This document shows positions 1-64,000 of a DNA stretch of 64,000 bases, in pieces. The first letter of the stretch is position 1. Each line of letters begins with the position of its first letter. The position numbers were made by a program, and so were the translations under genes. This DNA is from Asterochloris sp. CNOR1 (taxonomy: Eukaryota > Chlorophyta > Trebouxiophyceae > Trebouxiales > Trebouxiaceae), in the NCBI GenBank assembly GCA_963969365.1, contig OZ017763.1, forward strand, positions 1,240,001 to 1,304,000. Reading direction: 5' to 3'. The notes under the pieces were generated by a model. The model ran no database searches. It saw only the letters and a list, made by a program, of their open reading frames with translations, and was not told the DNA's origin.

Positions 1-533
1 TTAGGTTGACGACCCACTGCTGCCGGACCAGCAGCAGGCCTGAGGAGAGGCACCTGCCCACAGCTGAGCCCGCACCTGACGACAAGGCTGCTGAGCAGGT
101 GCGGCAGCTACCTCCCCGCCTAGCTGCCGAGGCATGCTGCCAGGCTACATCTGCGCGGAAGCTTCAAGGCAGCGTGTAGGATGGCAACACCTGCATCAAT
201 GCGCTGGGGCTGCTGCTCCTGCATAGTACAAAGCGCACACCGCCTGCTGTGCTGGGTAACTCTGGACATGCCAGCTGAAGTTCCATGCAGTGCCGTGCTG
301 CATGCACCTGTCAGCTGGGGACCTGCTGATGCAAGCCAGACCAGCAGCCGCACTGAACTGACTGGGCGTGTGTTGCAGGCACACACTGCTGCTCTGATGC
401 TGCCCATGTGAGACAGCATCAGAGCAGCAAAGGGTTGTAAGCCCAGGCTCACCTCCCGAGCCCTGCGCCCCATTGTAGGCACAGCCGGCACAACAGCCTG
501 GGTCAGCCTCAGCACAGGCCCTGCTGCCCAGCC

Positions 534-2847
534 ATGCTGCCACCTGAATTGCCCCTGTGGCAGGAGGTGGCCAGCAACATCCCCGCAGCTGGCAGCTCGT
601 CGCTGTCTGACTGCCTGCCTGCCACCCTGCCTGGGCCTGAGGGGACCCTGCGGTCTCAGGTGCTGGGGCCGGCAGGCATGGAAGAATTCCTGTATCTCCT
701 CACAAGGCGCACATTGCCTGTTTCAGAGGCCGCCCTTTGTGATTTGATGAGGCAGGTCAGTCCTCCCCAAAGAGGTGGCAAGGGCTGATGCTCGCATTCG
801 GGTTACCTTGACACACCTGTTAGCACTGCTTGCGTGCTTTGCTTCAGCAGCATCACAGAGTACCAGCTTGCGGTACAGGGGCTCTTGCGCCCTGCCAGTT
901 CTGTCTTTAGGGCTGTAGACTAGGGCTTGCGTTGCTGTAGGTCAAGGAGGAGGGTGCCAGAAGGGGCTCACCCCTGCTGCCAGGTAAGATCTGCTGTACC
1001 TTCCGGCCAGCTGGGACCTCCTGCAGCTGCGTGCAGCAGACCTGTTTGCAGCCCTTGTCCCTGCCTTCCCCTGCTTCCTGTTGGCAGGTCCCGCCCATGC
1101 GTGCTGCGGGCCTGTGTGCAGTGCATGAGTCCGTCGCATGCAGAATCATCCCCTGCAAGACTGTGCCACGGCAGGTGCCCCACAACGTGCAATCTTCTGC
1201 TGTGCAGGCTACACACCAGAGGTGCTTGCTGTGTTGAGGAGGCTGCGCCTGGATGGACGTGAGCCGCTCACAAGGGACGCCTGTGGGGAGCGCTCTCTGT
1301 CGCTGGATGGAGTGACAACAGCCTGTCGCTACATTCGTCTGGACGATGGCATCCCCGCCAGTTTTTATGATGTATTACCAAAGTCTCCTTGCTGGAACTA
1401 CATGCTCCAGTGAGTGCGGTACCACCTGCGAGTGCAGCATTGTGTTGCTGCCACCCAGGCCTGCCAGCAGCTGCGAGGCTTGTTCGTGTGTGCGGTGCCC
1501 CACACTGCGCTGCCGCGCACTCTGCCGAATTGCCTTGCTGTTGCTTGAGCAATCTGGCTGTCTGCGGGCAAGGCTGTGGTATCACTGCTTTGGGCTTCTC
1601 TGCAGCCTGTCTTGAGACAATACTGCTAATACCTGACACGCTCTGGCAGCCGAAAGGCCTTGGCTGTGTATGCATGAAGCGCTGCACTGTTGCCAAATTG
1701 AAGATAGCATCGTCTGGCTCCCCTGGCTGCAGCTGAGTAAACCAGAGTGCCGCTTAGGCAACCGTGGTGGCTGCTGTTGCTAGATCAGTGCCACAGCAGG
1801 GTACCAGCTGAAGAGGTTTGGCTGCCCTTGCCACAGCAATACTGCAGCAGAACCAATTGCGCAGGTGTTGGCCCTGTTGGTGCAGCGAAACGGTGGTCCT
1901 AATTGCTGCAACAGAAGTGCAACAGAACTGCAGCAGAGCGCCCAGCCGGGCAGTCCTGGCCCTGCCAACCTGCAGCAGGGACTCAGCCGCAGCATGCAGC
2001 AGCGAAGCCTCCTGTAGCTCAATGCTGCAACAGCGGCAGGCAGCTCAGCTTGATCAGCCTGCAGTCCAGCTCCTGCAGCCTGTCTGGTCACGGTGCTTGT
2101 GCCCCACGCTTCTGCTGGACACTGCCTGCAGAGCCAGGCATGCCGACGGGCCCCCATCTGTGTACCCCCTGGAGCTCACAGTGCTCTTCCACAGCGAGCA
2201 TAAGTTCGAGTGCAGCCGGAAGTTACCAGGGTACCAGGGCCCCCTCACCTCCAATGGAGGCTGAGCTGCACATGCAGAGGCTGGAGTACAAGTGGCAGCG
2301 GCAGCCCCAGAGCATCTGGTGCTCCGGCGACAAAGTCTACTTTCTACGAGAGTAAGCGTGCCACCTGGACTCTGTGCGTCTAGCCTTCTGCAGACGCTTG
2401 ACCTCACCTTCGTGCCGTTGCCCTTGGGGAGTGTGCAGCCGTGCCAGAGCGGAGAAACCTGCTGAGTATGTCACGCTGCTGCATCCCCTGAGTTTGATAG
2501 CTTTGCACAAAGAACCCAGCTCTGAGCTGCTTTCCATCACTTCATGGGGCTGGGGCTGCATGCCTGCAGCGTGAGCACACCTTGCTTCCTTGCGGCATGT
2601 TCCCTTAAAGAGCACAGCTAGCCATCAATGCTTGCTTAGGACAAATGACAGCAGGGTCCGCCTTTTGAGGCAGTCCCCTTCCTTCAGCGACATGTAGACA
2701 GGGTGCCGCTCTGCCTGCAGCTATGCAAGAGGCCAAGATCTAGACGATGCAGTCCATGAGCTGGTGAGGAAAGAGCCCTTCCCCGGCATTTGGGCAGACC
2801 AGGGGCGCCATGACTTGGCTGGGCTGGTGATGCAGCAGCTCCTTCAG
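534..2847 (+). CDS. Unrecognised multi-exon gene (exon fragments)
   Basis: I do not recognise this protein. Four stretches look coding and are bounded by plausible splice sites. The first is 534-755, opening with ATG and ending CAG|GTCAGT; it is Leu/Pro-rich. The second is 1208-1408, ending CCA|GTGAGT and containing RYIRLDDGIPASFYDVLPK. The third spans about 2140-2351 and carries SVYPLELTVLFHSEHKFEC and later RLEYKWQRQPQSIW; these two parts sit in different frames, so there is a tiny intron or a one-base shift near 2230-2260. The fourth is about 2731-2847, with GIWADQGRHDLAGLVMQQL before a GTGAGG donor. The phases of the first and second exons do not join directly, so at least one exon is missing from this model. 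Strand and exon nature are inferred from open frames and splice consensus only. It could extend into the recombinase gene downstream. Confidence 0.35.
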
Positions 2848-3140
2848 GTGAGGAAGTGGGTTTTTGCAAGACTGCAGCTGCATCCCTGTGGGCCTTTGCC
2901 ACCACTGGGACAACAAAGACGCCTGGCATCTTTTGCTGCTGCCATGAGGTATCCTGCAGCTGCATCAGATTGCGCTGGCCTGCTCATGCATTTGTGGTGG
3001 CTTAATGGATCCCTACTTGGGTACAGCAGGGCCCACTCTTGTGCACATGTGGCTTGGCTGCTCTGATGGGTCACACTGCTTGGTACTGCACTGCATGTTT
3101 GGCATCCTCTGCAACCTCAGCCTGACACAGCTTCCTGCCC

Positions 3141-6100
3141 ATGATCAACCATACATCAACCATGTCATCAGCCTGGGGCTGGCTGAGGACTACATTGCAC
3201 AACTGCGTGCCAGCTGCTCCCCAAACAGCCCTGCGTGCCAGCTGCTCCCCAAACAGCCCCCCTCCCCTCAGAGCGGCCATTGATCAAGCCTGCAGACACC
3301 TGTCTGGAGTAGTGGATGATCTCCAGCCAGTGCCGGTCTCTGGCCCTGGTGTGCACAGCTTAGAGACTCTGTGCCAGCAGAATGGAGCACCAGTCTCAGA
3401 CGCAGCAGTTGGCTTGGCAGCAGCCATGCCAAACACTCCTGAGGAGGAAGCTCGTATCCTACAGCTCACCCAGCTCATCAATGCCCGTCATGGTGCGGCT
3501 AAGCCACAGAATACAGTCCAGGCTGAAAAATCAGCTGCCAAGCTCTGGAGCGAGGCGCTGCATGGCCTTCACTCCTGTTGTTATGGCGCCCTTGAGGCTT
3601 CACAGGCCATGTCACTTCCACACATCGTCCTGCAGAGATACTGTGAGCAGGAGGCACACCGGTACCCTGATGGCGACCTCATGTCTCAGGCCAAGATTCT
3701 TGAGTTCTTGATGTGGCTTGTCGATGAGGCAGTGCAGCAGAATGGTGCTCGCTACTCGTTCAGCAGCGTGGGGTGAGAGGCCACTCCACTGCTGTGTCTG
3801 AGCTGCGCTCATGTCTTGCTCTCACCAACCTGTGGCCTGGTGCATGCAGTGATTATCTATGCCACCTCAAGGAAATGCGCAGAGAGCAGTACGCACAGGG
3901 CCGCATCACCTCAGATGTACCTGCACCCCTAGAGATCCAGGCAGTCAGGGACTTGGTCCGTGCACGTGGCAGGGAGATGCAGGCTGAGAACCTCAATGCG
4001 CAAGTGGCAGCTTAGGTGGGTATGGACCTCAGAGGGCCTCCCTGTTCTGAGGTCGATGTCGGTGGACTGTGGTGGGCTGGCATCAGCCTGGATCAGAGAA
4101 GCTGGCGTCTTTGCCCTGACCATGGCTTCCAAGCTGCCATCGGCCAGGAAGTCTCAGCGCTGGGTGTTCTCAGGGTTGGCTCAACAGATGACTGACATGC
4201 CTCCTAGCTCTGCTTTGTTCATCCACAGAGTCTCTGTCTTGAAACGTTCCAGCAGCTGTGCTGGCACAAGTCCAGTCGCTACTTGTGACTTTCATGCGTC
4301 AAGTTGCTGTTTGAATGTGCAGGTGGATGCCGCACTGAGTGCAGGGCAGCTTCGCCAGTCCCTGCTAACAGCTTTCCAGCAGAAGCAGTGGCAGTGGGCC
4401 TATCTGCTGAGGATGTCAATGACTTTCATGTCAGCCACATTGGGCCGCTCTGATGACCTGCGCAAGCTTCCCTGGAGCTGCCTGACACTGAGGACGCAGG
4501 ATAATGTGGGGCCAGTGCCTTCTGTGGCAATCCTGTTTGGTGGCATGCAGGGGAAGACTGTGAAGCTGGGCAGGTGGACATTCCTGGTGTCGCCAGGTAT
4601 GCGCATTCATGCTGTCAGACGCAGTTGGGCAGTGTGCTGCAGTGTGTTCTCAGTCATCATGCCTCCTCTGCCACAGGTACTGAGACCATTGCATCTGTCC
4701 TCAGGCAGCGCTTGCCGACCTGGCTGCCGCCACCTTCCACAGGGGCATCAAACTTGAGGATCTGGCCAAGTTCATTGTTGCCGCCCCTAGCATGCAGGGG
4801 AAGCCCATGAGTGGGGAGACTCTCAACGTTCACCTTCGGCAGGCTTTTGAACTTGCTGGTGAGCCAGTGCGTTGGATGCTGCAGCATTTGGACACGGCTA
4901 TCGGTGACATCTGTGGCTTGTTACACCTGCAGGCGTGCCTGTGGCAGGCTTGATGGGTACTCAGCTAAAGGGGAGGTCAGCCACAAATTTAAGAAGCACG
5001 GTGTGGAGGCGGCTAAGGGCGTGGGCATCAACAAAGCAGAGATCAACATGGCGGCGAGGTGGGCAATTCAGGCCATGCTGTGCATTCTGAACAGTATTGT
5101 CCCGCAGCTGACCAGTGTTTTGCCTTGCAGGCATGAGTCTGAGACCACTGACCTGTACTGCATCTTTGACCCCGACACAGCGCACAGGCTGGCTGGTTGG
5201 GGATGGGACTGGCACGAGAATCATCAATAGGGTCAGGCTGAGTTCAAGGTAAGACACTGCAGTGCCAGTGCTTCTCACGCAAATCACCAAATTGGGGGAG
5301 GGGGGGACTGACCTGATTGTCTTCTGCAGGCTGAGGAGGATGTGCTGGACCGCATCATCCCAGGCTTGACAGTGCTCCTGCGCCAAGCTGGCATGCGATG
5401 CCACCCTGCACATCCTTTGCTGGCGCCCTTAAGGGCCATTGACCACCAGCGGCAAGTGTTTGTCTCGAGCTGGCATTCTAATGGTGCAGAATGCCAGCTT
5501 GAGAATAGATTCATATGGGGACCAGTGGCTTCGCACCATCCCGCCAGCCGCCAATCGCCTTCTGCAGAGCGCTGTAGGCAAGCAGCTGCGGCAGGAGACG
5601 TGGGACAAACACGTTGCTGCTGAGGCGGTTCTCAGCGACAGGAATTTGTTGTTCACCAACCCAACGGTGACGCTGCGGCCCTAGGTGTTGTAGTCAAACA
5701 TGCATTGCTCTGAACCTTTGCCCTTCCATGTTGCAGGCTTTCTATTTCAAGACGCTGGGTGGAAAGGAGGCCACACCCTTTGCCCCAGTGGTGATGCTGC
5801 CTCAGGTGCCTCTTTCCAGTGTTCAGCCTCCAGCATCAGCCAAACCCGTCCCATTGGTGCCTCTGGCTTCACAGGCCAGCTATGGTGTTACTCTGCCGCC
5901 TCAGTCCCTCAGTGCGCTGAGCGCCTCGAATGAGAGGGACTCCGTGTTGTTCGAGAAGCAGGTGTGTGTGCACATGCATGCAGTCAATTGCCTTTCAGCT
6001 TGAGTGCCTGTGTACTGGTCAGACTGTACCTCCCCTTGTGAGCTGCAGGTCTGGAAGCTCTCAGAATTCCAAACAGTCCCAGAAGCATTTGAGGCGTTCT

Positions 6101-6414
6101 CCAAGATCTCAGCGGTGCCTTCAGACTTCCGCAGGTGGCATGGCAGCAGGAAGGAAGCAAGGGCCAGCAGCACGGCCTTCTCAAGATGCAAGAATGGCCT
6201 TGCTGCTGAGGTTGAAACCCGCATGGCTGCCTTGGGAAGCACCATGGCTGCTGTAATCGGGGCTTTAGAAGTGGAACGTGAGTGCATTCCCCCCACCAGG
6301 ACAGTCAGCTCACTGCAGCAGCTATGCAGCAGGTACAGCAGTGATTCTAAGCTGCTTGGCAAGCATAAGCAGAGCGGCCGAGCCTTTGGTTGTTGCTTGG
6401 TCTACATGAACTGA
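3141..6414 (+). CDS. Crypton-type tyrosine recombinase (DUF3504-like), multi-exon
   Basis: Tyrosine recombinases cut and rejoin DNA through a catalytic Tyr; Crypton transposons and domesticated relatives carry a DUF3504-like form. Coding stretches lie at about 3310-3775 (helical N-terminal, core-binding-like region), 3850-4014, 4322-4600, 4700-4860, 4932-5060, 5131-5220, 5328-5470, 5480-5684, 5737-5960 and 6050-6414. The block at 4322-4600 has the box-I context FMSATLGRSDDLRKLPW (first catalytic Arg) and then GGMQGKTVKLGR with a likely catalytic Lys. Box II at 4981-5060 reads SHKFKKHG, then EINMAARW, with a possible Tyr in TTDLYCIFDP; the canonical His-x-x-Arg is His-x-x-Lys here, so activity is doubtful. 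A Gly-Trp block (HRLAGW) and a YFKTLGG block match the layout after the catalytic core in Cryptons. The last 120 residues are helical with no known domain. No terminal repeats are expected for Cryptons and none were seen. Host domestication is possible because of the many introns. Confidence 0.65.
3225..3270. repeat. Short tandem duplication inside recombinase 5' region
   Basis: The segment reading gtgccagctgctccccaaac occurs twice in direct succession (about 3208-3230 and 3236-3258), separated by a few bases. The unit is about 28 bp. It keeps frame poorly and looks like a recent local duplication. Confidence 0.7.
5463..5504. repeat. Near-perfect inverted repeat (hairpin, 17-bp stem)
   Basis: Left arm 5463-5479 (tctcgagctggcattct) and right arm 5488-5504 (agaatgccagcttgaga) are complementary at 16 of 17 positions, with an 8-base loop aatggtgc. 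It lies inside the recombinase gene, between coding blocks. It may be a fold in the transcript or a small inserted palindrome; function is unknown. Confidence 0.85.
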
Positions 6415-6762
6415 AGATCTGCATGTCCGCGTAACCCTTTTCTCTAGGCCAATCAACCACTTTTGGCTTGCCACTGCACAACAGAGGTTCCACTACACTT
6501 CAACTACACTTGAAGGTATTACTCAGAGGGAGCTGGCCTACACATGTGATGGCTTTTTGGACCTGGCATCGGCTACACTTGAATCCCTGGTGGCAAAAGA
6601 GGACCTCCTGGGGGCTTGAAAAGGGCTGCACTCGCGCAATCCGTGCATCTGTTACAAAGTCATACGGTGTGGTACGTGGACGCACCTTTCACACCTGTGC
6701 TGTGGCATGTGTTTCAGACAAGTTCATGATCTTGTAAACAAGCTTGCATCATCTGGCCTTCA
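6415..6762. other. Gene-free interval between two converging genes
   Basis: After the last stop of the recombinase gene I see no conserved coding segment, RNA gene or strong repeat up to the end of the minus-strand gene at 6763. The ttcaactacacttgaa region at 6495-6515 contains two short related motifs, but nothing interpretable. Confidence 0.5.
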
Positions 6763-8762
6763 TCACATCAGCAATAACTGCTGCTGGCAGATTGTAACTG
6801 ACACATGCCCTTGCTGGCGCACGACCAGACGTCCATCCAGGAGGTGGGTAGTCCTTGAACAGCAATTGATGAATGCCTCCTCATAGAGCTGCTTCAACTT
6901 AAGAACTGTGAGCATCCTGGTGTTAGACTGCAACTTCCTGGTTGGCTCAAGGAGCCTGGATCTGTAACAATCAGGAGGGTGTCCCTCCAGAAAGTTGTGG
7001 TTGACCACCACCTCCTCCCTTAGGCTTAGCTCGTCTGGCCCCTGCAAATACTTCATGGTGCGCTTCCGCTTGCTGGTTTGCTCCTGTTTGGGTAGGGCCT
7101 TGAACTCCTCCTCATCATAGGCAGGGTTGGGGACGAAGTCACCCTCCACGCGCTTGGGCACAGTACTAAAGAAGCCCGGTACCTTCGGCAAGGTATATAT
7201 GGTGCAACCCACACTCTTTGCGGTGGCTTCCAGCAGACGCTGGAAATCCTCATAGTTTTTGCACTGCAACTCTGGACTCCCTGCCCTGATGGCCACTATT
7301 GCCACTTGCACTGGCCCTTGTCGTCCAGCACTACTCCTGGCACCTCCATGTGAAATTTCCAATCTCCACCACACATGAACTCCACTGTCCTGTGCTCAGG
7401 ATCCCTTGAGTGCCCTGGAGGCAGCAATACGAGCTTTGACAGCGCTGTAGGTGTTGGGAGCCTCAGACATCACAAGGAAATGTACATGCTCAATGCCTGG
7501 CTTGTGGTGAAGAGTGCCTGAGTACTTCAATGTTGTGTCCAAAGACATCCTTCAGAGTCGCCATGCTGTGGCGCGAGACCTGAGGCAGCTGGTCTTCATT
7601 GATGGTGATGTGGTTGACAACAATCTCGAAGTTGCAGTCTTGCCTCTTGCCGCTGCCTGGCTTAGACTTCATCATAGCCTGCTTTCCTATGGAGTGAGAT
7701 TGAAAAGCTCTAAGTAAGAGTTCAAAGTTGCCAGCGATCTTCTCGCTGCTGTCTTGCTTAGACTTCATCGTAGCCTGCTTTAAGAAAGTAGCCAGCTCTG
7801 TCTGCCTGAGCACCCACTGATGCTGAGCAGAAAGGACTGGCACGCTCATGCAAGCCCGTCCCCCCCTGACTTTTGGTGAATTTGGTGGTGCTCACCTGTC
7901 AAGACCTGCTGTATGTGGGGTAGCACAGATTCATGTCAAGCAGAAGGGATGGACAGGAGCACATGACAAGGGCATACGAGCCTCCACCCCTCCTGATATG
8001 AGTTTCCCCTCCCCTGACTTTTGGTGAGTGTGGTGGTGCTCGCAGAGTTCAGCTCTGTCTGCTTCAGCACAGACTGAAGTCAGCCAAGAAGGATTGGCGC
8101 GCCCGCATGAGCACTCCTCTTCTGTTTCTTGGTGTTCATGGTGACAATTGCCTGCCCAGACCAGCTTTGCTCGTCCTAGCACAACTTGATGTTGAGCAAA
8201 AGGGATAGACATGAGCACATGAGCCCCCGTCCCCTGGAATTTGGTGATTTCGGTGATGCTCAGCCACTGAAGCTTCATCTACTTCAGCACAGACTGTGTT
8301 GAGCATGACAATGACTGGAAGACATAAGCCCCTCCTCCCCTGGAATTTGGTGATTTTGGTGCACTCACCTGCCCATATGACAGGTCACATCCTCTGCTCA
8401 CCTCAATGTCCTTGATGCTAATGCTGCGTGATGGCTGTGACACAGCTGCTGACGCCTGAGCACTCAGCTTGGCGTGGTCCTCCTCCTCCTGCATTCTCTG
8501 CAGGGCAGTGAGAGCTGTGGGCCTGCTGGAGCCAAGGCCCTCTGTGAGCGGAATGCCAGCTTCCACAACACACCTTCTGCGCCTTTGCTGCAGCCAGTGC
8601 CTCCTTCTATTCTTGCTTCGTGATGCAGTTGCTGTCTGGGTCTTTCTCAGCGTCTGTCAGGAGGTCCCACCCCTTGCAGTTGATTTTGCGCAGCTCCATG
8701 TGCGCCACGAAGTGTCCCTGCAGGTCACTGAAGTGGTGGCAGGCAGGGCAGCGGAATGGCAT
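6763..8762 (-). pseudogene. Broken unrecognised gene with zinc-finger-like N-terminus
   Basis: The minus strand opens at 8762 with MPFRCPACHHFSDLQGHF, a Cys-x2-Cys ... His-x3-His pattern that could bind zinc. A segment rich in Ser/Gln follows (8566-8279), then 7849-7490 and finally a 6763-7300 block with KSVGCTIYTLPKVPGFF and a Lys/Arg-rich patch (SKRKRTMKYLQGPDELSLRE). Coding-like stretches appear in different frames with interruptions that are not simple introns, so I read it as a decayed gene with several breaks. A stretch with EHVHFLVMSEAP recalls a His-hydrophobic-His motif, but this is too weak to name a family. Its convergence with the neighbouring recombinase gene makes a mobile-element origin possible. 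Partner ORF, host zinc-finger gene and fossil element are all open alternatives. Confidence 0.4.
7860..8370. repeat. Degenerate direct repeats (ttttggtga units)
   Basis: Copies start near 7870, 8019, 8237 and 8343, each with a core like cttttggtgagtgtggtggt or gaatttggtgattttggtg followed by a CTCACC-type end. Spacings are about 149, 218 and 106 bp. A flanking segment (agggatrgacawgagcacatga) also recurs near 7945 and 8203. On the minus strand each copy carries GGTGAG, so these look like copied splice-donor regions of the broken gene. Confidence 0.7.
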
Positions 8763-8806
8763 GGTGGCCAGTAAAGCCGGGGTGCCGGTCAGGAGGGAAG
8801 GTCATT

Positions 8807-9552
8807 GACTTTCCTTTTGCATACTTTAAATCATTCATCACTCAAGAAGTCTAGGTGGGGCATGAGCACCATGAGTGAGCTCTGCCGCGAAGCAGGCCTT
8901 TGAGTTTCACGCTTTGTCGCAGGCGTTACATGGCTTACTTTAGGTCAGTTCTGGCTGAGGGCAGGTGATCCGGGATATGAGCCTCATTCCAGCTAAGAGG
9001 CTGCGTGTGCAACATGTGCTGCCTTACATCCTTTCGAGTCTAGAATCAATGTAGAATGTATGCAGACGTTTTCTTTGGTGTACAATGAATGCAGGATGCT
9101 TATAGAACGAACTCGTAGTCATAGTGCAGCTGACTGACATGAGCTGGCTCATTACCAAGGTGTTAAACAAAGGTGTGTGCACGACTACATTAATCAGCAG
9201 TGTGACACATGAGCGTCGTTTGACCAAGATCTTGGCTCTGTTGAGCAGTCAGGTTGTGTGTGTTCATGTGGTCAGGAGAAGGCAGGGAACCTGTCACATG
9301 TGCAGGACTCAAAGCCAAGTCAAGAACTCTGTGCGTCGACATAGTGGGCACCGGAGATGCTTAGCCAAAAGTGGGCAGCAAAGGCAACAGGCCAGCTGGA
9401 CTGTGTACTGAGCCCAAGACTGACTTCAGGCCGGTCAGGCTGCTCAGCCCCAGCGTGCGGCATAGGCAACCATGCCGGCGTCGCGGCGGCTCTCTGCCCA
9501 TCTGTCCCCGCTGGATTTTTGGCCTGTTAGGGTTTTGGAGTTGGCTGTCTTC
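8807..9552. other. Gene-free interval
   Basis: No conserved peptide, RNA gene or repeat array is visible. The stretch 8820-9100 is noticeably richer in A and T than its surroundings, consistent with intergenic DNA upstream of the broken minus-strand gene and downstream of the coiled-coil gene's stop at 9553. Confidence 0.5.
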
Positions 9553-12500
9553 CTAGATGTGCTGGCCGTGGGGGAAGCGTAGCTGGGCTGCCCGTTGATA
9601 GGCGGCAGCGTGGCTGCGGCTGTGTGCTGTGGCGGCACCACCTGCAGCGCACCACAGAGCTACAAGTTGCTTGCAGGGACCACCTGCAACGATAGAACAG
9701 CCAGGCCTACACCAAGCCTGGAGCACTGCAGATTGCAGCAGATGCTGCATGCTTGGCAAAAATGTATGTGAGGCTGTGTGCTTCCCCATTACCCTCTGCA
9801 GTGCACCACAGAGCAACATGTAGCCTATGTGTTGCTGAGCACGCTGGAGGATGTGCTTGACAGATTCCATGCACTGCCGGCGGCCAGGCACATATCATTG
9901 TTGACGAGTACAGATTGCAGGGAGACGCTGGCATCCAGATTGTGGAGGTGTCAAGGTTCAAAGAGCTACCTCAAGCTGGCCAGACAGGCAGGGGCACAGA
10001 TGCCTGAACAGCTGTTGCAATGCTGCCGCAAAGCTGTGTGGAAAGCGTTACCAGACATTTGCAGGGGCACAGCCAGCAAAGCACATAGCCCTGGCCGTGA
10101 TGATCATGCCATGCATGCAGCAGAGCAGAACATGAACCTTGCTGACCTGTCTCGGCCGTGTCCTGTTGAAGTGCTCCTGCTTGGGCCGGCCCAGCGTGGC
10201 AGGCAGGGCCTGCTGCTGCTGCTGCTGGGGGCGCCGCACTGTGGTCGGGTGCAGGGTGCCCCCAAAGGCCACACTGGGTGGCGGCGCTTGCCGGGCAGGC
10301 AGCGCAGCGCCTGGCTCCCCTGCAGGGCGGCAGACAGCCATGAGCTTGGGACCCAGGAGAGGTGTGCAGCTTTGCAGGCTTGTGTCTGTGCAAGCCCCTG
10401 TTGCTACTGCCCAGTTGGTTGCAAGGGGCAGAGAACAGCTTGCTGCCTGTGGTCATGAGCTCCATGTGCCTGTCTCCAGCAGTGCTCACACATGGCCGTC
10501 GAAAGCATTACAGCTAACCCATTGCAGCTGTGATAGGGCCATGCAGTGGGCAGGGAGGCAGGAGCTGGCCATGCAGCACTGCCATGGGTTAAGGTACCCT
10601 TTACTGCACTCACATGGGGCTGCTGCGTGCAGCAATGGTAGCACAGGCTATGCTCAGGCCACGCTGCAGATAGGTCCTGGTCACAAAGTTCACATCAGAG
10701 CACCACAGGCCACACATGGGTTGAGCTGCAGCTGACGCCGCTCATGCTGCGCTGGTGTGTGCTGCCTACTCAAGACCACCATGGCCCAGCCGTGCGCCAG
10801 TGGGTGCAGCTGCAGGTGGGATGCGTGCCCATGCTGCGTTGCAGCATTTGTCAAGCAGCATGGCACAGGCCAAGCTACCCTGATAAGCACTCACGGTGCG
10901 CTGGCGGTTGTGGCTGCAGGTGGGACGTGTGCCCATGCTGTGCCGGCCCATGTTGCGCTGCAACAGGAGCTCGGTACTTGGCCCCATGCATCTGCTGCAG
11001 GTGGTGGTCGATGGCTCCCGCCAGCTCCACACCCCTCTCCCTGCAGGCAATGCGACACTGGCTTTGGAATAGTTTCCAGTTGTGAGGGTGCTGCATATCG
11101 TATGAGAGATAGCGCCCTGCCAGCTCCGCCGCCACTCTCTGCAGGCAAGGCAGCACTACTTTTGACATTGACAGCCAAAGTTAGGGCGGAGCATCTGCTG
11201 CAGGAAGTCCTCTATGGCCACCGCCTGCAGCTCCTTTCCCTGGAGGCAGTGCAGCAGCTGTGCTGTGGAGTGCGCAGCGAGTGCTGCTGGCTGCTGCAGG
11301 TGGCGACCTGTAGCCCCTGCCTACCAGCAAGACCTGCAGGAGGCCTCTCAGAGTACAGTTGCTGTCTGCGAGTGCAGCATCTGAAGCCGCCAAGGGTGCA
11401 CAATTTGGCGCTGGGCCCCGCTGCACTGCAACACAGATATGCTGCCCGCAGTGATACATCACCCAACTGGTCCACATGAAGTGCTTGCAATCTGCAGCGC
11501 TGTTGCTGTCAGACACCAAGAAACATGAGTGTTGAGACAGCTGCTGCCAAGCACTAGCTTCGTGTTTTCCCCATACCCCAAAAAATGTCATCCAATTGAT
11601 GACATGCATTGTTGTCATCAGACAATCTGGGTTCTTGATAGCTGAATAACCCAGCAACCAGCTGCCTGGGACCCCACCTTGCTCCTTCTCTCGCCCGACC
11701 AAGTGTCTTGACCAGCCGGTCCGTCACGTTGAGCTGCTTCGAGAGTATTTTGGAAACATACTCTTTAAAAAACCCACCTGGAGACATACAGCTTCTCCAC
11801 CAGCTTGTCCATCTTCTCCTTGGTGCTGTCCAGGTCCTTCTTGCGTTCCATGACCTCGTTCTTGGCCTCTATGACAGCCCTGCAGATGCGTCAGCAATGC
11901 CAGCATGCCTTCATTGCCAGTGTTTCCCGGCACGGTGGACTGGCAAGCTCCAGAAAGCCCTGCTCAACCCTGAAGGTTTCATCAGCCTGCTCTTGCCTGC
12001 TTATGAGGTGACATCCCCACAAAGCCAGCATCAGCAGTTGCTTGGCAGCAGCAGCACTGGCCTGGAGTTGTGTCAGCCTGCCGCCGCCAGCGCTTCACCA
12101 AGGTGCCCACCATGGCAGTGCACTGGCATCGAAGCGTCACACAACCATGCCATGGCATGAGCCCCAGCAATGCAGTTGATGCCCCTGACGTCATGCAGCA
12201 GCACTTACGTGGAGGTCGCGTCAGCCTGCTGCCGCCAGCGCTCCATCTCGATGCCCATCATGGTGGTCCGATCATTGAGCTCCGTCTTGACACGCTCCAG
12301 CTCTGAGGCAAGGGCATGCATGTTGGCCTGTAGGGCAGGCGATACAGACATTCGCAGGTGCGCACACTATGCAGTGGGAGGTCGTGCTGAGCTGTTCTGC
12401 AGGAAGCATATCTCCCTGCAACCTTGCACCAGCTTGAGAGGCAGGCGCAGCTCTGGGGCAAGGCCACAGCCGCCAATATTGCATACAGAGTCGGCACAAG

Positions 12501-15500
12501 TTCAGACCTTGCAGTGTTGCAAATGAACGTGACGACATGCAGCCCCTGACCAGAACATGTTCCCTGTGTTGAGCATGCCTGGTACCGCTATTCAGCATGC
12601 CCCGCTCGAGCATGCACAGCTCACAGCAGCATGTGCCAGAGACACCAGCTGCTGAGCACAGCACACCGCATGCTGAGTGCACTGCCGCCCCAGTCAGCAC
12701 AGCGCGGCACACATCATGATGGTCCTGCACGGTGGCACATCAGCAGCGATTTCAGAGGGCTTGCCTGGTACTCGCTCTCCAGCTTGCCCCGCTCCAACTG
12801 CTCACTGGCCTTCACCCGATCCTCAGCACCTGCACCAGGGGATCAGTCAAGGATCAGCACTGCACCAGAAGAGCAACGAAGGACTATCACTGCACCAAGG
12901 CATCAGTGAAGGGTTAGCAAGGCGCTTAGATTGCCCTGCCCCATGCCACTTCCTGCCTGTGGCAGCATATGTGCTCCAGAAGGTGACCGCACAGCCACTT
13001 GGGCAGTGCACCTCGCTGCTGCTCACCTTGGAGAGCGTCCTGCGCTCGCTGCATCTCCCCCCGCGCCTGCTGCAGCTCTGCCTCAAACTCAGCACGCATG
13101 CGGTCCAGGGCAGCGCGCTCCTCCTTCACTGCAGCACGCTCGGCTGCCAGCTCCTGCTGCTCTTTGCTGCAGCGCAGGGCACTTGCAGTTTTGATGGATG
13201 CAGGTGTCGCCAGGCAACAGTTTGTCTGCAGCAGCACGCTCACCAGCACGCTCCTCTTGCTCCCGCCTGCAGCGCTGGGCAGAGCGGTCCGCTGACTGCG
13301 CTGGGCAGCAGCCTTCCCTGCACCGCTTACCTGCCTACCCTGCCTGTAGTTTACATCATGGTAGCCTGGCATCTCCTTGCAAGACATACCCCACCCAGCA
13401 TATGCTGAGCTTCCCTGTGAGCAGTGAGGTTGTGAGGCTCTCTTGTACTCCATCAGCTGCTTGCAATGTTGATTTGATCACCTGAGCCCCTCCCCATACT
13501 TCCTCCATGTCTTGCACAGCATCACAGAGTAACTGGTGCGAGCATGCCAACCTGCACGACTGCCCCACAAAGGAGGGAATCTCACCTGCGTTTGGTGACC
13601 TCCCCCTTCAGTTGAGTCCTCAGCTTCTCCTCAGACTCCACTGACTGCTTCAGCAGCTCCTCTGCCTTGCGCCGGGCAGCCTGCTCTGCCTGCAGGACAA
13701 ACAGGGCTGCTGCTGCAGCTGGGATGTGATCCAGCCTGGCAGGGGAGACCCTCCAAGCCAGCTCACCCACGAAAGCCAGCAGCGGCTCTGTGCGCAGCAA
13801 GTGCAACAGGAGCCACATCACGCCGGATGTTGCCAAATATGTCATCGATGCCTGACAGAAGAGCTAGGCCCAGCCTGAGTGCCGACTTGCTGTGCAGTAT
13901 AGCTTGCCAGAGACGCAGGGCCTAGCAACCAAGCCAGGAGGCGCCAGTTGACGCTGCCAGCAAACACTCCTCCACCAAATGAGGCACATCCACCACCAAG
14001 GCCCATGCAGCGGCATCAGGATGGCAACAATTTGTCTCAGGCTGCCTCTGGAGAAGCAACCTTGCCCCACCTTGAAGTGGCGCTCTATCCTGAGCAGCAT
14101 GTCCTCCAGCTCCTGCCTTGCTCGCGCCTCCATCTTGAGCTGCTCTGCCTGCCGCGCACGCTGCGCCTCCAACTGAGCCATGATGTCCTCAGGTCTTTCT
14201 GCTTTGCCGCCCGACTTGCGCAGGCCTGCAGGGCTTCCTGTTGCCACCTTACCACCTGCAGAACCATCTGGATCACTAAGCCATACCAATGGTTCCATGC
14301 AAGGCAGGGGTTCCCTGCACCCTGAACTCGCATGCAGGTAGGCCGCTGCCTGTCCTCCACATGCTGCCTGCAGAACACGGCACTCCTACCATCACCAATG
14401 GATCCATGCAAGGCAGTGGCTGCCTGCAATTCGACTTGCATGCAATTAGCCGCTACCAGTTTCCCCTTGCTGCCTGCAGAGCACGGCACCACTTGAATCC
14501 TGCTCAGCCTGTGTCGCGCCCTGAGCTCCCAAGTGAGCCACTGTGTCCTCAAACTTCTATGATTGGCTGCCTGCCTTGCGCAGCCCTGTGGCTCCTGCCT
14601 GTTGCCTGGGCATCTGCAAGGCAACCCTGACAGGTGCATCAGTGATGTGATGCTGCTTGTGAGGCCCTTTTCCCCTCCATCACTTGCGCAGGGCTCCTGT
14701 CGGGTCTGTCCCGCCTGCACCGCTCAGGCATCCTTAACACTTGAGGGGCAGCTGAGCCGTCTCCCACCCCATCTCTGCCTAGCACATCTCCACAGGGAGC
14801 CTCCAGCCCTAGCTGTGCTGTGAAGGCCTGTGGGCTGCGGCATATCAACTTGCCTGCTGTGACCTCAGCTCTGGCAGCGCCGTTCCAGACAGCCCAAAGT
14901 ACGTCCTTGCGTTTGGGCTCAGCACCCGCGGCAGCCGAGCCTGCAGAGGCCTCCATGAGCACTGCCAGTCTCAGATTGCCACTGCCTTGGGCCTGGCACC
15001 CGCTGCCATGGCAAGACACTCAAGGCCTCAAGAGCCATGCCAATGTCACCTTGCCATTGCACCGGCGCTTGCACCAGCTGCCTTGCCGACACTTGAGAGC
15101 CCTCCAATCAGCATCGCCAACCTCACCTTTCGGTCCTTTGGCCTTCAAGCTGACAGAGCCCCCTCTCGCCACGCCTGCAGCCTCCTCCCTAGCCTGCAGC
15201 ATACAGTTGAACGACGGGGTGGCTCGCCATGCCTGCTTGCCTCAGCATCAGCACTCTGTCTGAAAAAGACAAACCTGATGCTTTGAACCCCGGGTGTCAG
15301 CCTGGGCTGCAGGTGCCTCCTGCTGTGCTTCCGCGGGGTCTGGCTGCACCTGCTGCTGCTCGTCAGCGGGTTCCAGCTGCACCTGCTGCTGCTCTGGGGC
15401 TGTTGCACCGGTATTGGGCTGCAACAGGGCTGAGTCGCCCAGGTTGGTGAGGGAACTCTCTCCAGGCACGCCGTTCTCAGCAGTCCCAGCCTGGGGCTGG

Positions 15501-15869
15501 CTGGCTGCTCCTGGGGGCAGGGGGAAGTGCAGGCCAGACTCTGCTGCAAGGTCGGGGTCCACCGCGGCTGCAGCAGCTGCCACCTGCTGCAGCTGCTGCT
15601 GCAGGTTGGGAGTGGGCTCCTTGGAGGAGGCTGACTCTGCAGGGGTGGGGCGGCCCTTGAGCTGCACTCAGTGGGCCGGCAGCAAGCACGTTGAGGACCA
15701 GCATCTCCCTGCCTCAGCAAGAAGCATTGCATGAGCTTGACAGTACTGCATGGCCTGCGCCGTGGTCGAGGGCAGCGCTGCCCTGTATGGATGAAAGGCC
15801 AGGTAACAACAGCCATGCTGTGACAGTGGACACACCTTCTGACTCCTGGCTCTCTCCTGATTCGCTCAT
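9553..15869 (-). CDS. Long coiled-coil protein, Gln-rich N-terminus, function unknown
   Basis: The start is ATG at 15869 (MSESGESQES); exon 1 ends at 15836 and joins in phase to 15636-15276, a Gln/Ala/Pro-rich segment. Further exons: 15190-15127, about 14943-14863, 14225-14071 (RPEDIMAQLEAQRARQAEQL, then RIERHFK), 13690-13586 (AEQAARRKAEELLKQSVESE), about 13185-13026, 12835-12775, 12330-12213 (SELERVKTELNDRTTMMGIE) and about 11880-11785 (MERKKDLDSTKEKMDKLVEK). These form a continuous heptad-rich, charged coiled coil. Three related short exons follow at about 11250-10970, then 10335-10144 (Pro/Gln-rich, six Gln in a row) and a short last exon ending at 9553. The exon chain from 14225 to 11785 is well supported; the 3' third is less certain. 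A scaffold or cytoskeletal role is plausible, but no family signature was recognised. Confidence 0.65.
10200..10225 (-). repeat. CAG trinucleotide run (polyGln)
   Basis: Six uninterrupted ctg units on the plus strand encode six Gln in the coiled-coil protein's C-terminal tail on the minus strand. It is a coding microsatellite and likely length-variable. Confidence 0.85.
10791..10955. repeat. Tandem repeat, about 104-bp unit
   Basis: gcaggtgggatgcgtgcccatg near 10812 recurs as gcaggtgggacgtgtgcccatg near 10916, with similar flanking gtgcgcyrg sequence. Two copies, about 104 bp apart, in an intron of the coiled-coil gene. Confidence 0.8.
10970..11290 (-). repeat. Triplicated exon in coiled-coil gene
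   Basis: On the minus strand three related coding segments occur in a row: GKELQAVAIEDFLQQML, then RVAAELAGRYLSYDM, then ERGVELAGAIDHHLQQM. Each follows an AG acceptor-like site. The pattern [G/E]-x-x-L-A-x-A-I-[E/D]-x-x-L-Q-Q-M shows they are copies of one exon. Which of them are spliced into mRNA is not known. Confidence 0.6.
12072..12310. repeat. Ghost copy of a coiled-coil exon end
   Basis: gtcagcctgccgccgccagc at 12072 repeats gtcagcctgctgccgccagc at 12220, and similarity continues through the following gatgcccatcatgg part. The 12220 copy encodes the in-frame GIEMERWRQQAD segment. The other copy is about 148 bp further 3' on the coding strand, carries changes and fits no frame. Confidence 0.8.
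12836..12920. repeat. Short minisatellite, about 33-bp unit
   Basis: Three imperfect copies of a unit like gcaccaggggatcagtcaag run head to tail (12832-12864, 12865-12893, 12894-12920). It lies in an intron of the coiled-coil gene, next to the exon ending near 12775-12835. Confidence 0.75.
14160..14720. repeat. Ghost-exon array upstream of the RPEDIMAQ exon
   Basis: The true exon edge at 14160-14240 (plus-strand text actgagccatgatgtcctca and ttgcgcaggcctgcagggct) recurs near 14532 (agtgagccactgtgtcctca and ttgcgcagccctgtggctcc), and its acceptor part recurs again near 14686. Between them a 109-bp unit beginning ccatgcaaggcag occurs at 14295 and 14404, each followed by a gctgcctgcag acceptor-like end. 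All lie 5' of the true exon on the coding strand. Confidence 0.85.
14960..15130. repeat. Tandem repeat, about 75-bp unit
   Basis: tcagattgccactgccttgg near 14971 and tcaccttgccattgcaccgg near 15046 begin two similar segments that both end in a gacacts-agagcc part. The array lies in an intron of the coiled-coil gene next to the exon end at 15127 (donor GTGAGG), so these look like copied donor regions. Confidence 0.7.
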
Positions 15870-16049
15870 GCTGCAGAGACAAGATCAGGGCCCTGTCTGT
15901 TACTGACTGGTGTCAAACTGATGGAGAGAGAATCTGCTAAGTGTGCCCAGGCAAGTCTGTCAATAACGGTGACTTTGATTTGTGACACTCAATCCAATCG
16001 AGCGTTGTAGTGCTACATGAACAAGGCTAGGTCAACCGCCCTATGTCAC
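15870..16049. other. Short interval between coiled-coil start and LINE remnant
   Basis: The interval precedes the coiled-coil start codon and should hold its promoter and 5' UTR. No clear TATA box is visible. It is also where the original 3' end of the SOD gene would be expected, but no SOD-like C-terminal peptide is present. Confidence 0.45.
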
Positions 16050-16655
16050 AAGCTTTAACATCTCACATCTTCTCGTTGTGGTCTGCACTTTGTGATGATG
16101 GGGTTTTCAGGATGCTTGCTGGTCATGCCGCAGCGAGCTGGACAGCCTGCTCGCGTGGGCACCCTGAGACTGTTCCTCTCAGTCCAGTCTGCCACTTTGC
16201 CCGCCATCACCGAAGCGTAGGGCTTAGCATGTCTGTGATGGGGCAGTACCTGCGGACGTCTGCATTGTCTCCTTTCTTGTGAACTGCGGTGATTAGGAGG
16301 CTGATCATAGCGCCTGGCAGAACCCAAGTCCTGCTGGGTTCATATGGGAGATCCTCATTGCACTGCTCCGACAGCCTACAAACTGCCCTGCATGCCAGTG
16401 AGGATGTCTCCATTGCACTGCACAGGCTGCTCCAATCACCTGTCGCATAGTCCTAGCCGAAAATGGGCAGCACCAATGCATTGAGCAGGTTGCGCATGCA
16501 TTGGCGGTTGGTACTGCCCAGCTGGAAGCATCTGTGGCGCATGGCATGCATGCCCTTGCCAGCGTTTTCAACACATGAAACGATGTCAGGCACGCGACAG
16601 CCCGAGAGCCGTTGGCTGAAGCTCACCCTCTCAGGGCATCTGTCCAACTGCAAAA
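16050..16655 (-). mobile_element. LINE (non-LTR retrotransposon) remnant, scrambled
   Basis: Two pieces of a LINE reverse-transcriptase ORF are visible on the minus strand. The first (16570-16450) carries KGMHAMRHRCFQLGS and LLNALVLPIFG, matching the segment after the RT catalytic core in many LINEs (LFDALVRPILxYGCEVW-like). The second (16413-16090) carries MISLLITAVHKKGDNADVRR and YCPITDM, the start of the RT domain (KKGD..d..nYRPI), followed in another frame by KVADWTERNSLRVPTRAGC, matching the xxPTQAGFR part. The order is inverted relative to a normal ORF, catalytic motifs such as YADD are missing, and the frame shifts, so it is a dead, rearranged fragment. It begins directly after the 5S sequence. 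Confidence 0.75.
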
Positions 16656-16774
16656 CGCTACAGCACCAGATATTCCCGCGTGGTCACCCAACGTAGTACT
16701 GATCTGTCCCAATCCAGTTTACCTTCCGTGATCGGACGAGAGCGGGGTTATTCTGGATGGTATGACCGTAGCAT
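16656..16774 (-). rRNA. 5S rRNA gene or 5S-derived retrosequence
   Basis: The minus strand from 16774 reads ATGCTACGGTCATACC, the classic 5S start. It continues with GTCCGATCACGGAAG, GGTAAACTGGATTGGGAC and GATCAGTACTACGTTGGGTG (internal box A and box C region), then ACCACGCGGGAA, and ends GGTGCTGTAGCG followed by TTTT at 16655-16652, a Pol III terminator. The ends pair as helix I (GCUACGG with CUGUAGC, one G-U). Length is about 119 nt as expected. The copy looks nearly intact, so it could be a functional dispersed 5S gene; its junctions with the LINE and the SOD exon favour a retro-inserted copy. The start resembles green-algal 5S. Confidence 0.85.
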
Positions 16775-19700
16775 GCTACATTTGCCGTTCTGCGGTTGTA
16801 CTTCAAGTACAAAGCCTCTGCCTGGCGGCTTGCCTGCTGCAAAATCATTGCACGTATCAGAAACGTCTGAAGTGACCCCATAGAGCCTCTGCAGACAGCT
16901 CAAGACCTGCCCATGCATTGGCGTCTTCACTACAGCCCACCCCTGTCCAGTATATCAAAGGCCGTTTTCCAACATCAACAGAGCAGCAACACAGCTTCAA
17001 GGTCAAGCACACAACGTCTTCAGATCAGCGTGGAGTTAACCATGCTGCATCTCCTGTACATCTCAGGGGCTTGCTGGCTTGCCTTGCTTGGCAAGTGAGA
17101 AGTTCTCTGAGGCCTGCTTCCAGTTCACAACGTGCCACCTGCAGGGCATGTCAGCGTGATTGCTGCAGCCTACTGACACATCAATGTCTTGGACAAGCTG
17201 GTGGCCTCACCAGTCTTCGATGTAGTCTGGCCTCTTTGCTAAATGCCTGCACGCCAAGGCAGATATGTACAGGTGAGCAGCACCAAATGTGGTGACAACT
17301 GGCAGCCTCAGAACCGGCTTATTTCAGCAACAGTGCAGCATACAGCCAGAAAAGGCCAGCCTTACTTCAGGTAATACCTGCAGACAGCAGGCACACTGAT
17401 CAGTGTCGGCAACGGCGCCAGGCAGCAAACAAGTGATGTGCAGCAGCCATCAGGCGGAGGACAGGACTCACGCATGCTCCCACACATCTAATCCCAGGAC
17501 AGGGTAGCCGGGAGCCTTCTCAACATGTGTCATCAGAGGACTGTCCTGATTCCCTGCACAGGCAGCAATAACTACTGTGCAAGCTTGGCTGGCTGAGTGG
17601 CAGCTCAAAACCCCCTGCATGCAACCTACAGGCAGGCACCTTATGAAGCATTGCCCATATATGTATACAATCAGGCTGCTGCCATCCATGCTGGCCAAGG
17701 TGCTTGCTGCCACAGGCATGCACCACTCTAGGAGATGCCTAGCTTGCAGCTTCTCGTCTTTGGCTGCCTTCATGCAGACGAAATGGCACTGCCGCAAGCA
17801 TGAACAAAGGGCTGCGTGCCTGACCAAAACCATGCAGGCTAGCTGTGCAATGTCACTGTTGCAGGAGCTACCTGTGGTGGTGACTGTTAACATGAAGCTG
17901 CTTGCATCCACCTGCAGCCAGGCCCAGCCAGAGCCAAAGACGCTGGCTGCAGCTTCGCTGAATCTGCACAGGCAGACAGGCTGGTGCTTGCGCTGCAGCA
18001 GTGCAGCGCAGCAGATGCTGAATGAATGTGCAGGAACGGCGTCCTGCCAGGCAGGCTGTGCAGGCCAGCAGCAGCTCAGGGACAACTGCAGCAGTTTGAC
18101 GTACTTCAGTTGATGCAACTGCAGCCTGCACCGACTTTGCAAAGAATCAGACCAGCTGCCCAGACATGCAGCACCGACTGGCCGCATACTCAGTGGGCAT
18201 TCCACAGGGGGACACAACTTGCTGCCGAAGTGTTGTCAGGACTCAGGAATACAGTTCACAGGGCTCTTACTGGTCCACAAAATGCTTGTAGCTGCCAAAG
18301 GTTTTAGTGATGGCGTCCTTAAGCTCTGGAGTGGCACTCTTGTCGAAGCTGGTGGCCTCACTGGACTTGGGCGCCATCACCTGCAGAGATGCATGCTCTC
18401 GTCAGGACTGGTATGCCTTTGTGAGCCTGCCAGCATGAAGTTGACAGAGCTGGAACCGCTGTAGCTACAGCGTACAGCCTATAGGTCATTGCCCCTCTGC
18501 GATGCGTTGAATGCACAGCTTGACTCTCGTGCAAGGCAGCTCTCTCCTGCAGGATGTCTGCACAATCAGGTAAAGCAGAGCTGCATCATGTACATGGGGC
18601 AGCTAGCACCCTGGCACAGAAGACAATCAGAGTGAGTGCTCGGCCAGATCCTGGTGTAGTCCAGCTTTTGAGTGTAAAGTGCTTCAAGATTGGCTTGAGC
18701 ATGGAGCTCCATCCCGGTGCAGACCATGGGCAGCTAGCTCGGCCCACGACACCATCTACCTACCTTCCAGAACATGGAGTGGTTCCAGTGCCCACCACCT
18801 GCAGGCACACCAAGGGGCGATGAAGTCCTCGTGACGGCTGACCCTACAGACTGCTGCATCACTACCAGTGAGGCTGGTGCAAGGTGCAGCACAGTATGCC
18901 CAGCAGCCAGTCTGATGGCAGCATGGTCAGCACTACGCCTCTGCCTGCGCTGCACCCTGCGCCCGGCAACTTCAGCAGCTCAAAGTTGCAAGGCAGAGGG
19001 TACAGCTCAAGCGGAGGCCTAGTGCCTGCATCCCACAAAGCCTGTTGGGCTGTGCAGCACCAGGCACCACCTGCAGCACCAGGCCGCCCTGCACACCTCA
19101 GGGTCAATGGGATGGCTCTCCTGCAAGCTGACAGTTTGTTGATGAGGCTGCAACTCACCATGGTTCCTGACAGCTGTCTGGACATCATCAGGGATGGCCT
19201 TGGTGCCCACAGCTGCCACCAGCTCCACCAGGTTCTTCTCTTGCAGTTCAGGGGCTCTCTCTAGGGCAGCTGCAGGTGGTCAATGCAGGATGTTGCCATT
19301 GCGCAGTGGCCACAGAAAATCAGTACTCTAGCAGGGGGCTAACTGGCAGGTGCACACACGCCTCAGCGCTTCACAGCGTTCTGGCAGCAGGGACCACAGG
19401 GCAGCTGCTGGCAGGGCACTGCACAGCAAGACAATGCATGCTGGCATGTGGAAGGTATGGACGAGGTGCACTTTGGTGCACAGCGGTTCTGGCAGCGGTT
19501 GCAGCAGGACAGCTGCAGGCAGGGCACTGCACAGCACAACACGGCATGCTGGCATGTGGGAGCTGCAGACAGGTTGCAGCCTGGTTTCACAGCGGGGCCG
19601 GCCGGCAGCTGCAGGGCAAGTGCGGTGCAGCTGCTTAACAGTTTGATTCATGGCAAGAGCTTGCTGGCCACAGTGCAGTGCGGCTGTCTGGCAGGACGCA

Positions 19701-20291
19701 GGAGGTAGGGAAATGACATAGCAGCTGTACCAGAGAAGGTGTGGCAGGCGCCATGCCTCTCCCCATGACAGGAGCGCCTCTGGCTTGTTGTAGCTGAAGT
19801 CCAGTTTATAGCACTGGCTAGCAGCATGGAAAACCAGCAGGCTGCAGTGGTGCAAGCCTCACCGTTCAGCTTGGTGACATAAGCCTGGTGATGATGCATG
19901 GTGTAGTGGACCTGCATAGCAGAGACGCCTCAGCAAGCATCATGAAGCTGGGGTGGCATGGCCAGATTGCTTTGCAGCGGCAGGCATATAGCAGCAGGCG
20001 CCGGGCCCAGGGAGGCTTAGGCAATGAAGCAGCTGAGAAGCTGCAGCGGGGCTGGGCTTCTGCTGCCTGACGCCCTGCGCTGCAGCAGTTGGGAGCCGTT
20101 GAGCCAGACGTGTCAGCCAGAGGAGGACAGCCCATGCTGCCGCAGATGGCACCATCACCTGTGAACCCTGCAGGATGTTTGATGCATGCAGCACAGACCT
20201 CCATTGTTTTTGCATCAATGTATGGCTTCAGGGCATCGTAGCTGTAGGGCAGCTCTGGCAGCTCCTTCACGTCTGCCATCTTCAGCGCCAT
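16684..20291 (-). CDS. MSD1: Manganese superoxide dismutase (2 superoxide to O2 + H2O2)
   Basis: Exons join in consistent phase: 20291-20199 (MALKMADVKELPELPYSYDA), 19911-19863 (HHHQAYVTKLN, first metal His), 19269-19159, 18798-18764 (GGGHWNHSMFWK, second metal His), 18380-18271, 17963-17872 (FGSGWAWLQVD), 17553-17474 (DVWEH, metal Asp and His) and 16815-16684. The GGGHWNHS context and GSGW mark the Mn type. Exon 1 follows a CTGCAG acceptor-like site, so a transit-peptide exon may lie upstream; Mn-SODs are usually mitochondrial. The last intron uses GC-AG, giving EH/ALYLKYNRRT, which matches the family's EHAYYLxYxNRR. About ten bases later the frame enters the 5S rRNA sequence and stops inside it, so the usual C-terminal WWxVVNW helix is replaced by 5S-encoded residues. 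All four metal ligands are present. Confidence 0.92.
19371..19610. repeat. Tandem repeat, about 108-bp unit, in SOD intron 2
   Basis: ctggcagcagggaccacagg at 19381 and ctggcagcggttgcagcagg at 19489 begin two copies that share gcagggcactgcacagcaa and a gcatgctggcatgtgg end; a third partial copy starts near 19590. On the coding strand the units contain AGCTGCCCT-like text as at the start of SOD exon 3, so they may be ghost copies of that acceptor. Confidence 0.8.
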
Positions 20292-22500
20292 GGCCTGCAG
20301 AGTTGATGTGCACATGGTGCAGCCACAGCTTGAGGCGGGATGCAGACTTTGTTGTGTTCACAAAAATGCTGTTGCATTCTTGCGTGCTGAGCTCCTGCTG
20401 CAAAATGCCCTATGCTGCTGCTGCTGCTGCTGCTGGTTTACAAGCACTGTTATGCTGTCCTCTGCAGCCATGTGGCACGCAGACATGCAGCTGCTGGGCT
20501 CGCACAACACCTTGCACAAGCTGAGTGTGCATCACAGTCAGCTTTCTTGAGCAAACCTGTCCAGGGGCGTCTTGCTCGCTGGTTGCTGGCCTTAACTCTG
20601 TCTGCAGGGCAAGACAGGGGGTTTCAAGTGAAAAGCATGCTCAGCTTGGTGTCAGGCCTGCATCAGTGCTGATGGGAAGGCTGCCAGAATGCGGACCCCA
20701 ATGGCGCATTTGCCTGCACAGATGAGGAGGCCACTATTCAGCTCACCATTGCTGCGGTGATGTGCTGGACAGCTGCAAATCATGCGTTTTGACCTGATAT
20801 GATGATAAAATTCTTGGACCTGTATTTTCCTCATGCTGTGCATGTGAAAAGGTGCAATCTATTGTCTTTGTATGAGATGGAGACCTCTACTCATTCGCAG
20901 ATTTGAGCAGCAAGCTGCTGCTTGCGGCTGTGCATCCTCTGAGTCCCTGTGCTGGCGAGGCAACACTGGAGAGGCAAATCCAGTGCTGGGAACATTAAAG
21001 AAATCTGTGCTTCTGGTGGCAGAGGTCCAGCCTCCTGGGACAGCTGACCTTCATTGGGCACTGCAGCCTGTTGCGGAGGTTGTCAAAGAGCAGAGGTGTC
21101 CCCAGAGCTCTGCTGTTTCTCTCTGTAAATAGATTATGCAGAATGTGCCATGCTGGATAGTGACACGCACACTCATGAATACATAGCTGAACAATGGTTG
21201 CATGGTCAATGCTGAGGAGCTGCCTTCAAATGGCAAAGTGGTCTTTTAGTCTGATCATTTGATCGACCTTCCTTGGGCTGCCTGTGGCATTCATAAAACG
21301 CCTGAGGTGTCACCAAAGCAGCTTGCATGTATTGGAAAAATTTGACATGCTTCTTTCATTCCTGTGTGATCTTTGACAGCTAGAGCAAGATTACAGTCTG
21401 ATTGGCGATAACAGGTGGGTGGCAGGAATGGCCACCACAGCAAACAGACATGATGCCCTGCAAGCATCGGCCTCTCTGCTGGACAATGTGCATCGCCAAT
21501 TTTCGCCATGTGCACAAGCTGTGCACAAGCTTCTGCGGTGGAAGGTGGGCAAATCTGTCGGTCAGAGTGCTTGAGTCGGTGATGTGATTGCTGCTGGCTG
21601 GTGTCTGCAACATGCAATGCGCTTCACAGACTCTCTCAGGCCTGACTGATACACTGCAGGACGACTTGCTGAGGGACCCTGCAGCCAGCAGAGGTCTGTC
21701 AGATCAGATGTTGACGACCCTGACGGTGACAGCTTCAGAACTGTTTCTCGGGTGGGAGCCAGCATGGTGCACGCAGCATCAAATCTGGTGCCGCTGGACG
21801 GCCGTGATGGCTTTGCAGCATGCTGTGCTGTCGTCTGCAAGTATGCCGCATCAGCCGCCAGTCTCGCAATCCCCTGTCTTCTCAGTGCAGATTGGCCCAG
21901 CAATCTGCAAACCCTTCCAGCATGTTGACTGCTCTTGTTGTGACTTTGCAGGATGATGGGCACAGAGAAGCTGCTGGTCAGCATGAAGGACCAAGTCGGG
22001 CTCACTTTGGAGATAGCGGAGGAGATGCCAGCAGTGCGTCCCTGCTGCCAGTGTGGTAGACAGGCTGTTGTGATGGTCAACAGCTGCAGCAGGCTGCTTA
22101 GAGATGGCAGCCATGTGTGTCCTGCTGCATCCTCAGCAGGCAGGCCTGCGACAGTGCTCAGCATGGTTCCTGGACATCCCTGCGCAATGTACAGGCTGCT
22201 CCTGCTGTGGTCCTGCAGCTCCTGATCTGCTGCATGCCACACATTGCAGCTTCTGGTCTGCTGCAAGCCGTGCGCTGCAGCTGTCTATGCTGCATGCACT
22301 GCAACCCAGCACTAATTACTTGCCGGCACAGTACTGAACCTCCTGCCCTGAATGCTGTGGCGAATTCATGCACAAAGATGCTGCCTTCTGTCCTCCGCTC
22401 CTGCATGCTGCAGCCTGCCATACCGCACAGGTCTGTTTGCCCATGATTCCTGCAATCCATGCTGCACCTCATCAGTTTATCGGCTCTTACCCTGCATGCG
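20292..22500. other. Interval without confident genes upstream of SOD
   Basis: This should contain the SOD promoter, and perhaps a transit-peptide exon and the 5' end of the plus-strand gene that follows. A plus-strand stretch at 21628-21750 (LSGLTDTLQDDLLRD) and one at 21956-22030 (MMGTEKLLVSMKDQVGLTLE) could be early exons of that gene, but splice support is weak. A (ctg)8-like run lies at 20409-20433. The 20780-21400 part is comparatively AT-rich. Confidence 0.4.
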
Positions 22501-22545
22501 GCAGTCCGGGCGTTCCGCTGGCTTCTCCTCTCTGTGTGCTGTTCC

Positions 22546-25500
22546 TCATTGCTGCTGGCCTTCATGAACAGCACGCTGCAGCCTACAATGGAGCGCTGGC
22601 TGCAACCCTGCAGCGCTTCCCAACAGAGCTCAACACTGGTGCTCTTGCCCTGCATGCTGCAGCCTGGGGTGCTGCGCTGGCTGCGCCTGGCCTGGCGGGC
22701 AAGTCGGCGGGTCTACCTCTCAGAGCAGGTGCTGATGAGGTATCGCACTGCTCGCCTGCTGGAGCTGTGGGAGCAGTCTGTGCAGAGCCTGCCCCAGACA
22801 CCGGTGAGCCTCATAGGGACGGCATGCAGCTCTTCTTGGCACAGAGAAGCATCTTATTGCCAGCCGAGCGGGTCTCAGTACACGTGCAGCAGCAGCTAGA
22901 AAGTGAACTTTGCCGTGGCTGCAGCATGGCATGCTGCCCATGTTGCCTGAGTCCAGCCAGACCCTTCAGACCAAGGCAGGGGAGTGCACATTGCAGTGCA
23001 AGACTGCAGCGCCGTTGGGCACTGCACAGACTGCAGCCTGGAGCTGCCGTGCTGCCGGGCACTGCATGACTTGCAGAGTGCGCTTGACATGCGCCGTGTC
23101 TACGGTGGGGCCTAAGCGAGAGTCCGCAAGCAGCCCACCCAGACACTGATGAGATGAAGCTCTGCAGTCCCATTCAAGCTTGCAAGACTGGTGTGTGGAG
23201 GAGCCACTGACACTCATATTGAGGCCAAATGTGCTGTGACACAGAGTAGCAATTCAGGGACTCGTGCTGTCAAGGCAGCTACTGACCACCCAATGCTGAC
23301 GTGCAGGGCACCTTATCCATGCATCTCAGACAGCATCCAGGTGCATCGGCCAGGAGTTGGCATCTGTGTTTGCACACAGGCCCAATGCTGGCTGCACCTC
23401 AGGTCAGGACGCCTCTGGACCTGGGAGAGCACCCAGATGCTTACGTGATGCACCTGTGGCACAGAGAAATGCTGCAGAGGCTGACGCTGCTGGTCACTGA
23501 CATGCAGCTGCGTGCACCTGGCGGCTGCTCTGCAGGCAGGGACCTTTAAGGCCTGTGAGAGGTCAACATCAGGTTTTGCCTGCAAATGCTAGACCTGCCA
23601 AGAGGACAGTCAGCTGTTTTGCAGCCCAGGGACCTTGGAGAGCATCTAGATGCACACTTGAGGCAACTGCCGATGAGCCCCTGGCCAGTCACTGATGTTG
23701 AGCTGAATGTGCTCAACGGCTGCCCTGCAGGCACAGACCCCAGGCTGCCAAGGTCAAGTCAGTGCCTGTGACAGTGGCCTGTAGAATTTGGATCTCCCAA
23801 GACGAGACAGCTTTCATGCAGGCCTGGATCTCCAGGGATGCATAAGAGCATGTAAATTTTACTTGAGGGACGCGCGGCAGCTCTAGCTGTTGCATGCTCA
23901 GCCCCTGCCATTCCCAACACTAGCCCGAGCCCGCACAGTGGCTGCTTTTCAGGCTGGCCCCCAAGGGATGCTCAGGACGCCTCAGTGTCCTACATTTGTG
24001 ACCTTTACAGTCTGAATGCCCTTGAACACCGTTTGGCTGCCCTGCAGGCCAGGACGCCCAGGGACCTGGGAGAGCACCTAGATGCTTACTTGAAACACCT
24101 GCGGCAGCGAGAGATGCTGCAGAGGCTGCCCCTTCCGGTCACCAATGTGAAGCTTAGCCCGCGCAAGCAGGCCCCTGCAGCAGCGCCAGAGAAGCCAGCT
24201 GCTGCTCCCCCCGCTGCAAAGCCTGAGGTCAAGAAGGAGAAGGCGCCAGAGCTGCCACCTAAAGGTGCATGCCTGCCAGAGAAGCCCCATGCCTTTCAAA
24301 CACAGAAGTAACATCTCCAGTGCCTCCTTGCCAGGGACTGCATGCGATGGCCGTACAGTGTAGATGACTATTGGCTGCTGTGAGGTCGTACAGCAGCCTG
24401 CTGCGTCACACAATGCCTGTCCACCATGCACCAGACAATATTTCAGTCTGAAGCTGCTACAACACCCCTGCAAGGGCTTGCCGCGTTGCCTGCCGCATGT
24501 TCATGCCCCTGTGGCCCGTTTGTGCAAACATCAGACTGGCACATCTTTCCAGCGCTGCAGTACCCCTGCAGGCTGGACTGACACCTTTTGCAGCAATGCA
24601 AGGTGTGCGGTGGCTGAGTCAGTTCAGCCTCAGCAGGTGCTTCTGACGCACACTTTGTAATATCGCGCTGACTTCGATGCAATGTGTGCAGCAGGCTGCG
24701 TCTCCACCGTGCCAGATGACTGATCCATCCACCACGGACCGCGTGTGCACGCTGCTGACTGTGTTGTCCTGCTCTGCATGCAGAGCGGGCGCTGCCACCG
24801 CAGGTCCCCCAGGTGGAGCGCAAGGCTCTCTTTGGCGGCGGCACAGGACTGACAGGTGCTCACGCGGTGAAGGATGTGAGCGAGCTCCTGGGGCGCAGGC
24901 AGATGGCCCCATCTCCTGCTCTAGGTGACAGCTTCCACCTGGCGTGCACCAGCTTGGGTGCTGTGCGCTGCACTTGTGGCAGATTGCACGCTGAGGTGCA
25001 GAGTAGCTTGCCCTTCCCCCTGCTCGCCCAGCTGAGGGCTGCAGCGTTGCTCTCACTGGCAGGGGGGTGCAAGGTAAGGGTCAGCACTGCCAGAGGTGGC
25101 AGGATGAGCATTGAGGCTGCAGCAACGGCATCCAGGCTCAAGTGCCTGCTGTCCACAGTCTTGCATGAACGCCTGACTACCAGGTATCCTTTGGCAGCAG
25201 CCTTGTGGTTGCTGATCGACGCATGCAGCTCAACACGACATACAGCTTTGCCGCAGGTGGCAAGACAGGTGCAAAGGCTGGTGCCGCAGCGTCCGCCTGG
25301 TCCAGCACCAAGGCCCCGCCTCCAGGGAGGAGCAGCAGCCCTCCTCCTGCTGCAGCCAAAAGGCCGGCTGACACAATGCCCGGGAGGTATGATGGCGCGC
25401 CAGTATGCGCTGCCCCATGCCATGTGGCATGTGCTGCTCTCGAGGTTGCATCTGCGATCTGCTCTTGAGATCACGCCTGCAGGGAGCCAGCAGGAGTGCA

Positions 25501-28500
25501 AGCGTTGGGTGTGGCCTTGACCACTCAGGGGCCAGGCATGCTGCTGACATCTGAGTGTGGCCTGGTTCCTCGGCAGCTTCTGAGTTGTGATGACGTGCAG
25601 TCCCTGTGCATTGTCTCGAAAATGTATGGCACATGCTGATCATGAGCTTGCTTCTGCAATACAGGTTATGTCTGCATGACGACAGCAGATGTGCGTTGCG
25701 GCAGGGTTGATGCGTGCAGCCACCAGGCATGCTGCTGACATCTGAATATTGGCCCTCGACCTTCGCTGAAGCCAGCTTGGGCAGGGACCTCTGCGCCTGC
25801 TTCCTGCACGGCTTCAAGTGCCACGCTGGCCATTGCCACGGAGGAACAGGCTGTGAACGCTAAGCGGCCTCTTGCTTTACAGCATCAGGGCCGCGGTCTG
25901 GTGCAGGTCCTCAAATGGCAGCCCTGAAGTCATCGCAGAGCAGCCAGGAGCTGGCAAGCGGGCAGGCAGCCCTGAAATCAGCGCAGAGCAGCCAGAAGCA
26001 GGCGGGCGGGCAGGCAGCCAGGCGTCTGACCAACCTGCTGGCCCCCGCTCAGATGCAGCCAGCCCTGTCAGCAGCCAGGGCGCTGGCTCCAGGCCAGGCA
26101 GCCGTGCAGGTGAGGTTTGTCACGCAGGCGCATTGACGTGCCCAAGCTGACAGGCCGATGTATGTCAAGAGAAGCCCTGAGGAAAGATGGCATGCAGAGC
26201 AAACCTGCAAATAATCAGTAACCCTTCTGACTGTGTAGCCACCCAGGCTCTCCGCTGCGACTGCCATGAGGAGCAGTTTCTCAAAGAATGAGTGGCACTT
26301 CCCCAGCACTGAGCATGTGGCGGTCTTCTGGCTGTGCAGTGGCAAGGAGGCTATCCTCATGTGCAGGGCTTACAGCTGCGCCTGGCAGCAGGAGGGGCAG
26401 CCAGCCCGGCACGGCGTCAGGGCGGGCCAGCATGGGAGGCTCTGAGGCGCCAAACTCGCTGAGTGGCTCTGAGCATCGCGGGCAAGGAATTGGGCCGCCA
26501 GGTAGGCAGGTCAGACCTGCTGTTGGTGCGGCTATCTGCTGTTGATTGTGCTGTGGTCTCCTGAGGTGATGGTAGACATGAGCAGTCAAATAAACTTACT
26601 GCTTGGCATGAGACATGGCAGGCAGACGGAGGGCCAGGTGGCTGGGCAGGGCTTGACCAGCTGCCTATGCCCACCTCAACTGGGACGGCCCGCTGCTGTC
26701 TGGAGCCGTGCCTTGTCTTGTTCACTGGGGCTGATGACGCTATCTGAAGTGCCGCAACATTTCTGGCTGCGCTGCCTGTTGTGCGTACGCTGTTTCCGGT
26801 GCCATGCCTGGAGTGTCCATGCTGAGCGATGTGCGGGAGCTATCAGCATGCTCCATCATGACCATCAAACATTGTGCGCTTGGCATCTCACCCAGCGCGG
26901 CAGACAGCTGATGGTTGTCAGTGCACTGCCACCGCAGGGTGGGGTAAGACCAGCATCCTTCAGCAAGTCACCATCAAGGCTTACAACAAGCAAAGCTGAT
27001 ATGTTCGAGCTCTCACCACCCTGCCAGTGCAGGGCAGCTGGGGCAGTCTAGCATATTCCAGCAGGACGGCGAGGGTTCAGATGGGGCTGCCAGCAGCAAT
27101 GGTGACCAGGAGGTGGCTGCAGAGGAGCTCCACAGCGAGGCTGCTCCCCTGCTGCTTCAAAACATCAACACAATGCTAGACCAGCGCATTCCTCTGCCAG
27201 GTGAGCTGCACAAATTTCAGCGACAGGGGCAGCGCCTGCCTTCACCTTGCTGCTGAACACCATCAAGATCTGCTGAGGCAATCCAGGCTGAGTGCCTCCA
27301 GGGCTGGTGGTCTGCGCATCAGTGGTGTTGCATACCACCTGAGGCCAAGCAGGAACACTGTGCTGAAGAGCTGCTGTGCTGCGGCCCAATCTGGGGCAGC
27401 ACGTTGATCAGCTATTTCTTGAAAACTGCAAGAGAGCAGACTGCCCCCCTGCGCCGCTGGTTGGTCAGCACATTGGGCCCTGGCGGCAGACGCACAGATT
27501 GCTGCTAATGGCGGTCTCTTCGAGGATGCTGCTTAACGGTGCGGATGCCATGTGCAGGTGACCCTCCCCCCCTCGGCAACCCAGCGTCTCCTACAAGGGG
27601 CGCAGCACGACCAGCAGCACCCATCCTGCACATCAGCAGCTTCCAGCGGCGTGAGGCAGCCGCAGCAAGCCTGGAAGATGCTGCAGCTGTGTCTGGGGGT
27701 GGAGGGGCGGCAGTGGCTGCAGGCGTGCAGGGTGCTGGAGCTGCATACCCAGTGGAGGCCGGGTCATTCATGGCAGGAGCAGGTATGAGACCATGCCCTC
27801 TGGGAAAGACTTGGTAAAGCTAGATGTGCAAGCAGTCTGTGCAACTCCTCTGTGAGGTAGTTATACCGCCGAGTTCCGGCAATGAGTAGCACACCCACCG
27901 GCAGCAGCCTCCCTGCTTGCTCAGGCTTGTCGCTGTGGCTCAGGCCTCCTGGCGCAGCTTCCAAGGTGTGCAACAGCACCCCTGCATGCCACGTCAGGCT
28001 TGCACAGGAGACCAACTGCCGGTGCACCTGCTGCCAGGACCAGGCGGATTCGCAGCCCCTCCCAGCAGCGCGACGTCACAGGACAGCATGAGTCCGGATG
28101 ACAGGAGCCGTCCCTGGGGGACATCAGCTGCAATGTCAGTAGGCCACCGCCCGCTGCCCAGCTTTGACCCGGCAGTGCTGCCGGAGGTTGCCCCGGAGGC
28201 ACCTGCAGGCGGCCAGGCAGGAGCGCAGCCCCCTGGCAGCCTGGGGCCCTTCAACTTTGGTGGTGCAGGACCCGGCATGGACTCCTTGGGTGGGGCTTGT
28301 GCTGGGCAGCGTTGCGTATGTCCAGATTGTATCACAGCTGCCGTGCGCATGTAGCACATGTTCGTCACCTGGAGGTGCTTGAACACCTGTCAACCCTAAG
28401 CTGGCAGCACGGCAGCCTGGGCACAGCCTGTGCAGCAGCGCCTCCTGATTGAGCAGCTGGCAGGCTAGCTTGCTCAGATGTTGCGTGCCTTGTTGGTCAT

Positions 28501-28767
28501 GCCCGTCAGCCCTTTGTGAGGAGACAGCCAGAGGTTGACAGCACTTGCAGCTCTCGGCCCTTGTTGCAGCCGTTTTTCAGAAGTGCCAGTCGATTGAAGC
28601 ACTAGTAAAGCTGACGTATTGTTTCCAAATATGATGACCTACATGGTTGCACTTACAGGTCTTGGTGCACAGCCTGGCCCCATGCCTGCCCCCATCAACA
28701 CCAGATTCATGCGGCGGAGCAGCAGCAATAGCAGACGGGCAGCACAGCTGCCTGCAACAGCAGGTAA
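22546..28767 (+). CDS. Unrecognised Ala/Ser/Gln-rich multi-exon protein
   Basis: I do not recognise the family. Exons supported by splice sites and open frames lie at about 22546-22730, 24048-24264 (RDLGEHLDAYLKHLRQREML, then a Pro/Ala/Lys tail), 24795-24924 (ERKALFGGGTGLTGAHAVKD), 25257-25387, 25892-26109, 26368-26501, 27032-27201 (LLLQNINTMLDQRIPLPG), 27559-27780, 28043-28292 and 28659-28767 (INTRFMRRSSSNSRRAAQ). Except for the helical 24048 exon and the NINTML segment, the protein is low-complexity and probably disordered, rich in Ala, Ser, Pro, Gly and Gln. The composition suits a scaffold or regulatory protein. Start and stop codons are not resolved; a further exon around 29170-29235 is possible. 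The 24048 exon has two decayed copies upstream. Confidence 0.45.
23405..24165 (+). repeat. Ghost-exon array: three copies of the RDLGEHLDAYL exon
   Basis: The intact exon at 24048 contains gacctgggagagcacctaga (24063). Decayed copies contain gacctgggagagcacccaga (23418) and gaccttggagagcatctaga (23631). The first copy still reads LDLGEHPDAYVMHLWHREML and the second RDLGEHLDAHLRQLP, then both lose similarity. Spacings are 213 and 432 bp, close to two and four times 107 bp. The intact exon is the most downstream copy. Confidence 0.9.
25918..26013 (+). repeat. In-frame 48-bp tandem repeat (16 residues twice)
   Basis: Two head-to-tail copies at 25918-25965 and 25966-26013 encode AALKSSQSSQELASGQ and AALKSAQSSQKQAGGQ. 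They stay in frame inside an exon of the unrecognised Ala/Ser/Gln-rich gene, so this duplication grew the protein rather than an intron. Confidence 0.9.
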
Positions 28768-28799
28768 AAGTGTGTGTTGCCAACTGTATCCCAGTGATG

Positions 28800-29590
28800 C
28801 GCCATTCGCCGCTTGGCATCTGTGCATCCCTGTTGATCAGCGGGTCGATGTGCTGCAGGAACTGGGCTGGAGCCTCACCTCGAAGTGGACTGGCAGAGCT
28901 GACGACAGCAGTCAGTGTGTCCAGTCGGTGTGTCCAATAGTTTGGCAAAGTGTCCAGATGAATAGCCTACACACCGCTTGAACTGGGCATGATGAGCAGA
29001 TCATGCAGAGCCTCTGAGCTCATTTTGCCCAACCAGGAGCATCACAACAGCAGAGGGTGTTGCGGCCCAAGTTCTGAGACCCTAGGCCGGCGTAGTGGGG
29101 TGGACATCACGCAGCTGGATTACTGGGTTTTTTGGGCAGGGGCAGCTGGGTGCAGTCTTTCCTGTGATACATCTGCAAGGACCCCCGTTAGCTGTTTCTG
29201 AGGCAGATGGCAGTGATGCAGGGCTGTGGCAATTCAGGTCAGGCCGTCCTGCTGCACAGAGCTCCTGCTGCCTTGTCACAGGCCTGAGCTGCCGCTGCAG
29301 CAGCCATCTGCTAGCAAAAGCATTCCATAAGGTGGGGATGTACATCAAGGTGTCAGGTGTCTTGTTTCAGCAGATAAAGACAAAACTCCAATGCAAGACC
29401 GCTAAAATCTAAAGCTCCCAGTGGCCAACACTGGGAGGCTGGCCACCTTTCATGTTGTCAGTCATGCACCTGAATACGATGCCTGTCTGGAAGCACAGGC
29501 ACGTATTTCTGCAGCCATCCAACAACACCCAGCAGTCTGATAGTTAAAGCAGGGACTAAATCAAAATTAGGATCTCAGAGAGGGATGGTG
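28800..29590. other. Gene-poor interval before the MnmG stop codon
   Basis: No conserved peptide is visible apart from a possible plus-strand exon near 29170-29235 (GPPLAVSEADGSDAGLWQF) that might end the preceding gene. The 29480-29590 part is AT-rich and holds the MnmG 3' UTR. The two genes converge here. Confidence 0.45.
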
Positions 29591-32500
29591 TCATGCATTG
29601 ACGAGCTGCCGTCTTTGGGTAGAGTGGGCGGGCCCCCTCAGCTGATTCCGCTTGACGAGCTGCAGCAGCATGACAATGGCAGAAGGGGTAACGCCTGAGA
29701 TTCTCAGAGCCTGGGCAAGCGTGGCTGGACGGGCAGCAGACAACTTCTCGACATCTTCTGTGGAGAGAGGCAGCTGGGTATAGTCTGTGCCAGGGGGAAT
29801 CTGGAGGGACTCATCCCTGTGCAGCTGCTCTATCTCCTGCTGCTGCCTGGCCACATAGGGACGGTAGTGGCAGTTGTGCAGGGCTGTGGCAATGTGAGAC
29901 AGGGACGAGCCGCCCTGCTGCACCAGGTCCTGGATGGTTGATGCCCTTTCGGGGTGCTCAGCCGCTGCTGCAGCGGCCACCTACACGTGTAAGCTCTTAA
30001 TCAGCAATTTGGACTGGTGTTTCAGGAAAAGTTGAAAGGGCATGAGCAACAGCCTGTGAGTATTCTGTGGCTGCATGTCTAGTGGAGGTCCTTGAATATG
30101 CTGTAGGAGGCATGGGTAACAGCCTGCGCCACATGGAGAACAAGGACTGTGACCTCACAAGATCCATCTGACTGTACAGTCCACGACATCTCACACAGGA
30201 CATAGTCTACCTGCTCAAGAGAGACGTTTGGTCTCAGCAGCATGTGGGCAGCGCTGAGGGGGGCGCTGCCATCGCCAGCTGCCAGGCCCTGCCTCTTCCA
30301 GGCCTGGCTGCTCATTGTAAAGGAGTCCAGGGCTGCCTCTGTGGCTGTGATGCCAGAAGCCCTGCAAAAAGCGCCAGATGTAGTCAGCGGCAGGCAAGAT
30401 TGCACACAGCATGCAGGCAATCTTGGTGGCTGCCAACAGCATAATGCATCAGTGCCCTTGCTAGCACCATCATCAGCATGTTGGAAGACATGCAGACACT
30501 CGAGGTGGAGGACGGACAACAATACACAGTCTGTGCAAGGAGTCTTGCCCACTTAGCCACCAAGTCCACGTAGACCTCTGACAGCAGCCCAGCAGAACTG
30601 GCACGCATGGCAGCCTGCAATCAGCTGCAGAGGAAGTGCTGACTACATCCTCGAAACCCTGTGCAGCATCTCGACCAGACAATGTGCCGCACATAGCCCA
30701 CCTGGCTGCAAAAGAGGCTGCCCGCTGGGTGCCCACCAGCCCAGTGGCGATGCCAAGCTCAGAGAGCCTGGTGTCTGCATTATCTGGGCGTAAGCTGAGC
30801 CTGAACTCTGCTCGTGAGCTCAGCATCCTGTAGGGCTCTGCTGTGCCCTGGGTGACCAGGTCGTCCACCAAGACTCCCATGTAGCCCTCGGAGCGGGACA
30901 CCAGGAGGGGAGCCTCTGAATGCAGGGAAGACCTGAGAAGCTGACGGGGCACGTGTGCTTGGAGCAAGGGCGCCTGTCCAGGGCGCAACACAGGGGGGCC
31001 AAGAGGCAGTCCAGATCAGTGTTGATGCAGCCGAGCCAGTAGTACTATTTCCAGAGCATGGCAGCACTCTGCAGGCAGAGACTAGACAACCCAGTGCCAC
31101 AGCAGGGACCCAGAACACGCCAGTGTCTGAGGGCTGGGACCTAAAGCCGGCCAGTGCCAGAGCAGGGACCTAGGATCAGCCAGTGCCAGAGCAGGGATCT
31201 AGGACAGTCACAGCGCCACCTGCCAGCATGCCAACCCGATGACCCATCTGACCCTAGCAGTCGCTCACAGCCCGGCCTGCGCACCTGGTACAGCTGCGTT
31301 GGCCCCTGCAATGAGCCCCTGCGCGGCAGCCTCCTCGTAGCCAGTGGTGCCATTGATCTGCCCTGCCAGGTACAGTCCCCCGATGCGCTTGGTCTCAAAG
31401 GTCTGTTTCAGCTCACGGGGGTCCACATAGTCATATTCCACTGCAGGCAGGGCCAGTCATATCTCAGGTGGGCTAGGCGTGGTAAAGTCACATGCAGCAT
31501 TGCGTGATGTCAGCATTCACCACTGTGTGATGCAAGCAAGCTGCGCGCTTGAGACCCCCCAGGCTGAGTCACAATGTCAAAAGCAACAGCTGGCCCTAGG
31601 GCCCAGTCCAGTATGTCACAGCAGACAGCAGCTGGGCACAAAGTCATCTTGACATGCTGCCCCATAAGTGGTGCACACCTGCATAGGCAGGCACCAGCAT
31701 GGTGGCCTCTTCCAGCCCGGGGATGGTGGCAAGCAGCCGCAGCTGGTCAGCAGGCTCCATGCTGTTGGAGATGCCATTGGGGTAGATCACATTGCTGTCC
31801 AAGCCCTCAGGCTCGAGCCAGACGTGGTGGGTCCGCCCTGGGAAGCGCTTGAACTTTGTCTCCAGGGAGGGGCAGTACCTGCAGAGACAGGGGACGGACC
31901 TGGTGTCTCCACAACGCCTTCTCAACTGGGATAGCTGGTGGAGGAAGACCAGGACACTTCTTGCACCAAGAGATGGTGTCTGCCATGCACATAACAATCT
32001 TGGCTTTGTATGAGCTGAGCTGCCCTGCATCACTCCTCCTAAAGCCAATTGCTGTGCACCTGCCTGAGCTTGCTGACGTTGACCTGGCGACCTACCTGGG
32101 CTCAATGCAGCCGCCCTGTGTGACTCCCAGCTGTGCAAGCCCATACTTGGCGCCCCTACCCAAGGCCACGCATTCCTGTACCCACGCCTCGGTTGCTGCG
32201 GTTGTGCGCGTCCCATAGCAAGGTACCTGCAGAGTTGCTGACAACTTGTCGGCTCGCCATTCTCTGAAGACTGCAAGCCCTGGGATTGTCGAGAATGAGC
32301 CAGCAAAAACGGGATGCACATGCTTCTGAATCACACAGACGGCCCTAGGCAGTTCACAGCAGGCTGCCATCTGCCAGCACCACTGTCAGCTGCCTCACTC
32401 GCGGCTGACAGTGCAGAGTGTCTGTGCTAACAAGCTCTTGTGATGGCTGCTACTATCCGCACTGCAAACCCCAGGAGGGTGTCAGCCAACATTTACCACA

Positions 32501-35476
32501 CAACACCCATCTCACAAATTCTCACAGCGTGCAACACGCAGGCTCACAGCACACCCACCTGCCGCGGCGGCGGCTGCCACCCCTGCTTTGCCATGTTGAG
32601 GAAGGAGAATGGCATGGGGTGGACATCCCCTGGCTGGGTCTCCATGCAGCTGAAGTCGATGGTGTCCGCAGCCAGACGAGGTGGGGTCCCAGTCTTCAGG
32701 CGCCCCAGGGCGAACCCAGACTGTAGTGCAAAGAGCAAGTCAAGCCAAGGGGAGACTCGCCAGCGGGCTAATGGGTCCAGGCAGTAGCAGGCTGCAAGAC
32801 AGCCTTTGAATTTAGGGCAACACAGAGCAGGGAAACTCACATCGTGCAGCGTCTGAGCCAGGGGTTTGGAGGCTGCAGCTGCAAAGGTGTCGGCTGCATC
32901 TGTCGCCCTCCCTGAGCTGCTGGCCTCTGCAGTGCGGTCTGAGCGGTCCTGCAGGTCAGGCAGCGGCGTGAGCAGTGGCAGCGACAGCTGATTGAGGTTG
33001 TTGCTGCAGGGGATGCAGGGACATGCAGTCAGGAGACATGCATTTCGTAAAATGACAGTCATCAGACCTCTCAAAAGCAGTGCAAGTCTGCAGCATCAGG
33101 GTTGTGCTCAGCTCTCCAGACTCAGGCAAGCTGGCAATGTGGCCCTCGCTGCAACACACACACTCGAGAAAGCAAGCGCACCTGTTCAGAGGCGCTGCTG
33201 GGCATGCGGCCGGCAGCACGAGTCTCACTCCCGATGTGGATGACCCCGCGGAGGAAGGTACCGGTGGTGATGACCACGCTCCTGCACAGCACGCGCTCCC
33301 CTGCAGCCATTGGACACCACAGCTTGTGGAGCGCCTGCAGGATTGGCTATGCATTGACTGCATGAGTCCCGCTTCTTGCTCTGCAGCTGCCGCCTCAGTG
33401 CAGAAAGTCACTGTGAAGACAGTACCTGATGTTACGCTTGGTGCAGCCGAGGACGCCCACCTTGCATGCAAATGCATGCAGACCGCCTCAGCCTCTCAGA
33501 GCAGGTGCCACTGCACGGGGACTTGCTCTTAAGGCAGGGGCAGCCTGACTCCAGTTGCTAAGTAGCACGGGTGGGCACCTCAGCCAAACGCTCCAAGAGA
33601 CGTCCGGAGCACACAGCTGCCCCCGTGAGCACAGAGGCCCCACCTGAAGCCAGCTCCACGCCAGCAATCCTGGTCCCAGGCGCCTCTGAGGAGCCCTCGA
33701 GGGCCTCCCCTCGCTCCAGCAGCACATTTGTGACTGCCCCATCGTGTATGTCAAGCCCAGCAACCTGCACGATGGCTCTGGAGTCAGCAGCCTGTATGCA
33801 TGATGCAAGGCAAGGGCTGAGTCAGGGCTGGCGGCGGCAGCTGCAGGCTGTGTCTGGCCAGGCTGCTGTTGTGCGCAGCTTGATGTCAGCGCACAACAGT
33901 GAGAGCGAGACTGAGCAGATGAGCTGAGCCCCACTGGCCAGCAGCTCCCCCATTTCTCAGGCGTGAAACATCACTTCAAATAATTACTCACCCTGGCCAG
34001 CAGCTGCAAGACCTGCCTCAAGCCTTCTTCGGCAGGCAACCCCTTATGTTTTGCACCACAACTGAAAGTCAGCTACCTGGGCCAGCAGCTGCTGCACAGC
34101 GGCCTTGTACAGGCGCCGGTCCATCTGGGCTCTGGGACCCCGCACTGCGGGCCCCTTTGAGGCATTGAGCATACGGAACTGGATGCCCGCCTGGTCAGCT
34201 GCCTTGCCCTGCACAGCGAGAAGAGGGCTATGAGATGGTGAGATGCAGAGCTGTGCACTGTAGATCCCTTGGCCTGCACAGCCCACTGCCCCCTTGGTGA
34301 GCTGCCTTGCCCTGCACAGAGGGGTGATGTGAGTGGAACAAATCAGCACATTGCAGGTCCCTTCTGAGTGGTAAACATGCAGAATGGATGCCTGCCTGAT
34401 CAGATGCTATGCCCTGCACAGCAGACCGTGGCCCCAGCTTCCCATAGCTGGCTCTGTTGAGGCCCTGAGCGTGCAGACCTGCACGCCCCTGCGTTGCATT
34501 GTACAGGCATGGGCAGTGAAGATGCAGGGTACAGCAAGAGAGAGGAGCATGAGCCTGCACAAGTCGCTGTCTGCGCAACTGGCCGCTATGAACCTGGATG
34601 GAAAGGAGTATGAGTTGTGGGCAGCTGCTCCTTGAAGCTCAAAGCCACGACTGGCATCCTCATGCAGCCCTGTGCAGCAGGATTGTAAGGCCAGAATCCG
34701 CTTGCCGTTTGAACCGGTGTGTAACCAAGCGTTGAGCACTGCAAGACAGCTCACCATGAGTCCATCCAGGGCATCCACCTCCCTCACAAGGGTCCCTTTG
34801 GCCAGCCCGCCGATGCTGGGGTTGCAGCTCATCTCTCCAATGCTGGCGCCAGGAGAGGGGGTCACCAGCAGGGTGCTGGCGCCACGGCGGGCAGCTGCGG
34901 CTGCTGCCTCACAACCTGCAGGCAGGATGGCACCCTATGGGGCTGCTGCTGTGCAATCAAGGACAAAATAGCATTCATGTGACCCGGCTTGCTGAGGCAG
35001 CACATTGCACGAAGTCAGCCTGGACAGGGAGCCCAGGAGCAGACTGCAGCCACAAGTCGCCGGTCTGAGGGCAAGTTGGGAGCCCGCCACGCCAAGGCTG
35101 TCTCAACCTGGCAGGGACTGCCAAAGAGCTGCAAGGAATGAATGGCCACAGGCCATCTGCTCCCGCGCTTGTCAACAGGCATGCTTCTGGTGTAGCAGCA
35201 GCAGTGCTCTGTATTTCCGACAACATGATCTGGTGTCGCATATGCAGCACATTAGCTGCTTGCGTTGCCACAGCTTTCACCTGCGTGCCCTCCCCCAACT
35301 ACTATGACGTCCACGCATTTGCTGCTGCTGGCAAAGCAGGCAGTGTGCACCCGCTGGCGGTGGCAAAGTCCCAGCTGCCTGCCTCTCAGAGTCCTGATAG
35401 AGCAGCGGCTCAGCAGCACACCCCTGCTGCTGAACAGACGCCCTGTGCCCTGCTGAAGGGCCCTTCCCATCTTCAT
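29591..35476 (-). CDS. mnmG: Organellar tRNA uridine-34 modification enzyme MnmG (GidA/MTO1)
   Basis: With MnmE this FAD protein installs carboxymethylaminomethyl-type groups at U34 of organelle tRNAs. Start ATG 35476 gives a Ser/Arg-rich, acid-poor leader of about 55 residues (organelle transit), then [12 protein letters not shown], the FAD-binding glycine motif. Exons: 35476-35281, 34915-34755 ([20 protein letters not shown]), 34208-34077 ([13 protein letters not shown]), 33764-about 33605, 33300-33182 ([16 protein letters not shown]), 33004-32841, 32720-32559 ([12 protein letters not shown]), 32226-32096, 31878-31679 ([20 protein letters not shown]), 31440-31285 ([20 protein letters not shown]), 30915-30702 ([20 protein letters not shown]), 30362-30211 and 29980-29591 ([16 protein letters not shown]). 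A short exon near 30600 is uncertain. The 33004-32841 exon holds a low-complexity insert not usual in MnmG, although its end (KPLAQTLHD) leads correctly into the GRLKTG block. The protein appears complete. Shares a divergent promoter with CDC26. Confidence 0.95.
31090..31207. repeat. Minisatellite, about 30-bp unit, four copies
   Basis: Four imperfect copies of ccagtgccagagcagggacc start near 31091, 31120, 31151 and 31180. The array lies in the MnmG intron between the exons at 31440-31285 and 30915-30702. The last two copies are nearly identical, so growth is recent. Confidence 0.85.
34191..34430 (-). repeat. Ghost-exon array at MnmG exon 3 acceptor
   Basis: gccttgccctgcacag marks the true acceptor at 34201. 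The same text recurs at 34303, and gctatgccctgcacag at 34406, spacings of 102 and 103 bp. The 34406 copy still encodes SDQAGI after its acceptor, like the true ADQAGI, before decaying. Both ghosts lie 5' of the true exon on the coding strand. Confidence 0.9.
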
Positions 35477-35611
35477 GTTCTGTTCAGACTGCAGCAGCAA
35501 TGGTCCTGTCTTTTTGCGCCCTCAGGCCACAGCTGCTCAGGATAGACTGAGCATCTGAACGGGAACTTGTGACTCCGGATCCTGATCGTGTCGCGCACTC
35601 AGCGAGAGTTT
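35477..35611. promoter_or_regulatory. 135-bp bidirectional promoter of MnmG and CDC26
   Basis: The start codons of two divergent genes are only 135 bp apart, so promoters and 5' UTRs of both must lie here. A perfect inverted repeat, tgctcag-N6-ctgagca (35534-35553), sits at the exact midpoint of the interval and could bind a dimeric factor. No TATA box is evident. Confidence 0.65.
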
Positions 35612-35980
35612 ATGCTGCGCAGAAACCCCACGAAGATCGAGCTGAGACAAGAGGACAAGGAAGAGGTGAGTGAGTATCAGAGGTCTGCAAATGAGTTTCT
35701 TGCAGGGCTCACAGTTGAGCTGCAGCCCTCAGCACCCAGACAGGAAGTGCTCCTGCAGTTTGAGGCCCTCAAGCAGCACCAGGCTCAGCAGGAAGCCTCT
35801 GGCGCCCGGCAGGAGGCAGGGGCCGCCAGGGCACCTGAGCGCAGCACCCTTCAGCAGCAGCCGAAGGCAAGCACTGCTTTGCATCAGTCGCAAGGCACCT
35901 CAGTCTTCACAGCAGTCCTGCAAAGCTGGCATTGGGTGGCAGGGCTACATTTGTCACAGGAGGTGAAGCACTGGTCCTGA
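35612..35980 (+). CDS. CDC26: Anaphase-promoting complex subunit CDC26 (APC12)
   Basis: CDC26 is a small stabilising subunit of the APC/C ubiquitin ligase; its N-terminus is bound inside the TPR groove of CDC16 (APC6). ATG 35612 opens MLRRNPTKIELRQEDKEE, which matches the conserved family start MLRRKPTKIExKxEDKEE. The first exon may end at 35668 (GAG|GTGAGT) or the frame may simply read on; it stays open to 35980 with a Gln/Ala-rich, helix-prone tail (LQFEALKQHQAQQEAS), which suits the poorly conserved C-terminus of CDC26. The exact 3' end is unresolved, and an exon near 35915-35990 is possible. Transcribed divergently from MnmG and directly upstream of the TTM3-like gene on the same strand. 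Confidence 0.75.
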   Translation: MLRRNPTKIELRQEDKEEVSEYQRSANEFLAGLTVELQPSAPRQEVLLQFEALKQHQAQQEASGARQEAGAARAPERSTLQQQPKASTALHQSQGTSVFTAVLQSWHWVAGLHLSQEVKHWS

Positions 35981-36054
35981 ACCTGCATCATCTCTCTGTC
36001 GTTTTGCCTGCAGGCTCAGCTGAGCGTGGCTGCGAGGATTGGTCTGCAGAAGTG

Positions 36055-39000
36055 ATGGAGGTGGGCCTGCCTCCCCAGGCTCACCGCCTCCAATTCTGTC
36101 AATTTAGCCTGGCTGCATGCTTGCAGCGGCCTTGCATTGAAATGCTACAAAACCTGCAGCAGTGAGGCGAGCAGCCAGGACTGGCCCTGAGGTCCCTGTC
36201 TTGGGCAGATCTGTGCTGGAGAGGCCACCAAAACTGCCAAACACGTCAGCTGCTGCCTTGGTGGCTTGCAGGTGAGCCCACTCCCCCTCCCCTGACGCTG
36301 CATCGGCCACCCAGCATTGTCCACCCAGCAGGAGCTCCACAGGCCATGGGTTCCAGCCACCTGCTGCACCAGCAGGCCAGGGGCCTCCTGTCGCGCAGCG
36401 CACCCTGGCGCGCAACACCCTGCCCATCCTGCAGCAGCAGACTGTACCAGCTCAGCCGCTCCCAGCATCAGTGGCAGCAGGAGCATTGCTCAAGCGGCAG
36501 CGTCAGGGCTGCAGCAGTCGCCTCTCAGACAAGAGTCCTGGAGGCTGACTGTAAAGGCCCTGCCACAGTGGAAGAGGTGCCTGTCCCATACCTCGTCGAG
36601 CACAGGACCTTGTTTCGGTCCTTTGATATGGCATGACATAATGATTGGTGTGCAGCAGGAGGAACAGTGTCGTCAGTGCCGTGCCAAATGGAGCCGAGCT
36701 CGCCCAGTTCGGTGCTGCAGGGGCAAGACCAGGCACAGCCTCCCCACAGGAGGAAGTCCCTGCAGCAGCAGGGCCGCCGGTGATCTGCTGCTGCAGGTCA
36801 AGACCAGGCTGTGTCCGCCTGGCAGCACCACCTCTCACATAGAGCGCCCAAGACAGCCCTTTGCTTGCCGCGGCGGATCGGCATCAAACTGTGCCCAACA
36901 GATATGCACTCACCCAAGTGGCTGAGCTCCTCAGGCCCACACAGCAAGCTCTGTCAAGCATCTGCTGTTGCCTGCAGGCCGATGGGGAATGCGTCTGCCT
37001 TAGCAGTGCCTCTCACCACCAACCAGATGGTCTCAGCTGCACTTACACTCCTGCTGATGCTTGCTGCAGGTTGCACACAGGAAGCTGCGCCTGCCTGATG
37101 GAGATGCTCACGCACAGGTGGCTGAGCTCCAAGCCCACACAGCAGGCCTCACTTAGCATCTGTTGCTGCCACAGATTGACTGGCAAGTCATACTGCCTCG
37201 CGATGGTGCCTCTCACCAGCTTTCAACGCTTTAATACTGCTTCTGATAATCTGGAGTCTCCCGCTGCAGGTCAAAGTCAGGCTGCGCCTGCCCCCTGGCC
37301 GCTTTCATTTGCAAGGCTGAGCTGTGCAAGCCTCACTTTGAAAAGTTGAGCAGGAGACTGTTCCTTTGCGATGCCTGTAGTGCTGCGGAGTATATTCAGG
37401 CTGTAGCTGCCAAACAGGCATGCTCATGCTCACGTGGCTGAGCTCCTGATGCCTTTGCAGCATTGCTCACCATGGATCTGCTATTGCCTGCAGCTCATTT
37501 AGCAGTGAGGGTGCCCCGTAGCAGCACCATTCACCATTGTTCATTTTGATCAAGCTGGTCTTCAAGTCAAAGCTGCCTGCTGCAGGTTGAGATCAAGCTG
37601 CGCTTGCCCGACAGGGATGCTCACGCCCAAGTGGCTGAGCTCCTGAAGCCCCACTTCAGGGAGCTGCATCAGCAGGAGAACTTCTTCTTTGACGGCACCT
37701 CCCAGGAGATGAGCAAGGCCAAGCTGGCCCTCAGGACGCGCTTCTATGGAGTGGACAAGCATGCCGTGATCACTCTGAAGGTGGGGGATGGAGCAGCACA
37801 GCAGGCAGGCGTCTCGTCTTGTGCAAGGCCTGGCACTGGACCAATCAGATGACCTCTCAAGGGCACGTTGCTGACAGTTCCAGCTGTGACACAGCGGCTG
37901 TGGTACAAGAGCGGCAAGCCAACACGACACACCCCCCCACCCCTGCAGCCCCTCTCTCACACCTAAAAAGGCGCCAACAAAAGCTGAACAAAGCAGGCAT
38001 GGCCACTGAGCAGGAGCCCACTGATCTCTTGGGGGGTTTCTTGCTTACTCAAAACTCCAGGTGCTGCCTGGCTTCCAGGAGGCGGCTGGGCACACTGCAT
38101 GCACATTGCACCAAGTGCCCAGCCAACAGTCCTCACAGCTCCCTTGTACCCTCTGCAGGGACGCCAAAGCATGCAGAACGGAGTGGGCGTCGCCACAGAG
38201 CTGGAGGAGGATGTCGACCCCATTGAGGCGCGCACTTTCCTGGAGCACCCTGACAAGCTGCTGCAGCTGCAGAACTCTGCCATCATGGAGTCTGTTCGCA
38301 AGTAAGTGAGCTGGGCCAGCCAAGCTTGGCCCTGCGCATCTGCAAAGCTTGGTCCCCGGAGAGATTTTGGGTTTGAGCTGGGCATGTTGCTGCATGTGTA
38401 GCAATGTGAATCTGGCCCATGTGAGTGAGCTGAGCGCATGCTGGCATGCTGGCAGTGAGTAACGCCCGTGCTGGCAATGCTGGCCTCATGTTTTGAGCCA
38501 CAACTGGTGTGTCAGTCATGTCATGTATGCACATGCTGCTGCTCTCGGCTGGCTACAGGGGCGGCCTTGGGACTGGCCGCCTGTGCAGCTACCTGTAGGC
38601 GCTGACCTGCCTGCAAAACACTGTCTGCTGCCACTCATGGCCTCTTGCATTGCAGCAAGTTGTCCTGCTGCACAGACACTCATCCAGTCCGCCCGCCTCT
38701 TCCCAAGCAGGCTGTAGACCGGCAATGAGCTAGTTCGACCTCCTGTTGACAGGCTACAGAAAGCTCAGGTAGCAGCATTGTCAGGCTTCAGTGGCGTTTG
38801 CACGTGCCAAACCCTTCTGCAGAAAGCAGCACACGCCGGGTGCTGTCGTCAAGCAGCTGACACGCCATCTGCTGCTGCAGCTTTCAGCTGCAGAACCCCA
38901 ATTTAGCTTGGATCTTATACCGAAGTCAAATTGTAATGCTTTCAGGCCTTGGCAGGCCAGCAAATACAGACAACATCAGCGCCTCAAAATGCAAGGACAG

Positions 39001-39508
39001 AAGGTATGGCCATCAGGGTTGACTCTGCTTGCCGCTCTGCCTGCAGGCAGCAGCAGCCAAAGGGGCTGGTGTGCCTGGGTGGATTCCGCAACATTCGGGG
39101 GGACTATGACTATGAGGGGCTCAAGCTGGAGCTGGACGAGACCATCTATGAGTGGGGGACCTGCTTCGAGATTGAGGTTGAGACGGTAAGAGTCTTTGTA
39201 TGCTGTTTCAGCTGGGCCAGTGTCACACTTGGGCTGCAGCACACTTGCGGCAGTCAGCACTGTCATGCAAAAAGACCCCACCGCGGAGCGCACTCTGACT
39301 ATCTTGGGTCTGGTGTCCTTAACAAGGTTCCTGCCTATGGTAGACTTCCGCACAACACTGATTTCTCGTCATCTGACCTCTGTTCCTACAGCCTGACCCA
39401 GAGCCAACCAAAGCCAAGCTGGAGACCCTGCTCAAAGCCAACAACATCCCTTACAAGTACAACAAAACCACAAAGTTTGCCAATTTCCGTAAAGGCACTC
39501 TCGACTGA
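36055..39508 (+). CDS. TTM3: Triphosphate tunnel metalloenzyme (CYTH domain), TTM3-like
   Basis: CYTH/TTM enzymes hydrolyse triphosphate groups, usually inorganic tripolyphosphate in plant TTM3, inside an eight-stranded tunnel with divalent metal. Exons: 36055-36060 (ATG GAG), 37586-37780, 38159-38301, 39047-39185 and 39392-39508. Joining the two-codon exon 1 to exon 2 gives [11 protein letters not shown], which recreates the ExExK signature and matches the plant start MEVEVKLRL, so I prefer this start although the first intron is 1.5 kb. Later landmarks are [74 protein letters not shown] and [13 protein letters not shown] at the end. All exons are in phase and the length (about 200 residues) fits the family. 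The exon 1 position is the least certain part. The first intron holds a ghost-exon array. Converges with FHY, 91 bp between stop codons. Confidence 0.9.
36787..37660 (+). repeat. Ghost-exon array before TTM3 exon 2 (four copies)
   Basis: The true exon 2 starts gctgcaggttgagatcaagc (37580). Decayed copies of acceptor plus exon start occur at about 36790 (gctgcaggtcaagaccaggc), 37063 and 37264 (gctgcaggtcaaagtcaggc). The following part, gtggctgagctcc, occurs at 36919, 37119, 37434 and, in the true exon, 37631: offsets of 200, 315 and 197 bp. One copy still reads [17 protein letters not shown]. Intron tails between the copies are also similar, so the whole unit of intron end plus exon start was duplicated. 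Confidence 0.92.
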
Positions 39509-39599
39509 TGGTCTATGGACCCAGGCGTGATGAAGTGTTTCTTGCTCCTCTCCTGTTGAGACCTACAGAAGTTCGATCCCTTGGTTGACAGACTAACAT
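39509..39599. other. 91-bp convergent 3' intergenic gap (TTM3/FHY)
   Basis: Two stop codons face each other across 91 bp, so the mRNA 3' ends must be very short or overlap. No canonical green-algal TGTAA poly(A) signal is seen on either strand within the gap. Confidence 0.6.
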
Positions 39600-42500
39600 T
39601 CAAGTCTTTGACTCAGCTGTTGAAGGAGCAAGGAAGTCATCTGATTTCATGTGGGCAAAGGAGGGGTGCAACAGCGCAGACTTGGTCTCATCTGCATCTT
39701 TGTGTATTCTTGCAATGAGTGCGTCGAGAGAATCAAAGTTAGTCTCTGGCCTGATGTAGCCACAAACGAGGAGTCTGAATCCAAACGGAAAACACTCTGA
39801 GCAATCAACATCTCTCAGAGCAGCATGCCATCCGGCACTTTCCCCGATCAGATGAGCAGCAAACAGTGAACCACCTGCCAGGCAGCAAATTGTCGCATTC
39901 AGACCATGACTGCGATACCAGTAAGACCCTCACCTGAGCTCCTTGTCATAGAAGTCCTTATCAAATTTGTGGAGCAGCCATGGTTCGCATGTCTTTGATT
40001 CATTTTTGAAGAAGGGATTCCAACCGACAGACATCACCTGCAGGGCAGATATCACCCGCAGGCTGCAGTGCCTCTTGCAGGGTTGAGGCACACCAGCATG
40101 CAGCTTGAAGGCGGCTTGCTGGCTGGCAGGCGCATTGTAGCCTGACAGCCTGCCCGTGTTGCGCAGCGCCAGCTTGCTTGCAAGGTGGACCAGGCTGCCG
40201 CACTCACCATAGGATAGACCTCTGGCGAATTCCCAATGCTGGACCACCCACAGTAGATGCCTGTCACAGCCTCAGCCAGGGCGCTTTGTAGGGAAGCGCT
40301 GTCCAGATTGGCTGTAGGGATTCCCAGCTCCTTGCTGCCGCGTCCAAACCCCTTCACCACTGTGCCCCTCAGCTGCCAGGGCGGTTCAACAGGGATGACC
40401 TGCAGCCGGCGCTGATTTGAGAAGCCAAGGCACTGAATGCCAGATGAGCGGTTAAACAGGCTGCCAAGCATTGTGCCCCTCAGCTGCAGGGCAACTAAAC
40501 AGAGGCCCCCTGCAGCAGGCAGCACTTGCTGCACATCATGCCATGATGGTGAGTGAAGCTTGAGCACTATGCTGGCTCCACAAGCCCCACAGGAGCACCC
40601 ACAGCGCAGTGTGTCAGGGTCAGACCTGCAGCCTGAGCACAGGGTGAGAGCGCAACTCTTTTTGCAGATGTGCTGATGAGCTGCTGAAAGCCGTGGAAAA
40701 TAATATTACGGCACAGCAGGCCGCCATGCTGCAGCGCATTGCATGGACCCACAGACTGACCTGCCCGTCGATCAGGTCATCAAATGGCGGCAGGCCAAAC
40801 TGGTCAGGTTTGAACTCAAAGAGCGAGGGCAGCACGGCACAGCAACCTGCAGGTGCAGGCAGAGTGATTCAGATGCGGACTTCTACCAGAAACACAAAGT
40901 CCAGCACACAGCGAGCAAGAAAGTCGAGACAAAACTGTCAGGGGCACCCGCAGGGTGCAGCGCACATCGAAGTTGCGACTATTCTGGACCCAAAGTCAGG
41001 ATCTGATCAGGCTGCAGCCACGTGCATGAAAGATGTGACAAGGCTTCCTTGAAACGGAGGTGCTTTCCAAAACCCAGGCTCAATGTGAGGACCGTGCAGG
41101 CTGAGGACTGTACACCATATGCTGCGACAGGGTCTAGGCTGCCATGGTTGAGCGCAAGCAGATCATAGTGTGTCAGCAGCACGTAGTCAGCAAGACATTA
41201 CCAGATAATCAGTCTACAGCTAGGCACGCTTGCCGTTTCTTCTACAGACCTGTCGCTGCGCCTGGGCTGGGGTCCGGGTAGGCTGCAGCGTTCCGCAGAG
41301 AGGGGATCACAACGACTCGCATGCCCGCTGCAGCTGCAGCCTCCACCCCACTGGGAGCGTCCTCGACGGCCAAGCACTCTCTGGGGTCAACATCCAGGCT
41401 GTGGGCTGCAGCCCGGAAGCAGTCGGGTGCAGGCTTGCCATTGGTCACCTGGCACAGGGATCGCACATCTGTGTCAGCCATGGGTACTGGCAGGCAGTAG
41501 GCCCCACCCGGACACTGAAGGTGCTGGTCTGCAGGAGGCACCCTGCTGCAGCTTGGAGAGCTAGTGCACAGCAGGCAGCCCGCAGATGGGGGAGCAGGGG
41601 CTGTCATGGTGGCATTGGCTCACAACAATGCCTCACCAGCTTTTGGTTGCTGGATAGTAACATGCCTGTTGGTCACGCCAGGCTAATCGACCACAACTCA
41701 GATTGTAAGGAAGCAGCACAGCTTGCCATTGGGCAGGCAGCGGTCGTGTCCATCTTGACTGCTCACTTCATCTGGTGCTCACCTCATCCCCGCAGCTCAC
41801 AACAGTGAAAACTTCTGTTGCCCACGAATGCTGCCCAGACAGTTTTTTTTCCAGAGTGGCTCTGCTGGTGCTGGTAGCCAGCGCCACAGGGACTCCATGC
41901 TTGTGCAGATGCCGCAGCAAGCGACCTGCTCCAGGCAGGAGCTTTGCCTCGTGCCACCTGCGTAGCAGCACCAACCTCTTGGTGTTCTGTGTCACAGGCA
42001 CACCAAGTTTGTACAGGCGCTACAGCAGGAAACTGGCATCTGGACAAGCATGAGCCTAGTCTCATGCCACCTGCACAGGAACCTGGTGGTCAGTTTCAAT
42101 ACCCTTTGCCACAGGGACAACGAGCTTGTGTAGGTGATGCATGGGCAGCCTGCCCTATGCAGAACCTGGCTTAATGCCACCTGCCTAACAGGTGTGCAAT
42201 CATACCATATTGGTGCTGTGCTGTGCAGGTGCCTCTGCAGGCGGCTGGCTAGGTTCAGGCGCCTTGCGTTATGCCACCTGGACAGATGTGCTCAGGCCCA
42301 TTTCCAGCACCTGTTGCTGGATCGAAGATTTTTGCAGGTGCCACAGCAGGTGACAGATCTCTAGCAGGTTTTACCTCGTGCCTCCTGTACAAAGGTGCAA
42401 TGGCCAATCTCAACTGTGAGAAGTTTGTATGTGACTCAAGCTGTGTGTGTGTGTCTTTGCTGACAGCTGAAGTGCATGGTGTTGCTGTGTGCTTGGGACG

Positions 42501-42990
42501 TGTGCATGGCAGTGTGAGGAGCAGGCTCTGCCATGGTGCCATTGCTGGCGGGCCTTGATGCTGCAGCGCCACCCGCTGAGATTAGGGGCTGACCTGTGCT
42601 CCAGCAGGGGCTCGCTCTCATCAAACAGCTGCTGGGCACTCCTATCAATGCCCAGGAGGTCAGCCACAGCCTGCCACGCCTCCAGGGGCCGCCGTCCTGA
42701 GCTGGCCTGCAGCACAGCATTGCCCCCTGGAACTATGAGCCGACTTGGGCAGCTGTGGGCCCGGTGGGCTCCCAGGCTTGCCTGCAGCGCTTCTGGGGTC
42801 AGTTTCTTGCTGTAGCGCTCCACAATTGTGGTCACGACCTCCAGCACCAGTGTTTCTGCATGGGTGCATATCCGTGTCATCCATGGCCAGCAATGACATT
42901 GCTAAAGCATTGGGCAATGCTTTTAGTAGTACCTGTGTCCAGCAAGGTGCCATCCAAGTCGAAGACCACAGCCTTCACAGGCCAGGTCAT
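39600..42990 (-). CDS. FHY: Bifunctional FMN hydrolase / riboflavin kinase
   Basis: Plants fuse an N-terminal HAD phosphatase (FMN to riboflavin) to a C-terminal riboflavin kinase (riboflavin + ATP to FMN). Exons: 42990-42933 ([22 protein letters not shown] motif I with nucleophile Asp), 42855-42594, 41957-41783 ([26 protein letters not shown] motif II), 41448-41250 (NGKPAPDCF motif III Lys; [18 protein letters not shown] motif IV), 40846-40761 (linker), 40399-40208 ([16 protein letters not shown], the kinase signature), 40037-39934 ([10 protein letters not shown]) and 39774-39600 ([19 protein letters not shown]). Phases agree at every junction, stop TGA at 39600. Both halves keep their key motifs, so both activities are expected. 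The kinase half lies near the C-terminus as in Arabidopsis FMN/FHy. No obvious transit peptide, so probably cytosolic. The large intron before 41957 consists of ghost exon copies. Confidence 0.95.
41886..42390 (-). repeat. Ghost-exon array in FHY (five copies, about 106-bp unit)
   Basis: The true exon at 41957-41783 begins at plus-strand text ctcgtgccacctgcg (41949). Decayed copies carry tctcatgccacctgcac (42060), ttaatgccacctgcc (42171), ttatgccacctgg (42269) and cctcgtgcctcctg (42375). Spacings are about 112, 110, 98 and 106 bp. Each copy also retains a cacaggga..c..gcttgt.cagg segment corresponding to the HLHKHGVPV codons. The intron 5' of this exon is essentially built of these units. Decay grows with distance from the true exon. 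Confidence 0.95.
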
Positions 42991-43730
42991 GGCTGATTGG
43001 CTGAAAAGCAACTTTGAATGGTCACAGATCTCTCAGAGAGACGATGCTGGAACTGCCAGTCCAATTGACAAGTCAGATCATCAGGTGAGCTCCTAGGTCG
43101 ATCTGGGCAGTCTGCGCAAGCCATCAGCGTGCAATAGGAACCCTGAGTGTGCATGAAGACATGGCTCTCTTGCATGGTCCACACAACTTGCACCGACATG
43201 GAGCATGGGCATGTTACAGACACCTTGGACAAGCTTGTGCGTTGAGGGGCAGGTGGGAATGCCTGTAGTAGCCTGGTGAAGCAGCTTGTGTCTGAGCTTC
43301 GAGCTTGATGATGCCAGCCATGACATCCATATTTGCCTGGCCTCCACGGCAGCCACTATGCAGTGTCTTCTGACTGCCTGGTCTGTGCAGACATGCTGCC
43401 AGTCGCTCTGCTGAGTGGCAGCAAGAGGTTGCCATCAGGCAGCAATCTGGCTGGAACGGTGCTGGCCGTTGCCAGTCTCAGTGGCCGTGCCGGGGGCGCC
43501 AGACATGGCAGTCACGGTGCCTAGCAGCGGCCACAGAAACGCAGCCAGCTGCCACCTCAGACAACATGCGCAACAGTACAGCATGGCCAGCAGGTGGCTC
43601 AACTTGTGCCAGATACCTACCATGCCTGACCTCACAGGCCTGCAAAGCAGACTGTTGCTGCGACAGCATGTCTACAGATGGCCAGCAGCCATGCCAGTGC
43701 AGGTTGCCACATGCCCCCTGTTGCATGCAG
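42991..43730. promoter_or_regulatory. Divergent intergenic region FHY / TyrRS
   Basis: This holds the FHY promoter on the minus strand and the TyrRS promoter on the plus strand. The transit-peptide exon of TyrRS must lie here too (before the acceptor at 43730), but I cannot identify it. No TATA box or repeat array stands out. Confidence 0.5.
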
Positions 43731-48761
<5,031 letters not shown>

Positions 48762-49671
48762 AAGTGCTGCAGTGTTACGGTATAGTTGCTTCTGCCTTTG
48801 AACCACAACAATGACTATCACCCTGTTGACATCTACCCTTTCATTCATTTCATTCCTGATCATGTTGCTCAGCCAGGATGCAAAGCGTGCAACGACCCAC
48901 AGTACTTATTGAAAGCTCTCATTCAGCCTCACTTTCATCTGGCAATTTGACTTGACCAGGAGTGATCTTCATGGCATAGTCTATGCTGCTGAGACCTCCT
49001 AAGCTGAGCCACATAAACATCAGCTGACTGGACCAGTGTGGCCTCGCCTCAGACCATGACCCTGCTGCAGCTGTCACTGCAGGCACTCAGGACTGAAGGA
49101 GCCTGACAGCAACAAGATGCAGGCTGAGATGCAAGCGCCTTGGCCTCAGCAGATAGCTGGACGGATGCAGAGGAGTGTGTTGGCTACAAGGTGGCAGCCT
49201 GGCTGCAAGACTGCACTCTGTAAAGCAAGAATTGGTAAAGGGGACCCATGGCTTTGCTTTGGCTGCCACAGCATTCTCATGAGGGTGCTCACTTCTATTC
49301 AATCTCTTGAGCCAAACGCATGGCCAGAGCAACTGTGTGCCATCTTACACTTTGAGCACGTGTGGGGCTTCATCCTATGTCTGAAGGCTCATTTAAGAGC
49401 CAGGGGTGACAGCGGGCCATTAATTCAGCAAAGTAGCGAGAGGGAGCTGACCTGTTCAAAACAATGGCCCTAGAACCACTCACGGGCTGCTGAAGTGTAA
49501 TGTTGCTGCCCTCATGGCTTCTGATTTGGTTCAGGCACTGTACATATGGCCTGTCAGAAGGACACTTGATGCATTGCACTGGACAGTAGACTTCTGTGAC
49601 TTGTCACTTGTTAAGCACTGTGTAATAGGTGCAGCGAAGTTGAGGTTAGTTGAGAGACCCAGCAAGCTTGT
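48762..49671. other. Convergent 3' interval TyrRS / CYP710
   Basis: About 900 bp between two facing stop codons. No conserved peptide, RNA gene or repeat array is visible. The first 180 bp are AT-rich and probably carry the TyrRS 3' UTR. Confidence 0.5.
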
Positions 49672-52600
49672 TCAGCGCCTCTTCAGAGTGACGAGGGAAT
49701 CAGCAGGGTAGATGGTGGGGAGGTAGAGCCAGTCAGCAGCATCTGACTTGGTCTTGCGCCGGGTCCACTCACAGCTGCACGGCAGGAACATGGTGCCAAC
49801 CTTGAGCTGGTGGCCAGCGCTCTGGCAGGCGTGCAAGACGCAAGCGCCTGCGGCTGCGAAGCAGCAATTGACAGAGCTGCTTAGAGCACAGCAGCTGTGT
49901 TTTGGCTGGACCTGTCCCTCCTGAGGGCCAATCCGCAGCCCCCACATATGTTCGCACCATGCACCAAGGGATGGCCGCCAGCCTCACAGGAGCCCTGTTG
50001 TGATGCTCGCGGGTGGCAAGCCAGACCCAAGCATTTCAGAGAGCACCAAGGTGCCAGTACAGGCTGTACCTAGTGCTGAGGATAGCCAGGTAGCAAATGA
50101 GGTGGTTGACCGCATACTCTTTGCCCACACAGTAGTGGGGCCCATGGCCAAATGTCAGGAAGTATTTCTGGTACTTGATGTCCTCCTTGCGTTCTGGGCT
50201 AAAGCGATCGGGGTCGAAGCTCTCTGGCTGTGTGAATCCCTGCAGCAGGAGGTGCAGGGGGTGGGCAGCTTGTGCAGAGTGAGACGCAGGATGCAATGCA
50301 TGCAGGGCTAGGCTGCAGAGGCATCAAGCACAGTGCAACCTCTGCAGCCCTGAACTGCTGGGGCATTGAGCAGGTGCCAAGGCCACGTGCAGCCACACTG
50401 GCAGCCCCAGCACAGCAGATGCTCACAGCAGCCGCTTGAAAGGGCTGCAGGGACTGTGACTGTATCTCATAAGCACATGGCAGCACGCAGGAAGGCTGCA
50501 TGTCTCCACTACAAGGACAGGGCTGCTGCCCCTTATTGTGGTTGTAAAGAGATGCAGGGAAAATGATAACCTCTGGTTGACTGGTTGTTGCGACAGCAGC
50601 ACTCTGTCAAGGGCTGCTGCATAGCTAGGTAGCTACAACAAGAGCAGATAACTGCGGAAGGCATTTGAGACCGACCTGCATGTTGGCTGCCACTATGGAG
50701 GGCATGATAAGGGTACCCTTGGGGGCTACAAAGTCGTCTGTCAGCCTGAAGGGTTTCTGTGCCACCTGCAGGGCCCGCACAGGATTAAAGCCAGCGAGCC
50801 TCGTTGAGGCGGTCTGATGTGCACAGCCTGCAGCATGCTACACATACTTGACAGTCACGCTGCATGTCATTTGGTAGGGCTTGCTCGAGCTGCAGACCAG
50901 TTCAAGATGATGGAAACGGTGGCCTTTGCTGCTGAGCAGGCCCACACACATTGAACAAGAACCAAGTCGAGTTCAAAAGGCTCAAGATGGCCCATTTGGT
51001 CACAGCAACACAGGCGGCTGAAGCACAAACTGCAGGGAGTCAGCAATCCCATGTCTGCAAAACACAAGCCCGCAGAGGTCGCCTTATGTCCGACCAATCA
51101 AGGAAGACAGCAACCCCCATAGTGTGCACTGGTGGTCCCATGTGGTACTGGTCAGCAGGCAGCGCAGCACGTCCATGACCATATGCCTGGCTCAATGACA
51201 AAGTTGCAGGGGCTCACAACCCCATCAGTAACCTCTATGAAAGCATGTTCTGAATTGCGCTCTGAATGGGGCCCACAAGTAGGGCCTACAAGTGACCCAA
51301 GAGGGCAGGGACCTGGGCAGCGCCGCCCAGCTGTGGGCCCTTGAAGCTGTAGCTTCATGACACCCTGCCTGGCATGCAGGCTGCCTTTGTATACCCAAGA
51401 GGGCAGGTGCATAGGCAACCACGCTCACCTGTGGCACCGTGGAGCCTGCAGCTGCTGGATGCCGTGTCTGGCATACAGGGCGCATCCAGTTCACACCGAG
51501 AGATGGGCATTCTGCTCACCTGTGGCACCATGGGGGCTGGAGGCCTGTAGCGCAGGACCTCCTTGACCACTTGGCGCGTGTACTGCATCTCTGCCAGCAG
51601 CTCTCCAGTGATGGTGGCCTCCAGGTCAGGGCGCAGACGGTGCTGCTCCTCACGCACCTGCAGGCAATGAGGCTGTGAATTTCAGCAGAGGCCACAGCAT
51701 GTGTGGCTTGAGGGTCGAGACGCATGCAGTGTTGCTGCTCAAGCACCTCTGGGGGAACGGGTCAGAGCATGCTTCAACGTGAGAGCTGTGCACTGGAAAG
51801 GTGTGGCAGGGCTCTGCTTGCAGAGGGACAGTGCAGGAGCTGCCCAGGCAGCAGTGAGTAGAGCAGTCCAGCTGTGGCCAAAATGCGGGACTGGTGATCC
51901 CGTGTGGATGCCATCTAGCCCGTGCATGAGGCCCCTGGGCTCAGGCAACAGAAGCTCCATTTAAGTGGGTGAAATGCTGCTCGACCATTGGCAGTACAAC
52001 CTTGACGTAAAAGCAAATGAGTCAGCCTGAGCCCCGCCCAGCTGCTCTGTTACTTTACTCAGCCCAAGACCATGAAGCAGGGAGCAGTCTCGATGCCCAC
52101 CAAGCTACACTTACCCTTTGACATTGTGCTGTTCAGCCATCACGCAGGACACCCATGTGGGAGTCCCTCCAGCTCACCTGGACCAGCACTGGGAGTTCTT
52201 CCAGAGGCTCAGCCATGAGGCAGGTCACCCACACCAGCTTTGCAGTGAGACTTGTCCACCGTGCCATGAATACAAATAAGCTCACCAAGGCCAACACCTC
52301 TGCATGGTCCGCAGATCATCTGCCACTCTGCAGGTCAAGCAGAACAGCAGGGCAATTGGTGGCCTGCCTCACGGCCCAGGTCACCTTGGCCAGCACCTCG
52401 GGGTGCTCTGCCATGAGGCAGGTCACCCACACCAGGGACGCGGTGGAGGCGTCCTGACTGGCAAACAGGAAGTCCATGATGGTGTCAGCCATGGCCCGGT
52501 CGCCGGTGTGCACGGGGGGTGGCACCCCTGTCTCAGCCGCCTCTGACACCTCCGCCAGGCAGCGCTGTGCCCAGAAGTCCATGAGGCAGGTGGGCTCCTG

Positions 52601-55600
52601 GCCGGCCTGCAGGCGGGCAGAAACACGACTTAATTGCTTGTGGCTGTGACTGAGGTATCTATCAGGCAGGTGGGCTCCTTGTCGGCCTGCAGGCAAGCAA
52701 AACAATCTTCTTGTTGCTTGCCCTGCCCTGCTTGACGCACAAATGTTTGTGTACAGCTGAGTGGTTGCCCCCTCACGAGCCACAGGAGGTGGGAGAGCTG
52801 GCAGAAGGGCTCCTTGCCAACCTGCAGAAGGGCAGGAGCAGCAAGGCAAAGCAGCACCTGAGCCAGACATTTTCGCTTTCACCTATGAACTTGCTTTGCT
52901 GACTTATGCCAGTTCTTGAGCAAAGCGTTTCTTTGATCCACGCACTGCAGGCCCCAAAGCCCACCTTCATGGCTGCCTTGCTCTTGCCAGCAGCCTCCTC
53001 TAGGAGGTCAATGATCCACAGGCGACCCTGCTTGCCCTTCCAGACGGCAGTGCCGGGGATGCACAGGGGGAAGGCCAGGAAGCCCTGGGTCATGTCCTGG
53101 AAGCAGTCGCTGAACTTCTGGCGCTTGACTGGGTCCGTCAGGTAGGGTCCAGCAAAGACCTCTTGGCTGGTCGCTGCATTCATGTCCCTGCAAAGTGGGC
53201 AGCGCCAGGATTGCAGCAGCTGCTGTGCAGGGGTTATTCACACAGTGCACGGCGCAGTGATGGGTGCAGGAACAACAAGCTGTAGATTTCAAGCTGCTGA
53301 GACCTAACCCCACATGGTATCTCATGCAGACTAACTGCGTCCTGACTGCTGCTGTATGCGACATGTATGTCCCAACACAGCTCAAAGCGTGCAACCAGCC
53401 TGCTCTGCGCGTGCTGTGCTCTGAATGCAGATGCATAGGCAGCAGGCCGGTCCCTTGCTGCCGCCGATCATATGAATGGCACATCATCATGGGCTGCGTA
53501 ACTAGGACAGCACTGCCAGCAGGTATTGCCGTAGCAATAATCTGAGCCATCAGCCACTCACTAGCTTTGCACGTATGTTACAGTGCACTTGACGTCTCAT
53601 TGCTGTAATGACCGGAATCTGTAAAGCCAGCCTGCCTGGTTCATCCAGCAGCTGCCCAGCAGTGACTGGCCCAGACGCGCTCTACTGGGGCTGCAAATGT
53701 CCTTACATCTCTCTTCTATCAGCCAGCCTGTGTCAGCTACCCTGATGCCAGTATCATGCGCTGCAGGTGCACATGAGGACCGGGTCAGAGTCCAGTGTAA
53801 CCAACCAGCTGAGCATCACCCAGCACCCCTGTCTGAGCCCTACCCTGCAGCCGTCTCCCCTCGCCAAAGCCTGATGTGTCTCTCCCCTTCTTTGGAGCCC
53901 ACCCTCAGCCCTGCGCGCTCATGCCAGCCGTTCCTGTCACCTCCAGAGTGTGCAGGGCCCGGCACCCATGCAGCCCACAGCTCACCTGACAAAAGGTCTG
54001 ATCTCTCTCTCCCCATCTGTGTGTAGCCACTCATTCAGGAACCTCCTGATGACCCCATCCTGCACCTCCACATATGTGGCCAGCGCCTTGCGCGTGAACA
54101 GGGACAGGAAGCTTCGGCGGATGGCCTTGTGTGGGGGGCCGTGCATGAAGGCCAGATTCCCCTCGCCTAGGATGTTTTTGCCCGAGGGGTGCACCGCCAT
54201 CAGAAGTGTCTCGGGGTCATTATAGCTGAACACCTGCAGCACACCAGCACCAGAGGCATGATTGGTGCCGCCTTTCAGCAGCTGTGCGCGGGGCGTGTTG
54301 GACGCCCCAGTCAGGCAACCTGCTTACAAGGGCTGCTGCAGGCTGCGCAACAGTCAGCCGCATCCGGGATTGTGGCAATGTGCTGAAGCAGCCCCAGCAC
54401 GCACCCTTGCCAGCAGCAGTGCTCTTGAGCACAGCCTGGCTGTGCCAGCCTCGTCAGCACAACAGCCTGTTCTGGAAGCTTTTCACCTTGCGGCTGATGT
54501 CTGCATCTGTGGTGAACACCATGAACTTGCCCAAAATGCTGTTCCAGGAGAAGCCAGGGAAGGAGAACCTGCACAGCCAGATGCAGGACACCATCAGCAG
54601 CCAGCTCTTGCAAGCCCAGTGGCAAGCAATGCCCTGCCAGCCAGACAGCCAGCGGCAGCTGCCTCCAGCCCCATTGGCAATGCATGCGTGCATCACTCAA
54701 TGCAACAGCAGCAAGCAGAGAAGCTAACATACAAACTGATGAGCAGCACAGCCGCTGGCACCCCCCTCCCCCCGCCCCCCCTCCCCCCGGCAAGCAATGG
54801 TGCCACTGCAGAGGCCCAAACATGTGCTCCTCTCTGCCAGTCACGGCGCAGCTCAGCTCATACCAAGAACAGGTCTGCACCCACTTTTGCGAATCCTCCC
54901 AAGGTCACAACAGGGATGTGCACCGCAGCATACCCCATCACAAGGCAGCAGATAAGGAAGCTGCCACATAGGCTGGCATGAATGTGAGACGATGCCGCTC
55001 GCCACTGTGCAGCCTGCCAACATGAGACCTGTGCTTACTTTCTCTGATCCTCCCAGAACTGGTAGGGGTTCAGCACCATGTGGATGATGCACCCAAACAG
55101 TGGCACTGCATACTTGGGCCCTGGCACGGACTTCCACCCGCTGCGTCGCCTGCAGCCAGCAGCACTGCGTGTCAGCACCCTGGGTGGAGACATGCTGTCT
55201 GCAGCTGGTGGCCGCCCAGAGCAACAGCAGTGGCTGTCGCACGGTGTGGTTGCTGTGGCTCAGCCAGAGCAACCCAGCCAGTGAGTCAGGCTCATCACCT
55301 CCTCGCAACCAGCCGCTGCGCCACCTGCAGCAGCATCATGCCCCTGCCAGCGCAGGAGACTGCAGCAGCACGAAAGATGATATTCCAAGCTTGTGAGAGC
55401 AGGCTAAGATCGCCAAATTTTCAGGTTGGGGATTCGGTCAGGTCCGCCCCAGCGCACAGCGTAGCAGCAGCAGTGCTGGGCGCTTGGGAGTTCCTGCTGC
55501 CTTGCAGCAGCCTGTTTCCCAAATGTACAGGGCCTGCATCTGTGCAAGATGCTCACGCATCTGTTGCCGCTGCGTAATGAGCGCAAAGGAAGGGGAAACT

Positions 55601-56160
55601 TGCACCTGCCCTGCAGCGGGACCTCCAGTACCTATAAAGCTGCTGCTGCAGCAGCCATCACAGCTGGCAGCAGCAAAGGGCACTGCATGTTCCACCCATG
55701 CCGGGTGCCTGGGCCTGTGCTGCCGCTCCTCGCCTGCTCAAGGATGGGTCTGTGCTGCAAGTGACACTGGCGTGATGCAGTACTGACCAGACAACCCTGC
55801 GAGGTGTCTCTTTATTTGAAGCTTAAGTCATGAAGGAAACCTGCTGAAAGGTGCAGCAACGCCACCCCATGCACAGTTGTGCCCCTGTGCATCTGCCTTC
55901 TTCTGCTGCAGTACCCTGCGCCATGCCATGGTACGTGCCTGGGCCTGCGCATGCAGGGCTGCAGGTGACAGGGGCAACATTGGCCCTGCACCCCCGCATG
56001 CAGTGTGCCTAGCGCACCTGGCAGCTACAAAGGAGGCTTGCTCATATGTGCAGTAGGCCAGCACGACGAGGGCCAGATAGCTCCAGGGGGCTCCTGGCAG
56101 GGTCTTCTGCCAATGGAGAATGTCTGCGGGGGCTGTGGGGCCGGCTGCCAGTCCAATAAC
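49672..56160 (-). CDS. CYP710: Cytochrome P450 family 710, sterol C-22 desaturase
   Basis: CYP710 introduces the C-22 double bond of sterols (ergosterol or stigmasterol type) on the ER membrane. Exons: 56160-56018 (membrane anchor, PWSYLALVVLAYCTYEQASF), 55150-55039 (MVLNPYQFWEDQRK), 54568-54487 (SWNSILGKFMVFTTDADISR), 54233-53986 (NILGEGNLAFMHGPPHKAIR), 53187-52965 (MNAATSQEVFAGPYLTDP), 52606-52385 (DTIMDFLFASQDASTASLVW, the I-helix with acid-Ala-Ser-Thr), 51657-51520 (EVLRYRPPAP, ExxR region), 50765-50676, 50237-50070 (FLTFGHGPHYCVGKEYAVNH, the heme Cys loop) and about 49830-49672 (DWLYLPTIYPADSLVTLKRR, the typical CYP710 end). Phases agree where tested. The FGxGPHxCVG loop and C-terminus favour CYP710 over CYP51. 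The first exon with the start codon lies upstream of 56160 and was not identified; the acceptor of the last exon is approximate. Confidence 0.92.
51424..51556 (-). repeat. Ghost copy of a CYP710 exon end plus donor
   Basis: The true exon end and donor, plus-strand text gctcacctgtggcaccatgg at 51514, recurs as gctcacctgtggcaccgtgg at 51424, 90 bp further 3' on the coding strand. The copy keeps the donor-like CAG|GTGAG but not the rest of the exon. Confidence 0.88.
52176..52445 (-). repeat. Ghost copy of the CYP710 I-helix exon end
   Basis: gccatgaggcaggtcaccca, coding WVTCLMA in the true exon at 52411, recurs exactly at 52212, with accagcactggg/accagcacctcgggg-like flanks. The offset is 199 bp, about two 100-bp units. 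The identity over more than 25 bp suggests either recent copying or conversion. Confidence 0.9.
52581..52840 (-). repeat. Ghost copies of the CYP710 I-helix exon start
   Basis: The true acceptor and exon start (coding AGQEPTCLMDFW) correspond to plus-strand aggcaggtgggctcctggcc at 52584. Copies occur at 52664 (aggcaggtgggctccttgtc, coding ADKEPTCLID) and near 52800 (agaagggctccttgccaacc, coding VGKEPFC). Both ghosts are 5' of the true exon on the coding strand, each after a CTGCAG acceptor. Confidence 0.9.
54764..54795 (-). repeat. C-rich tract; potential G-quadruplex in CYP710 intron
   Basis: Four runs of six or seven C separated by single bases (ccccccctccccccgcccccc-type, 54764-54790) give four G-runs on the minus strand, which is the coding strand of CYP710. 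The pre-mRNA of this intron can therefore form a stable G-quadruplex. Confidence 0.75.
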
Positions 56161-56949
56161 CTGCACATCGGATGCAGAGGCAGTGTACACAGGTGGACGG
56201 GAAGGTGTGCAGCGTAGGGCTGCTGCTGAACAGACCACATGCCACTAGCTGGCTAAGGGCTGAGGACAGGGCTGCAGGCAAGCGCGCGCAGCAGCTGCAT
56301 CAGGTCTCAGGCCCACTCAAGCATGTTGACTAGTCTGCCAGCAGACAGCACTCAATTGCAGCATGCCAGCCTGGCAGGTGATGCACTGCTGGGGCTGCAC
56401 ATGAGTCACATCAGAAGGAGCCTTGACATAAATAGCCATAGCTGGGCATTTTGTGGTATGCATGTGACATCAAACAAGCCCGGCGGCGACTGAGCTGGAA
56501 AACATACCGGGGCACCAGCTGTGGCATTGCTGGCATCCATGAGCGGCCAGGTGCCCTTGACTCTGGCCTGAGGCCAATCAAGGTTGATGCTGCGGTCAAT
56601 CGGGCTGATATTCTCCGCCAATGGGCACCGGTTAGCGCCTCACAGCCACTGAGTGAGTGCCGCAGCACCGCGATTTAGGCACCGCCTCCTCAGCGATGGC
56701 TAAGTCGGACTCAATCACAGAGGCTGGAGGGAATCAGCCGCAGCGCCCTGTAGGACCTGGGCTCCAAAACTGAAGACTTCAGAAGGGTGGCACTTCCATT
56801 CTTTCAAGCTTACTGGAGCCATCAAGGCAGCTGACTTAAGCAGGCTGCTGGGCCTGCGCCGCTCAGCGTCTTGACAAAGCTTTATTTGGAGTGAGTGAAG
56901 CGTGCAAAGGTGAACCACGCCGGCGAACCTCGTCTCAGCAGCGAATTGC
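56161..56949. promoter_or_regulatory. Divergent intergenic region CYP710 / MFS transporter
   Basis: Holds the promoters of both genes and the unresolved first exon of CYP710. CCAAT-type elements are present as ggccaatcaa (56571) and ccgccaatggg (56626). No conserved peptide was recognised. Confidence 0.5.
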
Positions 56950-59900
56950 ATGGGGAAGGGCAAGCAGGCCTTGATGGACAATGACGCCCAGGACGAGAGT
57001 CACCTCTCAGATCAGCTCCAAAAGCGGCAAATTGCTGCCATACTGTGCGTGACACCTGCAAGTGCTGCCTTGAGCTGGCCATGCGCCCTTGCGCCTACAG
57101 CCTCATGGCATTGCCATGCTTGCATGTCACATATATCGTCTGATCCTGATTCCTGACTATCCACCTGCAGCTTGTGTCAGCTCAATGAGGCCGTGCAGGT
57201 GAGGCACACCATTGAGAGCATGCAAAATAATCAGCAGTCCTTCTCTTGATTGGGAGTACTTTGAGCCGTACTGCTGCAATTTGTACCATTGATGGCCTTG
57301 CCCCGCAGATCACCACTCCCTATACTCTGTGCTCGTACATGGTGCGCACCTACCTGGGAGCAGCCTCTGATGGCAGCACAGTGGCAGAGGAGCGTATTGG
57401 GCGGCTGACAGGCATTTTGGTGAGTACAGGCGAAGCACAGACGTCTTGAAGGTGGCTGATGAGCGGCCGAGGGATACATGCCTCCCCAGCAAATGCCAGA
57501 ATGCAGCAGTAGGCGCTTGGCCGATCCCCTTGCCCCACACACCAGTGCCTGGCACTGAGCAATATCCTGAACCTGCATTGATAGGCACTTGCCAGCCGGC
57601 ATGAAGCTCAGTTACAACGTCAGTCAAGTTGTCGCCAGCCATTGCTGCAACTCACCAGCTCTTGCTGACCATGCTCATGGCTACTGCTCAAGGCAGCACT
57701 TCTCACTTTTCCATATGCCTGCAGGCTGCTGCCTTTTGCGCAGCTCAGTTCCTGACCAGCTACCCTTGGGGATGGATCTCGGAGAGGGTGGGGAGGAAGG
57801 TGAGAGATCACAAGCTGCCAGCCTGCGCCTGTACTCACATGCGCGCAGGGCATTGCAGACCAGCCAGCGTGCTCTGGATCGCCAGCCAACTGCCACCTTG
57901 TAGCTTCTTTTCTGCATACTGCAAGCATGCCGTGCTTCTCTTAATCATGCTCTGGGGCAAGTTGAGCTGCCCAGCAGCATGTTGGCAATGCGCTGAGCCT
58001 CCAACTTTGCCTGCTGCAGCCCGTGGTCATTGTCAGCAATATCAGCAGCCTGGTGTCGGTGGTTGCTTTCGGCATGAGCACCAGCTTTGCACCGGCAGTG
58101 GTTGCCAGGCTGATGGGTGGAACCTTCAACTTCACCTTTGGGTGAGTCTCAGCTGTGCCCATTCCATCCAGGGGGCCACATTGCCCCCCAGCTGCTCCAC
58201 ACCTTGTGGAAACAGGGCATGTTTTGTGGCATTCTTAGGCACACAGCACACACTGTGTCTAGAATGTAGCATGGGGCACCATGGTCACACAGCAGTCTTA
58301 TACATGCTTGGTCGTGCAGCACATCATAAGCGCAGAGCATGGTGGGGCCACCACACTTATGTAGCGCACCTTGAATGCAGAGGTTTGCGTGGGGCACAGT
58401 GGGCACACAGCATGAAGCACCGCCACGACATCCTCCTTTGTTCTGATATATCGCTGTGTTGCCAGCAGGTGTGTCAAGTCGATGATTGGGGAGAGCTATA
58501 CTTCCAAGGCACAGGCCAGGGCGCTGGGCCTGCTGAGCACAGCCTGGGGTGTTGGCGCTGTCATGGGTGAGCCCTGCTTCGTTTAGTAGCCTCCATCTCA
58601 GGGCTGGCGACTGCAATCTTGTCATGCTTTCGTGCGATTTCTTCACAGGAGCATGGCCAGGCTCATTGATGACCCTGAGGCCACAGCAGCAGCTTGGCAG
58701 TGGTGTAGGGTGTCTCCACGCATGGACTTGAGTAGTCAGAGCAGTGCAGTCTTTGCAAAAATCTGCCAAGACTGCACTGCTAGCAGGCTTGGCTGCTGCC
58801 AGGAATGCTGCTGTGCCTGCCCAGGTCTGGCTCTGCAGAAAGCGAGGCAGAGCCCATGCTCAACCAAGCATGCTGGCTTTGCAGGTCCAGCACTGGGAGG
58901 GGCGCTGGCACGGCCCTGTGACTGGACCAGCATTTCTGCCCCCATGTGTGGCGATGAGCAGCTGTTTCAGACCAGGTGGGCAACAGTGTCGTGGCATCGC
59001 TGTCAGGCTTCAGGCCTCGTGAGGTTTCATTCCTGATTGCTCTCAGACATAATTACCTGCTTGACGCGGCTCATGTGGCTTCTGTGCTGGCTTCACTTGC
59101 CCTAAAGGTCTGGCCGAGGCCTGTGCCTGTCAGCATGCAGCAGCCCAGAGCCCACACAGGCGTTGACACGGCTCTTCGCACTGTTCCCTGAGCTTGACAG
59201 GCCAGCCTTGCCTGCTTGCAAGCCCTACCTGCCGCTTTGCCTGGCGGTGGGTCCGCCCTCCCTTTTGGCCTTGCTACCTGTTGCTGCTCAGTCAGCACAT
59301 AGCACTGCCCATGCTGTCTGCAGGCCGTACCTACTGCCCTGCCTGGCCGTTGGCCTGCTCTCCTTGGTGGCCACCTGCTCCAGCATCTTCCTTCTTCCTG
59401 AGACGCTGCCGCGCCTGACCAGCAAGCAGTACACGGCGCTCCGCTCAGCAGATGAGGGGGCTCTCAAGCTGGAGGGTGGGCTGCAGGATGGTGGCTTGGA
59501 GGGCGGCGGTGAGGGGCCTGCACTGACATAGGTTGCTTCACCTGGTGGCTCTGCTGCCCAGGTTGACCATGTGATGGGGCTCATCAGCAAGCCTCAATTC
59601 GTCTGCACATTGCAGGCCCACCCCCGGAGGTGGTGTCTGCAATGTGCTATGTCATGCCGTAGCATCTAGGCATAGAGTCGAGAATATCGAAGGTTGTATG
59701 CTGCATGTGAAGGTCTGGAGCTGGGGCTGATGGCAGTGCCAAAGGAGCGCTGCAGCCCGCAGGCTGCCTCTGCGCACGCTGGGGCCGCTCGCCGCGTGCA
59801 GCGCGGGGACTCCGCCCATGAATTCTACACCGGCAGCCGGCCAGTACTGGCCAGCAGCTCCCGCCTGCTTGCCACTCAGGAGTCTGGTGGCCCTGTACAC

Positions 59901-62130
59901 CCATCCCAAGAGGTCTCTCACTGCAGCCAAGCGTCCCACAGCGGTGCCGTGGTCGACAGCGCTGCTGTGCCAGCCAGAGCACCACCACCACCCACAAATC
60001 TGGAGCCCACACCCTCCCCAGGTCGAGCTGCTTGTGACAGCAGCTTAGCAGAGCAGCAGCGCGCAGGCCTGCCGCGGCGTGCTCCCAGTGCTGCGCTGTC
60101 AAGCGGCAGCCCCCGCCAGACGCCCTCGCCTGGCAGCGGGGGCGCTGCCGACGCAGCTGACCGTGCAGCAGCGGCCGTGCCAGACCTGGCTGTGCCAGAC
60201 ACGGGGGCTGCGCTGGCAATGAATGCCTTGCACGTGGCAGCCTCCGGGGAGCTGCTGCGACCCTCCTCGGTCCTGGCTGCCATGCGGCGGCTGCAGCTCG
60301 ATGAGGGGCAGCAGCAGAGCATCCTGCGACGAGGCCTGGCTGCGTCCCCTGCTGCTGAGGATGAGCCTGGCGCTGCTGCCCAGCAACGACGGCTTTCTCT
60401 GGAGATTGCCCGGACCGCCAGTGCCATCCAGTTGGAGCTAGATGCTGAGCAGCAGCCGCGGCACGAGGCTCTCAGCTCAGCAGCCAGCCTGCAGAGCTCG
60501 CTGGATGCGGGTGCGGCTGCTGCGCTGGGGGCCAGCCCCCACTTCGTCAGTGAGGAGGCAGAAAGGCTGGATCATCTGGCAGGGGCACAGAGGGCTGGCA
60601 GGGCCGGCTGGCAAGAGCCTGAGACCACTGTCTCAGCACCGCAGGCAGGTTCGGACACGGCTGGCCCGACAGGCTGGGCAGAGGCAGGCAGACGACTGAC
60701 TGGGAGCCCCACTGCTGGCGCGAGCCTGCTCAGCACACCCTCAGACTGGGCAGGGGCTGATGGGCAGCCGTCAGCACCAGCCGCTGCATCCCAACAGGGA
60801 GCCGGCTCAGATGTCGCCCACCTGCTGGCCGCTGGTCTGCTCGCTCAGGAGGACTGGTCCACCCTGCCACTCGCTTGGCAGGATGCACACTCGCAGCAGC
60901 ACCATCCTGACAGCAGGCTGGGGCCCATTGCAGAGGCCTCCAGCCTCCTGCAGGACACAGGTGCTCCTGCTGCTGCTGCTGCCGATTTTGAAGCACCGCC
61001 TGAGTCCCAACACCTCAACAGAGGCTCGCGCAGCCCATGGCCGCAGCGTTTGAGGCTGGTGGAGTGCAGGGACTCTGCCAAGAGCCTGAAGGACATGGAG
61101 AAAAGGTGGCCCTGGTGGCGGGACAGGGACATTCAGCTCACCATCGGCGCCTACGGCATGATCGCCTGGCTCTTCAACTACTGCGACGGTCAGTCTGCTG
61201 TACTGTTTGCGTATAGGCCCCGTGATGCTTGGCACTGTGGACTGGGGCCTGCTCCCTGTGCGGGCATGGCGTGATTCACACAGCCGCATGCAGGGTAGCC
61301 TATGTTCTTGGCAATGTGGGCTGGGGCTGGGCACCTTGTGCTATCAAGCGCTGTCAATCCCCACCTTCAAACCGTAGTGTCTGTCTGCAGTGCATCTGGC
61401 AGGAGCCCTTCGTTCCGCCACTACAGGCTCATATCTCTAGAATGTCCTGCTCATCTGTGGTGCCTGCACATTTGGTCCCAGGCATGCTGTCTCTGCCCTT
61501 TTTTCTGCTTCCCGCCTGCACCAAACTGCTGCCTGCCTTTGCGCAACTCTTTCATCCAAGCCTGCCTGCCTCCTGCCTGCAGAGCTGGTGCCAATCTATG
61601 CCTCTGCCCCCTTGCATGACAGCGGGGTCGGCCTACAAAGCAGCCAGCTGGCCCTGCCGCTGTCCCTATCGGGGCTGGTGCTCATGGCCTGGGCAGTGTT
61701 CGCCTACCCCCTGTGCCAGCAGCGCTTTGGCACGGTGGCCTCAGTCCGCGCCGGCCTGCTGGCCGGCTGCCCTCTGATCATGAGCATCCCAGTTGCCACC
61801 CTGGTGGGGGCCAACAAGCTGGCGGCCCAGCTGTATCTGTGTGTCTCTCTCAGCCTCAAAAATGTGGCGGCTACCCATGCGTTCACATCCTCCATGATTT
61901 TGGTCAACCATGCTGGGCGTCACGCCCTTGGGCCTGTCAATGGCGCTGGTCAGATGCTGGCCAGCTTTGTCAGGGCCATTGGTCCCGCTCTGGCAGGGGT
62001 TGTCTGGGGCTTCTCTCTGCACATGAGCTTGCCAGGCTCCCAGTTCGTGCCTTTTGCCACAGCCGCCATAGTAGCCCTTCTGAATCAGTTTGTCTATTTG
62101 CTTGTCAGCCCATCCTTGGCCAATATCTAG
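56950..62130 (+). CDS. Major facilitator transporter (ZIFL-like) with very long central loop
   Basis: Twelve-helix MFS carriers of the zinc-induced-facilitator-like group move small solutes or metal chelates against protons. Exons: 56950-57044 (start MGKGKQALMDNDAQDE), 57171-57198 (LCQLNEAVQ), 57309-57419 (YTLCSYMVRTYLG), 57725-57799 (FLTSYPWGWISERVGRK, the MFS motif A), 58020-58141 (RLMGGTFNFTFG), 58469-58565 (SKAQARALGLLSTAWGVGAV), 58885-58975 (GPALGGALARPCD), 59324-59508, 59737-61188 and 61583-62130. Phases agree at all tested junctions; stop TAG at 62130. CQLNEA and the STAWGVG..GPALGG block are typical of ZIFL. The exon 59737-61188 encodes about 484 residues, nearly all Ala/Ser/Gln/Gly-rich and disordered, between helices 6 and 7, where relatives have a loop of tens of residues; its end (RDIQLTIGAYGMIAWLFNYC) starts helix 7. 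The frame stays open and ordered helices resume, so it is probably genuine. Confidence 0.9.
58225..58430. repeat. Degenerate minisatellite in MFS intron 5
   Basis: Units like gcatggggcaccatggtcac recur near 58270, 58339 and 58389 with gcacacagca-type flanks, spacing about 50-70 bp. The array lies in the intron upstream of the exon at 58469. Confidence 0.7.
59217..59390 (+). repeat. Ghost copy of an MFS helix exon, 103 bp apart
   Basis: gcaagccctacctgccgctt at 59217 precedes gcaggccgtacctactgccc at 59320. The ghost reads KPYLPLCLAVGPPSLLALLP, the true exon RPYLLPCLAVGLLSLVATCS. The copy is in frame for 24 codons, lies 5' of the true exon and follows an acceptor-like TTGCAAG. Confidence 0.9.
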
Positions 62131-62440
62131 CCAAACTCCATCAGGAACCTTACCACGCTGCTTCAGCTTCTCAAGGACTGGACACCCGCCTCAAATGCTT
62201 GTCTCGTTATTTCCAAAGGAGTCCGCCCTCTCGATCAGCTCATTGCTGTTGAATGCGAACTACCAGCCCCATTTGTCACGCTGCCTTGACTTGTGAAGAC
62301 CAGAGCCAGCATTCCGGTGCGGCATGCGTCAATCCTCCCAACTTCCATCCAACCAGCTGCATCGACACGCCAGCGCAGCTGCTTCCCCACCACCGTGCGG
62401 CTATGCGTGCAGTGCTGCTCAGCTGATGCATCCAAGCGTC
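62131..62440. other. Convergent 3' interval MFS / DUF1499-like gene
   Basis: About 310 bp between two facing stop codons. Nothing interpretable beyond likely 3' UTRs. Confidence 0.5.
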
Positions 62441-63532
62441 TCAGCGCAGCTCCCTGTAGTCCAAATCCAGAGGAGTTTCGGGCCCAAATGAATCCCATGG
62501 GCTGGACAGTCCAAAGGGCTGCTTCCTGTTCCTCAGCACTGGTACCTGAGAGAGCAGAACATCATACACTGAGAGCAGGGCACCACTGGTGCGCTGTTGT
62601 TGCATGTGGCCTTCTCTGCCTCCAGCCTGCACAGAGGGCATTGGGGTAGGCATATGCTCAGCAGAGCAACAGGGCAGTAGCTGGCGCCTGTCAGCCCAAG
62701 GGTTGGCCCTTGTCCAGCATGACATTTCTCGTGGCAGGCGAGCGCTGCGGAGCAACAGTCCATCACGAATATCATCTCCTGATATCTAGGCACCTGTCGA
62801 GTAGCCTGTCAGGACGTCAAGTGGCTGCTGCTTGGGCTCACCTCATCCCAGCCCAGCCTGTGCCGCAGCTCCTCAATGGCTTTGTAGCAGCTGCCAGCAT
62901 CTGGCAGGCTGGCACGTCTGGTGGCTGCTCTGATGGCTACAGTCTTGTCTGACTTGGCACAGAGGAACTCTACATCAATGGTGCTGCCCCCCAGGCCCCG
63001 TGCCGGCAGGGAGGCATACAAGTAGTCAGCCTGTTGCGTCTCAATGTGACCTCCTGCAAGCACCCACAGAAGGGGCTGCTGTGGGGCTGCAGGGTACAGA
63101 CGTGAGCAACAGTCGGGTAAGGAGGCCGCTGCAGCTTTGTGTGAGCACCTGCATGCAGCACGCGTGACTGTGGTGCTGCAGGCATCAGATGTATGTATGT
63201 TGCAGCTCAGGTGCAGCTTTGTCTGCTTGCTGCCAGCACATGTGTGTTGGACAAGCAGTGCAGCTACACAGATGGCTTGCATGGCATCACAGCCATCAGC
63301 AAGCTCTGCCCACCTAGCTGCTTCAGCGCCCGCTGCAGCCTGCCCATAGCCTCACTCTGCGACTCCTCAAACTCCCAAGGCGTGACGAAGTGGGAAGGCC
63401 TGTCGTCATAGCTGGATATGCAGGCACTGAGCCCAGCACAGCTCCCCAGAGCCTCACTGCTGGGGCCTATGCAAGTGGGGCAGTCGCCGTACTGTGGCGC
63501 CGCCTCATCCCCAAATAGTCCTGTGAGTAGGT
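62441..63532 (-). CDS. DUF1499-like protein (5' end not resolved)
   Basis: DUF1499 proteins are small, poorly understood proteins of bacteria and plastids; some plant members are thylakoid-lumenal. Exons: 63532-63314 (LSACISSYDDRPSHFVTPWE, matching the family start NCVSSxxxRPxxxxxPW), 63053-62842 (ADYLYASLPARG; STIDVEFL, in place of the usual DDVEF; AATRRASLPD, in place of RSxSRxGxSD; and ELRHRLGWDE) and 62545-62441 (WDSFGPETPLDLDYRELR, stop TGA at 62441). Phases join correctly. The Cys-rich lead (CPTCIGPSSEALGSCAG) before the domain could hold disulfides. Transit-peptide exons must lie upstream, perhaps outside the window. The match rests on pattern and order of motifs, not strong identity; another lumenal family remains possible. 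Confidence 0.65.
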
Positions 63533-64000
63533 CTGCAGATGTAGTTGGGATGAGGTCTGCTGTTAGACAGCAGGTCACTCATTGTCTCTCAGTGCACCTC
63601 ACCTGGCAGGACCAGCAGGGACACACACATCCGCCGCCTTTCCAGGCATGGTGTTGAGCATGTGTTGGGCCTGGAACGTGATTGAATGGCAGTGCTGGAC
63701 CTGCTGGTGAGCTGGTGAGTCATGGAGAGTTGCTGCATTGCCATGCAAATCAAAGAAATGGCATTTTCAGATTAATATGGCTTCAGAGCCTGCCACTCCT
63801 CACCCCTCCTGCGGCCTGCAGGCATGCTCTCAGACAGATGTGTGTGACACATGTGCAGGCTTCCTCCTGCTGCTCAGCCTGGTCCAAGCCCTCCAGCACA
63901 GAAACCTCGGAGACTGCCCCACCTTCAGTCTGAGGCCCACTGGCATGACATCCTGACACACCTGCAGCCCTTGAAAGGTGTTTGGAGCTGTCAGGCGTGC
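63533..64000. other. Window edge, probably 5' part of the DUF1499-like gene
   Basis: No exon is certain. On the minus strand a stretch near 63920-63860 (EVSVLEGLDQAEQQEEA) is open and could be an upstream exon. The expected start codon and transit peptide may lie beyond the window. Confidence 0.35.

Follow-up and report, generated by a model that had tools for sequence, protein, structure and literature searches.

Internal gene duplication on a genomic scale, with the creation of introns from coding duplications, was reportedly described by Gao and Lynch in 2009; the copies considered here have in common with that work that genes are duplicated internally across a genome, and theirs concerns the creation of introns. 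PMC4974935 and PMC3443670, citing Hellsten et al. 2011, describe how a new intron can arise when an intronless exon segment carrying splice-like sites is tandemly duplicated and the extra sequence is spliced out. The copies found in Asterochloris are alike in that a segment with splice-like sites has been tandemly duplicated, but here the duplicated segment already holds an exon-intron junction, and it is an existing intron which appears to lengthen. In the passages drawn upon from these two papers the nearest single instance is a case from potato, where 83 bp inside an intron were tandemly duplicated and the structure stayed unchanged. Work on Drosophila concerning intron sliding and tandem duplication is also comparable, since duplication near the intron borders changes introns, although PMC2891723, in the parts used here, deals with novel intron positions, whereas in Asterochloris the effect extends over numerous introns of a single genome and no moved positions have been demonstrated. 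As excerpted from PMC8355091, small tandem duplications arise in mammalian cells when CST and Pol alpha-primase repair induced breaks with overhangs of about 50 bp; these are likewise head-to-tail, concern small segments and have no sequence target, but they come from mammalian experiments, and for Asterochloris such a route would be conjectural. Introners (PMC9860276) resemble the present case as an episode shaping introns genome-wide, but they are dispersed families making new introns, whereas the Asterochloris copies are locus-specific; neither "Asterochloris" nor "Chlorophyt-" occurs in the main text of that paper. Our literature search found no description of such edge copies in Asterochloris.

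Exon edges copied into adjoining introns

The window, i.e. the whole stretch of 64,000 nucleotides that was analysed, belongs to the 56.4-Mb genome of the lichen green alga Asterochloris. Homology-based splice models were constructed for three genes (TyrRS, MnmG and CYP710; 30 introns, 60 exon edges), and 13 of the 60 edges recurred in their own intron with a score of at least 18, versus 5 of 1740 comparisons with swapped introns; 11 of the 30 introns held at least one copy. These fuller models replaced shortened first-pass ones, which had given 9/54 edges versus 3/1404 swapped. A predicted set of 312 introns and 624 edges was obtained in the window and 18 further 10-kb loci by a home-made gene finder, tuned on the same three genes because its untuned version heavily over-called introns, and in this set 87 edges (in 78 introns) recurred in their own intron, versus 35 of 18720 comparisons with introns of matched length taken from other loci, 3 of 2938 in non-adjacent introns of the same gene and 1 of 624 in the own reverse complement. 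At least one predicted edge copy was present in 16 of the 18 loci outside the window. Additionally, local direct repeats scoring at least 22 were found in 72 of 1573 tiles of the window (controls: distant stretch 0, reverse complement 1, shuffled 0) and in 250 of 5929 tiles of the window and the 18 loci together, versus 2 for the reverse complement and 2 for another locus, and all 18 extra loci contained such matches. About one quarter of the examined introns, most of them in predicted genes, bear decayed tandem copies of the adjoining exon edge.

The preliminary description had claimed tandem copies lying next to their source exon and spread genome-wide, with shuffled or non-adjacent introns as the comparison to be made, and both edge sets and the tiles uphold the claim far above the controls. 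It had also placed arrays in at least seven unrelated genes, several per gene. The arrays of TyrRS, CYP710 and MnmG stood up against controls, while that of the coiled-coil gene turned out to be part of a mobile element; the claimed density holds for TyrRS and CYP710 (six edge copies each) but not for MnmG, which has one. The name TTM3 had no Pfam match, and MFS, to which an array at 59.2-59.4 kb had been assigned, a sub-threshold match only. The decayed copies, hereafter ghosts, with their local alignment scores, and the other arrays are the following:

44060..44158, plus strand: TyrRS intron 1, ghost of the following exon's acceptor edge (score 29.0, source 44171-44268, junction 44202, lag 111)
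44465..44603, plus strand: TyrRS intron 2, donor-edge ghost (source 44228-44368, junction 44359, lag 237, score 46.0)
45594..45700, plus strand: TyrRS intron 4, donor-edge ghost (source 45427-45538, junction 45515, lag 167, score 27.0)
47319..47412, plus strand: TyrRS intron 7, donor-edge ghost (source 47181-47275, junction 47272, lag 138, score 41.5)
48103..48190, plus strand: TyrRS intron 7, acceptor-edge ghost (source 48199-48288, junction 48233, lag 96, score 25.0)
48491..48574, plus strand: TyrRS intron 8, donor-edge ghost (source 48333-48421, junction 48407, lag 158, score 37.5)
55309..55351, minus strand: CYP710 intron 2, acceptor-edge ghost (source 55134-55176, lag 175, score 20.5, weak)
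53842..53945, minus strand: CYP710 intron 5, donor-edge ghost (source 53964-54070, lag 125, score 25.5)
52658..52720, minus strand: CYP710 intron 6, acceptor-edge ghost (source 52578-52640, lag 80, score 34.5)
52169..52257, minus strand: CYP710 intron 7, donor-edge ghost (source 52376-52454, lag 197, score 33.5)
51699..51748, minus strand: CYP710 intron 7, acceptor-edge ghost (source 51611-51659, lag 89, score 20.5, weak)
51411..51451, minus strand: CYP710 intron 8, donor-edge ghost (source 51503-51542, lag 91, score 21.5)
34349..34425, minus strand: MnmG intron 2, acceptor-edge ghost (source 34143-34221, junction 34208, lag 204, score 36.0)
41876..42400, minus strand: FHY, five tandem copies of the acceptor and exon start, from sequence and alignment (mean column identity 64%)
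36784..37650, plus strand: tandem array in the gene predicted at 35612-39508 (families D1, D11, D13)
23389..24154, plus strand: about four decayed copies near the ORF 23856-24311, outside the gene models (families D3, D6)
3152..8949, no strand assigned: dispersed repeated element, recognized by genome matches and outside the phenomenon

The exon borders of MnmG, which was modelled on the Trebouxia protein for the edge count, differ at several introns between the JGI protein and those of three relatives, but the junction of its ghost is common to all four; an additional copy lies at 34283-34320 (three-copy family D9). In FHY the coding copy, chosen by eye, is 41876-41968, the four upstream copies are read as ghosts, and nearby ORFs have HAD and flavokinase Pfam matches. 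The array at 36784..37650 includes one predicted acceptor-edge ghost (37381-37453). At the NAD kinase array (locus L005) the gene finder took a ghost copy for an exon.

Alternative origins of the copies

According to the preliminary description, duplicated AGGT-containing exon segments had created the introns, the extra copies being debris. Tandem duplication is real here and this model is well supported elsewhere, as the cited portions of PMC3443670 and PMC4974935 indicate, yet we consider it an unlikely account of these introns. After three of the 87 matches had failed to realign and were dropped, 72 of the 84 aligned copies in the predicted set were found to cross the junction by at least three bases on each side, intron bases included, and therefore appear to have duplicated the edges of pre-existing introns. 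Furthermore, the register expected from intron gain was nearly absent: at a score of at least 18 the upstream exon end recurred at the intron 3' end in 0/312 introns (controls 0/5734), and the downstream exon start at the intron 5' start in 1/312 (0/5734). None of the 27 first-pass introns exceeded the control maximum. The one strong register match (score 33, L005 8719-8840) sits inside an array of acceptor copies, at a predicted intron of doubtful reality; two weaker ones scored 17.5 (L018) and 17.0 (L010). At a score of at least 16 the counts were 2/312 versus 1/5734 for the first type, from which a few intron gains may be present, and 1/312 versus 3/5734 for the second. It seems that introns already present became longer as their borders were copied, rather than that new introns arose, intron age being judged from the register.

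The copies might also function as alternative exons, or as decoy splice sites with a regulatory role, in keeping with the splice dinucleotides retained in 48 of 75 ghosts of the predicted set and with the second copy of the NAD kinase array, which is 93% identical and has a GT donor. In the modelled genes 9 of 13 ghosts retain them versus 414 of 772 exonic dinucleotides, so there may be mild retention. This reading is nevertheless quite improbable, since frame-breaking indels were found in 68 of the 84 aligned copies, in agreement with the decay and loss of frame first described. Exon and ghost in the modelled genes differ at 119 of 546 sites of codon positions 1 and 2 (65/272 and 54/274; estimated divergence 0.257), many more than would be expected if both were working, protected exons, and an open frame with protein constraint in both copies was not observed. 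The CYP710 models agree 100% with a 520-residue protein encoded by a 2126-base contig, presumably a spliced transcript since it is shorter than the 6.9-kb gene, and no ghost sequence is present in that protein. The ghosts look dead.

Derivation from dispersed mobile elements or introners is true of one example, the array of the coiled-coil gene at 7.86-8.4 kb, which lies inside the multi-copy element at about 3152-8949 (45 genome matches to 7780-8380, 99 to 2500-9700). As a general origin it is very improbable, because each ghost resembles its own adjacent exon and not other introns, and nine of the ten arrays searched genome-wide had no match outside their own locus, the tenth being this element; the regions of the ghosts in TyrRS intron 2, in CYP710 introns 6 and 7 (52169..52257) and in MnmG intron 2, and the arrays of FHY, 36784..37650 and 23389..24154, the last two being single-copy local repeats, each matched only themselves. 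Chance similarity, low complexity or assembly error is practically negligible, since low scores do arise randomly (375 of 18720 controls at 15 or more) but at 22 or more the predicted set gave 54/624 own-intron matches versus 0/18720 controls, and most copies differ by 15-35%, which rules out duplicated reads.

Age and detectability of the copies

Near-identical pairs are scarce, also in the annotation-free set, which suggests an old pulse of duplication. The expectation of a living record consequently fits poorly, the NAD kinase array being the exception. The edge set undercounts young copies, because a young ghost still in frame may be merged with an exon by the gene finder, which happened at L005, and the age test left out 27 of the 84 copies, those with fewer than 40 exonic columns, while its class table leaves out pairs overlapping 7400-8500; the annotation-free pairs, which include the mobile element, are free of the absorption bias, with short units under-detected. 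That the copies were born already diverged is disfavoured by the corrected d3/d12 of 1.64 (interval 1.18-2.24) in the modelled genes and 1.28 in the predicted set. Changes from exon to ghost form a broad mixture of 499 transitions and 529 transversions, in excess at CpG (97/392 sites versus 218/2368), and repeat-targeted hypermutation is not favoured as the cause of the lack of young copies.

Preservation accounts at least in part for the tie to exon edges, as repeat coverage is alike in introns (7.2% of bases) and outside the predicted genes (6.0%). Coverage is highest in coding bases (8.7%), and 21 of 225 pairs join coding with coding sequence, which speaks against the proposed explanation, though the coding figure counts the sources of exon-intron pairs; "outside" includes genes missed by the predictor, and all figures include the mobile element. 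Exon edges would be conspicuous mainly because selection holds one of the two copies fixed: in simulation, edge pairs were 1.5-2.7 times as detectable as intron-intron pairs at 0.20-0.25 substitutions per site, a range close to the divergence estimated at codon positions 1 and 2. In the stretches that align, differences are fewer in intron columns (279/1452) than in exonic ones, the opposite of what a frozen partner predicts; we attribute this to the alignment ending where similarity ends, and a symmetric search (86 matches) gave the reverse, exon columns matching at 0.574 versus 0.372 for intron columns.

Introns with copies are longer (median 467.5 versus 313.5 bases), and edge matches rise from 2/80 in introns below 150 bases up to 26/92 above 600, length-matched controls giving at most 12/2760. 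Of the 63 pairs with lags of 40-130, 52 had a homology spanning 0.8 of the lag or more, as in head-to-tail tandem units where homology length approximates the lag, but of the 38 with lags of 130-450 only 9 did. Most pairs have diverged too far for their breakpoints to be located.

Probable growth of introns by small tandem duplications

We regard it as probable that many small tandem duplications, untargeted to splice sites, lengthened existing introns and left decaying copies of their edges. In the proposed course of events, head-to-tail units of about 70-130 bp would have been duplicated without direction to splice sites, and duplications that fell in introns, lay outside genes or spanned an exon-intron junction would have been tolerated, in the last case because one complete exon and splice site was still usable. 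Each straddling event would make an existing intron longer and leave inside it a copy of the exon edge, which would then decay as a neutral sequence; the edges would be over-represented through the frozen partner, and births of duplications would have been commoner in the past. As the cause at the DNA level, the filling-in of staggered or paired nicks during repair, with subsequent end joining, might be considered.

A further, more tentative proposal, which we hold to be possible but somewhat less than even in likelihood, is that a time-limited, mutator-like episode of tandem duplication of about 100 bp, by now largely stopped, built a substantial share of the intron DNA, and that each exon-anchored ghost, its exon partner being held by selection, gives the age of the event that made it and preserves the spectrum of neutral mutation.

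Intron gain is far more discussed than intron lengthening in the portions of the literature considered here, and roughly one in four of the predicted introns shows directly that it has grown through duplication of its own borders. For annotation the phenomenon is a hazard, as intact-looking dead copies can be mistaken for exons, as with NAD kinase. The exon-anchored ghosts would serve as an internal clock and as an archive of neutral mutation that needs no relative. Should the age pattern be borne out in a full annotation, that of JGI having 10,025 gene models (PMC6652019), a past change of DNA repair or replication in one lineage would be indicated.

Exon edges and their copies in adjacent introns

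Copies of exon edges (the exon end at a donor or the exon start at an acceptor) inside the adjacent introns are a real and widespread pattern. Three genes of the window were modelled by a spliced aligner fitted with relatives' proteins. TyrRS (tyrosyl-tRNA synthetase) has 9 exons at 100% identity, and all eight introns were identical with three further relatives' proteins; CYP710 has 11 exons at 100% identity to P0241 (520 residues; its 2126-base contig is shorter than the 6.9-kb gene, thus P0241 presumably derives from spliced RNA), and two other proteins concur on 9 of the 10 introns. MnmG was modelled in 13 exons with a Trebouxia protein, several borders being unlike those of the JGI protein. 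TyrRS and MnmG are identical to jgi/Astpho2/8586 across 445 residues and to jgi/Astpho2/8589 across 631 residues, respectively, where Astpho2 presumably denotes Asterochloris. At several introns of MnmG (window 29594-35350) the borders implied by the JGI protein differ from those of three relatives' proteins, so the JGI model may hold annotation errors.

Among the 60 exon edges of the 30 introns in these genes, 13 matched the adjacent intron at a threshold of at least 18 and 11 at a threshold of at least 20, against 5 and 1 of 1740 comparisons with swapped introns; 11 of the 30 introns carry an edge copy. In FHY, a further window gene, one exon start stands in five copies, four of them apparently decayed.

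The sample was extended beyond the window (C18:1240001-1304000 in a genome of 56,383,464 bases and 21 contigs) by 18 loci of 10 kb, one at position 300 kb of each of contigs C1-C18. A small gene finder was first trained and tuned on TyrRS, CYP710 and MnmG, with a leave-one-out sensitivity of 0.85 and precision of 0.89 at base level (0.70 and 0.75 for splice sites). After self-training it predicted 32 genes with 312 introns in 244 kb, among them the training genes themselves. A Pfam check of four predicted peptide stretches gave three clear hits (NAD kinase, RCC1, coatomer beta) and one stretch without. At a threshold of at least 18, 87/624 edges matched their own intron, compared with 35/18720 for length-matched introns of other loci, 3/2938 for non-adjacent introns of the same gene and 1/624 for the reverse complement; at 22 or more the respective counts were 54/624, 0/18720, 2/2938 and 0/624. 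Copies were carried by 78 of the 312 introns (57 of 246 outside the window) and by 16 of the 18 outside loci. Edge matches climb with intron length, from 2/80 below 150 bases to 26/92 above 600, and length-matched controls reached at most 12/2760 in any length class.

The 84 aligned copies comprise 40 donor and 44 acceptor edges; the junction is crossed by at least 3 bases on each side in 72, and 68 contain a frame-breaking indel. The edge matches and the broken frames agree with the preliminary description, which placed the copies in introns beside the source exon and held the extra ones to have lost the frame. Its first example of such an array belongs instead to a dispersed repeated element (window ~3152-8949, about 5.8 kb) that has tandem repeats within it. 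The genome has many copies of this element, some partial and some more complete (at least 45 matches to 7780-8380 and at least 99 to 2500-9700, mostly at about 75-95% identity). Its ORFs fall into no clear Pfam family; one match to Bro-N, below threshold, lies at 3933-4754. The window also holds a 5S ribosomal RNA gene at 16655-16773 on the minus strand (Rfam RF00001, 90 bits).

Local direct repeats and their age

Independently of annotation, 80-base tiles were compared with the next 1000 bases (window) or the next 1500 bases (sample). A score of at least 22 was reached by 72/1573 window tiles (distant stretch 0, reverse complement 1, shuffled sequence 0) and by 250/5929 tiles of the whole sample (reverse complement 2, another locus 2), with at least two positive tiles in every one of the 18 loci. 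The repeats are local, same-orientation and widespread, and 9 of 10 arrays searched against the genome had no match beyond their own locus. Repeat coverage, with the mobile element counted, is 8.7% in coding sequence, 7.2% in introns and 6.0% outside predicted genes. Of the 225 pairs, 50 have both members outside predicted genes and 21 have both in coding sequence. Copies most often lie about 70-130 apart, and the lag distribution rises again near 200. Homology spans 0.8 or more of the lag in 52/63 pairs with lags of 40-130, as head-to-tail duplication predicts; at 130-450 this holds in just 9/38, and these pairs with short homology we take to be multi-copy arrays or cases of lost homology.

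The 108 annotation-free pairs of at least 45 bases and lag of at least 60 include none above 95% identity and 2 at 90-95%, followed by 8, 17, 25, 30, 21 and 5 in successive 5% bins. For the 57 edge copies whose alignments have 40 or more exonic columns, divergence is below 0.15 in 3 and 0.15-0.30 in 29 (binomial P 1.3e-6). Young in-frame copies are under-represented in the edge set, a bias that the annotation-free set does not share. If births were constant and divergence clock-like, young copies would be expected to equal or outnumber old ones at any loss rate, so duplications probably arose more often in the past.

Decay of the copies and prominence of the edges

In the modelled genes exon and ghost (the decayed copy) differ at 65/272, 54/274 and 88/272 of codon positions 1, 2 and 3, the corrected d3/d12 being 1.64 (bootstrap 1.18-2.24); in the predicted set it is 1.28, where incorrect frames may have lowered it. 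This pattern fits a ghost drifting throughout and an exon drifting mostly at silent sites. In simulations at 0.20-0.25 substitutions per site, close to the estimated ghost divergence of 0.257, edge pairs were 1.5 to 2.7 times more detectable than intron-intron pairs, therefore edges can be prominent without any targeting of splice sites. Against such a reading through preserved edges, aligned intron columns differ in 279/1452, less than exonic columns, which we attribute to alignments stopping where similarity stops; a symmetric search points the other way, matching 0.372 of intron and 0.574 of exon columns. Splice dinucleotides are retained in 48/75 ghosts of the predicted set and 9/13 of the modelled genes (exonic dinucleotides 414/772), no clear sign of use.

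The spectrum of exon-ghost changes is broad with a CpG excess, unlike what repeat-targeted mutation would leave. At CpG sites 97/392 show a C-to-T or G-to-A change, a frequency about 2.7 times that found elsewhere (218/2368), suggesting CpG methylation.

Intron growth and intron gain

Had duplication created an intron, its 3' end would carry a copy of the upstream exon end, or its 5' start a copy of the downstream exon start. At a threshold of at least 18 such copies were found in 0/312 and 1/312 introns, respectively (controls 0 and 0 of 5734), and at 16 or more in 2/312 and 1/312 (controls 1 and 3 of 5734). The single strong match sits in an acceptor array of L005, one of the sampled loci, where the predicted intron is doubtful. 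This array (L005:8500-8840) has an acceptor and exon start in three to four copies, at lags of 78 and 130. The common copies extend into intron bases beyond the splice site, so their introns already existed. The intron gain from duplicated exon segments proposed earlier is thus not borne out; judged from these alignments, introns appear to have grown through duplication and not to have been made by it, though a handful of gains is possible.

The Asterochloris glomerata genome is described with 56 Mb, 10,025 predicted genes and a mean of 9 introns per gene (PMC6652019, in part); the word 'tandem' is absent from the main text of that paper, and the pattern is not described in the 12 of its 18 intron or repeat mentions examined. 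No published account for the Asterochloris lineage was found in the literature searched. Exon-edge copying is a variant form of an event class already known, and we infer its repair route from other organisms (PMC8355091, in part).

A NAD kinase gene of L005 has three consecutive copies of an exon, at 8960-9330, in different stages of decay: two at 93% identity, each followed by GT and fused by the gene finder, and a third heavily decayed. The pair is the youngest clear exon-edge duplication seen, and these copies are a good place to seek alternative splicing.
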